Positions 1-64,000 of a DNA stretch of 64,000 bases are shown here, piece by piece (the first letter of the stretch is position 1; each line of letters starts with the position of its first letter). Origin of the DNA: Terebella lapidaria (taxonomy: Eukaryota; Annelida; Polychaeta; Terebellida; Terebellidae); the NCBI GenBank assembly GCA_949152475.1, contig OX424559.1, positions 34,579,119-34,643,118 of the forward strand, read 5' to 3'. The position numbers and the translations under genes were made by a program. The notes beneath the pieces were generated by a model that ran no database searches, was not told where the DNA came from, and worked only from the letters and a program-made list of their open reading frames with translations.

Positions 1-182
1 TTGAAAATTTGTTCTGTGTAAATGTGCAAACATGTCTGTTACATCTTACTTATATACATCAACATTTCTACATTCATGCACTAGCATTTGAAATCAGGCA
101 CGGTGTTGTGTATAAAATATTATGTAAAGAATACAAACTCTTTGTCTCACTTTAAGGTTAATATGAGAGAACGGCTCACTCA

Positions 183-304
183 TAAATGTGTACAATTCTT
201 TCTCTTCTTCAACCAAAATTTGATGTATTGTGTGCATGGATCGTAAATGTGTACAATTCTTTCTCTTCTTCAACCAAAATTTGATGTATTGTGTGCATGG
301 ATGT
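183..304. repeat. 61-bp tandem duplication
   Basis: The sequence starting TAAATGTGTAC at 183 repeats at 244 with almost no change (61-bp period, two copies). Confidence 0.9.
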
Positions 305-514
305 CGAAGGTGGTTGACATTTTAATGTCATCGCATAGGAGCTTAAGCTTGTATTACAAGTGGCGTGTAAATGGACACAAAATAGAGGGAACTTCCGAGG
401 TCACAAAGTTCATCCTGTATAACAGGATAATTAATCTATCATCTATGGCTATACTGTTTACCTGTCTCCCTGTCTGTCTGTCTCCCTGTCCGCGCGAATA
501 ATTGAAAAACAAAT

Positions 515-1370
515 GGTTCGATCGACATAAAATTTATAGGGATGAAGCGGTATGTCAATGGCTCGGTCCTCCTCAAATTTGATGAAAATCGGATGAAAAC
601 GGTTGCCATGGCAACGGAAAATGTGAAAATCACATAATTGGCTCTAACTCCGGTTCTATTTGATATTAATTTTTCAAACTAATTTTGTATTTTTCTATGG
701 CCAATTCCCAATCGCATGGTATACGACCGAAGGTCGTACGACAAAAACTCTCCATTTTCGCCCGATGAAATTGGTAGGACTGAAGCGCTATGTTAGTGGG
801 TCGGTCTCCTTCAAATTTTGTCAAAATCGAATGAAAACGGTTGCCATGGTAATGGAAAAAGTGAAAACCACATAATTGACTGTATCTCCGGTTATTTTTT
901 ATATTAAATTTTCAAACTATTTTTGTATTTTTCTTTTGCCATTCCCGAACGTATGGTGTATGGCCGATAGTCGTACGACGAAAACTCTCCATTATCGCCC
1001 GATATCGAAAAATTGGGGGTCACGATTTCGGTTATTTTTTTGCCAGCGACTTATCAGTGCAAATATCTGCGCTCATAATTCAGAGAAAAACGATCCAATC
1101 GATCCGTATTTTATAGGACTGGAGCGCTATGGTAGTGGCTCGGTCCCCGTCAAATTTGGTCAATATCGAATAAAAGTGGTTGCCACGGCAACGGAAAAAG
1201 TGGAAATCACATGATTGACTATAACTCCGATTCTTTTTTATATTAATTTTTCAAACTATTTTTGTATTTTTCTTTGGCCAATTTCGGATCGTATGGTGTA
1301 CGGCCGATGGTCGTACGACGAAAACTCTCAATTATCGCTTGATGTCGAAAAATTGGGGGTCAGGATTTTA
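515..1370. repeat. Diverged tandem repeat block
   Basis: Three to four diverged copies share TTGCCATGGCAACGG (about 602, 839, 1178) and GTCGTACGACGAAAACTCTC. Spacings are 238 and 339 bp. A CTGTCTCCCTGTCTG microsatellite precedes it (460-495). Short ORFs here are by-products of the repeat. Confidence 0.75.
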
Positions 1371-1970
1371 GACTTTTGAGTGTTCTGAGATTCGAGGCCA
1401 TATTGTGAAGCTAGTTTTTAATCAGTCGAAATCATGTTTTATGTTCAAGACAGAAAAAGAACTCTACTTTTATTAATGATTATTTCTCCCATGATTTTTG
1501 TATTTGTTTTTATGGCCAATTTCCTACCATTTGACATATGGCCAATGATAGTACGACCAAAAACCCCGATTATCGTTCAGGTAGAAAATGTAAGGGTCAT
1601 CAACTCCATTTTCAGGTAAACTAAATCTGGAAGGGCGAAGGATTGTCAATCTCTGATTGTCTCGTTCCAAATTTGCGAAGCCTACGAACACATCTTACAT
1701 ACTGTAGTTATGCCATGTATTTTATCGCAATTTTTCTTCATAGTTTTTTTTGCGTAAGTTTTAATTAATGTGAAATTGCATATTGCTTAGTTACGCTCAC
1801 GAAGCGTGAGAAGCATGAACCAGGGATGGCACATTGTTGCTCATAAACCGCGAAATGCGATATGCCTAGGTATGGACATGGTACATGTATCGTTGTTAGT
1901 GACACTTTCAGTTTATTTTTCCCAATGTAAACTTGTTAAGCTATATAATAAATATTCTTATGAACAATTG

Positions 1971-2080
1971 AACAAACATTATAATATTATAAAGTTACAC
2001 ACAAAAAATTGGATTAAAAGAAAATTCCCATGAACATACATTATAAATATTATAAAGTTACACACAAAAAATTGGATTAG
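1971..2080. repeat. About 61-bp tandem duplication, AT-rich
   Basis: ATTATAAAGTTACACACAAA occurs in two adjacent copies; no gene is visible here. Confidence 0.8.
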
Positions 2081-2319
2081 GCCTAAAAAAATTAAAATAC
2101 TCTGTTTTTCGTTCTCCTATTTTTTTTCCGAAACTGGGTAGGGAGGGACTTTTATTTTTTATTTTGCAAAAAAATACAGTCCTCAACTCAAGAGAAAATT
2201 GGGTAGGGAGGCACTTTTTATTTTTTATATTTGGTGGGACGACATTTTATGCAATATGAAATGAAAAAAAATTGATTTATTGATTGATTGAAAAAAAAAC
2301 ACTCAATGCATTCAAACCG

Positions 2320-2399
2320 AAATAAATCAAGCCTTTAGAATTGAAATCATGTGTAACACTTGACTTTAATGATTTCATTTCTAGGGGCTTGATTTATTT
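2320..2399. repeat. Hairpin, 32-bp arms
   Basis: Arms AAATAAATCAAGCC... (2320-2351) and its near-complement (2368-2399) with a 16-bp loop and four to five mismatches. MITE-like; no flanking duplication identified. Confidence 0.7.
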
Positions 2400-2992
2400 G
2401 GGCTTGAAACCTCTTGACCGGACACCTTGGCACTACTGCCTGGTGTGCCATCTTCCTAGCAGTCAGCACAGACATGATGATTCTGTGTACTAGTAGTATT
2501 ATTATCTAAAACCGTCAGTTGATAATATATTTCAATGATGAGTAATTGTGGAGAACCAGTCCAGTAGTTAATATGTCCATTGAAGTATACAGAAGAAATA
2601 TAGTAAATAAGTTCATGATCACAATTTTATATTTATTATTACATACACGTAACCACATAGAATAACTGTTAACTGGTAGCGTCTTTGTCTCATTTGGAGG
2701 AGAGTGAAAACAAGGAGATAAGTTAAATATATGCCTAAGTTGCCTGCTGTGATTCGGTGTCTCGATCATTCACTATCCTCAAAATAGGGGCGGGAACACT
2801 TTTTATTCTTTATTTGAGAATCGCGAATACAAAAATCTGGGAGGCTGCTTTTGAACACAGGCGGGCGGGGACGAGAAACAGAAAATTAATTCTATTAGGC
2901 CTTAAAAGGAAATTACAAATGTAAGTTTCGACCAGGATTCGAACTCTCAGACACATGAACAACAGTAACTGGAACATGCATTCGTTCGTAAC

Positions 2993-3745
2993 TCCATTTA
3001 AAATACTTCTCGTCGATGTATCCATTGTATAATGTGTGCGTTATATCAACGAAAGAACGATCACTTGCAAATAAAGCACTGCATTACCTAAAATAAAGCA
3101 CTGCATGACCGAAAATAAAGCACTGCATGGCCGAAAATAAAGCACTGCATAACCTAAAATAAAGAACGGCGTGCGTAAGCTCCTCGTCCGAAGTTTTTTC
3201 AGTAGATGTGTGATGTTCAGGAGCAGTACGTTCTACCTTAACTGCTATACTTGTGTTTACATAGCGTCAGACAAGTCATCGTACGTACACTCGTTCCCTG
3301 CGTTGTAGTAGCAAAACAGCGAGATTGTCGTTCCAGATTTGGTTCCGCATGTGTGTTGTGTCATAAATAAACGAGTTTATCCATTTTGACGTTGTGACCT
3401 CGTGGCTTCCAACATTCAAAATGAGCGTGTGGGAATCTCAGCGTGGTATACTTTGACACTGAGTAGTACTCAGTATCTGTGTATTCAAGCAAGTATAGAA
3501 AGGTTATTGTATTGCAACCCCAACATACCGTCTTAGGACCGTGAGCTGTAGGCCTATCCGGTAATGCACATGTGAGCAATAAAAGCGATTATGTGTATAG
3601 CACAGCATTCGAGCACTCGACTGTATACCGTAGGTATTTTAAGTCCGTTAGAGAATTCGACATCGTGCCATCGCTAATAAAGAACTCCGGCCTTCGGCCG
3701 TCGTTCTTTATTTTCGCGATGGCACTCTGTCTCATTCTTTAACTA
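2993..3745. mobile_element. Dispersed non-autonomous element, copy 1
   Basis: Left part (TGTGCGTTATATCAACGAAA) and right part (TTCGCGATGGCACTCTGTCT) both recur, inverted, at 30588-30770. The interior holds four to five copies of an AAATAAAGCACTGCAT unit (3067-3165) and a CGGCCTTCGGCCG hairpin (3691-3703). No ORF. Boundaries are approximate. Confidence 0.65.
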
Positions 3746-4393
3746 ATACGTAATATCTCACCTGCAGCCTTTGAAGTCAGGCGCTCTATTCATACGTCCA
3801 CCGGAGCAGCTGACCAGAACAGTTTAACCACCAACTTACGTGCATGGTGCCCAGGTGTATTATTGTCCACGATCACATGAATATTTCGAATCTTGGTGAA
3901 TGTTAGCACGACCAAATACCGAAATATGTCCATATTTCTAAGATCCCGTTTTGGGCTAAAATTCAGCGCCAACGTCTCCTGTTTTGTGATAGGTGCTGTA
4001 TGATCCCCTAGCGAAGCCTGCTAAGTTATAATACTGTATAATGTAGTGTCGCAAAAATATTGTGCAAATATTGGTGTAAGGATTTAGCAAAATCAATATC
4101 AGTCAATATCATGAAAGTGGCCTTTTAAGGAACATCATACCTCCCTAAGTTTTCCCTTAAAATCCGTGTTTCGGAAGGGATACATTCTCAGATAGTAAAA
4201 GTGAAAGTATGGCTAAAGTGAAACATCAGCACTCGGCCTTAAGCATCTTATGTAGTTAATACACCACAGCACGTGTTCGCCAAACTCGAAGTTTCATTAC
4301 AGTTTCAGATATTTATTTCGCACCTACTGCCACATGTAGCTGATACGCCATTAATATTGTCATTATTATTGTTATTAATACTATCATTTACAG

Positions 4394-4732
4394 CGCTCAC
4401 ATTCACGCGTACGCCGGACTTGGTGAGGACAAACAGAGGATCACTGGCTACTTTCACCTGGGAACTGGACCAGAATGTTAACTTCCAAACGTCTGTAGTG
4501 TCCTTTTATTACCAGCACGCAAACTACCCTGATCCATTCTACAACAATGTGCATCCTGTAATCTGGAGGTACGGGTACGAGAAGAGAACGAACGTCACAT
4601 ACGCCAACAACAGAGAACCTGGCTTCACATTGTACCAAGTACAACCTGCAGATACAACGGACAACTACCGCTGTAACATTCAAGGTGGCGAAGGTGTAGC
4701 GGATGACAACAACGCCAGGCTATTCATATATG
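4394..4732 (+). CDS. Gene A exon, Ig1 (V-like, missing B-strand Cys)
   Basis: 339 bp after an acceptor ending ATTTACAG and before donor TG/GTAAAC; phase 1-1. The product begins ALTFTRTPDL and ends ARLFIYG. The F-strand motif NYRC is present. The B-strand position where Ig domains carry Cys reads ATFTWEL, so the canonical disulfide cannot form. The gene B homologue has the same length and the same missing Cys. Confidence 0.85.
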
Positions 4733-7700
4733 GTAAACTTGCTGTTGGTATATAACACACTGAACATTGCTCGTTGATAATTGTCATTCCTTACCAAGTG
4801 AAATGGTGATATAGACGATCATGATCGTGCTTTTAGACGATCATGATAGATTAATTGTGTTTAATTCAACATTTCCCAGACACCCCCAGCACGCCTGTGA
4901 TTTCCCCAAACCCCGCCCATGTCGTGGAGGGAAGCCAAGTAACTCTGACATGTCACGCTGACACCACTTCTGTCCCCGCGGGAGATGCTCCTGACATGAT
5001 GTACACGTGGACGAGGGAGGGAGAACCTCCCCCCACAGACAGACACACAGTCACCGGAGACCAGCTGGTCATCAGTCCAGTAGACAGGTCTGACCATGGA
5101 GCTTTGTACGGCTGTGAGGCTTGGGAGACTGAGACCGGGCCCAGAAATAGTAACAACATACAACTCAATGTTCAGTGTGAGTGAATTCTTGGAATTATGA
5201 ATGTAAAAACGTTGTCAACAGACACCGGGAAAACAATAAAATATATGGACAATTACGAAGCATGTTTTACAATACATGACTGGTTTCATTTGAAACTAAT
5301 TATAACAGACGCACCAGCCAATGCAACCATCACTGGACCCAGCAGTCCGGTCGTGGAAGGATCACCACTGGACCTGACCTGTGACTTGTCCCCGGACCAG
5401 AGAGGTAACCCCGACACCTACACCTACACCTGGAGGAGGGACGGGACACTGGTGACGTCAACAGGTGGTCAGAACTCCCTCCACATTGATGACGTCATTG
5501 TCCCAGACCATGACGGGGCCTGGCGTTGTGAGGCTGATAACAGCATAGGAACCGGGCAGTCTGGGGAACTCACGGTTACTGTGCATGGTATGTGGGCTTC
5601 TCTTCTTGTCCATTGAAAGCTACATGCAATCTTCTACTTCTCGAATATTTATGCATGTGTCATGCTTCAAATTCGATTGTTAATTGTTATTTCAAGCACC
5701 TGCCAAGGTACATCAGCATCCTCCACCGAGTGAGGCTCTCCACTACAGTAATAATCTGTCAGTGTTGTGTGAGGTGAGAGCCAGACCGGCCGCCTCCATC
5801 AGCTGGAGGTACGAGGGCGGGGACACATTGCCCAGTGGTGTACAAGCCCAGTCTAGTACCAGGTCTGACGGGAAATACACCATCACGTCCAGCACTCTCC
5901 AGTGGAGGTCTGGAGCTACTGATGCTGAGAGGAGGGGGGCGTCTGGAGACTACACATGTCGTGGTAGCAATGGAGTCGGTGACGTGGCTGAGTCTAGCAA
6001 CATGAACCTGAGCGTTGAGTGTGTGTATGAATGTATTGCCATAATATAACCAGAATTTGTAGATGCTAAGAGATGAAGTAAAACATCATTTTTGGAATAG
6101 ACACAAAACCCAACTAAATAACGACATGGAAGCCTACATTTACTCCTAATGTTTGAGTGTAATACCCCCGTCACAACAGACTGGCGGCACCCTGCGGTGC
6201 TTGTACGATGTAAACTGCTGTGGCACCGCCATGGTCGCGGTGGTTCCTCAGTGATTCCGCATTTGAACGCCATAGCACCGTTGAAAACTGTCAACACCGC
6301 AGACCTTCACGGCGACACTGCGGAAACTTTGAACATGTTCAAACTACCGCAGAGCCACCGTGAGTGGGCCAATCCGCAGTAGGATCACTGCAGCACCGCC
6401 GTATACCGCTGTGGAACCGTACAAGGTCTTCATTAGCTCTTCATCCTCAGTAAAACCGCCGTGCAATCGCCAAAAAGTAGACAGTCGACCCTCCCGCGAT
6501 CACATGGCGGCTACGGCGGTGCTACCAAGGTGCTGCCACGGGAACACTGCGGGTATGGGGTGCCACTGCGGAGTCTGGTATGAATTTTACAACGCTTGAT
6601 GATCTGACTGTGATACTGCTGTGTTCCCGTGGCGATGGTGGCGGTGTTATTGAGGTGCATGTACGGCGATGGCGTGTCCAATAACGTTGCACTGAGGTAC
6701 TAACACGGTGCTGTTGCGGTCATATTTTGTAGTATACAAGCTTCGGTTTTCTGAATCAAATTCAGTGTCCGAAAAGTTTTCAAGCAGTTCAGACCGAGTA
6801 TTGAGAATGGCAGATAATTACGGAATAATGGCAGAATAATTGCCCGTCATGCAACAGTTGCTGCATTTGTTGCTGGTCACTACGGCATTTGCAGCAACAG
6901 CGGGCAGAAGATGAGCAAGCAACAGCAGCCCCGTCATCGTGTGAAGACTCCTCTTCCATTGGGGAAGGGCGCGGGAGGGAGTTGCTTGCTGGTTTTCCCC
7001 TTATAGCATGTTTCGGCATAAATACTATGTGATGCAATGTCTCCGGCAAAAATGGTAAAGAATTTGGCCAAAAACCATATCCATTTTACATAGCCGCCTC
7101 ACAGACTTATGGTTCCGCAATGCTGCCCCAGTGCCACCGTCATAGCACCTCAGTAGCATCGCCATCTCCGCAGTAGCACCTCAATGGCCCCTCAGCACTT
7201 CCCCCAACGCCGTTGTACCACCGCCAATGATCGCCGTAAAACCGCCAACAAAACGGCAGTGGTAACTCAATGGGGTCGCGTATCCTCATTGACACGCCGT
7301 GCATCCTTCCTGGTTCTTCACTACCAACGTGAAGAAAAACACACACTTGATGGGTAGGGAAAAATACGAAAACCCTACTGGGGGTGTCACTACGGTCATG
7401 GCGGTTCTAACAGAAAACGGTTGTTATAGCGCAGTGGTACCGCCATTCCAATGTGACGGGGGTATAAAGTATGTTAGCACCAATATGATAATAGTGTACA
7501 TAATGTCGTGTGTCACATTGAGAAAGATGCACAGACAAACAGTTGTACAGACTATTCGCACTTCATATAGTGATTATATATGCGTTTTTGAACAGATGAA
7601 CCATTGAGTATTTCACTGAACAACACTTCATCAATCAATGTTGTGGAAGGACATCAGGTGACCATCACGTGTCGGGCTGACTGCAATCCACTTTGCAGCT

Positions 7701-10700
7701 ACACGTGGACACGAGCCAATGATGACAGCTGGAGCATCTCAGACTCCACTCTCCACTTCCAGAACATCAGCAGGACTGATCACAACATCTATACCTGTGA
7801 GGCGACCAACAAACACGGCGATTTACCTACGTCTGTTGATATCATGGTCAATTGTAAGTAAACTGGGATTAACTTCATAGAGAAAAATATCATTAGGCCT
7901 ATATACATATATAAAATATTAAATTTTTTCTTAATATTTTTTTTTTGCGAAATGTAATAATTTAAAAGCTATCACCCTAAATACAAAAATATACGAATCT
8001 TGAGAATATGCCTGAAGAAAAATATGAAATTGATTCTGAAGACCACAATTGACCGTGTTCCTATGCTTTTCTATTTTCTCCTCATCAATGTATTCCGCCT
8101 AAATTACAGATCACAGTAGCCTATAATTGTTGAGTGTTAATCAGCTATGTTTGAATCACGAAATAATAAACGAATTATCTGTTAGCCAATTCACGCTCAG
8201 TCTGATATTGTGGTATGATCGCTGGTACTCATTTTCTGTACTCAGAAATCCCCAATGTGTTGTCATAGCATCATGCATTTCGTCATAATGTGTACATTTA
8301 ATGGACATCATGCTGAATGCTTCACACAGTGCACCTCGATAATGGTGTATTGGTAGGATACCGGACCTATGGTCCGATAACCTATTGGCATGGCGTCCGT
8401 CGTTCGTCGTGGCGTCCGTCGTCCGTCGTCCTTCCGTCGTCTGTCCGTCCGTCGTCCGTCCGTTCACATTTTTATATCTAAAGTATATGGTCAAATCTTT
8501 CTGAAATTTTGCACAAAAATACCTAAAAATATTTCCAGGAAAGGTTTTTTTAGTTTTCTGATTTCCGCATTTTTTTCAAAATGGCGGCCATTTTTGACGA
8601 AAAATGCCTGATTTTGGACTTTGGCGGCCATTCTCTCAAAATCTGTTCAATAACTTTTCTTCTTACTGATGCATAACATTCTTCATATGTACCCCTACGA
8701 TGTGTATAAGTTTCGTTGCCCTTGAATCGCTCGAAGTGGGCCATTTTGGGCCCAAACTCAGCCCAAACGGGACTTTCCCATGTTAAATTCTCCTATGCTT
8801 TATAATGGGACACATTAAGCCTAATATCTCACTTAAAGCTGTAAGTATGTTATAAATAGATAAACGACCATGTAAAAAAAATATTATGATAACGACCACG
8901 ATCTTCCCCGACGGATAAACTGAACGTAAAACCACAGAACCACGCGTTGTTTGTTTTGCTTCGAATGTGGGCGGGTCTATGCACTGGCGCGAGTCAGGCC
9001 GCCCACGACAGAGGCCAGAGGCAGTCGGCTGTAACGGCGAAGTGGTATAAAGCCATTCTTGCAGTGTGTGTCGATGATCATTTGATATGTTCCCCACAGC
9101 ACAGATGTCAGAGAACACACAAACTGCAAAGTATAATTGCATAATATCCATACGTGCACACAATTACTCATATAATTAGGGCTACATATTTCCCTCCTAG
9201 CCGTAATGAACGTATTATCCATTGGTGTGACGAATTTGTATGGTTCCCAGTAATTCATGTGCATAGATATATCCCCGTAATGTAGCCACATCAACAGTAA
9301 AGTTATCATACATATTTGTACACAACATACAAACAGGCTTTGTGAAATGGTAAATTTTGTACTCATATGTTGTTGAGCAGTGCTCAGTCATTGTATGCTA
9401 TATTACTAACCTAGAGTACATGCCAATAGGTGCATACCTGTAACATAGCATGTACATGTACAATTGGACAGACTATCAAGGGTGACGCTATCAATGTTAT
9501 ATGATTACAAAATATTCCGTCAGAGATGTCACCCATATTGTCACACCCTACATTCAACCAATATGCTATAAACACTGAAATATAGATATACACAATGAAA
9601 TGCATTACATACGGACATTGAGGACGATGTGTATGCCTCCTTGGTCTATTGAGTATGCCACATTGTAGGCCAGTCGCCCCCTCCTTTTATACGGCCGAAA
9701 ATCCCCCTGGTCGGCCTAGGCCAAAGGCACCTACTTACGTCACCAGTCAGCACGAAAGGTTCAGGGGATGTCTCAAAAGGTCGAAGGGATTGTACAGTAT
9801 CTCTATATATAGCATACTTACAGCTTTAATATTGAGATTAGATACTAGGAATCAATTGTGGACATATAGGAAATGATATATGCTGAATATTCTTGTGACC
9901 TTGAATTTGACCTCTGACCTCGGTTTCAAGGTCAGAGCGGCCATTTTAGTTGAAAAATGGCCAATTTTGGACTTTGACGGTCGTTTCCTCAAAATCTGTT
10001 CAGTAACTTTTTTTTCTTATTGATGCATAACAGTCCTCATATGTACCCCTGTGACATGTATAAATTTCGTTGCCCTTGAATCGCTCACAGTGGGCCATTT
10101 TGGGCCCAAACACGGTCCGAATGGGACTTTCCCATGTTAAATTCTTCTATGCTTTATAATGGGACAGATTAAGCCTAATATCTCACTTAACATTGAAATT
10201 AGAGACTAGGAATCAATTGTGGACTTATAGGAATAATATATGCCAAATATTCTGGTGATAGACGTGGAATCAATACCCAGTATCAAGTATTCCGAGCAAA
10301 CAAAACAGGGTCCGTTATCCAATCTCATAGTCCGGGGACAGAAAGTCATATCAGGCATACGAAGTGAGAGAAAACAAAAATGACAGGGAAACTCATGAAC
10401 CCCCGTAAATGGCCATCAGGAGGTGAAATCAGGTGTTCCGGAAAGAGTGAGCATTTCCTGCTCCACTAGTGGCACCCGTCATGAATTCCCCAAAATTAAC
10501 ATGAAAATAGATCTAGTTGCATGGCAGACATGGATTTGCTGTATTTATCAACCAGATCATGATGACGTCCATAGAATTTCTTAAACGCAGCGATAAGTCT
10601 TGGTAAAACATATCCTTGTCGTAGCAGTTTAGAGACTAGCTGGGCACTTCGATAGACAAAGTCCTCATATTTGCAACTAGCTCTGGAATAGCGTATAAGT

Positions 10701-13700
10701 TGAGAAACAAACACACCATATGCCGGTGACATAGGAATGTTGCTGCTTAGAAAAAGGAAATTGACTATGGAAAAATTGAAATCATCACGTTTGTCATATA
10801 ATCTAGTTGACAGGTTAGAATCATTATCAATCTCCAACCTCAGGTCTAGATAGTTGGAAAAATTAGCGGATTCTGTAGTATCCTTAATTTCAAGTTCCTT
10901 AGGATATATGACATCCAAATAATCACCAAACTTGGGATTATTTAGCGACAATACATCATCTATGTATCGGAAAGTGAAATTAAAATTACATGTTAGTTTC
11001 TTAGAACCTCCTCTTTGTAAATGTTGGATAAAATCTGATTCATATGAGTATAAAAACAGGTCTGCCAATAATGGTGCACAGTTTGTACCCATGGGAATAC
11101 CAATAGTTTGTTGAAATATTCGACCACCAAATTCCACAAAAATATTATCAATCAGAAAATTAACCATATTTACCACATCTATTTCAGTATATTTGTATGG
11201 GGCATCAGAGTCGCCTTTAACAAAATAAGCGGTATTATATTTAACTACAATATAGTGGTACCGACGTTGTCCCTTTTTAGAGAAAAATGAATTATTGATT
11301 AGTTTTTTAAGCTGAGATTTCAGTTCAGAATGAGGTATAGTTGTGTACAAAGTGGAGAAATCAAATGTTTTGATAGACGTTACTTTTGAAAGTGTGTGCG
11401 CATGTAGATATTCCAATAAAGATTTGGAATTTTTTAATATCCACATTTGGTTTATACCACTTCTAGAATAGATGGTTTCAGAGTACTTTTGGAGACCCTG
11501 TTTAATTTTAGACAGTATAGTAGTTAATATTTTAGAAAGGGCTTTGGTAGAACATGATGCTGAACCTGAAATATATCTTTGTTTGTGTGGATTTTTGTGC
11601 AACTTTGGGATCCAATATAAGTTCGGTAGATTAGAATCTTTACATGAGGTAGTAATACCAAACGAATGCAATACAGACAAATGATTTGATAAGATATCCT
11701 GTTTGGGCACGGTAATGGCTTGGTATGTACTATTGGGATTAGTATTGTTGGCAATACCCAGTTCGTCAAACAGGCACTGTATATAGTATGCTTTACAAAC
11801 AAAAACAACATTATTAGAAGCTTTATCTGCAGGGACAATGACGAACCTTTCTTGAAGTTTCAACAAACTATTAGTAACCACGGGATCATTGAAGACAGAG
11901 CTATATTTAGTACTAACTGACTTTGACAAAACATTGATGCGTTTGTTTACCAATGACCTAATCTGTTTGACCCATTCTGACAGAGAATCAATTTCTGCCT
12001 TTTCTCGAAAACCTTCATATGATATTGAAGGTTTTCGACTTTCGATCTTGAAACCTTGAGGTTGACCTCTGACCTCGGTTTCAAGATCAGAGCACAAAAT
12101 TGCTAATATCTCGCTTATTATCGACTTTACAGCTTAGGAATCAATTGTGGACATATAGGAAATGATATATGCCGAATATTCCGATGACCTTGAATTTAAC
12201 CTTTGACCTCATTTTCAAGGTCACAGGACAAAATGGCTAATATCTCACTTATTATCGATTTTACAGCTTAGGGATCAATTGTGGACATAAAGGAAATGAT
12301 ATATGCTGACTATTCTGGTGACCTTGAAATCGACCTCTGACCCAGGGTTCAAGGTCAGAGCACAAAATGTCTAATATCTCGCTTATTACCGACTTCACAG
12401 CTTGAGAATCAATTGTGGACATATAGGAAATGATATATGCTGAATATTCTGATAACCTTGAATTTGACCTTTGACCTCATTTTCAAGGTTACAGGACAAA
12501 ATGGCTAATATCTCACTTATTATTGACTTTACAGCTTAGGAATCAATTGTGGACATATAGGAAATGATATATGCCGAATATTCTGATGACCTCGAATTTG
12601 ACCTTTGACCTCATTTTCAAGGTCACAGAACAATATCTCACTTATTATCGATTTTACAGCTTTGGGATCAATTGTGGACATAAAGGAAAATATATATGCT
12701 GAATATCTCGTGACCTTGAATTCGACCTCTGACCTCGGTTTCAAGGTCAGAGCACAGAATGTCTAATATCACGTTTATTATCGAGTTGACAGCTTAGGAA
12801 TCAATTGTGGACATACAGGAAATGATATATGCCAAATATTCTGATGACGTTGATTTTGACCTTTAACCTCATTTTCAAGGTCACAGAACAAAATGGCTGA
12901 TATCTCACATACTATCAATTTCACAGCTTAGGGATCAATTGTGGTCATATAGGAAATGATATATGCTGAATTATCGTAACCTTGAATTGACCTCTGACCT
13001 CAGTTTCAAGGTCAGAGCACAAAATGGCTAATATCACTGTTATTATTGACTTTACAGCTTAGGAATCAATTGTGGACATATAGGAAATGATATATGCAGA
13101 TTATTGCCATGACCTTGAACTTGACCTTTGACCTCAGGACAAAATGGCTAATGTCTTGCTTATCATCGACTTACAGCTTAGGAATCAATTATGAAAATAT
13201 AGGAATTGATATATACTGAATATTGCTATGACTTTGAATTTGACCTTTGACCTCATTTTCAAGGTCAGAGGACGATATGGCTAATATCTCGCTTTTCATC
13301 GACTTTACAGCTTAGCAATCAATTGTGGACATATTTTCTTCTGAACATTGTCATGACCTTGAACTTCACCTTTGACCTAATTTTCAAGGTCAGAGGAGCT
13401 CGCTTATTATCGACTTTACAGCTTAGGAATCAATTATGAACATATAGGAAATGATATATGCTGAATATTGCTATGACCTTGAATTCGACCTTTGACCTCA
13501 TTTTTAAGGTCACAGGACATATGGCTAATATCTCGCTCATTATTGACTTTACAGCTTAGCAATCAATTGTGGACATACTAGAAATGACATATGCCGAATA
13601 TTATCGTGTCCTTGAATTGACCAATGACCTTATTTTCAAGGTCACGGGACAAAATACTAATATCTAAAACATCTTGGGCCTTGGGCTAATTTTTTCCCTT

Positions 13701-16700
13701 ATTGTTCCACAGTCCCGTCTGGTATCACGGGGTTCACATCATCCTCTGCCAATCCCATTCATGGAGATACCCTCAATCTGACCTGCGACGTCACCAGTCG
13801 ACCGGAATCTATGATCACAATAAGCAACTCCACCACAGAACTAGCAGAGGACACGGGATACACTGCTGTGTACACGTTCCACTCAATCACTGTTTTACAT
13901 TCCGGAGATTATTGGTGTCAAGCCAGTAACACAATAGGGAGCGTTACTGAACAGTCAGTTCTGGATGTTGAAGGTAATTAAACAACGTGTTTGACTGTGC
14001 TTTAGTTGTGTGATACTTTCTCGTCATACAGTGTTACATCTCTCAGAAGCCACATTGATTGCAAATTCAAAATATCATTGCAGGAGGCTACTATTTGTGT
14101 AGTGACCAAAACCAGAACATTTCCCGTGGAGTCGCCTTGGAAGCAGCTTTCCGAGAACAAATTTGTCAATTTGCCAACCCTTTTCATAACGTATCTGCAA
14201 GTAATTGGACGTTTGATTCCCTAAATGAAACACGCATCCATATGACGCTACCAGATGGTATCAACATCTACCTGGAAGCTGGACAGCACAAGTATCAGAA
14301 GAATGTTGTGTTTGATCTGCCGTTTGTTGAGCCTACTCATTACGGGAAATACACCATGACATCCGTGAATATATTTGGAGGGGTGACATTTATAATGCAA
14401 CTAACACCGGAAGGTAATGAAAAATCGAGAGAGAAAAATACACCACCTTCAGTTCAAAGAATATCCCTGAACAATGGAACAGATATCTCCGTGCTTGTTG
14501 TGTCAATCAGTGAATATTCATAGCATCTGAAACTGAAGTTAATGTAGATCTATGTCGTATATCTATATGTATTATATACATCTATTTATTACATACATAT
14601 GAGGATGCCACACCACATCCCAATCAGCTTTCTGCCACACCTTATATATTGTTCTTCTAGGTCCACCAGAAGCCCCCTACGATTTACTCTGTACAGACAC
14701 GACAGCTGTCAGCATGTCTCTCCAGTGGAGGGCTGGGTACTCCGGCGGCTCAGGCCAGAGATTCCTGCTGACGTTCACAAACCTGGACACTGGTGACACA
14801 AACTCCACTGTCGTTGACGGTACAGACGTGTCACGTACTGACGTCCTACGTCATACACTGTCAGAGAGTCACGGCATCGAACCTGAACAAACCTACCAGA
14901 TCCAGGTGGTGGCTGAGAATGACAATGGACAGACAGCTGGACCCAAGACAACCAACAACACCCTTGGTAATATACATGTAGGTCTGACACAGATTAGTCA
15001 GTATGTACGGAATCATCACCACCAGTGCCAGAATAATGATGAAATGGTGACTTGAAAACAAAATGAACCAATCTGGATTAGAAAGCTCAACGCCAAAAAT
15101 AATTTCCTATATCCAGCTCAACACGAACGTCTACAATGGTTCTGTAGACTTTCTGGTGTTGGGATTTGACTGTGCTTATTATCCCTTCCAGACCAAATCA
15201 CCTCATATAATGCGTTGCTTGTTTCAGCCCGTCCATACTTTGAAGATGAACCTGCCATCGACTACGCTGGTAATGTATCTCACATAACATGGCTACTGGT
15301 CAACCCTGGTTCACTGACACACATTGTTACTGAAAGCTGCGATCTAGGCGATGAAGCAGATTGTAGAACAACCAACATCACACACCCAGACGTCCAGCCA
15401 TACTCAGTAGCTCTGCCACAGGGAGAGGCATTCAGCTACGTCTTCGTGTTTTATGATGGGGAAGTCATGGTCAACTCTGATGATTATCAAGATACAATTG
15501 GAGGTGATAGGCGATTGATTGAGTTAACGCTGAACTAAACTTAAGTAAAAGGTTCTATTAAATACTTCCTTAAAGAATACATGAAGTCCATTTATTGATG
15601 GTGATCTAAAGAGGTTTGGATTTTACACAATGTGCGGCAGTGATTGGTGCATCAATCGAGAATAGGATATTATACCAATCATGTTTGTTGATCACTGTAA
15701 ACAGACGGCATATCGTATCTCTCTCTAAACAGACGGCATATCGCACTATAATTTCACTCATCCCGGGTCCACACATATTGTTCTGTTTTGTGTTATAGGG
15801 GAAATGCGAGTCGATATCATTGTCGGATGTGTTGTTGGCATTTTTGCTGCATCTGTGCTGGTTGTTGTCCTGATACTTTTGTGGCGAAGAGGATTGTTTT
15901 CAGAGGTAAACGACAAACATTTCCAAAATAATAGCCAATTTCAGATTAGAAGCTAGAATATTCCCTTTTAGTATTCAACGCAAAATCTTTTTGGCTAGGC
16001 TCCTTTTCAAAATATGATAATAGCAGAATAACAGATCGACATGGTGATTTTGATGTACTGTATACATCTACGTAGTAAATAGCGTTATAATATATATGGA
16101 CTAAATACGACAAATTATGCCAAAACTCTCACAACCTGCAAATATGCATCATACCTTCGATGGTTCCCCAAAACCCGGAAGAGGATTACACTGCATATAA
16201 CTGTATATACTCTAAGCAACATAACTTTTTGTGTAGCCTCGGTCGTGGCGATATTATCACAAATCTACAGTTTCTTTTGTGCGATAACCCTGTAAGGACA
16301 TTCCATGTGCAATGCTTTTCAATGGTTGACATATGCCATTACTTTCTAGGGACACCCTACAACCCAGGCCAAAAAACATATATTAATTAAGTGATTTTGT
16401 GTGTCTAAAATTAGTAATTTCATACGTTCGAAATTCAATTTACTTTTCCTCAATGGTGGGTCGAACTTATTTGTTTTATGTAAAATAATCACTATCATGA
16501 TGAAAAAAAAGTAAATTCATACATGCAAAACTGATTTTTACCGGTCAGAAAATATTGTTACAGGTCAATTTTGTTTGAAAGTATAAAAACGTTTTGTACT
16601 TGTGGAAAACGTTCTCAACACGATCAAAATTGTTAACCTTATTGATTTATTATAATTTATGCATGGACTGACGGATGCCCCCACCCAAAGAAAAACAAAA

Positions 16701-17497
16701 CAAAACAATAATGATGACATATATCAGCTACCGAAAATGTATCTATTTTACAGAAGGAAACATCAACATCGGATGAATTCCACTGTTATGTAAATGCACC
16801 AGGAAATATAATGGTAAAAGCGAAAAAGATATACTTTGTTCAAAGCCATAACGGTGTTTGTGATATTCTCTGTTATAATAATAATCAGCGTCTAATGGGG
16901 AATCAGTGTATCTTTTATAATACCACATTCAAGATATCTATTAGTCCAAATGTATTCTCTTTTTTGGAAAACAACCCTATTAGCATTTCATACCTCATCA
17001 TGATTTGTTTTTGAGGATGCTGATAGAAGTGAACCTGCAGTCAAGTATGAGAATGTTTGCTTGGCTGACACAACTGATCAAAATCAATATGATGAGCTAA
17101 TCAGTTCCGAGGTCTCTAAGGTAAGAATCCATGGAATTCTCTCAATATTAGTGACACAATAAAAAAACAGATTTCATATTGAACTAGGACATGTCAGAAC
17201 GCATACCCATACAAAGCACTCAAGCGACTGAAGTTGTTAATATTATATATATTGTTACATTTTGCCATGCACATATAGGATCAAACTGTTTATGAGACAA
17301 TGGGTTCGGACATCAAAAATCACGACAAGCTGGATGTCACTGAAATACAAGGGGTAAATATATTCTGCATGCTATGTCGACAAAGTGGAGAAATATTCAA
17401 TTTGTTTTGTGAAAGCTTGTCTAATGTGTCAGAAAATTATGATCAATGTATTTTACAGAATTCCACTGTCTACGAGTCTGTCCGCCCTGAGAACTGA
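4394..17497 (+). CDS. Gene A: Ig/FN3 type I membrane receptor with tyrosine-motif tail (14 exons seen)
   Basis: Spliced gene built from consensus acceptors and donors. Exon order: V-like Ig1, Ig2, Ig3, Ig4, Ig5, Ig6, an Ig-like domain without the usual F-strand Cys, FN3a, a membrane-proximal two-Cys domain, a transmembrane exon, and four cytoplasmic exons. All extracellular exons are phase 1-1; tail exons are phase 0. The 14 exons sum to 3056 bp; a 46-bp signal exon like that of paralogous gene B would give 1034 codons. That signal exon was not found upstream, so the 5' end is incomplete. The tail contains VKYENV (ITIM-like), TVYESV (ITSM-like), TVYETM, QYDEL and CYVNAP, which points to SH2-dependent signalling at the plasma membrane. 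The architecture resembles sialic-acid-receptor or CD22-like IgSF proteins of invertebrates, but orthology cannot be claimed. Ligand unknown. Confidence 0.85.
4880..5176 (+). CDS. Gene A exon, Ig2
   Basis: 297 bp, acceptor TTTCCCAG, donor CAGT/GTGAGT, phase 1-1. Canonical Ig features: VTLTCHAD (B strand), YTWTREG (Trp core), LYGCEAW (F strand). Its starting residues TPSTPVISPNPA match the gene B exon at 49282-49578, which is exactly the same length. Confidence 0.92.
5309..5587 (+). CDS. Gene A exon, Ig3
   Basis: 279 bp, acceptor TTATAACAG, donor CATG/GTATGT, phase 1-1. LDLTCDLSP, YTWRRDG and AWRCEADN supply the Cys, Trp and Cys of an Ig fold. The gene B counterpart (48871-49149) has equal length and nearly identical protein. 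Confidence 0.93.
5697..6020 (+). CDS. Gene A exon, Ig4
   Basis: 324 bp, acceptor TTATTTCAAG, donor GAGT/GTGTGT, phase 1-1. LSVLCEVRA, ISWRYEGG and GDYTCRGSN mark the Ig core. It is closely similar to gene B exon 48454-48774 (321 bp), for example in the shared stretch SGATDAERRG. Confidence 0.92.
6163..7464. mobile_element. TIR DNA transposon in gene A intron, TAA target duplication
   Basis: Ends are TACCCCCGTCACA and its complement, with similarity continuing inward (TGGCGG.ACC). A TAA flanks both ends (6160-6162, 7465-7467). A 3-bp TAA duplication is typical of PIF/Harbinger elements; assignment is tentative. The interior is unusually full of CACCGC / GCGGTG words and has no credible transposase, so it is probably non-autonomous. 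Confidence 0.8.
7596..7853 (+). CDS. Gene A exon, Ig5 with extra Cys pair
   Basis: 258 bp, acceptor TTTGAACAG, donor AATT/GTAAGT, phase 1-1. VTITCRAD, YTWTRAN and IYTCEATN give the Ig core. An additional CNPLC pair in the B-C loop could make a small extra disulfide. No counterpart exists in gene B, where Ig4 and the Ig-like domain are separated by only about 155 bp. Confidence 0.9.
10496..12097 (-). CDS. Reverse transcriptase ORF, YIDD type (Penelope-like suggested), 533 codons
   Basis: Uninterrupted ORF with RT motifs in order: TFDFSTLYTTIPH (first catalytic Asp), GIPMGTNCAPLLADLFL, and FRYIDDVLSL (catalytic YIDD). LYWIPKLHKNP near the N-terminal third is typical of Penelope-like and related RTs of invertebrate genomes. 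No GIY-YIG nuclease, RNase H or integrase is visible. The first ~12 residues are translated from satellite sequence, so the true start is uncertain (RT homology begins later). Clade assignment is from motif style only. Confidence 0.8.
   Translation of the reverse strand: MCSDLETEVRGQPQGFKIESRKPSISYEGFREKAEIDSLSEWVKQIRSLVNKRINVLSKSVSTKYSSVFNDPVVTNSLLKLQERFVIVPADKASNNVVFVCKAYYIQCLFDELGIANNTNPNSTYQAITVPKQDILSNHLSVLHSFGITTSCKDSNLPNLYWIPKLHKNPHKQRYISGSASCSTKALSKILTTILSKIKQGLQKYSETIYSRSGINQMWILKNSKSLLEYLHAHTLSKVTSIKTFDFSTLYTTIPHSELKSQLKKLINNSFFSKKGQRRYHYIVVKYNTAYFVKGDSDAPYKYTEIDVVNMVNFLIDNIFVEFGGRIFQQTIGIPMGTNCAPLLADLFLYSYESDFIQHLQRGGSKKLTCNFNFTFRYIDDVLSLNNPKFGDYLDVIYPKELEIKDTTESANFSNYLDLRLEIDNDSNLSTRLYDKRDDFNFSIVNFLFLSSNIPMSPAYGVFVSQLIRYSRASCKYEDFVYRSAQLVSKLLRQGYVLPRLIAAFKKFYGRHHDLVDKYSKSMSAMQLDLFSC
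12061..13660. repeat. About 117-bp satellite carrying nuclear-receptor half-sites (array 1)
   Basis: About 13 imperfect monomers. Each typically holds TGACCTTGAATTTGACC, TTGACCTTTGACCTC and TTTCAAGGTCA, followed by AAAATGGCTAATATCTC and a spacer with ACAGCTTAGGAATCAATTGT. On the opposite strand this gives AGGTCAAAGGTCA (a DR1 arrangement) plus TCAAGGTCA. Isolated monomers also lie at 9820-9940 and 10190-10270. Confidence 0.9.
13713..13973 (+). CDS. Gene A exon, Ig6
   Basis: 261 bp, acceptor TTGTTCCACAG, donor GAAG/GTAATT, phase 1-1. Translation in the required phase is open throughout and starts PSGITGFTSSSANP. LNLTCDVTS and GDYWCQASN supply both Cys; the core Trp is replaced (MITISNS). The acceptor lies about 15 bp from the right end of the large mobile unit in the preceding intron. 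Absent from gene B. Confidence 0.85.
14084..14413 (+). CDS. Gene A exon, divergent Ig-like domain 7
   Basis: 330 bp, acceptor CATTGCAG, donor GAAG/GTAATG, phase 1-1. The product starts GGYYLCSDQNQNISRG and ends MQLTPEG. Where an Ig domain would have Y-x-C it reads HYGKYTMTS. Two Cys lie instead in the N-terminal half (LCSD, QICQ). The gene B exon at 47969-48298 has exactly the same length, ANPF, NWTF, LPD and HYG.YTMTS signatures, so this is a conserved domain rather than random ORF. Confidence 0.85.
14661..14966 (+). CDS. Gene A exon, FN3a
   Basis: 306 bp, acceptor GTTCTTCTAG, donor CTTG/GTAATA, phase 1-1. Fibronectin type III pattern: PPEAPYDLLC, LQWRAGYSGG (Trp), TYQIQVVAEN (Tyr/Leu core), GPKTTNNTLG. 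Equal in length to the gene B exon at 28595-28900. Confidence 0.92.
15228..15503 (+). CDS. Gene A exon, membrane-proximal FN3-like domain
   Basis: 276 bp, acceptor CTTGTTTCAG, donor GGAG/GTGATA, phase 1-1. Contains ITWLLVNPGS, a conserved two-Cys segment (SCDLGDEADC) and FVFYDGE. Probably a degenerate FN3 fold before the membrane; family assignment is inferred from position. The homologue in gene B (28220-28498) keeps both Cys and the YDGDDLVN segment. Confidence 0.85.
15799..15905 (+). CDS. Gene A exon, transmembrane segment
   Basis: 107 bp, acceptor GTGTTATAG, donor CAGAG/GTAAAC, phase 1 to 0. Encodes DIIVGCVVGIFAAS followed by VLVVVLILLW, then a basic WRRG stop-transfer. Together with the Ig/FN3 exons before it this fixes type I topology. 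Gene B's transmembrane exon has the same 107 bp length. Confidence 0.93.
16754..16813 (+). CDS. Gene A exon, cytoplasmic tail 1
   Basis: 60 bp, acceptor TATTTTACAG, donor ATG/GTAAAA, phase 0-0. The product KETSTSDEFHCYVNAPGNIM contains CYVNAP, a YxN context known to be preferred by GRB2-type SH2 domains. Confidence 0.75.
17016..17120 (+). CDS. Gene A exon, cytoplasmic tail 2 (ITIM-like)
   Basis: 105 bp, acceptor TTTTTGAG, donor TAAG/GTAAGA, phase 0-0. Contains VKYENV, which fits the ITIM pattern (V-x-Y-x-x-V) and also YxN, and QYDELI. Corresponds to the 108-bp gene B exon at 22709-22816. Confidence 0.8.
17279..17353 (+). CDS. Gene A exon, cytoplasmic tail 3
   Basis: 75 bp, acceptor CACATATAG, donor AGGG/GTAAAT, phase 0-0. 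Starts DQTVYETMGSD; YETM fits the YxxM pattern of PI3-kinase p85 SH2 sites. No equivalent was found in gene B. Confidence 0.78.
17459..17497 (+). CDS. Gene A terminal coding exon (ITSM-like)
   Basis: 39 bp, acceptor TATTTTACAG, ending in a TGA stop. The product NSTVYESVRPEN contains TVYESV, an exact fit to the ITSM pattern T-x-Y-x-x-V. Short, but phase, splice site and motif all agree with the upstream exons. Confidence 0.8.
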   Translation, partial: NSTVYESVRPEN

Positions 17498-17922
17498 TAT
17501 TTCTCTGAAGGGATAGCATACAGAGATAACGTTTGATCAAGTTTTCACATCGATAATGACACATATTTGTGAAAATTCATCCACGATATGTGTCTTTAAC
17601 AACATGCGTCATAGATAATCATAACGTTTTCGTCTATTGTGGATTGAGTGTATTTTCCATACAGCTATTCTGCTGACATATCCCTGCGTAAAATATCTGG
17701 CCCCTTGTACTAATGGGTTCATAGGTGTGATGATTAGTACCAAGGGGCAGTACCTTATCTGGACTGATTTTTGTACTGACACATTGAACCGATCAGGACC
17801 CTTGTATGATATACTGGTCTTGGTGCTACTCACATATTGAAAATATGCCATTTAATCCATTTGACACCTTGTAGTGATCCTCATTGAATGTGGAAGAATA
17901 TAAATCACACCATACCCCTTGC
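17498..17922. other. Gene A 3' flank
   Basis: Presumed 3' UTR and intergenic DNA after the gene A stop. No AATAAA signal is obvious; AATATAAA at about 17898 is the nearest variant. No other gene seen. Confidence 0.5.
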
Positions 17923-17925
17923 GGG

Positions 17926-19423
17926 ACTACGTCTAGTAATCATTGACATTTTGGTCAAAAAGTACATGTACAAAAAGCATTCAATTGTCCAGACATGTTA
18001 GAAAATGAGGCAACAAGGTATGATAGCTGTATACGAGCTGTGTATCTCTCTGTCCACCAAAAAATCAGCTTTTCGTGAAACAAGTTGCCGAATGGCTCGG
18101 AGAGTATAGCAAATTATAAAAAATTCAAATGTACTGTAAAAAATTAGGAAAGTTTTATATGCACATGTTCCTATTGCAATTTTCGTATGTGGTATCAACT
18201 ATATTATTGTACGTTATGTACATGAATATTGAATGGACAGTCTCTAATGTTGTGAAAGTAGGTTCTATCAAGGCAATCATACAGTGTAATGATTATGTTA
18301 AACATGTCTTTACTGGTCTTTATCTTATTGTTACAAATGACGATTTTGGTTACATGTTTAAATTACAGATGATATATTACTATTACATGCGTACGGGATG
18401 CAGCGATACTGACAGACGACGTATATATGCATGCATGTCAGTTTTGTTTTTGAGTTGCAGGCACCAACTTCGCTCCATACTGGTGGTGTGACGTTTTCGA
18501 CCCGTGGGCCGGGCGGTGACAACAACTCACCCGTGTGCAGCCAATTGTGACGCCGTGGCCTGGAAGTGGACAGACGGGCCGAGACATCCAACGCGGAAGG
18601 ACGGGGCAAGCAATTGTCAGTGGACAGCCGACTCCACGTGGTTTTACTTACGTTTAGTTTAAATTGTTGTTTCTCTGAAACGAAGCACCGTGTGGTAATG
18701 TACTAGTCAAGTTTATATACACATATACATTCAGTTTACTGTATTTTTTTAGTTATATCAATTAAAGCTTAAAAACTTACCTTGGTGTTGTGTCTTTGTT
18801 GTGTGACGAGGGTAGATATAGCTGTGGAATCTGTAAAGAGCCCAATAACGTGAACACACGATTCTCCACCAGTGTAACGTGAAGGGGTGTTCGTGTGTTC
18901 ACGTTAATGGGCTCTTTACAGATTCCACAGCTATATCTACCCTCGTCACACAACAAAGACACAACACCAAGGTAAGTTTTTAAGCTTTAATTGATATAAC
19001 TAAAAAAATACAGTAAACTGAATGTATATGTGTATATAAACTTGACTAGTACATTACCACACGGTGCTTCGTTTCAGAGAAACAACAATTTAAACTAAAC
19101 GTAAGTAAAACCACGTGGAGTCGGCTGTCCACTGACAATTGCTTGCCCCGTCCTTCCGCGTTGGATGTCTCGGCCCGTCTGTCCACTTCCAGGCCACGGC
19201 GTCACAATTGGCTGCACACGGGTGAGTTGTTGTCACCGCCCGGCCCACGGGTCGAAAACGTCACGCCACCAGTATGGAGCGAAGTTGGTGCCTGCAACTC
19301 AAAAACAAAACTGACATGCATGCATATATACGTCGTCTGTCAGTATCGCTGCATCCCGTACGCATGTAATAGTAATATATCATCTGTAATTTAAACATGT
19401 AACCAAAATCGTCATTTGTAACA
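17926..19423. mobile_element. Palindromic element, copy 1
   Basis: Begins ACTACGTCTAGTAATC. Arms of about 532 bp (18329-18860 and 18892-19423) are nearly perfect reverse complements around a 31-bp spacer (18861-18891). The sequence 17926-18328 is a unique left extension. Similar TATAAATCAC words flank it (17899 and 19444). Open frames are mirror images of each other and are not treated as genes. Confidence 0.88.
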
Positions 19424-20281
19424 CTTATTTGTTATCAAATGTATATAAATCACGTTATACCTTCCATTGTCGGTCAATAGCAGCAAAACAAAATAAATGT
19501 CATCAATTTCATAATCTTCACTCATTATGTTTCTAATATATAATCCATAACTACAAACTCCTCGCACTGCTACTGTATTACAAACAACATTATCACATTT
19601 CCTTAATCAAAGTTGCATAATCATTTTTCGTAAGTTCACTTATGAATCAGGCAAACTCAAAATGCGACTGTGATATTTTTGTTTCCATGATTGTGGTCTC
19701 ATTTTGTGCAAATTTTCCATTTCATGGAATTTGTTTGATCCCATTTTGGATTGAAATTTATCATTGTAAAAGATGGCCAAAATTTTGATTTTTCTTAGAA
19801 TTCTGAGATTTGGTGAACAGTTGCTGCATGATACCAAATTAAGACACACTAAATTTTAAGTTGATATGATGATATAAAACAAAACTGCGGCCAAAAAGTG
19901 TATTTCACTGATACGTGAACTTGACTTCATCTTGATGTAGCCACATAATTTCGAATAATGCACACAATACGTCATTTTTTTCATTTACACGTCATTGGTC
20001 TAGCACACTTTTGCTAAATTCATACACAACTTTCCAATATAATATGATATACATTCCTTGATCATGGTACATCATTTACAATCTGGATGGCAATACAATA
20101 GTTAGCATGTGAGTATCACTACTTACATACAATCTGGATAATATCAATTTTGGTCCATTTTATGGTATATTTGTTTGCAACCTCTTCTCGATTTGATAGC
20201 ATTACTGCCTTTTTAAAAAAAAATATGTAATTTTTTTTTTAAAATATGTTCATTTCAATGAAATCAGTAAATCGTTATTAC

Positions 20282-20540
20282 ATCTACAAGCAGATGTGGC
20301 GATTTTGCCCAAAGATCGCGGCAGGATTTTCTTGATGACTCGGGGGTGTACACCCTCTGGATCGCCGGTCTCATACCTGAGACGGTGCGACACATGCTCT
20401 GGCAGACCGTTGGGCTGTCAAGGGTTCTATCCCTGCGGCAGTGCCGTCGGCGAGGCTGGCCAGCAACATGCCCACGTGCGCGAGTTCTGTGGTGCCGCTC
20501 CCATGGCATCTCAGGCTCCGCACACGGCTACAGTACCATA
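20282..20540. other. GC-rich, CpG-rich patch
   Basis: About 260 bp with clearly higher GC and many CpG in AT-rich surroundings. Several overlapping ORFs, no recognizable domain. Could be a fragment of a mobile element or an exon of an unrecognized gene. Confidence 0.4.
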
Positions 20541-20908
20541 ACTATGTACTATGCATGTTGTATATGATGTTGTTGATGTTGGTGATGATGATGGTGATGT
20601 GTTATGATGTGATGTATGACGGCCGGAATCGTCCGGGCGGACTGTTACCTGCTTGTAGTTCTAGTAATTACCGAAACCCGCCGTGTGCGCTCTGTGTGTG
20701 GTGGGCGTCGAACGTTACATATACATATCATATTTTGCAAAAGGATTGCTAAGTTCACATCTTGAAAATTATTTTTTGACCGGAAAGTCAACAACAAAAT
20801 GTGATTTTTATTCTTGATACAAGTCTTCCCAGTTGAATATTTATACCATTTTATTTATACCATGGTATGTGTGTGGACCAGTTATTCAAACAAAACATTC
20901 ATTCTCCT

Positions 20909-21270
20909 TATATCTTGAGATATAACTTGATCTATTCATATATGAAACTACTGATGAGAACAATTTTTCTTGCTGAATACATGCAACTATACAACCATAA
21001 GTCAGCACAACCCTAGAAATAAAAGGAATGAAAATTGGAACATACTCATACACGAAGATGTCTCATACAATGTCTGTTGTTGATTTTTCAGATCACAATA
21101 AAGTGGTACATGTGATCTTCACATTAACGTATATAAAGACTCACAATACACTGCAAAATTGTTCCATGTTTCATCAATAAAGTTCAGTTGTGACATTTGT
21201 CTCTAATTTTCAGATGTCCACGTTGTGATAAACTTTATTCTCAGGCTGCATACCATCGTAAACGGCTGGG
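20909..21270. repeat. 362-bp direct repeat, copy 1
   Basis: Matches 22225-22586 at a constant offset of 1316 bp with one clear mismatch (about 21065 versus 22381). Carries the copied last exon of gene B. Ends AAACGGCTGGG directly at the second palindromic element. Confidence 0.92.
21210..21245 (-). other. Second copy of gene B terminal exon
   Basis: Identical copy of the 36-bp last exon with its acceptor and stop, carried by the distal 362-bp direct repeat. It lies 1316 bp further downstream in the gene B direction and could serve as an alternative last exon or be a dead duplicate. Confidence 0.7.
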
Positions 21271-22224
21271 ACTACGTCTAGTAATCATTGACATTTTGGT
21301 GAAAAAGTACATGTACAAAAAGCATTCAATTGTCCAGACATGTTAGAAAATGAGGCAACAAGGTATGATAGCTGTATACGAGCTGTGTATCTCTCTGTCC
21401 ACCAAAAAATCAGCTTTTCGTGAAACAAGTTGCCGAATGGCTCGGAGAGTATAGCAAATTATAAAAAATTCAAATGTACTGTAAAAAATTAGGAAAGTTT
21501 TATATGCACATGTTCCTATTGCAATTTTCGTATGTGGTATCAACTATATTATTGTACGTTATGTACATGAATATTGAATGGACAGTCTCTAATCGTGTGA
21601 AAGTAGGTTCTATCAAGGCAATCATACAGTGTAATGATTATGTTAAACATGTCTTTACTGGTCTTTATCTTATTGTTACAAATGACGATTTTGGTTACAT
21701 GTTTAAATTACAGATGATATATTACTATTACATGCGTACGGGATGCAGCGATACTGACAGACGACGTATATATGCATGCATGTCAGTTTTGTTTTTGAGT
21801 TGCAGGCACCAACTTCGCTCCATACTGGTGGCGTGACGTTTTCGACCCGTGGGCCGGGCGGTGACAACAACTCACCCGTGTGCAGCCAATTGTGACGCCG
21901 TGGCCTGGAAGTGGACAGACGGGCCGAGACATCCAACGCGGAAGGACGGGGCAAGCAATTGTCAGTGGACAGCCGACTCCACGTGGTTTTACTTAGGTTT
22001 AGTTTAAATTGTTGTTTCTCTGGTCTTTATCTTATGTCTGTACCTTGGTGTTGTGTCTTTGTTGTGTGACGAGGGTAGATATAGCTGTGGAATCTGTAAA
22101 GAGCCCAATAACGTGAACACACGAACACCCCTTCACGTTACACTGGTGGAGAATCGTGTGTTCACGTTATTGGGCTCTTTACAGATTCCACAGCTATATC
22201 TACCCTCGTCACACAACAAAGACA
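21271..22224. mobile_element. Palindromic element, copy 2, rearranged
   Basis: Left part equals copy 1 at offset 3345 with few changes. A ~110-bp segment of copy 1 is replaced by a short stretch (22021-22041) that repeats TGGTCTTTATCTTAT. The central 31-bp spacer (22124-22154) is the exact reverse complement of that in copy 1. The right arm is cut short at AAAGACA. Confidence 0.88.
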
Positions 22225-22586
22225 TATATCTTGAGATATAACTTGATCTATTCATATATGAAACTACTGATGAGAACAATTTTTCTTGCTGAATACATGC
22301 AACTATACAACCATAAGTCAGCACAACCCTAGAAATAAAAGGAATGAAAATTGGAACATACTCATACACGAAGATGTCTAATACAATGTCTGTTGTTGAT
22401 TTTTCAGATCACAATAAAGTGGTACATGTGATCTTCACATTAACGTATATAAAGACTCACAATACACTGCAAAATTGTTCCATGTTTCATCAATAAAGTT
22501 CAGTTGTGACATTTGTCTCTAATTTTCAGATGTCCACGTTGTGATAAACTTTATTCTCAGGCTGCATACCATCGTAAACGGCTGGG
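22225..22586. repeat. 362-bp direct repeat, copy 2 (with gene B last exon)
   Basis: Second copy of the repeat at 20909-21270. Here the terminal exon lies in proper order with the upstream tail exons of gene B. Confidence 0.92.
22526..22561 (-). CDS. Gene B terminal coding exon
   Basis: 36 bp, acceptor GTATGCAG, ending in a TGA stop. Product PENKVYHNVDI: the motif YHNV is again YxN plus a +3 hydrophobic residue, like the terminal YESV of gene A. The exon lies inside a 362-bp sequence that is duplicated at 20909-21270. Confidence 0.72.
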   Translation of the reverse strand, partial: PENKVYHNVDI

Positions 22587-25500
22587 CGCTATGAGGAAAT
22601 GTGACGATTAGAAATTTGACACAAGGCACCACCTTACTGGAAAACTGTACAAAATATAAGCAGGGTGATTATACATCTAAAGGATTTGAAAATACATTTA
22701 ATTCTTACGCTGTCAATCTCGTTCACGTTCAAGTCTTCGTACTGTTTTCTGAGACTTGCTTCGTCTTCAAGTGGCGTCACTTCTATGTTGTCATACTGTA
22801 CTTCATTGAGTTGACCCTGAAGTAATTGCTCGGGTATGCAAGAAAATAACACAGTCAGAGTAATTAAAAAAAGTTACAGACACACGTGATAAAAATTAAT
22901 GTCTTACCGTCGGGGTTGATTCTGTGTGTCGCCAATTCTGAGTGTCACGATCTGACGTCCTAACGTGTTTCTGAAATCGTTTGAATGAAGTTTGAGATTG
23001 CATATGCGCGTGTTCACACACAATTCAGGAGAAACTATTATTACTTATTTAGTGTCAACATATTGGATTATATATGTATACTATTATATTGGATATTTCG
23101 TATTTATACTTGTTTCTCAAGACTGGGTTGCATATGGAATCGTGATTCTGGAATGCAAAAGCTCTCAGTTCATTTATAATGTAAGTATAAAGGCAGCAAA
23201 ATCACGAATTTGCACACATGAATCAGCACCAGACTTGAAAATGACTGTCTATAATCATAATGGATCAGCAAATGGGACTAAGGATTTTGACTAAGAATGG
23301 TGCGATGTCTGATATTTGTGATGCTCAAATGCCATTTGGTGATTTTGTTTTAATACACAAGTTACACGCACATCATGCCCATGAGCAGGATTATGGTGTA
23401 CTGCAATTAACTAATATTTCTACAAGTATTGAAGTGGAATATCCTGTTTCTGAAATTCGTTATTTATCAATTTGCTTGTATATATTGATGATATATCATC
23501 GTTACAACCTCCAGAAATACGTTCGCATCACCATGCAGTTGAGTTTGAATATACCAAAAAAAGGCATGATGTGAACGAATTGTGACACAAATTTCCCTTT
23601 ATCGTCGTTATTACCAATACAAAATAGTCAACCTGAATATTTGGGATTTCATCACTATAACATAAAGTATAGATACGAGTTTCAAGTGATTAGATGGCAT
23701 ATTTGTCTATATGTTTAGCTATTTTTGTTACTTTAGCATCACTGCCTTGGAACTGTTCCATGCAAATCTATTTTTAAAATACGGTTTTCAATGTCTAATT
23801 TGAAGACTTTCGTATGTGCATTAAAACTTTTCACTGTACAGCTGCTTTAGGGACAGCTTTTGATCACTTTCAACTGGAAAACCTAAAACCGATTTTGCCA
23901 CTTTAAATCATATTGTCCAGCGGAAGTAGGGTAAACCATGTTTTAGGGTCCATACAGCGTTTTATTGTTTATTTATCATCTTTCACTTATCCTGAACTGA
24001 AATCAGATGGGTGCCAGCTTGGCACCCTTCAGGAATTTTTTTCAGGGCCGAAGAACCAAATTGCCGCCACGGATTTACAAAAATCTTGCTAGCATTCAAA
24101 ACTTTGTAACTAATTGAGATAAAAACACATGTAAAGTGTCAAAATGTATGTTCTTTGGGTAAAGGAATCCAATTGTACTATTAGTTTTGCCTTATAGGAA
24201 ATATAATTTTTCTAAAATCCGAATCTTTACCAAAGTTACACATTTTCAGAGGGATCGAGGGACAATTTTGAAGGTACTATGTGCTACCAGCATGTAACTA
24301 ACTAATAAACAGTACATATACTGTTTCAATCAACCACATTGAAGATGACTGACTACCCTGGATACGTGAAGTAAATAGCCTGTATCGCAAATACATGTAT
24401 TCGTATGGCACATTTCAGTTTGATGAGCAAGTGCAACAATCAGACATGCTGGATATTTTTCATACAGTAACAACAAACATGACATACATTATATGTGATG
24501 GTTCATAGTAAGTCACTGTGAAGATTTGTGTAAGTGACACTTACCTCTGATTGTGGGGTTGTGCAATTAGCGAGCCCTCATTCGCCAACCACACATGAAA
24601 TTTGGGTGAACTACAATAGAATTTAGCTAGTCTGTTAGGATCCCATGCTGGATGGGTGGTTACCTGAGCAGTACAGCCTCCGTATAGTCGAATCATCTGG
24701 TGGTCCACTGTCCCGTATTCACTTTTGTAGTGTGAAGAAACATCTCGAAATATATCATGGAGATATTCAGTGCGGAGGCCTGTGGGTTAATCCGACATCA
24801 GAAGAAACTATGCATTGTATAAAAGTAGACGCCAATTCAGAAACTTTGATTTGTTATGCTAAGCGATACTTACTTTTGGATTTTGGATCCCCTCATTCGG
24901 TAAGGATGCCTACACAAAATCATCCTCTGCAAGGAGAAAGATGATTATTATGCATAATACCAATGTCAATTATTACTATATAAATATAAAGGAGTTCGCT
25001 CGTTTTTTCTTTAGTAACTGTTACACTAATTAACCACAAAGTAGCTCGGAAGTTAATGGTATGATTGTAGGTATATTGCAATCTAGAATAGATCTGAAAT
25101 TACATACCCATAGTCGAGTGTCCTTGCGAGGATATGCGCCGCTGCTAGGTGATGTCACGGCGCTCCTTCCCCGTGAACACTTGCATTAGGAAGCAGTGGG
25201 CTGGATGATGACTTGTGCTGAGACAACCGGGTCGAGGCGATGGAGATCGTTTGAGAGCAGGTAGACGTCTTGCAGGTAAAACAATGAGGAGGTAGAGTGA
25301 GACTTCCACTCGCATGGTCAGACACTAGTTGTGGAATGGAAGGGACTGAGAACATTCACAAGCCCGCCTCCATGAAACATTTAGTCTTAGCCAAGAGCCC
25401 CAAATCCCAGTCATAGCCAAGAGCCCCAGGTCTCAATGCAAGGTGACGGACAGGTTTTTTCCCAGGATGCACGACTTCCGCAGACAACCTTGCAGTTCTC

Positions 25501-28500
25501 TGAGCCACTGAACAGAAGTGAGGGCCAGGAAAAATCGTCTTACGGGTGAGGATGCGAAGGTCTTCTTCCTTTAAAAGCTCGTAGGGGACACTTCAGGCTG
25601 GACATCATGAGCAAAAGTTTCCATGTAGGCGGTCGAGAAAACGGTGGCAAGTCCTGGGTGAAACACTTGAAGAAGGAGGTAATTTGCATGAAGCACTCTG
25701 TTGCGTCTGTCTTCGAGCCAAACAAAAACGTCTGCTACTCCAGGGAGAGAGGGATGACATGGATGGATCTGCTTTGGAGAACACCAAGCAGAGAAGACCC
25801 TCCACTTAACCTGGTAGAGCGGTTCCGAAGTTGATCGAATAGTTCTTGATATCCAATAGGAAGCAATCTTGAAAAACCAGCTGTTCTGAAGGAATGCCAG
25901 AAAGTCTCCATGCATGAAGGTGTAAGACATCTAGATGCTCATGGAACTGCCTTTCTGGCGAAGTAGGCTTGGAATATGTGGCATTAGCCTCAGAGCGTCC
26001 GTCAGAAGGTCCAGGAGCTATGAAAACCTGGGCTTCAGTGGCCAGTTGGGAGTGATCATGATGACCTGGGTGTGCCTCGACCGATCTTCTGCAGGATGAC
26101 TGGAAGCAGGGAGAACAGCAGAAAAACATATGGTCAGAAGTTGGACCAGTCCAGAGTGATGGCATTGACAGCGCAGGCATGAGAAAGGTCTGGGAAAAAG
26201 CAGATATACAGTGGAAGCAGATAATTCTGAAACGTCGCGAACAGGTCTAAGTGAGGCTGAGTGCAGAGACCCCACAAGCGGCTGCAGCCATAGGGACAGA
26301 GTGACCAGTTTGACGAAACTGGATCATTCCTATAAAAGGGTCTGTTAGGGTATTCATGGCTCTCGGAATGGGACGAGCAAGAAGACTTATGTCCATTCTA
26401 TCATTCTGCGCGTCACTGTACTTAGTTGCCTTGACCGTGCCCCTCCTGGTTCTTGATGTATCCGACCATGGTGATGTTGACGGACATGGCATGAATCATG
26501 GAGCTGGTGACTGTCTGCTGGAAGTGACGAATACCCAGCCAGACTGCCTTGAGCTCTAGCTAGCTGGTGTGTTGTAGAAAAAAACCCAAGAAGAGTGTGT
26601 TGATGTTGACTTGAACTCGCCAAGAACAAAAGTGAATATAAGGGCAGTGGACCGTCACGATGATCTAACTACACAGAGGGTGAACTGCTCAGGTATACCT
26701 AACCAGCACGGGGTTTCAAAAGAAGCTGAATTTTATTCGAGTTCAACCAAATTTCATGTGTGATTGGCGAATGAGGGTTCGCTAATTACTCAACCCCAGA
26801 AACAGAGGTAAGTATCGTTTAGGGTAACAATTAAAATGTGAGACTTGTCACTCACACATATATTCGTAGTGACTTAATATGGACCAATGCATATAATGTA
26901 TGTCATGTTTGTTGTTACTATGTACATAACATCCCGCATGTCCAGCATTCTTTCCACTTGCTCATCAAGCTGAAATGTGCCGTATGAATACATGTATTTG
27001 CGATTAGGCTATTTACTTCATGTATCCAGGGTAGTCAGTTATCTTCAACGTTAGTAACATAGTGGTAGCACCCTAGTACCTCCAAAGAATAGTAAGAAAC
27101 ATGCCACAATCTCTTGTATTAAGTAAATACTCGGCTTCCCTCGGTTTTTATCTCAATTAGTTACAAATTTTTTAATACTAGGAAAATTTTCGTCAATCGG
27201 TAGCGGCCGTTTTCTATTTCGGCCCTGAAAAAAATTCCTCAAGGGTGCCAAGGTGGCACCCGTCTGATTTCAGTTCAGGATAGGTCAAAGATGACCAATA
27301 AAAAATAAAACGTTGTACAGACCCTAAAACATGGTTGCTATGTGGCAGTAATTGGCAGCTGGACTAATACTTGCCTTGATCTCACAGGTGTTCAATCGGG
27401 GGTTGATGTGGTTGGTTAAACCACAGCCGGTGAGGGCTGAGTGGGTTTCCAATGGTTTGAAACAGAGAAACCCCTCGAGTAACAGAGGGTTATTCCCCAT
27501 AGTCTCGGGCTGCCACCCTCGATCATGTTGATTAAAACCTATTTTTAGGTTTCTCGTGAGTCTCACAGTTAAATAAACAGCTCCACTGTATTCCTCTCAT
27601 AGAAAGTCTAGCCATATGTGTATTTGTTATCAAAGTGGCATGATCGTTTTGCAATATTTTTTATGCGAACCCGCATCTGTCTAAATCTGACGTTGAAAAT
27701 CAGATTTCAAAAAAAACTTTGCATTGAATGGTTCCATGTGGTGATGCAAAACTAACAAAAAAGACATGGCTAGTATACCACTACCCTCTTACCAGCCTTT
27801 AATCAATAACGATAGGTATGTTATCTGTGAATATTTGACTTACCTTGAATATTTGTCTCTTGTGGTGCAACACAAACAGAACAACTGCGATAAGCAAGAT
27901 CACAACTCCACAAACCACACCAACCACTATCCAGATTATGGACTCCCTACCTGAAACGATATTTATTGTTTAAAAGTGATAATCGGAATGAAGTTGGTGG
28001 TGACCAAACTATGGTAGAAAATAAGAAATAAACCCGCATAATCATTAAAGCTGATAAGCCATGACATAGAATGAATAATCCAGCTATACGTTCTGGAAAT
28101 CATCATAGATGCCCTTAAAATTGTGTGAATCATTTTCCGAGGATATGCACCCCGTGCTTTTTCCATCCTTTCATTGTATCATGAGCATGAAAAAAGCATA
28201 ATGCATTTTTAAAACACACCTGCATTGACATGGTAACTGAGTGAGTCTGTGTTCACAAGGTCATCGCCGTCATAGAGCATGAATTCAAACACAAGTCGGT
28301 CTGACTGTGGCGTCTTCACCAAGTATGGCTGTATTGACGGATCAGTGATGTTTGTTTCAAGGCACAAGCTGCTGTCTCGAGAATCGCAAGCGTTGACCAG
28401 AATATGAGTTGTAGATCCGAGATTCGCCAGGTACCACACTATGCTGGATGTGTTAATTTCAATCGTTATCGTGGCTTCTCCGATAAACTCTGGTTTTGCT

Positions 28501-31500
28501 GCGATGATTCAATAAACACGATACCTTCAAAACACATTTTATAGGACATGCCAATATAGCACAACATGCCGATGTTACAGGTTGCAATACGAACCGAGTG
28601 TTTTGTTGATTGTCATCGGCCCAAATGTACTCCCAATGTAGTTGATGGCGTCTACTTGAATTCGGTACGAGTGACTTGATTGGATAGTCTTTGGATCAGC
28701 AAGTTTGTAAGTCATAATGTGGCCTTCCAGTACTTCGGATGCATCCAGTTCTTCGGTATTCGACCCATCAGTGTCTATGTCAGTGTATGTGATGAGGAAG
28801 GTCTGTCCGGGACCTCCGTGGTACCCAGCCCTCCACTCCAGGTAAAGACTCACAGCTGTCACGTCAGTACACACCAAGTCGTATGGGGGGTCTGGCTGGT
28901 CTATTCAGTTGTATGAAATATATCATGGATAATATTGTGGCAATTACAACTACTTACAACTGAAACACGAAAAAGCCTTTTTCAAAGTTATACTATATAT
29001 ATTATATTATATTATATTAAAATTTATTAAATTATATTAAAGCATGTATAATATCTTGCATCTCATCTCAAATAGAACTAGTATATGTAAAAAATGAATA
29101 TAAATTATTTTTGCGATATTGAGGCAGACCAAACATCCTGGTGTACATGGAAGAGACTAGATTAATTCAAATACTTCGACCACACATTGATATATCTCAA
29201 AACCGATTTGTGCCAGATAATTGAAGCTGATATGATGATTTTCAGGAACAGCAATCTAAACACAATTAGACATACATCATTAGCTATATATGACGTCGGA
29301 AATAATTTCATGAATATACAACAAATAGTTCACTACGGATTTTTATTTTTTCGTATGCATTCTGAAATTGCTGAGAAGCCATGATCAGACGATGATTGTG
29401 TGCATGAGTCATGGCTCAAGGGTATTCAGGCTCGACAGGCTTTGGTCACACCCGGGAATTCAATGCCTTTAATGGTACAGCAAGAAAATTGGTGGATTAT
29501 TTGATTGAATTTAGTTTACCATCCGTATGCTGATAAGAAGGGACCTAAATGGTTATCCAAAGAGAGGATGTTGTGTAGGATGGTGGCAGTCATTTTCTCA
29601 ACAGCTGCATAATTCTGTTTGCATAAGCATGACATTACAAACTATGGAATGCCTCAAATCGCCAGAGAATCCGGGAATGGAGGCCTTAATGGCCAAAATT
29701 TCATTTTTAGACACTTTGTGTAAAATATATTCATTAACTTTCTCTAATTTTACAGATGGATTGCATCTTGTTGTTTAGTTGGTGTATGAAGACAAAATGC
29801 ATTGAATCGCTCAAAAATACTGGAATGTAGACTGACATAGTTCGAAAATACACAAACTGGCCACTAGATACTATGAGCTTGCAGATGCAGCTTGAGTTTG
29901 TATTACGAGCATAGAAATTCAGATATGGCACATCTTTTGGCGACCATGGTATTCACCACATATGACCTTGAGTGATAACTTAAAGGTTATGCCCATGATC
30001 TCGAGTGGAGTATGTCAAATTGTAATATGAATATGTGAGGAAGTCACTTGAGTAGTCCGTGAGTGGTAATTGTCGAGGTGAAATCTAATCTGAAACAGGT
30101 AAAATGGCCGCCCCAGACTAAAGGCTTGTAGAGAGAGCTTTGAGTTTGTTTTTTTGAAAATAAAAGCAGTCATATGTAAGGTCAATATTATGTGGCGGTT
30201 TCAGTAGTGTGAATGACTGAAGCATTGCATGCGACATACTTGGAGTGTCCCTCCTCCTCCACACCTAATTTGCCATGGATGGGGGGCCCTTATGAGGCGT
30301 GCTGTCCCATGGGTGGGGGCTTCCTATAACAGCTGGTGTCCCATGGGTCCCTTCCTCCCCATAATACGTGGTTTGCCATTGATGATAGACCATTACACGT
30401 GGATTAGGGGTAAATGAAAAAAAGGTACACATTGAGCATTTGTGAATGATATATATGTACCATGAGTCGATGGGTGTGTATACAGTGTACATGTGTTTTG
30501 ATGGGTTTCCACATGGTATCTAATGTAAGGTATACCGAGTAATACATGTATGTGAACGCACGCTTTTATTCCGTGTCAATACTTTACGTACTAGTTAAAG
30601 AGTGAGACAGAGTGCCATCGCGAATATAAAGAACGACGACCTAAAATACTTGCACAGTCAAGCTGTTCTTTACTTTAGGTCATACAGTGCTTCATTCGCA
30701 AATGAGCGTTCTTTCGTTGATATAACGCACACCTCGTGCAATAGATACATCGGCAAGAAGTATGTTAAATGTATTCAATTCTAACGAATCAAACGGAACA
30801 GAACTACATCAGTGTCGTAAACACGTGGTTCATTCCGTGTCAATACTGTAGTGTAAAACCAAATGGTGGGTGTCATTAACGGTTCCAGTGGGGTTTGGCT
30901 TTTATATATCAAACCATAGTCAGTAGCAACGTTTCTGTGCTACCTATAGTTTCCTACAGAAAACCAAATGTTTTTTTTTTTAATTACAGTGGGGTTTGGA
31001 TGAAACACGGGCTGTTGGGTATGATGTATGGCAGGGTGCACTGCGTGAAAAATCATCTTTACAATGTATTTACATTCGGGAAAGGTATACGAATGGAAAC
31101 ATTTACATCGCCTTTGAAAACATTTACAATTCCCTGAACAAGAAAACGCAAAGGTAGTCAAGGTTGTATTTACATAGTTCATCCCAGATAGTAATGGCAC
31201 AATTTACAGAATCCATACAAGGTCTGCAGGTGTGACCTTTTATATATGGAAAGGTGATGGCGATGTGTATGTCGATAGTTACGCACAACGTCTGTGAAAC
31301 AGATAGATATGCACAACAAGGTCTTGTAAAGCCTTTGTAAATGTATTGGTGGTTACTGCATATATATGGAAAGGTGATATTATTTTCAGACAAGGTGACA
31401 TTTCGTTCTTATTAGATTTACAATTATCCAAGGATGGATACAAGAGTTGATCATTAGTGACAACTTCATGTCATTATTTCGGTAACGAAAATGTACAAAA

Positions 31501-34500
31501 CAGTTGAAAGATGATATGTGGGCAATTGTAAAGGTATATACTAGATATGACAAGACGATATATCACGTATGAATGAAGGTATTCATTCATTTTGGAAATA
31601 CTGCATTTCGGCATTTGGAATGGAACTGGCATGTGTGAATGTATGACCTAGGTTATGTAAAGATGCAAATCTATCAGTTTATGTCATCATTTTATTGATG
31701 TAAATGTGTAACAAGATCTGTTCATATCACATTGCCAATCACGTCAATGCATCCCTATATGTGGCAATGCTACCTTTTGGTGTTTGCAAATGTATTAATT
31801 TTATAAGAATATGTGACCCTTTGTTCCATTTACATGTACAACTATATACTACTATGTCGCCTTTCCATTTATATATGTCAATCTGTTTGGAAATATGATA
31901 TCTTGGTATTCGTAAAGGGATTAACATGTTTGAAGGCATGACCTGATATATTTATAAATTTCAGTTCATATCCACATTGTGTTGAATAAAATGCACAACC
32001 AGGCCTGCTCAAATCACACTTCCTTTAACTGAAATACATCTTTGTATTTGGAAATTTCATCTTTTGAAATTTGTAATGGAATGGACAAGTTTTGACCGAT
32101 GACCTTAGATTATGTGGAATTGTGCTGAAAGGCCGAATCTTGTTATATTTGCATTTAATTATTTAATTAAATGCAAATATAACAAGATGCGACCTTTCAG
32201 CATTGTGTTAGTGGATCCGTTCAAATCATATCTCTGTTCACGTATATGTGTAACTTCCCTTGGAAATGTTAACTGTTGTAATTTTGTGTGCGGAAAGTGG
32301 GTGATGTATGAATAGATAACTATCAACACATACATTCGCAAAAACATGATAACTTCGATTGGGGTGTAAACATTTATTTTCATCATAAAACCTTGATAAC
32401 ATTTGTCTCTAACTTGGATACAGAAATATATGAGGAAGTAATATGACAAGACATTTGCTTATATATGGCAAGAAGCCGTAGCCCAATGTCAGCCAACAAC
32501 AGAAAATAACAGCTTGAAAACAAAAACTAGTGTGCTTGATTAGTGGATAGCTACGGAGCCTCTGAGAGGACATGGAAGAAATATTTTTAGCACATTGTTA
32601 TTGCGTCCCCTCGCAATATTATCGCGTTCCCTCGCATTTCGGATCGCATTCCCTCACGATCTTATTGCGTTCCCTCGCAATCCAGATCGCGTTCCCTCGC
32701 AATCCAGATTGCATTCCCTCGCGATATTATCACATTCCCTCGCGAAATTATCGCGTTCTCTCGCGATCTTATTGCATTCCCTCGCATTCTGGATTGCGTT
32801 CCCTCGCATTGTGCTGACACCAATGACTTCTGAGAAGGTTATTCTACAAGATCGCGAGGGAATGCGATCCGGAATGCGAGGAAACGCAATAAGATCGCGA
32901 GGGAACGCGATAATATCGCGAGGAAACGCGATAATATCGCGAGGAAACGCGATAATATCGCGAGGGAATGCGATCTGGATTGCGAGTGAACGCGATCCGG
33001 ATTGCGAGGGAACGCAATAAGATCGCGAGTGAACGCGATCCGGATTGCGAGAGAACGCAATAACCATTTGTCAAAAAATATTTCTTCTATGTCCTTTCAG
33101 CGGCTCCGTAGATAGCAGACAGAGCACGACCTAATATTATATTGGGCATCTTCTCGAGCGATTGTTGTTGTTGAGGTGAGGGAAATCTCTGATAACAATC
33201 AACTGTAGCATGCATTAGTTGATTTGTATCGAGTTTAATCAAAGACTGATGACTGACCAGCCATAAATTTATAAAATAATAATCACGATGAAAATCATAA
33301 GAGTACTGAAATCTTGCTTTGATAATATTTACTGTACCATTGATATACCATTGTTTTACATTAATTTATTTTACATGACATTCATTTAGTATGTGCTTAT
33401 TCATGGACTAAAGGGCTATAAGGCTGAATAGTTAGCTGGTCGATTGATTCAATAGTAAATTCCTAATGTAAAGAAGAAAATCGTTATCATGAAACTATTC
33501 ACGTTGACTGTTCCGACACATAGTAGCATGGCAAACCAATATTATTTCTTTGATAGTCGCGGCAATTTAGACAATGACGTAAGTGTTAATTGACTTGCGT
33601 TGGTGTTGTGATATTGCAAGATAGATTATGTATGCTACTAGTTTGTGTATTGCGAATGGCATGTGCAGGCACGAGTATTATTACATTTGGTCCCGGCACT
33701 AGTTAAGTATTGCCCACGAACGGAGACGAGAACAAGACAAACATCAATAGTACATCGTTTGATTACGCTAAAACATAGCGAGAACTCTCATATATGGTAA
33801 AAACTGTATGTGCGACCTATAACTTGTGGATTATTCAGCAGAAGTATCATGGAGGAGATCTCGATAAAAATTGAGGAAAGAAATGTCGAAATCTGGCACT
33901 AAAAGGACTCGAAATTCATCGTCAGACAGAAACATTGAAGCCATTACAGAAGCACCCCAACATGAACCAATATCAAGAATTCGGCAAAATGAGGGAGGCC
34001 ACTCACCCAGGTATGAGCTACCAAGGGGGTACCCGCAGCCTTAACAGGGCATGATGAACAATATCATACTGCCCGATACTGCAGTACTGTGTCAAGCCCC
34101 TGGTTCATCTCCTACACTCATGGATATATGGAACAGGATCGGCCAGGTTCGAATCACCATCGAAAACAAGTTAGAATGCATGAAATCGGACATTACGCAA
34201 TATATTGATGATAACATGACGGCAATGAAAAGCTCTATAGATTCGGAGCTGAGCGGCTTACGAACGGATATAGCTGACCTACAATGCAGGATGGAAACAC
34301 AGAGAAGGTAGCTTCGGAGAAGGTAGAAATGCAGAAGTCCCAAAGCTGGTGACTAAACATCTGTCTGGAAAGGAGGACGAGAATCCTGATGACATCAAAA
34401 GTGCAGTGGAATCCATGTTAGGTGCACTCGAGCTGGATGTGAAAATACTGAAAGCGACACGTCCAAAAAAGTGGCCCACCTAGGAAACCGAAGTTCGTCA

Positions 34501-37500
34501 TGGTTGAACTAGGTACTACTGTACTGAAAGCCAAACATGGGCTGAGAACCATAAAACCGTTTGAAGACGTCTATATCGATTCCGACCGTAACAACAATGA
34601 ACATCAACTGGACGTTAACATGAGAATGATCGCCAAGGCTTGCCTAACATAGTATACAAGCGTGGGAGAGTCTCATGTCCAAGCTCGTAGTGACGAGATG
34701 ACAGCCAGCTAACAGGGCACTTGTCAATCGGTGTCTGGAATGTAAACGGATGGAAATCAAAATATGTAAATAGTGCACTGGATATTCGTTCAAATATAAT
34801 TTTGACACTTGATTTTGATTTTTTTTGCCTTGTTGAATCTCACCCAGTGGGCACACATGTGATAAATATAAGTGGATACACGTGGATTGGACACAATCGT
34901 AAGCAACTGGATCCAAAGGCTGTGCGTGGATCAGGGGGAGTGGGCATCTTGGCAAAAAACTGACTTATAGAACAGTATGAAATGCACCAAATCGATAATA
35001 CTTACGAAGGCATACTTTGGGTACGGTTTAGCGCCATCGAGAATGACAGTTACGGATTTATGATATGTGTGTGTTATCTCCCACCCGCCGACTCCAGTCG
35101 CGGGAATAGCTGTCAAGAATTCTTCGATATACTCACTGCGCAAACATATATGTGTGGGACTGAACACCCAGTACTTACATGCGGAGACTTTAATGCACGC
35201 AGCGGATATAAAAAAAGATTTCTGTGAATTTATCGATACCAATCAATAGATCAGGTGAAAAATAGCCATGGAAACTCACTAATAGACTATCTGTTGGACA
35301 CGAAGCAATGTGTGTTAAATGGGCGAGGTGACCCCATTAAGGACAACTATACATCTATATCTGCTCGTGGGAAGGCAGTAGTAGACTATATGATTACCGG
35401 ATACCAAAATGTGGAGAACGTCAGTGACTTTGAAGTATGGACGGTTAAGGACACAATAGACCAACTTAATATTGACATTGGGTCATGTGGGATACTGGAC
35501 CACTCGATATTACAAAAAAAATTGAATATATCGGACTACTACAGAGTGAGAACGGAACCATGTGTGCCCAGGGGAAAGCCGGCTACTAGACAAAGCCGTT
35601 TTAACAAAAATATATCAAACAGGGTATACAAAGTGGATGAAAAGGATATTAAAAAATGTTCAGTACAGCTGAATGTCAAACAGCGCTGCTAGAACTAAAT
35701 GCCCAAATGGAAACAAATGACCGAAAGCAAGCACACACACCCTGCAAAATGGCATAGAGAGTTGACAGACCTAGTTCTTTTGTTTAGGGGTCAGGTCATG
35801 TTATTGTCAACGCTGTAAGGCTAACTTTTTCTGAACTGATTACGACACATGGTGAGTAAAATATTTTCTTTTTAAAATACTGACTATATTACTTTAGAAT
35901 GAGTTTTCGATGCAGTGTACGAGACACCAATGTACAATCCTGTGCTGTCCAATTATTCTTTGGAGTCTGATTTGTTAAGAAATAGTCCCTCGCCCACGAA
36001 CGTGGCCCACAAATATGTAGTGTCCAAAGATTGATCACAATGTATTCGATACTTACGGCCCACATACAGCAACACTGTATGAACTGGTGGTTTTAAATGT
36101 TCTAAACTTCAATTGTGAGCAATATAAAGGCACAGCGTCATCTAGATAGGGCTCTAATAATTTATAATTGTAATGCTTGTGGCGTGTCAACCCTCTAAGG
36201 ACATGGTCTACGCTCTGACGCTGCCTTTTCAAAGTTACATAGACCTTCTTCAGGAAGGATAAACCGTTATTGAGAATGTCTTGTGGTTGTTTTGATGAAC
36301 AATAACCATTTTCTGAAGCGTTTTATGTGAAGTTTCCATGAACCCGTTTTGGATAGTCCACCCAAAGACTACCCACTACTGCAAGCAAATCCAGACTGTT
36401 AACTTCGACCAGGCAGCTTTAGAGCGTACACCATGTCCTTAGAGCGTTGACACGCCACAAGCGATTCACTAATAAATTATTCGAGCAATATTCAGATGAC
36501 GTTGGACCTTTATATTGCTCACAATTGAAGTTTGAAGTATTTCAAACCTCCAGTTGATACAGTGTTGCTGTACATGGGCCATAAGTTGTGAAAACATTGT
36601 GATCAATGTTTGGACACTACATATTTGTGGACCACATCTGTGAACGAGGGTCTATTTCTGAACAAATCAGTCTCCTATGGATAATTGAACAGTACATACG
36701 TGTCCATTGATATCTCTTACACTGCATCGAATCCCCGATCTAAGGTAATAAGGTCAGTATTTCACAGAAAAATTATTTTACTCCCCATGTGTCGGCATTA
36801 GCTGCCAAAAAGTTAGCATTACAGCGTTGACAACAACATGACCTGAACCCTAAACAAAAAAACTAGGCCGGACAACGCTCTATGCCATTTGGCAGGGTGA
36901 CACATGGATGAAGTTTATACACAATTTACAGAAATAGTGCACTCTGAAATGGATGCGAACGTGGAATATAGGGATATAGGTGTTATGAAACCAAAATGTA
37001 AATGGATACCCCAAAAAGTATGTCCATTCTGGAATAACGAATTAAACATGCTCATACTGCTGAAAAGGTATATCTCAACCATCGAAGGCCTATTATTGAG
37101 CACAAGACTTCGACAAGAATACAAGGACAAACAAAACAAATTCGACAAACAAAACAAATTCGACAAACACTTTCGGCAGTTAAAACGGATAAACGAGGAC
37201 AATAAACAAAGGCACATTGATATGCTACATACCTCGAACACACACCAGTTCTGGACAGAGATATCAAACCTAGGACCAAGGATGAATAATTCCCCAATCT
37301 CTTCGGTGAAATGTCAGGATGGGACAATACTACATGGGGTGGAGGCCGTAACCACCGCATGGAAACGGGAATATGAGCAACTATTCCAGGTATCAACCAA
37401 TGTCGATAATCACCAGTTACATCACATTACGAAAGAGTATTAGTAATCCTATGACTATTATACCGGATATGACGACTATTCATATATTCATTCACAAAGG

Positions 37501-40500
37501 CCGTTAAAAGGCTGAAAAACAATAAAGCCACAGGCGTACAACTTACCAAATGACATATTGAAGTTGTGACCCATCGAATCCGTGTTGTACAAGATTTCAA
37601 ATGAATGCTTTGAATCTGATCCCATACAAAGCATATGGTATAAGACAGTTATCAAACCTATTCCAAAAGCTGGAAAAGACAACCTACTTTCGACAAGCTA
37701 CAGATGTATAAGCCTGATCTCGACAGCACTAAAGCTGTACAGCACTATCCTCACTTACAGACTGACCTCGTATTTAGACCGAAATGACACGAATGACATA
37801 TTATGTTCACTTACAACGATCATCCGGAACAGAAAACAACAAGGGTTGTCGACGTATGTAGTCTTCATAGACTTTACACGTGCTTTTGATACGGTGCATC
37901 ATGAGTTTTTGTGGTACAAGCTTCGATGTTATGGAATACACGGGAAGCTGCATGACTCTATAAAAAATTAGCCCAGGGGCTAAGAAAGGTTACCGGACAA
38001 TATACATTTTAGATATTAGCCTTTTGTCCAGTGACCTTGAAAATAAAGTCACTGATAAATTCAAGGCCATGAAATTTTCAACAAATATATCACTTCTAGT
38101 ATGTCCACAATAAATTCCTAAGCTGTAAAGTCGTTAATAAGTGAGACATGAGCCATTCTGTGATGTGACCTTGAAAATGAGGTCAAAATATTCAGTATAT
38201 ATCATTCCTCTATATTCGCAATTGATTCCTATGCTGTAAATGTAAGTATCAATCTATTACCACCAATACAATCATATTTTGATGATGCCAATAAGAAACG
38301 TAAAATACTACATTTTGCAATAGAAACAAACAAAGCCCGACCAAATAGTTTATCCAAAGACACACTGGCGTCTTCAGGGGCAGACAATGTGTTAAATGTA
38401 GTTGTTTCTACTGTACACCAGATGGAATTAGTATACAACTGCCCAACAACCTATGAACATAATATAGAAATCCGAATCTAACCCCATGGAATAGATACAT
38501 GACAAAAACAAAAGTACCCAATCACAAGCCCGAAGGCTACTGAGTTGATGGTATCCTCGAGGACAGATTTAACGTCCGCCAGCAGTGACACCGACTCAGT
38601 GGTATAAATGTGAGTATCAATCTATTACCACCAATACAATCAAATTTTGATGATGCCAATAAGAAACGTAAAATACAACATTTTGCAATAGAAACAAAGC
38701 CCGACCAAATAGTTTATCCAAAGACACACTGGCGTCATCAGGGGCAGATGTAAAGATGATAATAAGCGACATATTAGCCATTTTGTTCTCTGACCTTGAA
38801 AATGAGATCAAAGGTCAAATTCTAAAAATAAAAAATTAGCCCAGGGGCTAAGAAATGTTACCGGACAATATACATTTTAGATATTAGCCTTTTGTCCAGT
38901 GACCTTGAAAATAAAGTCACTGATAAATTCAAGGCCATGAAATTTTCAACAAATATATCACTTCTAGTATGTCCACAATAAATTCCTAAGCTGTAAAGTC
39001 GATAATAAGTGAGACATTAGCCATTCTGTGATGTGACCTTGAAAATGAGGTCAAAATATTCAGTATATATCATTCCTCTATATTCGCAATTGATTCCTAT
39101 GCTGTAAATGTAAGTATCAATCTATTACCACCAATACAATCAGATTTTGATGATGCCAATAAGAAACGTAAAATACTACATTTTGCAATAGAAACAAACA
39201 AAGCCCGACCAAATAGTTTATCAAAAGACACACTGGCGTCTTCAGGGGCAGACAATGTGTTAAATGTAGTTGTTTCTACTGTACACCAGATGGAGTTAGT
39301 ATACAACTGCCCAACAACCTATGAAAATAATATAGAAATCCGAATCTAACCCCATGGAATAGATACATGACAAAAACAAAAGTACCCAATCACAAGCCCG
39401 AAGGCTACTGAGTTGATGGTATCCTCGAGGACAGATTTAACGTCCCCCAGCAGTGACACCGACTCAGTGGTATAAATGTAAGTATCAATCTATTACCACC
39501 AATACAATCGAATTTTGATGATGCCAATAAGAAACGTAAAATACAACATTTTGCAATAGAAACAAAGCCCAACCAAATAGTTTATCCAAAGACACACTGG
39601 CGTCATCAGGGGTAGATGTAAAGATGATAATAAGCGACATATTAGCCATTTTGTTCTCTGACCTTGAAAATGAGATCAAAGGTCAAATTCTAGATCACCA
39701 AAATATTCAGCATACATCATTTCCTATATGTTCACTATGGACCCCTAAGCTGTAAATTTGATAATACGCGAGATATAAGCCATTTTGTATTCTGACCTTG
39801 AAAATAAAATGACTAACCTTGAAATTTAGGTCAAGGGTCAATTTCAAGGTCACTAGAATATTCAGCATATATCATTTCCTATATGTTCACAATTGATTCC
39901 TAAGCTGCAAAGTCGCTAATAATAAGCAAGATATTGGCCATTTTGTCCTGTGACCTTGAAAATGAGGTCAAAGGTCAAATTCAAGGTCACGAGAATATTC
40001 AGCATATATCATTTCCTATATGTTCACAATTGATTCCTAAGCCGTAAAGTCGATAATAAGCGAGATATTAGCAATTTTGTCCTGTGACCTTGGAAATGAG
40101 GTCAAAGGTCAAATTCAAGGTCACGAGAATATTCAGCATATATCATTTCCTATATGTTCACAATTGATTCCTACGCTGTAAAGTCGATAATAAGCGAGAT
40201 ATTAGCCATTTTGTCCTGTGACCTTGAAAATGAGGCCAAAGGTCAAATTCAAGGTCACGAGAATATTCAGCATCTATCATTTAATATATGTTCACAATGG
40301 ATTCCTAAGCTGTAAAGTCGATAATAAGCGAGATATTAGCCATTTTGTCCTGTGACCTTGAAAATGAGGTCAAAGGTCAAATTCAAGGTCACGAGAATAT
40401 TCAACATATATCATTTCCTATATGTTCACAATTGATTCCTAGCCGTAAAGTCGATAATAAGCGAGATATTGGCCATTTTGTCCTGTGACCTTGGAAATGA

Positions 40501-43500
40501 GGTAAAGGTCAAATTCAAGGTCACGAGAATATTCAGCATATATCATTTCCTATATGTTCACAATTGACTCCTAAGCTGTAAAGTCGATAATAAGCGAGAT
40601 ATTAGCCATTTTGTCCTGTGACCTTGAAAATGAGGCCAAAGGTCAAATTCAAGGTCACGAGAATATTCAGCATCTATCATTTCCTATATGTTCGCAATGG
40701 ATTCCTAAGCTGTAAAGTCGATAATAAGCGAGATATTAGCCATTTTGTCCTGTGACCTTGAAAATGAGGTCAAAGGTCAAATTCAAGCTCACGAGAATAT
40801 TCAGCATATATCATTTCCTATATGTTCACAATTGATTTCTAAGCTGTAAAGTCGATAATAAGCGAGATATTAGCCATTTTGTCCTGTGACCTTGAAAATG
40901 AGGTCAAAGGTCAAATTCAAGGTCACGAGAATATTCAGCATATATCATTTCATATATGTCCACAATTGATTCCTAGTCTCTAATCTCAATATTAAGTGAG
41001 ATATTAGGCATAATGTGTCCCATTATAAAGCATAGGAGAATTTAACATGGACAAGTCCCATTTGGGACCCGTCGAGAAAATGAAAATGGCCGCTACACGC
41101 CGACCGGCGATTTAGGAGCGACAAAACCTATACATATCACAGAGGTATGTGAGAGCAATCTTTTGAAATAAAAATCTCAAAACTGTCTGAACAGTTTTTG
41201 AGAAAATGGCCGCCAAAGTCAGAAATTGGCCGTATATCGACGAAAATGGCCGCCATTTTAGAAAAAATGCGAAAATCAAAAAACAAAAAAATAACCCCCT
41301 CTTGAAATATTTTTAAGTATTTTTGTGCAAAATTTCAGAAAGATCTGATTGTAAACTTTAAAGATAAAAATGTGGACGGACGACGCCGCCGCCGCCGACG
41401 ACGGACGACGGACGCAACGCCATGCCAATAAGTTATCGGACCATAGGTACGGTAACCTAAAAACATGTGTGGGCACATACAGAGCTGTCTACGGATTAAT
41501 AGTGATCTATATACGGACTGGTTTGACGTCAAAACTGGAGTTCGACAAGGTGACACCTTGTCCCCTACACTGTTCTCACTGCACCTGAACGACATGGTTA
41601 CTAGGTTGAACGACCTAGGGCTTGGAGTCAGAATCGGTGATGATGTGGTATCCATTCTGTTGTATGCCGACGACATCGTGGCACTATCAGACTCCCGGGA
41701 AAACCGCAGCTACTTGTCAACGAGATACATGGTTGGACTAAGAAATGGATGCTGCAGATCAATCAGGACAAAACCAAATGGATACGTTTTCGAAAGGAGT
41801 CGGTGTTTGCCTCGGATGAGTGAATTACTTTTGGTGACGACCACATTCACCAGACAGATAAATAGGATACCTCGGAGTGGTCGTGGATGAGTTTTTAGAC
41901 TATACCACCACAGTGAAGATTCTGGCACAAGCAAGCTCCCGCTCGCTAGGGTTGCTAATCTCAAAGTTCTATCACTGCAATGGTCTACGTTACAAAACGT
42001 ACCTGAAGATACATAAAGCTACGGTTACCCCAGTCATGGATTATGCATCTGCAATATGGGCGTTCAAGCCCTATAATGACTGTGCAAACATTGAACATCC
42101 GGCTCTACGAACATTCTTGGGTGTGGGTAAACGTACGCCAACACGTCTTGTATGGAGACACTGGGATGACACCTTTCCACGTTCGCCAACAGCTGGAAAT
42201 AGTGCGACTCTGGATACGACTGTGTGGCTTAAGTGTCATTTGGTCAAAGAAGCAGTCTCGGTTGGGGATCCTTGGTGGCCATAGCATTATGTCACTATAT
42301 AGTAAACTATGGTATGGAATGGATGTACGCAAATTCATGTTTTTGTTACCTTCATACGCACTGTGTATAACGCCTATATGTTATAAATTTCATATGACAG
42401 TGACACCAAGTGCCTTGTGTTCACTTTTTAAAACATGGCCATTTTCCAGGACTGCTTTCATCTTTATAACTCCCCGCAGTTAGAAAGGGATTGGATCTAA
42501 ATATCTCGCCCCACTATGCAAAATAAAAGAACGCAGGCTGCAATTGAAGGTCCATCTTTTAGAGTTACTTCTTTTGTGTTGCTGGTTATTGAAAACACAT
42601 GTGTGACTCATAAATGAAGAAGCTCCTATCCCTTGCCTGATAAGCCACCTAATGCAAACGACATGCATGTTGTATAACGAGAGGTATGTTCTATATCAAT
42701 ATACAATATATGTATCAATATAAATGTAGTTGTCTAACTGTCATGTTCCTGAAGCTGTTCCTGAATGCGTTTGTCTGCAGCGGCGGCTGGGGGACATGGG
42801 GGGGGGGGGGTGATGGTGGAGGGGCCGGGGGTGTGTATGTGTGTGTGTGGGGGGGGGATGGGGTGTCCGCCCCCAGTTATTGTCGCCTGCATCAGGAGGC
42901 GACATACTCAAATACGATAAAAACGACCCATGGATAGATGCGTTCGTCCGGTCCTGCTGTCTTAGGGCAATTTTCGTTCTGAAGATATTAGTCTCAACCA
43001 TCAGGTGGAAACAATCCCTAAAAAATTATTTCCGTTAGTTTGTATAACGTTTCCGAATTTATTCATGCCTGATAACCGCAAAATATTGCGAGCCTTTCGA
43101 TAGTTTTGACCGATCATACCGATTCAGTGATCCACAATATGGCTTGTTCATCATCATCATTGCTTGAGCATTGTTTCGAAAGATATCATTCTAGATTGAA
43201 AAACTGTATTGCCGGACATGTATGTTATTAGTCCGGAAAAGTTTTGTTAATAATTGTCACACGTAACGGATACCGCGCAGCGATGTTTCCCATTCAACTG
43301 GCAGTGACAGTTTTGCAGAAACCCAATGCGAAAGCAGAGCTCTAACATGCAAGCTAATTGGCCGATTTGTTCCAAGGGGAGTGATAACTGCTTTAGTCAG
43401 CCAATCAAGCGCACCGTATCAACTTATTTTCATCGGTATAAGAACGCACATCAATAACTTGTAGAAGTGAGCACTCTTTCGTCTTTTTAGCAGCAATTTG

Positions 43501-46500
43501 ACAATAGCTTCAATGATATGAAATTTGTATTAATCAAACTCTTGTCAAGTCAAACCTACATAATCTTTATGGGATTGCCTTGATATGACAGCTAGTTGAA
43601 AATTGGCAAAAGGGGTCAAAACGCCACGATCTCAGTATTGATTTTCTGGCCACCGATGACAGGGTGAACAATGCTACGCGGATATATGTTTTATAAATGA
43701 TTTGTGCAATTCGATGTAGTTACGAAATATTCCAGCCAAAGGTTGTTTGCGAGTTGAGATCAATATATACATAGATGTTAATATAAGTGTTAAATTTATC
43801 TTTAAGAGTTACTGCGCATAACTTTTTTTTTCTGGTTTGCGAGAGTGGGAGTTGTAGGGATTTGGAAAAAAACCCCTGGAAATTGTTCCGTTTGATGTCT
43901 GGAAAGTCCTAGATTTTGTTATCCACAGAGTGGGAACCCTGTGACGATATTTGCAGTAGGTCATGACTTCATTATTCCAGACTCAAGTAAATACCCGGTG
44001 CCTCAAACTGGAATCATGCTACGCACTGCTAGGAGGCGACACATGTCCATAACTGCATTTCCTTACGCTTACTTGTTCATATACACCCTACCGCAGGGTA
44101 AAAATTGATATCGACCTATATCATCATCGCAATGTATATTCACACAGTACACCACATCATACATACACATCGAATGACAATATTAAGAATATGCAAATGA
44201 TAACAATTTATGAGTCATGAATGCAAATTATAGCTCATCTCCCTCTACAATTTCGTTGCTCATACAGGTGTCTGATTTGCTATACACTGCTAAATCAAGG
44301 ACGGAGAATCACGTATTTCGCAATTCCTGCAGTAAGAATCGCCATTAAAATGGACCGAAGCACAATGGAGAGCCACAATTTTCCAATGTCACCACTATAC
44401 TTAAATACTCCAGAACATTTCCAATTAAAGGCGCGCAAGTACTCAGCAAATAGTTTGGAACACGTGCTATCGTGTTAAAATTTGTTTCCAATAATGTTGT
44501 TCACAATGCAGGCCGCAAACACATGTGGAGCGCTCTTGACCGTGATAGCCTTGTTCATTTATTGACGTCAAGGTTACATTCGTTTTTGGATTTCAAAATA
44601 CGATGACATCAGCATCAATTTCCTCATATGACCGTGTTACTTCAAACTCATCAGATATTGTGTGAAATGTAGTTGTTGGCCTGTCCAATGACGCGTCCAT
44701 TGTTTTGTTTTTTTCCTCGATTCCAACCGTTGTACCTCCAGGTTCGTCAGTTGGCAGCTAGATCAACCGTTGACGTTAATCAGCGTGATAAATACCTATT
44801 CACAAGCCAAAAGGCTACTGAAGTTATGGTATCCTCGGGACAGATTTGACGTCCATCAGCAATGACACTTTCTCAATGACACGTTTCAGTTCATATGTGC
44901 ATGTTTTACCGTGATGTCAAAAATAATGATTTTCTCTTTCAAAACATCTGGAATGTATATGAAGTTACATTATCATACCTCCGTCACCTCATTTGAATGA
45001 AGAATACAGGACACGGACACATGCACAAAAAGCATAATTAGTAATGATGGCTCATATATTGTTATCATTGGCATATTATTAGTATTGTCCTTCAATGTAT
45101 ATGTTTAGTATGCTGTACTGTGTAAATACACACTGCAATGATGATAGCACACCATATATGTAGGTATGAACAAGAGACTGTTGTAAAAGGATCATTTTGT
45201 ACCGTTTCCAACTTCAGGAGTATGGATTTTGATGTCAAAATACAGTGACATGCCGTAGGAGGAGGCAGATTTCTGGACCCATGGACATGCAATGTGTTAA
45301 TTGTTGCGATGAAATCATCAATTAATGCCCCTTACATGGTATCGCTACATGCATTATAGTGGGATGTGTGAGTAAGTAACAATAAATTTCATTTTCCTAC
45401 CGTGTCGCCAAATTCTGTCAGAAAAGTAAGCAATAAAGATGTAGGCCGATAGCAATTTATACCCTGCGGTTGGGTATATACATATTCAACGCTTTAGGCT
45501 GCTTTAATCAGTTAGAGTGATATATCGAATGAACATTATGTGTAAAAAACGTTCATTGAATCAATTAAAATGTCATTTCAAACCACAGCCAACTGTATAT
45601 CTACATGTACTAGCGCTAAAACCCCTTATTATTGGCAATGCCATTAAGGAAAAAAAACTAGTTAACAAATATACAATAGTATTAGTGTTTTGCAATTCAA
45701 ACATATTGTGACTGATCGCATTCATAGAGGTGTAGAGTGGCATGAATATGACATGGACTAACTACGAGTAACTAATTGCAAAGTCTCTGTTCATTAACAT
45801 AGCCAATCGCCTTACGGCGTATACGAACGGTGACTGCACTGACAAACATATCAAAATCTTTTTATTTGGGTGATCTCCGTGAGAAAGATCGAATTATTTT
45901 TTTTCCAGATGTCCACGCATCCACGCGTGTGAAACCGTTATGAGGAAAAATATCGCTATGATTACTGTATAATTATGCTAATTATTGTAAATAATGTATA
46001 CAAATAACAAATTAGCGCACACTCTGTAATTCGTTGAGATACATACTATCCAACTGGATATGCTTAATTTATAGATGTCAAATTCCCACAAATGAATTTT
46101 TGAAACCGGTTGTTATTTAATGTATTTCACACTCTTGGCGTCACTTTCAATTTCTAACAAAAAAGATCATTGTTAGTTTTACTGATTTCACTCTGGTACA
46201 GAACACATGCCTATTCGCATTTACGATTCGTGTAAATATGAAACACATTTCCGAAAATGGAAAGGCGTAGTAAATGTATTATTATATAGTTTTTGCAAAT
46301 GCAACACTTGGTGCATATGTAAAGTTTTTGACTACCGTCCGCTCTTCGGGATCCTCGAGGATAGTCCTCTCTCATCTGAGTCCTTGCGGACGCGCATCCG
46401 CTATTCCGGATCCTTGCGGCAGGGCCGCTCACCGGATGTCGCTGCGGACACGGTAACTACTTCAGCATTAACGGTAACCAGGTAACAGCCCACCCGACAC

Positions 46501-49500
46501 TCCCAGGCCTACGGACACCGTTCAGAAACTAGTTCATCCCTACGGTGTTAACTGGCGGGGCCTGGCGAGCCGCGGTCTGCCTCGGGGACGGAACCCCGTA
46601 CAGTCCGACATGCTGGCCAGAGCCTCTGGCACACGTCCCGGGAAGGGAGAGAACTGGCGATCCACAGGGCGTACGCCCCCGAGTCAGCAACTTGTCTCTC
46701 CCAGCCCGGGCCTCCCCATGGAAATCGTCCCCAGCGCTCTAGGAGCCCTCTACTCAGACCCAGGGAACACAAAGCTCATGGCGAGCCTCGTGTGCGTCCT
46801 ATACTCTGATTTTTCTAACTCGTTTACACCGTTTTTTGCCTTTGTTTCAGTCAAATTACCTCAGGCGAACTATTTAACTGAATATTACATGTCTATGATG
46901 CAAACGGCAATAGATTTTCACAAACCTGGCTTCCGAAACGCTACATGTTTCTTTCAAAACACAAAAGTTCAATTTAAGCGAGGATTTTCACTGTTGTAGG
47001 GCGCTGCCATATTGCCTTACTCATTACGTAATTCAAGTGGACAAGTTCAAGTTAGGTACTATGGGGGCGTGCGCTGCAGTATTATATACCAATTACAGGC
47101 TGGGACGGTCCCATTCCTAACCCGCGCTCCCTGCGTGAATCAACCGAATAGACTGTTCCGTCACGCGCTCAAAATAAACAATGTATGTTGACATGCAGAC
47201 GAAAAGTTTTCAGGACGAATTTATCATTGCAGTAGATTACTAACTTTATCAGTTTCATGAGTAGAAGACTGAAAGTTTGCAGAAAATTGCTGTTTGGTCC
47301 CAAGGTGAGCTATGCCAAGTTATAACACAATACGATTTAGCATCGCAAAAATATCAGCAAAAAACGGTGTAAATCAGAGTATAGTCTCGATCTCTCAGAC
47401 AATCTCCTCGATCGAGTCGCTTCCAGTGTATATATAATACACCACAAGCTGTAGGGCGCACGCGAGGTCTAATCGATCCATTGTTATAGTTTACTGGAGC
47501 GTAAATTACAATGCGTCGCCGTGGCAACGCACGCTCGAACGGAGCGTGTCAAAACAAGGCCAAGTACGAAAAGGCCACATAAATGGCATTTATGTTTACA
47601 ATCACCTGCCGCGTGCTTAAGGCAAAATCGCCAAACATAGCTCATGTTCGTTACTTTACAATAACTGTTCAGTCTTTGTCATTGTATTTACAACGGTTTT
47701 TGGTCGCATTACATTTACTTCCATGGGAATATTGAGAAAGGTCACCCATAGTTATTTACTATGTATTTACATGTACAGTGTATTTTGTAAAGATGGATTT
47801 TCGCGCGGTGGCGCTTCGCGTGTACAGCAATATTATGTCATGTGGAAAAGCTCCAAAAAATGTCACGCCCCTATGATTTTGTGGGTGAGGGATAATGTAA
47901 GATATTGTCCTTGTATTATGCTTAAAGAAGTTTTAGCATGCAAACAATAGCCAACTACGTGTACTCACCTTCAGTTGATAATTGCAGCGTGAACGTGAGG
48001 TCTCCTCCGATATCATTCGCACTTGTCATCGTGTAAATTCCATAATGGTTGTTACTGGTTGCAGGTATTTCAAATATGACAATTTCCTGATATTCGATCG
48101 ACGTGTTTTCTAAATGGATCGACACATCATCGGGAAGAGTTAGTTCTGATGCCGCGGATCCAAATGCAAATGTCCAGTTTGCCCTGGATATATCTGGGAA
48201 AGGGTTTGCCTCTTGACAAATGCGTTCTTCAAAATTTCTGTTCGTAGCAATACCTCTATGAATTTCGCCAGCTTGTCCCGAACAGAAACGGAAATCAACT
48301 GGCGAGAGATATTCAGAATGGTTAAATTGGCGTTAATAGATTGACACATACAAATGGATATTAATAAATTCATGGAACTTTTCGGTCAAGTCATCGCTCT
48401 TGAAGGTAAATGCTAATCTATATGATAATTATTGAGTACATTTCATGTCTTACATAGAATATCTATTTCAACGTTGAATGCAATAGCTCCACCAACACCA
48501 TTTGCTCCAGTACACGTGTAGTCTCCAGACGACCCCCTCCTCTCAGCATCAGTAGCTCCAGACCGCCACTGGAGATTGCTGGAGGTGATGGTGTATTTCC
48601 CGTCAGGCTTGGTACTAGACTGGGGTTGTACAGCACTGGGCAGTGTGTCCCCGCCCTCGTACCTCCAGCTGATGGAGGCAGCCGGTCTGGCTCTCACCTC
48701 ACACAATACTGACAGAGTCACACTGTAGTGGAGAGCCACGCTAGGTGGAGGAGATTGGTGGAGGTTGGCAGGTGCTAGAAGAAACAAACCACAGTTTTAT
48801 TTTTTTGTGTGTATGATGTTTGTCAGTATGTTGACTGTATTTTGATTTCCAAAAATCAAGTCCCACATACCGTGCACAGTGACTGTGAGTGCCCCAGACT
48901 GTCCGGTTCCTATGCTGTTATCAACCTCACAACGCCAGGCACCGTCATGGTCTGGGACAGTGACGTCATCAATGTGGAGGGAGTTCTGACCACCTGTTGA
49001 CGTCACCAGTGTCCCGTCCCTCCTCCAGGTGTAGGTGTAGGTGTCGGGGTTACCTCTCTGGTCCGGGGACAAGTCACAGGTCAGGTCCAGTGGTGATCCT
49101 TCAACAAGCGGACTGATGGGTCCAGTGATGGTCGGAGCTCCTGGTGTGTCTGTTATAATTAATTTCAACTGAAAGAACATATATATTGTAATACATTTCC
49201 TAATTAATCTAATTGCCTTGATGGTTTCCCTTACACCCAATGAGCATGCATGCATATTTACCACAGTCATAAATCACTCACACTGGACATTAAGTTGTAT
49301 GCTGTTACTATTACTAGGCCCGGTCTCAGTCTCCCAAGCCTCACAGCCGTACAAAGCTCCATGGTCAGTCCTGTCTACTGGACTGATGACCAGCTGGTCT
49401 CCGGAGACTGTGTGTCTGTCTGTGGGGGGAGGTTGTCCGTCCCTCGTCCACGTGTACATCATGTCAGGAGCATCTCCCGTGGGGACAGAAGTGGTGTCGG

Positions 49501-50459
49501 CGTGACACGTCAGAGTTACTGGGCTTCCCTCCACAACATTGGCGGGGTTTGGGGATATCACAGGCGTGCTGGGGGTGTCTATTAGGTAGAATAATAACAC
49601 AGAATCACTCGGCTTTGTTGGCTCAAAATACAAATATTTAAAAGTAACATATCCAATACGCTCCCCATACTGCGTTATAACACTACTGTACTCCAGTCCC
49701 ATTCGCATATAGATGTGAGGGAAAGTACACAAACGTCCCATATGAAATGTGCTATATAAAAGATGCCTGAAATGTAAGTCAGATCGCATGTGGCAAAAAT
49801 GTTTTGCAATATCTATAATTTTATCTACATACAGTGTGAGACGCCAGTAACATTAAAACGTGATCCTAATACTAACACATACCGTATATGAACAGCCTGG
49901 CGTCATTGTTGTCAGCTGTACCTACTGGTGATACCAAGTTACATCGGTAGTTGGCCTCTGTATCTGCAGGTTGTACTTGGTACAGTTCCAAGTCCAGTTG
50001 TCTGTTGTTAGAGTATGTCACGTTTGTTCTCTGCTCATACCCGTATCTCCAGGTTACGGAAAGTTCTTTGGTGTAGAATGCATCAGGATAGCTTATGTGT
50101 TGGTAATACAGGTTAACTGTGGTCAGTTGCCAGTTAATACTCTGGTCCAGTTCCCAGGTGAATGTAGCCAGTGACCCTCTGTTTGTCCTCACCAAGCCCG
50201 GCGTACGCGTGAATGTCAGCGCTGTAAGTGAGAATAATAATAACAACAATATGAATATAATCGCTACATGCGGGAGTATGTGCGAATTATATATCTGAAG
50301 GTGCAGTGGTTATAACAAACTTCGGGTTTGGTGAACGCTATAATTCGGGAATGCTATAATGTACTGATTACCTAAGGGCTTAGAACTTTGATTAATAATG
50401 AACATGTACATACCTGTACTAGCTTGCACGAACAATATGAATATGCAGGAAAGTTCCAT
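22526..50459 (-). CDS. Gene B: paralogous Ig/FN3 receptor, tail-to-tail with gene A (12 exons)
   Basis: Minus-strand paralogue of gene A: signal exon, Ig1-Ig4, Ig-like 7, FN3a, membrane-proximal domain, transmembrane helix and three tail exons. Exon lengths nearly equal those of gene A (339, 297, 279, 321, 330, 306, 279, 107, 63, 108, 36 bp); with the 46-bp signal exon they total 2511 bp, exactly 837 codons, and every junction phase agrees. Ig5, Ig6 and one tail exon of gene A are missing. The intron between 47968 and 28901 is about 19 kb and holds a LINE, a fold-back element and other repeats. The intron between 27843 and 22971 holds the DIRS-like unit. Tail motifs are VQYDNI, KQYEDL and KVYHNV. 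Treating the two clusters as one gene is inference from collinearity and phase; a split pair of half-genes is the alternative. Confidence 0.78.
22709..22816 (-). CDS. Gene B exon 11, cytoplasmic tail 2 (ITIM-like)
   Basis: 108 bp, acceptor TTACTTCAG, donor CAGC/GTAAGA, phase 0-0. Contains VQYDNIEV (fits both ITIM and YxN) and KQYEDLNV. Matches gene A's 105-bp exon in size and motif spacing. Confidence 0.82.
22908..22970 (-). CDS. Gene B exon 10, cytoplasmic tail 1
   Basis: 63 bp, acceptor GATTTCAG, donor GACG/GTAAGA, phase 0-0. Product starts KHVRTSDRDTQNW; no tyrosine. Supported by splice sites, phase and position (gene A counterpart 60 bp), not by sequence similarity, so confidence is moderate. 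Confidence 0.6.
23934..27336. mobile_element. Unit with 700-800 bp terminal inverted repeats
   Basis: Left repeat 23934-24734 and right repeat about 26625-27336 are diverged inverted copies. Shared landmarks from the outside in are AACCATGTTTTAGGGTC, GGTGCC...GGCACCC, a TTTTTCAGGGCCGA-type block, ACATGACATACATTATATG and CCTCATTCGCCAA. The interior is a decayed DIRS-like fragment. No target duplication was found. It lies in the intron between the transmembrane and first tail exon of gene B. Confidence 0.8.
25130..26650 (-). pseudogene. Decayed DIRS-like RNase H / tyrosine recombinase fragment
   Basis: Across frames the minus strand reads ELKAVWLGIRHFQ and YIKNQEG (RNase H style), LDLFATFQN, NAITLDWSNF, LLPAVLQKI (the region joining RNase H to recombinase in DIRS-type elements), then KWRVFSAWCS (recombinase N-terminus). 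Several frameshifts and stops interrupt it. No intact catalytic R..R..Y set was found. The reverse transcriptase part is missing. Confidence 0.65.
27844..27950 (-). CDS. Gene B exon 9, transmembrane segment
   Basis: 107 bp, acceptor CGTTTCAG, donor CAAG/GTAAGT, phase 1 to 0. Encodes IIWIVVGVVCGVVI followed by LLIAVVLFVL and a basic HHKR stop-transfer. Same length and phase as gene A's transmembrane exon. Confidence 0.9.
28220..28498 (-). CDS. Gene B exon 8, membrane-proximal FN3-like domain
   Basis: 279 bp, acceptor CATCGCAG, donor GCAG/GTGTGT, phase 1-1. Conserves IVWYLANLGS, the two-Cys segment ACDSRDSSLC and MLYDGDDLVN relative to gene A 15228-15503. Confidence 0.87.
28595..28900 (-). CDS. 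Gene B exon 7, FN3a
   Basis: 306 bp, acceptor CTGAATAG, donor CTCG/GTTCGT, phase 1-1. DPPYDLVCTD, LEWRAGYHGG and SYRIQVDAIN reproduce the FN3 core of gene A 14661-14966. It lies 19 kb from exon 6. Confidence 0.85.
30588..30770. mobile_element. Dispersed element, copy 2 (internally deleted, inverted)
   Basis: Inverted relative to 2993-3745: GTGAGACAGAGTGCCATCGCG and GTTGATATAACGCACAC match the two ends of copy 1, the middle being shorter. Confidence 0.65.
32134..32208. repeat. AT-rich palindrome, about 36-bp arms
   Basis: GCTGAAAGG...ATCTTGTTATATTTGCA is followed after a short centre by its complement ending CCTTTCAGC. Two outer mismatches only. Cruciform-prone. Confidence 0.75.
32551..33110. 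mobile_element. Fold-back element with 24-25 bp subterminal repeats
   Basis: About 38-bp terminal inverted repeats (CTACGGAGCC...GAAGAAATATTTTT). Direct repeat GATAG on both sides (32546-32550, 33111-33115). Interior: two arms of tandem CGCGTTCCCTCGCAATATTA-type units (32596-32813 and, inverted, 32850-33062) around a short unique spacer. ORFs inside simply translate the repeats. Confidence 0.85.
34721..35692 (+). pseudogene. LINE endonuclease domain, broken
   Basis: Three consecutive frames: 34721-34963 (FFCLVESHPVGTH, GGVGILAKN), 34982-35227 (YGFMICVCYLPPADS, CGDFNARSG) and 35255-35692 (LDHSIL). These are motifs of LINE endonucleases (Glu of VESH, the NAR Asn/Asp, the D-H pair). At least two stops or frameshifts break it. 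Confidence 0.8.
35738..36899. mobile_element. Palindromic DNA element inside the LINE, ACACA target duplication
   Basis: Ends CACCCTGC / GCAGGGTG. Arms of about 500 bp are inverted copies (for example CCACAAATATGTAGTGTCCAAA at 36010 and its complement at 36620). ACACA occurs on both sides (35733-35737, 36900-36904). Excising it joins the LINE in frame (KQAH to MDEV). No ORF. Confidence 0.87.
36904..37971 (+). pseudogene. LINE linker and reverse transcriptase N-terminal half
   Basis: 36904-37443 gives a linker region ending in a stop. After a frameshift, 37582-37967 carries RT motifs: PIPKAGKDNLLSTSYRCISL and VVFIDFTRAFDTVHHEF (first catalytic Asp). Cut at DSIK by the next insertion. Confidence 0.85.
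37961..39696. repeat. 868-bp tandem duplication inside copy 2
   Basis: 37961-38828 is repeated at 38829-39696 at a constant offset of 868 bp with few differences. Each half contains a satellite monomer, two copies of a ~150-bp segment whose plus strand reads DDANKKRKILHFAIETN, and a PEGY-type block shared with 44795-44880. Confidence 0.88.
37967..41455 (+). mobile_element. Retroelement unit, copy 2, lacking the RT, inside the LINE
   Basis: Same ends as 8355-13699 in opposite orientation: ATTAGCCC at the left, GGACGACGGACG and TATCGGACCATAGGTACGGT at the right. TAAAAA flanks both sides (37961-37966, 41456-41461). Removing the insert joins the LINE as DSIK to NMCG in frame. The RT is absent; the satellite and the 3' segment (40980-41455) remain. 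Confidence 0.85.
39640..40985. repeat. About 117-bp satellite carrying nuclear-receptor half-sites (array 2)
   Basis: About 11 monomers, opposite orientation to array 1: TGACCTTGAAAATGAGGTCA, GAGGTCAAAGGTCAAATTC, TTCAAGGTCACGAGAATATT. Copies are more uniform than in array 1. Single monomers lie at 38030-38240 and 38900-39110. Confidence 0.92.
41465..42480 (+). pseudogene. LINE reverse transcriptase C-terminal half
   Basis: TDWFDVKTGVRQGDTLSPT and LLYADDIVALSDS (catalytic YADD), then frameshifts; a later segment (41877-42284) reads YLKIHKATVTPVMDYASAIW, typical of the thumb/C-terminal region of LINE polymerases. Confidence 0.85.
42796..42860. repeat. G-rich / TG microsatellite
   Basis: Runs of G (10 and 9) and TGTGTGTG tracts on one strand; potential G-quadruplex. 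Confidence 0.85.
43136..44047. repeat. Large inverted repeat, left copy
   Basis: Diverged reverse complement of 51796-52967. Matching landmarks: TTGCTTGAGCATTGTTTCG, GACAGGGTGAACAATGCTACG, GAGAGTGGGAGTTGTAGGG, AGTGGGAACCCTGTGA and GGCGACACATGTC. No coding potential seen. Confidence 0.8.
44048..47960. other. Gene B intron stretch, mostly unassigned
   Basis: A block at 44795-44880 repeats the 38520-38605 sequence (CAAGCC..AAGGCTACTGA). Otherwise single-copy-looking AT-rich DNA except the GC-rich island at 46330-46800. No exon recognized. Confidence 0.5.
46330..46800. other. GC-rich, CpG-rich island inside intron
   Basis: Sharp rise in GC with many CpG and CCGG sites. Short ORFs on both strands (Pro/Arg/Ser-rich) have no recognizable domain. 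Either the 5' part of an unrecognized retroelement or a regulatory CpG island. Confidence 0.45.
47969..48298 (-). CDS. Gene B exon 6, divergent Ig-like domain
   Basis: 330 bp, acceptor CTCGCCAG, donor GAAG/GTGAGT, phase 1-1. Matches gene A 14084-14413 in length and in the signatures ICQEANPF, ANWTF, LTLPDD, HYGIYTMTS and LQLSTEG. It again lacks the F-strand Cys. Confidence 0.85.
48454..48774 (-). CDS. Gene B exon 5, Ig4
   Basis: 321 bp, acceptor TTTCTTCTAG, donor CTAT/GTAAGA, phase 1-1. LSVLCEVRA, ISWRYEGGD and GDYTCTGAN mark the Ig core. The next exon is only about 155 bp downstream, which leaves no room for the Ig5 and Ig6 exons seen in gene A. Confidence 0.92.
48871..49149 (-). CDS. Gene B exon 4, Ig3
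   Basis: 279 bp, acceptor TTATAACAG, donor CACG/GTATGT, phase 1-1. LDLTCDLSP, YTWRRDG and AWRCEVDN; nearly identical to gene A Ig3, so the duplication is recent or the exon is kept alike by gene conversion. Confidence 0.93.
49282..49578 (-). CDS. Gene B exon 3, Ig2
   Basis: 297 bp, acceptor ACCTAATAG, donor CAGT/GTGAGT, phase 1-1. VTLTCHADT, YTWTRDG and LYGCEAWE are the Ig core. Very close to gene A Ig2. Confidence 0.92.
49883..50221 (-). CDS. Gene B exon 2, Ig1 (V-like, missing B-strand Cys)
   Basis: 339 bp, acceptor CACTTACAG, donor TACG/GTATGT, phase 1-1. Paralogue of gene A 4394-4732: LTFTRTPGL, ATFTWELDQ and NYRCNL are conserved, again with no Cys in the B strand and one in the F strand. 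Confidence 0.88.
50414..50459 (-). CDS. Gene B exon 1, signal peptide
   Basis: 46 bp from ATG at 50459 to donor ACAG/GTATGT, ending phase 1. Encodes MELSCIFILFVQAST, a compact hydrophobic signal peptide; joined to the next exon it continues ALTFTRTP. An in-frame ATG 24 bp upstream (50483) would add eight polar residues; the shorter form looks more like a signal sequence. Confidence 0.8.
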
Positions 50460-51795
50460 CTCAATGTACTTTGAATTGACCATCGTTCTTTCCTGAGGCA
50501 CGATCATATTGTCGAATTTCTATCACAACTTTCTGCGTAGTACCAGGAAGTGTAAATTGTGTGTTTATCATTTGCGGACTGAAGAAAGTCAGAGATCGAG
50601 GTAGGAACATAGTGTCATAAAGATTGTCAGAGTAATACGTATCTATGCTCGGTAACTGTAACACTCGAAAGCAGTGTTCATATGAACATGTTTTTGAAAG
50701 CCTCTTTTTCGAATGAAATGTTTTGCTTAATTAACGGCTTTGATTACAGCACTGGTTCTTGTTCATTGTGTTGATTAAATATTTGTTCTGCATCAAACTG
50801 CATCAAGTGTTTAAATACCTAACTTCAATGTTGTCGATACCCTAAAATACATGCATACAACACCACATTGACTCTGTACATAGAGACGTGGGTGAAGTCC
50901 CCTGTGCGGCGGCCAACTAAGAAGTAATGTGCTGAATGATATACACATGTGTGTAAATAAATACATGCACATATATAGAGATCGTGCGTGCCAGGCACCT
51001 ACAACATATTTTTACACGCAGCATTACAGGATATATATGCTGATGGCATAACGTGGTCAGATTAGGTCCGTTGACACTATTATGGAAATACCAAATAACA
51101 TTTATCCATTAGCATTTTTTCCACAACGGATTCATGTTTCGTATCCTTGAAGTATGTTTTCTGGAGTTTCCACAATGTCCTACGTTTTGGTTAGATTCTT
51201 ACCAATAACAATAAATGAAAATAGATGTAAAATGAAAATTGTAATTTCATTGCCGTCTGATTTTTAAGAATACAATAAAGATTCATTGGGCTGTAAAATA
51301 TTACCCAATGCTATGAACACAACAGGAGCATGCGAACAAGATACATAGCTGTACTTCATTACAACACATTAGCTGGGACCAAATGACTGTGTCACAAATC
51401 ATTTGTTGACAGAAATAAAACAATATTTTAGAGCATAATAATGCACAATATATACAAATAATCATTTTTTGTCCTGTCATATTCGAAGCTTGATACCACG
51501 GAATGTTGTAGATTCTCAATTATCTGTTTGCAGTCCCTGGCCCGCTAGTTTTGTGAAAAGGATTCATAGACAGCTGGCACATATTGAAAGATAACATCAT
51601 ATCAACGAAATTATGTTAAATTTGGACAATTAAAAAAATGACATTGACCGTTTGTAGAATATTATTTTGTATGTTTAGGCCCTCATAATTCTCCACATCG
51701 GAAGCTCCCAAGTTAGCATTCGTCCATTTCCTGACATTGTAGAAACAAGGGAAACCATAGAAAATTTACTGTACATAAACAAGTAAGCGTCCGGA

Positions 51796-52967
51796 AAGAC
51801 ATGTGTCGCCTCTCAGCAGTGCGTAGCTTGATTCCATTGTGGGGCACTGGGGATTTTTTTGAGTCTGGACTTCTGAACTCATGACCTACTGCAAATATAG
51901 TCACAGGGTTCCCACTCTAGCTGATAACAGAATCAAAGACTTTCCAGACCTAAAACGGACAATTTCCAGATAATTTTATTCCCAAACCCCTACAACTCCC
52001 AATCTCGCAAACCAAAAATAAACTGTTATGCACGATAATTCCTGAATATAAATTTAACACGCTTGTACACTTATATCGACATCTATGTATGCGCTGATCT
52101 TGACTTGCAAACAACATTTTGGCTGAAATATTTCGTTACTGCATCGAATTGCAAAAATCATTTATGAAACATTTTTCCGCATAGCATTGTTCACCCTGTC
52201 ACCGGTGCCCATGGTTGCCTCTTCATGGTAAAAAATGGAAACACATACATCAATACTAGCATATGCATCCACTGAACACTTCGGATCATATGATGGGTTA
52301 CCTTGGTAAAGTGATTCCTGTTAGACATCACCAAGTGGTTCGTTCCCTTTTGCTGTCATATCAAAGCGAGCCCATGACGATTATGTAGGTTTGACCTAAA
52401 AGGATTTCGATACAATAACTTGTGGAAGTGTCAAAAGGGTGCTCACTTCTTCAAGTTCATTCAAGAACGATATCTTTCGGAACAGTGCTCAAGCATTATG
52501 AGCTGTTAACCCCTTCACTGCGAGGCTCAGTGAAATCGCCTGTTCGGAAGAAAAATGGCAAAATATGATATATTCTCAAATATTATGAATATTTCAACAA
52601 AGAATGGGAATATTATTGTGAATTTTATATAAATTTGATACTGAACGGTTGTTGAGCAGCGTGTTGCCATCATAACTGTCCAAATAAACAGCACATAGAT
52701 ATTGTAGATGACATTTATTGCCATGTGTGCATATAAATCAAAATTGCTATGTGCACGAAATATGTGCTGGTTCTCATCTCTTCTGCAGAAGCCCTTCTGA
52801 AGACATACATAACTTTGAGATGACTGGCCAACTGATGCTCATTGCATTATTTTACAGTGTCCATGCATGCTTACCTTCTCGGGCTATACGCACACTGGAA
52901 TTGACGTTAGTGCCTAAGACCTTCTCGGGCTATACGCAGTGAAGGGGTTAATGAACAAGCCATACCG
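51796..52967. repeat. Large inverted repeat, right copy (with MITE insertion)
   Basis: Reverse complement of 43136-44047, interrupted by a piggyBac-like MITE at 52510-52947. With the left copy it brackets the signal and Ig exons of gene B. Confidence 0.8.
52510..52947. mobile_element. piggyBac-like MITE, TTAA target
   Basis: Terminal repeats CCCCTTCACTGCG / CGCAGTGAAGGGG, flanked by TTAA at 52506-52509 and 52948-52951, the diagnostic target of piggyBac elements. The element-free arrangement is visible in the paralogous repeat near 43140. CTTCTCGGGCTATACGC occurs twice inside near the right end. Confidence 0.9.
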
Positions 52968-53325
52968 TGCACCCAATACAAACACCAATTACTTTCTAGA
53001 TAATACTAACGGTTAGCTTTCGTTTGAACCATAACGCTGTGCTCCCCCAGACCAGCGCACAGCGTTACCTTTCCCTTGAACCACCTAACCTAACGGTAAT
53101 CCCACAGTTCTCATCGAAAATGTCCTTGACATTGACCGATCAGTGACATGAGAGACTTTGGTTTGAAATATATGGTGGCTTCTACAGGTATCCCCCTCAA
53201 CATTTTTTAATATAGGCCTAAACGTTGGTGGGAAATAATTCACAATTTCACTTTGAAGATTTCGCCACATACAGTAGGCCTACTTCCAATATTACATAGT
53301 TATATAATGATAAATTACACAATTA

Positions 53326-53508
53326 GGGACCCCTAGCAATCAGTACGTGTACGGGAACGTATACGTCAACGACATGGTGACATCACCATTTGCTAGATAT
53401 TCAGGGGGTATTTCTGCGTAAATGACGCATTTGCATGATACTGGCAGTGTCGACGACGTTTACGTACTAGTATACGTTCCCGTACACGTATGGATTGCTA
53501 GGCGTCCC
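53326..53508. mobile_element. 183-bp MITE with TA target duplication
   Basis: Ends GGGACCCCTAGCAATC / GATTGCTAGGCGTCCC with arms continuing through ACGTGTACGGGAACGTATAC. TA on both sides (53324-53325, 53509-53510). Tc1/mariner-type target. Confidence 0.85.
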
Positions 53509-53902
53509 TATGTGTTTGCAACTTTTACGTCCACGTAAACATGCATCTGGAACTCTGTCTTCAGGCTGTGAATAGAACATGACAAAATATTCACACGTAG
53601 GCCTACGTTCTGATACCCAAACTGTAACAATTGCCTAACACTGTACATCGTATCGTCCTAAATTTTATTTACCCTATAAGTGCATGGAATAGATAGGCCT
53701 ATACTATATACTAATATATACTGATAGAACTTGTGGGCATATTAAAAGTTGTGCACAATCAATAATTTCCAGTGTGAGTTTATTTAGGCCTATAAATATA
53801 AATTCCTCCAAAATATATCTTTCATTTTTGAATGTAGTGTGAGCAATTAACCTAAATCAATGGTTGTCCATATGTACATGATATACCTCATCAGCTCTGT
53901 AT

Positions 53903-54045
53903 CATTATATGCATATGGCATTGTTTCGAGTGCTAGATCGGTTTATCTAGCAATCTGTTACCGAATCTAGGCCGAGCCTGTAGGCGAGGCTTAGATGGTG
54001 ATCAGTTTGTAGATAAACCGAGAACACAATGTCATATATGCATTT
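53903..54045. repeat. Imperfect palindrome
   Basis: GGCATTGTTTCGAG...CGGTTTATCTA at the left is mirrored by TAGATAAACCGAGAAC and ACAATGTCATAT at the right; the centre holds a GGCCGAGCCTGTAGGCGAGGC hairpin. MITE-like. Confidence 0.65.
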
Positions 54046-55659
54046 TCTCGTACGACATGCCAATAAACAGCCGTCACGGCAATCAAATGATATGTTTTAC
54101 CCGCTGGAGTGCTAGATCGAAATATCTTGGAACTGCTCTCACCATTGGACGGAAACGGTGGAGTGCGAGAATGTACACGTTTATGATGTCTGGTGTTTTC
54201 TTCCACTGTCCCCGGGGGCGGGATCAAACAAGGTTTTACTTTTGCTATCAAATATGCCACGTCGGCCTATAATTTAGGTATATCGTATAGACATAAAGCG
54301 TACATTTTGCATATTTTGACTAATAAGTAATTGATGGCTTGGTTGTTAGATTGATTGATTGTTTGAGTTGGGTCTCAAATGTCAACGTGCAGCTTCCATA
54401 CATGAAAATCACACCGGTGCTGCGCATGCGCTTCCTCGTTCCTTCAGGCATGTCGGTGCTACTTGCAGATTTTTTCACGCAAGACTGAATCATGTGAATA
54501 GGATCCACATTCTAGTGCTAATTAATCAAACGCATGTAACAAAAAGTCATACACGCATTACTATGGATTCATCGTTCCATGTATGAACCGACGCTGTGTA
54601 AGTAAAGATGAATCCTCCAGATCTCAACAGGCCAGACCTAGGCCCATGCCTAGGCCGGCCGTTGTTGGTCAACTTGGTGGCACGCATGCACTGGCCTGTT
54701 GTGTTGTAGATCTAGGCGGTTATTCCTTCATGGTAACTACCGCGAAAATTAGTCCCGCGAAGTACGTGAGTTCAGAAATGTTTTTAGGTCAGGTCAGTAG
54801 AATAGGGTTAGGGCCAAATGCTGTCACGCTACCATCACTGACCATTGTCGAGTCACTGTCACCAGCACAGTACTCGATTTCGCCTGTACAATACTAAATA
54901 CTTTGTTTACTTCGAGTTCACCGAGTCACTCACGTTTGAACATGGTGTGTACAAACGTTTTGTTTATACCACTTGACCTGACCTAGAAACATTTCCGAAC
55001 TGGCTTTTTGGTGGCCAGCTAGATCTAGTTCTACATTTCCTTGCCGTTTACAAGCGTCTCTGTCCACCTCAAATTCCGACTTTTCCAATTATATTAATTA
55101 AAAGGCCACAGGCTAGCAAAACCCCTTGGTCACCACACTAAACCTGTGAATGTTCGTTTACCAGACATGCTATGACAAAATCATTGTCAAATTATCACAA
55201 GTATAGACATTTGTATGTTTCTTGCGATATATTATGTTGGCATATCACCAATTTATCTTAGGAAATCAATCAATTTATCGAGCAATCAGCTTGAAAAATC
55301 GAGTAATCTGAATGGCAACAGTTTATTTTTAGCCCAAGAGGCTCTGACGTCACGACGTGAATATCAACACCACAGAAAAACAGCATTGCCCCGCAATTTA
55401 CGTAATTGTACGTATGGTGGTATCTGAGCATGGTTCACGTTGTAATGTCACATCCATAAGCGATGAGGATGTAAACAATGCCACGTGCATGCATTCCAAT
55501 ATCGATTTTTACGGATCGGTTGGGCGAGAAAATCTTCAAACAACCCAGGTCACATCAAAATAGTATATATTGATTTCTTAGTATGTACGGAAGCCGTTTT
55601 TGCATATTATTCATTTTCCCAAATATGACCCTTTAATTAAATATCGGCCATTTTTAATA

Positions 55660-55900
55660 TATCATTGTGACATCATGGCAATATCACATTTGTGATGTCA
55701 TATCCAAGATGTGATTGTGTTATCACACCGACCTCACACCTTTGAGGTCACAGTTGTGAGGTCCCTGTGATATCACAACTATATAACCAATAACCTTTGT
55801 GATGTCATCAAAGATTGTAAGAAGTAAAGATACCGCACTTCTTCTATACGTCAATGTGACGTTTTGCTCACAGCGCCGCCAAGCGGCAAGGGAGACGCTA
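55660..55900. repeat. Inverted repeat left of THAP gene C
   Basis: Contains CACCTTTGAGGTCACAGTTG, AAGATTGTAAGAAGTAAAGA and GCGCCGCCAAGCGGCAAGGG, which recur inverted at 63640-63870. Together they bracket gene C at 7.98 kb spacing, as expected for terminal repeats of a P-like transposon. Exact ends not determined. Confidence 0.72.
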
Positions 55901-56376
55901 TAGTAGTTGCCGATGTAAACAAACGCATATTGATCACGCACATGTCATAACTATAAACCGATTTCATATGAAGTTGTTGTTTTGACACTCAATAAAATGA
56001 AAATCTTCATTCAAACTGACTTTCTACAAATAAACTGCCATATAAATTGTTTTCATCGTAAAAATTCGCTCCAGTTTAGGCGGCTATCGTAAGTTTTGGA
56101 TGATTGAAGCGGCAATGCTGCGTTAAAACTAATTTAGCCATTTTGGAAATACAGTAGGGCTAGTTTTGATTATCTACCAGTATAATATCTACATGTATCA
56201 GTATATATCTTCAATCATGTTTTATTTTAAACGCAATACTTGGTCACAGAGGTGATCCGGTGATCGTCGTATATTTTCAAGAAAAAAATTCTTATGGTAT
56301 TTATAAATTGGTGAACTGCTAAGTTGACATGCGTTAAGACATACTGTACAATGTCATGTTTTGAGAGGCGAAAAAT

Positions 56377-56428
56377 GGGTGGCTAGTTCAGTCAAAAAAT
56401 AAGAAAAGAGAGACTGAACTAGCCACCC
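56377..56428. repeat. Perfect 17-bp hairpin
   Basis: GGGTGGCTAGTTCAGTC and its exact complement separated by an 18-bp A/G-rich loop. Confidence 0.9.
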
Positions 56429-57686
56429 AACGTGTTTATTTGATTATATCACCTCGATTGGTGTCTGTACAACTACAGCTGTAGTTGATCTCTGATTGAA
56501 TTACATGTAATTCTTTTACCGTATCTATCATTTATCCTCAGTGTCTCAATTCAATAAATGTATTATAAAATCATCTACAAAGAACTTTTAATTCCTGAGA
56601 TCTAATTTATTAAATTTTCGCAAATGAAATGCTCTTTACCGGTAATTATATATGTGATCTCGCACCATGCAGAATTCCTATTTTGATTGGTGTACTTTAA
56701 GACAATGGCGTCAGATATTGAACTGTTATTGTATAATTAAAATAAATTAAGGTCCACCCATTTATCGTGAGAACTTGGTGTCACATGTGTATTTCCTTAT
56801 GTAACTTGTGTGAATAAAATAAAGTTGTAAGATAACCAAATGGAAATAGAGTATGTCAGAGTCGATTAAGTTTTGAGGAATCTATTAGTCGAAGAAAGTG
56901 AAGACTACATGATTAATTCGTTCCTACATTTTATTGGATGTTATCAAAATATTCCAAAATTCTATGAGCAGACCATACATGAACATGTAGGAACAATATA
57001 CCAACATACAACATATACACCACAAGTTTATTTCATCCCAAACATTCACACACAAAATATGTTCAGATCTCATGTCATCAGATTTTTCCAGTGCATTATT
57101 ACATTCACTACCGGTATTATCATCACACTGGTATTCATATTTACACCCCCCTCCCACAGAACACACACATAATATTCTCCAACCACCCACCACCAGATCA
57201 TCATGCACTCAATTATATACATACAAATATAGACTACATGTCATAATATTCACCCTATAACATGTCTAATGCCATGTGTACTAAGTAGTAGTATACATTC
57301 AATCTGCAACTACATGCAGGAAATTTTGACAATATTTTTTGCATAAATATTCTGCAAACAACAGTGCATGGATATACATGCTCAAAAGTATTAATACCAT
57401 TCAGCAATTGTACTGCCATATTCATACTAAGTATACAAGAACAGAGTAAATGTACATTGTACATTTGGCCAAATACGAACCTGACATGTTGAATGTCTGA
57501 GACATTTTACCAACAAATACCAGTAAAACATGTACATCTGTCACTTGTCGCATGCGACTTACATTGTAATTTGAGCAACTTACCAGCAATTAACAGAAAT
57601 ACATTCTAACTAGATGTCAAGGCCTAAAGATGCCTTGGAGGCATTTTGGTGTTTAAACTAATTTATAATATTTATAACATGTTTGC

Positions 57687-58025
57687 ACGGGCTCTACGAC
57701 ACACCATCCAAGATATCGACGAAAATGAAATTTGTCGACCCAGCAGAATAATTAGAGGTCGAGGTCAAAGATAATCCATAATACACTTTAGACATGTTTG
57801 TCTAGGCCGACGAGTTCGAAGATAACGTCCGTTTCGCTCTATGACACACTGTTTTCGAGATGCCGAAAACGGAAAATACAGACTCAACAAAAAAATTTCT
57901 GGTCAAGGTCAAAGTTCATTCATAATACCCCTCAGACAAGTTTGTTTAGGGCGATGAGTCCGAAAATACATCCGTTTCGCTCTACAACGCACCATTTCCG
58001 AGATATCGCCGAAAACGAAAAATGC
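57687..58025. repeat. Tandem repeat, about 145-bp units
   Basis: GCTCTACGACACACCAT-type unit starts at 57687, 57836 and 57978, each followed by GAGATATCGCCGAAAA-like sequence and by GGTCAAGGTCAAAG. About 2.3 diverged copies just beyond the 3' end of gene C. Confidence 0.8.
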
Positions 58026-58327
58026 TCAGCAAAAAAATTGTACCTCTAGGTCGAAGATTGTTTGATGGATTGATCCCAAAGTCCCAAAGTTCTTCTCTCT
58101 TGGTAAATGAACCTCCATGCAAAGTTCCGCAGCCATCGCATGTATACTTTTTTATCGCGCGGATACAAAGTTCCATCCACATAATATGTCTGACCAATGC
58201 TGAAAATTTGGCGAAGATACATCGAGGCAAACAAAGGTTATCGATCGAAAACCAAAACAGTGCAAAAAAAAAGGAAGAAAAAAAATCCTGCTAAAACCAT
58301 AAAGGCATTCCTGCCGAAACGCCTTAA

Positions 58328-58864
58328 TTACAGGTGACTGAACTTGAGCAGTTTACGATTTTTCCCCTGCTTCTCCTCACTCAGCCGAACATTCATCTGC
58401 CTCAGTGTGTGGTGAAAACGGATGTTGACAAACAGACTGACAACAGAATGTGGCAACTGACAAGACTCACAGCGCAAGGCGCTGGTGTCTGCGCATGACA
58501 GAAGCTCTGACACAAGGCTGTGTTTGACTTGACATTGGTGCACACTATTGTCAATGATTTGACGGTAGCGAGTTTCACAAGTATCCAGCACGGATGTCAA
58601 GGCAGCACTTGGACGTAGCAGACCTTCCCTTGCGTCACCATAATTCTTGGCCTCCAGGAATGAAGCTCGTGGGTCACTGCCGTCAGCGGTGTTGGTCGCA
58701 AGTCTGGATTGACAGTCGGTGCAGACCTTGCTGCGAACCTCCTGAACAACGTACCCGCCGATGTACGTCAGGACGTTTTGCTCCTCGAAATTGATGTTTC
58801 CCACAGAGTCAGTGGTGAGCAGTTCATCCCCAGTCTGATGGCTGTGTTTGTCTTCTAAGACGAG
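58328..58864 (-). CDS. Gene C exon 9, C-terminal region
   Basis: 537 bp, acceptor TATTTCCAG, ending in a stop at 58328. Contains EEQNVLTYIGGYVVQEV and several Cys (CTDCQSR, RCESCQ) typical of the THAP9/P C-terminal region. Confidence 0.92.
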   Translation of the reverse strand, partial: LVLEDKHSHQTGDELLTTDSVGNINFEEQNVLTYIGGYVVQEVRSKVCTDCQSRLATNTADGSDPRASFLEAKNYGDAREGLLRPSAALTSVLDTCETRYRQIIDNSVHQCQVKHSLVSELLSCADTSALRCESCQLPHSVVSLFVNIRFHHTLRQMNVRLSEEKQGKNRKLLKFSHL

Positions 58865-61800
58865 CTGGAAATATACAAATGTCCACTCTCAATACAGATT
58901 TCTTGGACTGCTCAGAACTAACTACCAAATTTCATGTGCAAACTTCGAATCAGGAATAAAAATGCCAAAAAAAGTATTGTGCATGAAATTATACAAGGTT
59001 TGACCAGGAAGTTACAGCTTAACTTGCTCACCTTAGTGGAAGTGTGTTGTGAGTGCAGTGACAGTAGAAATTTCTCCACATCCTCCTCACAGTTGGACAT
59101 TTTCCCTGGGGAGAAGATGGCATCCACCATAACCTGAAACAAAATAAAATGAAGAATTAGGCTAATTTTGTTTATATGGTCATATACTGTTGAAAAATTG
59201 TGAAATGAGTAGCATTTTCTTCAGATTACATTCTGTATCCCCACAAGAAATACACAAAACTAGTACCTGGCAAATTGCACCGCGAAATTGGGAGGCATCA
59301 GGGTTGTCGCGTGCACCCCCTTTTGACCGGATCACGGAGAACAAGTTCTCGACCACATCTTGGTTCAGCTGTCGTGTGTAGATGAACTTCACATCATGGG
59401 ATTCCCTCAGATCACCGTAGAGCTGCAACAGCGCCTGGATCGTCAGCTTCCAGCCTTTCATGCAGGGCAGTTTTCTGGATCCTGAAAATAAATATATATA
59501 TATACATGAGATACTAGAATGCAACACAACTGAGCTGATGTTTCAACTATTCACAGATTAGTATGAGATTACAAATACTTGCGTGCCCCGTTCATATTAC
59601 GTACATGTTCTACTTTTGTTTACCGATGAGGGACAGCATGTACATGTATATACATGTATGGAGAAATTGAACAACACTTGATTTTCAGATAAGTAGATAT
59701 TATAATAGGGTACTGAAGCTGAGTTTGATGATTACCTTTGCTACGAACGGATTCGAGCCATTCCAGTGTCTGCTTGAGAAAAGCAGTGTGTCCAGATGTG
59801 GAGCTGTAAGCATGCCTCATCTTGGCGGTGCTGGTGAGGGTACTGCTGTTAAAACAGTTAAACAGCTGGTCAAACTTCTCTATGAAGGCAGCTGTATGCG
59901 AAGCTTCTGCATCCATGAGTCCCCACTGCACCATGAACGTGATCCCTGAGGCTACGGAATGGCTCAGAACTTGTGTGGCCAGCTTGACGCGAAGTTGACT
60001 GAACGGTGGGAGGAAAATGTGTTTCCTTGTCAGCTTTGGTGCAAGTCGGATAGGTTTACTTGAATCTTTCTCGTAGAAAGTAGAGATGTGGTCCCACTGA
60101 ACTGAGTCCTTGCCGACCAGGAAGCCTTGTTTCTTTAGATTGTTCCTGATGTTCTTTATCAAGTGTGGAGGATCGTAGAATATGAACACCTTGTTCTGTT
60201 GATGCACGAAGTACGGTTTGTCAGGTGTCACGCCAAGCTTGGATTGGATGAGGTTGACGTTGTTCGAACCTTGATCACAAACCACCACTTTGACTGTCAG
60301 TTCCATGGCACTCAGACGCTCGATAGCTTCATAGAGCAACTCCTGCATCTGGTCTCCAGACATGACGCTACTCGAGAAGAAGTACCCAATTGGCTGTTTC
60401 CAATGATGGATGATCCCCTTCACAACGAACACAATGGCATGGTTGACAAACTGCTGGTCACAAAGACCCTCAACCACATCTCTACGTCGGTCGTAGCTCA
60501 CACCCTCACGTATGGCCATCTCATCCATAGTGATGCACACAACCTTTGCAGCAGCCGGCAGGTCTCGGACTTTCATCTCTAGAGACTGCAGGATCGATTC
60601 AGAGAACCCTGGATACATCTCCATGTTCGTCATGCACCTTTTGAGCGTACGAACAGATGGTAGTGTAAACACCTTTTTCAGCAGCCGGTATGTCTTGGGA
60701 CTTGAGTGTATCAGGCTAAGCGCGAAAGATTTATCGCCATTTGTCCACCTGTAGCCTTGGACTTTGCGTGTTGATGCCTTGATCTGTGCCAGGACGAAGT
60801 TGAGTTGGGGACCTGAAATAGGAAACCAGTGAAAAAATCAGACTAGTACAGTGGTCCCTGTAAGATAAGACCTCACCTTTTGCAGAGAAAATGAGGTCTT
60901 ATCTTACAGGAAGTCTTATTTCACAGGTTCATTTACATGTTAAATTGATCTTTGGGGAATACAAAGAAGTCTTTACAGACAGGGAAGTCTTATTTCGGAG
61001 GTGTCTTATCTTACGGGGACCACTGTAATTCTCAATGATTGTTATCTTATTTTGTATAATCTGTTTAGGAATTGTATGTTTAAATTCTACAGAGTTTTAA
61101 GATGAAAGTTGAATTTGCTTTCCACAATGACCAATTCAGAAAGATTTGACATACAAACAAATGTTCAATATATTCAAAGGGAATTACCACTGAGAAAATC
61201 TTTCAGGAGGTTTTCTAGCTTATCTAGCTGTTTTGCTCTCCTCTGCTTGTCAGTCAGAATCTTGATGCTCTGCAGCTTCCGCTGCAGCCTATACACCTGA
61301 CAAATAGAAATCATGTTGCTATACAAACATATATACATTGCAGAAGTATTGACATTTCATAAACGGAGGCTTCTCTGTTTCAATAGAGGGTACTAAGAAA
61401 AGGTACTTGCACACATACTTGCATTCTGAGGGCACGGTTCTTTCGCTCCAGTCGCTCCTTGTACTCGTCTCTGACAGGCAGGGCTGACGGGGTCGAGGGC
61501 TCAGGGACCAGGCTACTGCTGAGGCCAGACACACCAGCAAGTGGTTCAGCAGCTGATTCTTTAAAGAGGAGTAACAAATACAAATCATGTAGTCTATTCA
61601 TTATATGTCCATTACTTTCACTTGCAGTTAAGAATGAAGAATCTAAACAAATGTCGATTGAACCAGTGAACTAATCACTATAATTACCTAATAATAACAT
61701 TATAGTGGCCTGCCATAGTAGAAATTTATATGAATCACAAATACAACAAGAACAGCTACATACTTTGCTTCAACATCATACTGTTTGAATGAAAAACTGT

Positions 61801-63622
61801 TTCCAACATGATTATCAGATCATCTCAATTTTACGATACTGATGACCGTAGTTTTATATACCTTGTAGGTCATACATAGTTGTGACCGGAACATAACAGC
61901 GTTTGGGTGACAATTTGCCTGGATTGGTAAATCGTGACATCCAGTCGTCTCATGATATCATGATCATGATAATGGAACTGTAAACAGTAAAGGCAACAAC
62001 TTAACTATAATTCAAATGAACAAACAAACAACAAAAAACAAATTGTTATAAATGCTCGCCAGAAATGAGATTTTACCATAGAATGTTATAGCATTACACA
62101 TGTACTCCTATATACCTGCAAATTTCTTCTTGACCGGTAAAGGACACCTGGGCTTTGGGGCTGGGCGCTTCAATGTTAGTCTCTGGGGCGGGTTGGGTAC
62201 ATCAAAAATTGTTGGGACGGCATTCCAAACCAGCTTGTTCCGCTGTTCATTCATGAACTGTGACATCTGGTGTGAGGAAAAATAATCAGTGATAATGATC
62301 CATGATATGTAAATCCATCAAACACCACATGCTACCACATGTAAATTAGGTAGTATTAATGTGTCATGAAACATTTTTCATTATATAACATGAGTCTAGA
62401 GTACACTAGACCTACATGTACCTCAAAATGTGCAGCACACAGAACACAGTTCCCCTGCAGATAGACTGCATCCTTCTTCATCAGGTCAGCCCTCCTGGTA
62501 TTTTGTACCCATGTACTGGATCTACGAAATTTAAATAAAGACATATGTACAATAAACTATGATAAATGCAGATATCAACATGATCAAAAACTGGTGTTAT
62601 TGGTGTGCATCTGGATATAGATCTAAACATGCATAATATCTAGAGCCAAATTTGGAATTTACTACTAAACTCAAGTTAATCCATCAGTGAAACACGCTTT
62701 TTGGCCTTAGTTTTGTTTTAAATAATCGGATCAACTTGAAACTTTGTGTGTCTCAATTGGGTATCATGCCGTGATTTTCCACCAAATTTCAGAATTCTAT
62801 TTATCACATGAAACCGTGTTTAACAGTGGCATAAAGCCATTGCATATATTTCATATTTAACACGTGTAATAAAGCGGAACGTAACCATGGGGACATGACG
62901 TCATTACGCAAAATGTGCATTGGAAAACCTGCATGGACCAAGGCATAAAAACTGCAGCAAGCACTGTGAAATCATATATAATACCAGTAAATATGCAGTA
63001 AAAAGACCGTATAGTGTTTCATGTGATAAATAGAATCTTAAATTCGTGCCCATTTGATATCAAATTTATTAAACTCGCCAAGAACTGTTGTTTTTGCTCG
63101 CCAAGGCTCGCAAAAAGCAAAAGTTCTTTGGCTCGTTTAATAAATTTGATATCAAATGGGCACTCATTTAAGATCCTCTATTTCAAATATTGAAAAAGTT
63201 GGCAATCTAACCCAATGTTAAATTTCAGTCTGAGAAGATCAAGTAAATTTCAGGCTTTTGATCACTAAAGAATTGTTTTTAAAATCCTAAGACTAACTAT
63301 TAGGCTAATTTGTGGACTAATTAATGTCGGTTCCATTGATCTAAAATGTGTAGATCGCGCGAATATCAGGTTATCGCCTACATCTAGATCTATATCGGCC
63401 ATTGAATTTGAATACATGTCAACAAATCTCAAGGTCACACACACTAACAATGAAATGTCGAAAAACGCTTCGATATCAGAGCGATTTTCTGTGTATTTAC
63501 CTTCCAGGATCTCTTGGAAACTTGAAGAAACTCAAGTCTCTTCTGTTTTTCCGGTTATTCCTGCAAGAGAGCGCCGCACAATGATGTCCTCTGGACTTGG
63601 ACGTCCATGCGGATTTCTCCAT
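58328..63622 (-). CDS. Gene C: THAP9 / P-element transposase-like protein, 9 exons, 850 aa
   Basis: Nine exons joined at consensus splice sites total 2553 bp, an uninterrupted 850-residue frame. Order: N-terminal C2CH THAP DNA-binding domain (exons 1-3: Cys-x4-Cys in exon 1, CAAHFE in exon 2, AVPTIF in exon 3), Pro/Ser linker and basic coiled coil (exons 4-5), then the P-type transposase core. Likely catalytic acidic residues are Asp about 304 (TMDEMAI), Asp about 387 (VCDQGSNN) and Glu about 611 (NQDVVENLF); DPPHLIKNIRNNL is another P-family signature. Length is close to vertebrate THAP9 (about 900 residues). Imperfect inverted repeats surround the gene, so it may be a complete P-like transposon rather than a domesticated host gene. 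Confidence 0.9.
59032..59133 (-). CDS. Gene C exon 8
   Basis: 102 bp, acceptor TGTTTCAG, donor TAAG/GTGAGC. Acidic helix (SNCEEDVEKFLLSLHS). Supported by splice sites and phase. Confidence 0.78.
59267..59481 (-). CDS. Gene C exon 7, third catalytic acid
   Basis: 215 bp, acceptor TATTTTCAG, donor CCAG/GTACTA. Contains LNQDVVENLFSVIRSKGG, the motif holding the third catalytic Glu of P-type transposases. Confidence 0.93.
59736..60812 (-). CDS. Gene C exon 6, transposase core
   Basis: 1077 bp, acceptor TATTTCAG, donor AAAG/GTAATC. Includes YRWTNGDKSFALSLIHSS, LPSVRTLKR, TMDEMAI, CDQGSNN and PPHLIKNIRNNL, all hallmarks of the THAP9/P transposase family. Contains two of the three presumed catalytic acids. 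Confidence 0.95.
60849..61025. mobile_element. Tc1/mariner- or pogo-type MITE in gene C intron
   Basis: Terminal repeats CAGTGGTCCCTGTAAGATAA / TTATCTTACGGGGACCACTG with flanking TA (60847-60848, 61026-61027). About 177 bp, further internal GTCTTATTT repeats, no ORF. Confidence 0.88.
61188..61296 (-). CDS. Gene C exon 5, coiled coil
   Basis: 109 bp, acceptor TTTGTCAG, donor AGTG/GTAATT. Leu/Lys heptad-like helix (VYRLQRKLQSIKIL). Coiled coils after THAP domains are known to mediate oligomerization. Confidence 0.85.
61419..61558 (-). CDS. Gene C exon 4, linker
   Basis: 140 bp, acceptor TTTAAAG, donor GCAA/GTATGT. Ser/Pro-rich low complexity followed by a charged helix (EYKERLERKNRALRMQ), the beginning of the coiled coil. 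Confidence 0.85.
62116..62266 (-). CDS. Gene C exon 3, end of THAP domain
   Basis: 151 bp, acceptor TCACACCAG, donor GCAG/GTATAT. NAVPTIFDVPNPP is the AVPTIF-type signature that closes THAP domains; a Lys/Pro-rich stretch follows. Confidence 0.9.
62422..62521 (-). CDS. Gene C exon 2, THAP domain
   Basis: 100 bp, acceptor TTTCGTAG, donor TGAG/GTACAT. Encodes SSTWVQNTRRADL and NCVLCAAHFE, the Trp helix and C-x2-H zinc ligands of THAP. Confidence 0.9.
63026..63184. repeat. Hairpin/MITE upstream of gene C exon 2
   Basis: Arms of about 55 bp; GTGCCCATTTGATATCAAAT and the sequence up to ATTAAAC pair perfectly, with CTCGCCAAGAACT / AGTTCTTTGGCTCG inside. Intronic in gene C. Confidence 0.85.
63501..63622 (-). 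CDS. Gene C exon 1, start of THAP domain
   Basis: 122 bp from ATG at 63622 to donor GGAAG/GTAAAT. Contains HHCAALSCRNN and LSFFKFPRDPG, the first zinc-ligand pair and the Phe-Pro signature of THAP domains. The ATG is about 30 bp inside the right inverted repeat. Confidence 0.85.
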
Positions 63623-63639
63623 TTTATCGCTCACCGTCT

Positions 63640-63870
63640 CCCTTGCCGCACGGCGGCGCTGCAGTCGCCCAAATCACACGTAATTGCGGAGTGCGATATC
63701 TTTACTTCTTACAATCTTTGATGTCATTATGTCTGAGGTCATAGCGACATCACATTGACCTCACACGATAGAGGTCACAGTTGTGAGATTATTGTGATAT
63801 TCCTGTGGCATCAAAAATGTGACATCAAAGGTGTGAGGCGTGTATGATATCAATGTGAGGTTGATCATTC
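63640..63870. repeat. Inverted repeat right of THAP gene C
   Basis: Mirror of 55660-55900: CCCTTGCCGCACGGCGGCGC, TCTTTACTTCTTACAATCTT and AGGTCACAGTTGTGAG. It lies just upstream of the gene C ATG and probably contains its promoter. Confidence 0.72.
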
Positions 63871-63875
63871 TCACC

Positions 63876-64000
63876 TCGCTCGTCGATGCCGCCAATACTG
63901 CCAGTTAGTACCATTGTTCTTCCGTCGCTCGTCGATGCTGCAAAAGTGCCAGTTACAAGCGTCGTTCTCACCGTCGCTCGTCAATGCCACCAATACCGCC
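63876..64000. repeat. About 50-bp tandem repeat running off the window
   Basis: TCGCTCGTCGATGC units begin at 63876, 63925 and 63975 (49 and 50 bp apart), followed by CCAATACTGCC or AAAAGTGCC. The array continues beyond the window end. Confidence 0.85.

What the first reader, a model, noticed from the sequence alone, without database searches (positions are those of the whole stretch)
4394..50459. Tail-to-tail pair of Ig/FN3 receptors with SH2-docking tails
Two paralogues converge: gene A (+) and gene B (-). Both couple a V-like Ig domain, further Ig domains, FN3 domains and one transmembrane helix to short tails with ITIM/ITSM-like motifs (VKYENV, TVYESV in A; VQYDNI in B). Paired IgSF receptors with such tails are best known from vertebrate leukocytes. 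Exon phases (1-1 outside, 0-0 inside) and lengths are almost identical between the two. This may be a polymorphic or expanding receptor family used in invertebrate immunity or allorecognition; that role is inference.
Basis: partly seen in the sequence, partly recalled or inferred. Interest (0 to 1): 0.82.

Follow-up and report, generated by a model that had tools for sequence, protein, structure and literature searches.

The report
Clustered worm receptors with shuffled heads
Two neighbouring genes in a marine worm belong to a crowded chromosomal cluster of some sixty related receptor-like genes in which outer ends vary and have been swapped between genes while signalling tails stay alike where read, the pattern expected of a recognition system such as one used in immunity or in telling self from non-self.

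Summary
The two converging genes are real and are two of about sixty. The window lies on chromosome 5 of an annelid, almost certainly Terebella lapidaria. Both spliced reading frames are open to one final stop. Three family exons gave 56 V-like, 64 divergent-Ig ("D") and 65 juxtamembrane hits in that genome. All but five lie at C5:33.08-36.16 Mb; 58 D exons fall within 1.54 Mb. Of 62 D exons on C5, 47 have V upstream and juxtamembrane downstream. dN/dS is below 1 in all four domain pools tested. A and B tails each carry four YxxΦ tyrosines, more than chance; strict ITIM matches are within chance, and ITAM-like spacing also fits. In 11 of 12 loci a transmembrane exon was found, none with a charged core residue. 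A neighbouring gene (C5:34.50 Mb) is a clean mosaic: A-type to mid-Ig3, then B-type. V and D trees conflict elsewhere too. Best reading: a duplicating, recombining recognition-receptor family, probably immune. It resembles Hydractinia Alr and vertebrate paired receptors in organisation; membership is not shown. Expression, polymorphism and ligands were not testable.

The parts
4394..4732 (+). Gene A exon: V-like Ig domain, no B-strand Cys
   Evidence: 69% aa identical to B; 56 genome hits; 27-row profile hits V-set chains in PDB; AG/GT ends
4880..5176 (+). Gene A exon Ig1
   Evidence: Pfam Ig_2 1.5e-12
5309..5587 (+). Gene A exon Ig2
   Evidence: Pfam Ig_2 2.9e-12
5697..6020 (+). Gene A exon Ig3; the point between 5895 and 5906 corresponds to the mosaic junction of gene C
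   Evidence: Pfam Ig_3 5.2e-7; junction
7596..7853 (+). Gene A exon Ig4 (no counterpart seen in B)
   Evidence: Pfam Ig_3 2.4e-12
13713..13973 (+). Gene A exon Ig5 (no counterpart seen in B)
   Evidence: Pfam Ig_3 2e-8
14084..14413 (+). Gene A exon D, divergent Ig-like, no YxC Cys
   Evidence: 45% identical to B; 64 genome hits; 30-row profile hits Ig chains in PDB, best 1.3e-4
14661..14966 (+). Gene A exon FN3
   Evidence: Pfam fn3 1.1e-7
15192..15503 (+). Gene A juxtamembrane exon, no known family
   Evidence: no Pfam match; 65 genome hits
15799..15905 (+). Gene A transmembrane exon
   Evidence: 23-residue uncharged run; homologous TM exons in paralogues
16754..16813 (+). Gene A tail exon T1 (predicted, weakest)
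   Evidence: open 0-0 exon with AG/GT; identical in paralogue E, whose whole 3' end is a near copy
17016..17120 (+). Gene A tail exon T2: VKYENV, QYDELI
   Evidence: homologous T2 in E, N, O, 34984 and, diverged, B
17279..17353 (+). Gene A tail exon T3: TVYETM
   Evidence: identical in E; weak match in O (E 0.73)
17459..17497 (+). Gene A last exon T4: TVYESVRPEN-stop
   Evidence: similar last exons TPTVYESVSNE (O), TPVVYESITGN (K), TPNVYQSVNRSGR (33080)
50414..50483 (-). Gene B signal-peptide exon (MVNSKYIEMELSCIFILFVQAST)
   Evidence: ATG, hydrophobic core, phase-1 donor CAG|GTATGT; keeps the frame open into V
49883..50221 (-). Gene B exon V-like
49282..49578 (-). Gene B exon Ig1
   Evidence: Pfam Ig_2 2.4e-13
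48871..49149 (-). Gene B exon Ig2
   Evidence: Pfam Ig_2 4e-12
48454..48774 (-). Gene B exon Ig3
   Evidence: Pfam ig 1.5e-5, above its cut-off
47969..48298 (-). Gene B exon D
28595..28900 (-). Gene B exon FN3
   Evidence: Pfam fn3 2.1e-6
28220..28498 (-). Gene B juxtamembrane exon
   Evidence: 42% to A's exon in the genome search; no Pfam match
27844..27950 (-). Gene B transmembrane exon
   Evidence: identical protein sequence in gene C
22908..22970 (-). Gene B tail exon T1
   Evidence: identical protein sequence in gene C
22709..22816 (-). Gene B tail exon T2: VQYDNI, QYEDL
22526..22588 (-). Gene B last exon: AVYDGM, KVYHNVDI-stop

Best explanation
A and B are two of about 60 genes of one family packed into a single block of annelid chromosome 5. 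The gene plan, read fully in A and B, is a single-pass membrane protein: a V-like tip, several Ig domains (their number differs), a divergent Ig-like D domain, one FN3, a family-specific juxtamembrane domain, a TM helix, and a short tail with several YxxΦ tyrosines. Shown: the cluster, the shared exon order, dN/dS below 1 in four domain pools, near-identical duplicates, mosaic genes, and tail exons alike in members with divergent tips. Inferred: the tip binds a ligand (microbial, self or allogeneic); engagement leads to phosphorylation of tail tyrosines and docking of SH2 proteins (phosphatases for ITIM/ITSM-like sites, Syk-type kinases or PI3K for paired YxxL/I and YxxM sites). Duplication and recombination supply many tips on fewer tail types. 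The likeliest setting is coelomocyte immunity or self/non-self recognition.
For: Cluster: 62 of 64 D hits, 55 of 56 V hits and 63 of 65 juxtamembrane hits lie on C5; 47 of 62 D exons there have V upstream and juxtamembrane downstream. Open spliced frames for A and B. Mosaic gene C: before the switch 427 of 443 informative sites are A-type (12 B-type, 4 neither); from 5906 to 5999, 23 of 23 are B-type; 97.3% to A's region upstream, 98-100% to B per 100 columns after it. V and D trees conflict. A against E: V 66% aa, Ig5-to-juxtamembrane 88% nt, TM-to-tail 98.8% nt including introns. T2 tail exon shared with N and O, whose tips are 38% and 36% identical to A's. dN/dS pooled: V 0.42, Ig1 0.80, Ig2 0.42, D 0.27.
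Against: No transcript, ligand or expression data. No domain-average positive selection, which a fast-evolving ligand-binding tip might show. Strict ITIM counts within chance. A/E tail identity reflects recent conversion, not constraint, because introns match equally. T2 was not found in K in A's form nor in 33080, 33836, p34474 or C8. Neural or adhesion roles give the same domain list.
Confidence: 0.55

Rival explanations
1. The family is a clustered neural or tissue adhesion-recognition family (like Dscam, Dpr/DIP or clustered protocadherins in role): variable tips mediate homophilic or heterophilic contact between cells, and tail tyrosines link to SH2 adaptors.
For: Ig plus FN3 plus TM is the common architecture of adhesion receptors (recalled). 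D-profile matches in PDB include LRIG1, Neuronal growth regulator 1, IgLON5 and Contactin-5, though the best is the macrophage colony-stimulating factor receptor (1.3e-4). V-profile matches include sodium channel beta-2, though antibody V domains score too, the best at 2.4e-7. No domain-average positive selection.
Against: Mosaic genes, near-identical duplicates and stop-bearing hits (4 of 56 V, 0 of 64 D, 6 of 65 juxtamembrane) suggest turnover faster than I expect of a wiring family (recalled expectation). No array of alternative exons was noticed, but none was searched for.
Confidence: 0.25
2. The family controls allorecognition or gamete compatibility as such: polymorphic tips report genetic identity, as Hydractinia Alr does.
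For: Single-locus cluster of IgSF genes with low mutual identity, as described for the Hydractinia allorecognition complex (PMC11067881, section read); mosaic genes show recombination.
Against: Polymorphism and any fusion or rejection phenotype are untested. This polychaete is, to my knowledge, not colonial. For annelids I saw only reference titles on earthworm graft rejection and leech responses to transplantation.
Confidence: 0.12
3. Part of the pattern (near-identical copies far apart on C5, the mosaic gene C, contig C61) is assembly artefact: retained haplotigs or mis-joins.
For: Pairs at 95-99% including introns; C61 is a 75-kb unplaced contig whose held stretch is 97.9% identical to C5:35.065 Mb; the genome note reports 13 haplotypic duplications corrected.
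Against: In the 16 genes compared, only 2 of 120 pairs have V over 95% identical. V/D conflict is also seen at moderate identity (F with H, N with O and Q).
Confidence: 0.08

Closest known systems
Hydractinia symbiolongicarpus Alr family (allorecognition complex)
   Same: Tens of linked single-pass IgSF genes with low mutual identity, pseudogene-like models, V-set and I-set domains.
   Different: Different phylum. Gene A has Ig1-Ig5 and D after the V exon, plus FN3 and an unassigned juxtamembrane domain; Alr2 is described with three Ig-like domains. No sequence comparison was possible.
Vertebrate paired receptors with ITIM/ITSM tails (LILR, SIGLEC, SIRP, SLAM types; recalled)
   Same: Clustered IgSF genes, tails with ITIM/ITSM-type tyrosines.
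   Different: No charged TM residue among the TM exons found in 11 of 12 loci; FN3 and juxtamembrane domains; tails also fit ITAM-like spacing.
Oyster IgIT/CgIgIT2 receptors (Crassostrea gigas)
   Same: Lophotrochozoan Ig receptor with a TM and immunoreceptor tyrosine motif. The review text calls the motif ITAM; reference titles it lists call the receptor inhibitory.
   Different: Described as five Ig domains; no FN3 and no such cluster mentioned in the passages seen.
Dscam and other Ig/FN3 adhesion receptors
   Same: Ig domains followed by FN3, TM, tyrosine-bearing tail (recalled).
   Different: Diversity here lies in many genes and recombination between them; alternative exon arrays were not searched for.

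Membership tests
Immunoglobulin superfamily receptors | Ig domains by curated profile | tested here: met
   Ig1, Ig2, Ig3 in A and B, Ig4 and Ig5 in A each over a Pfam cut-off
Immunoglobulin superfamily receptors | V-set N-terminal domain | tested here: inconclusive
   A itself has no Pfam match; 2 of 27 members match V-set (best 6.5e-4); profile hits antibody V and sodium channel beta-2; 0 of 27 have the B-strand Cys
Vertebrate-type paired receptors | ITIM/ITSM in the tail | tested here: inconclusive
   VKYENV, TVYESV, VQYDNI fit the recalled consensus, but one ITIM per tail is within chance and ITAM-like spacing also fits
Vertebrate-type paired receptors | Activating partners with charged TM residue and short tail | tested here: not met
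   TM exons in 11 of 12 loci examined, none with a charged core residue; C's TM equals B's and E's nearly equals A's; the scan favours hydrophobic TMs; about 50 loci were not read
Vertebrate-type paired receptors | Genomic clustering | tested here: met
Hydractinia Alr family | Cluster of tens of linked IgSF TM genes | tested here: met
   58 D exons in 1.54 Mb; Alr description
Hydractinia Alr family | Same domain architecture | tested here: not met
   FN3 and juxtamembrane exons and more Ig exons against three Ig-like domains reported for Alr2
Hydractinia Alr family | Sequence homology to Alr1/Alr2 | not testable with these tools
   no cnidarian proteome held
Hydractinia Alr family | Polymorphism that decides fusion or rejection | not testable with these tools
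   one assembly, no phenotype
Dscam-type receptors | Arrays of mutually exclusive exons | not tested
   none noticed in the window, no systematic scan

The most novel reading that the evidence does not exclude
This is a lophotrochozoan histocompatibility-like complex: one chromosomal block in which duplication and intragenic recombination reassort V-like tips onto a few conserved SH2-docking tails, evolved independently of cnidarian Alr, tunicate FuHC and vertebrate systems, and underlying annelid self/non-self recognition.
Probability: 0.15. Interest if true: 0.87.

Novelty: new variant of a known kind. Interest (0 to 1): 0.66.

Why it matters
Annelids are reported to reject grafts (reference titles), but I know of no molecular recognition locus for them. 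Seven library searches listed no paper whose title or abstract start describes an annelid IgSF cluster; one search listed 10 of 14, and the library lacks most subscription papers. A mapped block with members, tail types and a documented mosaic makes the question testable: sequence the V exon across individuals and measure expression in coelomocytes. The block also shows intragenic recombination as a source of receptor variety in an animal without rearranging immunity.

Tried and rejected
AlphaFold2 on two-row alignments of V and D gave useless models (mean pLDDT 38.9 and 36.9), so no fold search was run. Positive selection was not found on domain average: the pairs are not independent, I chose the groups by similarity, and they hold 24 of 30 V loci and 21 of 30 D loci; FN3, juxtamembrane and tail exons were not tested. 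I first took A/E tail identity as constraint and rejected that, because introns match equally at 98.8%. I considered whether gene C is simply an inverted allele of the window (inversion between A's and B's Ig3). No near-identical B-type 5' end with A-type 3' end turned up to its right: the gene there has V 81% like B's, D 77% and juxtamembrane 87% like A's. Scans for A's signal exon found none. A haemocyanin search meant to test for a mollusc did not complete and was dropped once the mitogenome showed annelid gene order. Rfam found nothing in the window at gathering threshold.
Full report
What the window is. The window is G000:C5:34579119-34643118 of a 761.6-Mb genome in 438 contigs. Contig C438 (15,973 bp) is a mitogenome whose 22 tRNAs and long protein frames read on one strand, in the order I recall as the conserved annelid one, with two trnM. 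Contig sizes match Terebella lapidaria wtTerLapi1.1 (PMC11364976, part 1 of 3 of the text read): chromosome 5 is 45.2 Mb (C5 is 45,195,318), chromosome 16 is 28.56 Mb (C17 is 28,561,639), mitogenome 15.97 kb. Span (765.2 against 761.6 Mb), scaffold number (576 against 438) and chromosome 8 (43.11 against 43.07 Mb) differ a little, so I call it almost certain, not proven.

The two genes. The exon reading was checked: every internal boundary is AG/GT, and the joined exons stay open to one final stop (A 1,029 codons without its signal exon, B 853). A: V, Ig1-Ig5, D, FN3, juxtamembrane, TM, four tail exons. B: signal exon, V, Ig1-Ig3, D, FN3, juxtamembrane, TM, three tail exons. Lengths agree exactly for six of eight shared exons before the tail; Ig3 differs by 3 nt and the juxtamembrane exon by 33. 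Pfam supports five Ig exons in A, three in B and one FN3 in each. The second supposed FN3 has no Pfam match in A or B; among 20 members, ten unrelated families match one member each at E 0.046 or worse, and the best PDB match is E 0.24. I call it the juxtamembrane domain. The V-like exon has no Pfam match in A, but a 27-row profile hits antibody V domains and sodium channel beta-2. None of 27 rows has the B-strand cysteine and 8 of 27 lack the F-strand one; in D the F-strand cysteine is replaced in 30 of 30 rows. The D profile hits Ig domains of the macrophage colony-stimulating factor receptor (1.3e-4), LRIG1, titin and others.

The family. Own-genome searches at E up to 0.01: V-like exon 56 hits (55 on C5, 1 on C61), D exon 64 (62 on C5, 1 on C8, 1 on C61), juxtamembrane exon 65 (63 on C5, 1 on C8, 1 on C61). 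The tool warns that counts of large families are lower bounds. On C5 they span 33.08-36.16 Mb, with 58 D exons between 33.527 and 35.065 Mb. Of 62 D exons, 53 have a V upstream and 56 a juxtamembrane exon downstream within 30 kb on the same strand with no other D between; 47 have both; 7 of 63 juxtamembrane exons have no D partner. D exons lie 20 on + and 42 on -. Hits with a stop inside: 4 of 56 V, 0 of 64 D, 6 of 65 juxtamembrane. The single C8 gene shows D, juxtamembrane and TM exons but no V hit.

Coding constraint. NG86 dN/dS within similarity groups, pooled: V 0.42 (30 pairs), Ig1 0.80 (13), Ig2 0.42 (22), D 0.27 (31) (24 of 30 V loci and 21 of 30 D loci used). Four of 13 Ig1 pairs exceed 1 on few changes. 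This supports real coding exons with looser constraint in Ig1, not domain-wide positive selection.

Recombination. Gene C (V at C5:34500458, +) matches A's region 2908-5981 at 97.3% and then switches to B. Before the switch 427 of 443 informative sites are A-type, 12 B-type and 4 neither; from 5906 to 5999, 23 of 23 are B-type; the last 24 sites before it, 5694-5895, are all A-type. Downstream, nine full 100-column windows match B at 98-100%; the last, at the alignment's edge, has 75% of 63 columns. Further on, identity to B is 98.4% over 1.1 kb and 97.9% and 98.7% over stretches holding the TM and T1 exons. The junction sits inside the Ig3 exon. Gene E (V at 34675408, +) has a V 66% aa identical to A's but 81% to B's, a D 91% identical to A's, 88% nt identity to A from Ig5 to the juxtamembrane exon, and 98.8% from before the TM through the tail, introns included. 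In 16 genes with both exons in hand, V and D trees conflict; holding A with E on V, or A with C on D, is rejected (AU p 3.8e-82 and 6.4e-7), with the cautions that I chose these groups after seeing identities and that the tool warned of long branches meeting. N, O and Q (V 61-74% alike; D 36% between N and the other two) and F with H are further conflicts. Pairs of copies about 90-760 kb apart at 95-99% identity, introns included, point to recent segmental duplication, though retained haplotigs cannot be excluded.

Tails and TM. I examined 12 loci (A, B, C, E, K, N, O, 33080, 33836, 34984, p34474, C8) and found TM exons in 11, not in p34474; none has a charged core residue. C's TM equals B's and E's nearly equals A's, so these are fewer than 11 independent cases. 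The T2 exon (YENI/V ... QYDEL) is found in A, E, N and 34984, with YENF and YDVL in O, and diverged in B; K has other tyrosine-bearing stretches; none was found in 33080, 33836, p34474 or C8, and C's fetched stretch ends before it. Last exons of the TVYESV kind are seen in A, E, O, K and 33080. In A four of five and in B four of four tail tyrosines are YxxΦ (shuffle P 0.0028 and 0.0005), while strict ITIMs number one each (P 0.19, 0.15). The tyrosine pair in T2 of A, B, N and 34984 also fits a loose ITAM spacing. Whether signals are inhibitory or activating is therefore open. Motif definitions are recalled.

How it most likely works. Shown: a block of receptor-type genes with variable tips, alike tails where read, duplication and intragenic recombination. 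Inferred: ligand binding at the V-like tip, tyrosine phosphorylation, SH2 docking, and a role in immune or self/non-self recognition. I put about 0.55 on the whole chain and about 0.9 on the family being membrane receptors with signalling tails.

Against what is known. The Hydractinia allorecognition complex is closest in organisation: at least 41 linked Alr loci of low mutual identity, with pseudogene-like models (PMC11067881, passages and one section seen; review PMC11999971, passages seen; PMC10815962, passages seen). Architecture differs and homology is untested. Oyster IgIT receptors are the closest lophotrochozoan receptors in tail logic (PMC11999971, passages and reference titles seen). 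Strict paired-receptor status fails on the charged-TM test in the loci read. Library searches listed no paper on an annelid IgSF cluster by title or abstract start; the library is partial.

Noticed in passing
window 10496-12133 (-): Open 545-aa reverse-transcriptase ORF (RVT_1), resembling Penelope-like elements (recalled), inside the gene A intron between Ig4 and Ig5.
   Followed up: partly
window 12053-13665 and 39617-41011: 134-bp-period satellite arrays in introns of both genes, in opposite orientation and roughly 82-83% identical in the longest matches.
   Followed up: no
window 34045-42018 (+): Open frames resembling LINE-type fragments; a reverse-transcriptase match only at 41456-41890, none for 35228-35692 or 36901-37443; in the gene B intron.
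   Followed up: partly
window 59620-60837 (-): P-element-type transposase ORF (TNP-like RNase H, GTP-binding insertion and P-element HTH domains); the neighbouring frame 58328-58888 matched nothing.
   Followed up: partly
window 17923-22586: Blocks repeated at 99% identity in direct and inverted order between the two genes, a young repeat.
   Followed up: no
window 57757-58023: Imperfect 144-bp tandem repeat holding a GACGAGTCCGAAA string that reminds me of hammerhead ribozymes; no Rfam match at gathering threshold.
   Followed up: no
G000:C17:11.66-11.76 Mb and C4:41.14-41.60 Mb: Dense FN3 array on one strand (perhaps one giant gene) and a separate run of FN3 hits often in pairs (150 of 622 candidates scored).
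   Followed up: no
G000:C417 (61 kb): COX1-like reading frame with in-frame TGA in a contig other than the mitogenome: perhaps organelle DNA of another organism.
   Followed up: no
G000:C61 (75 kb), L031: Unplaced contig with a family member 97.9% identical over 3.3 kb to C5:35.065 Mb: second haplotype or recent copy.
   Followed up: partly
L044, L045 (C5:34563891, 34474675): Two V exons, 98.7% identical with flanks, sharing the same in-frame TAA, so probably duplicated after the stop arose.
   Followed up: partly
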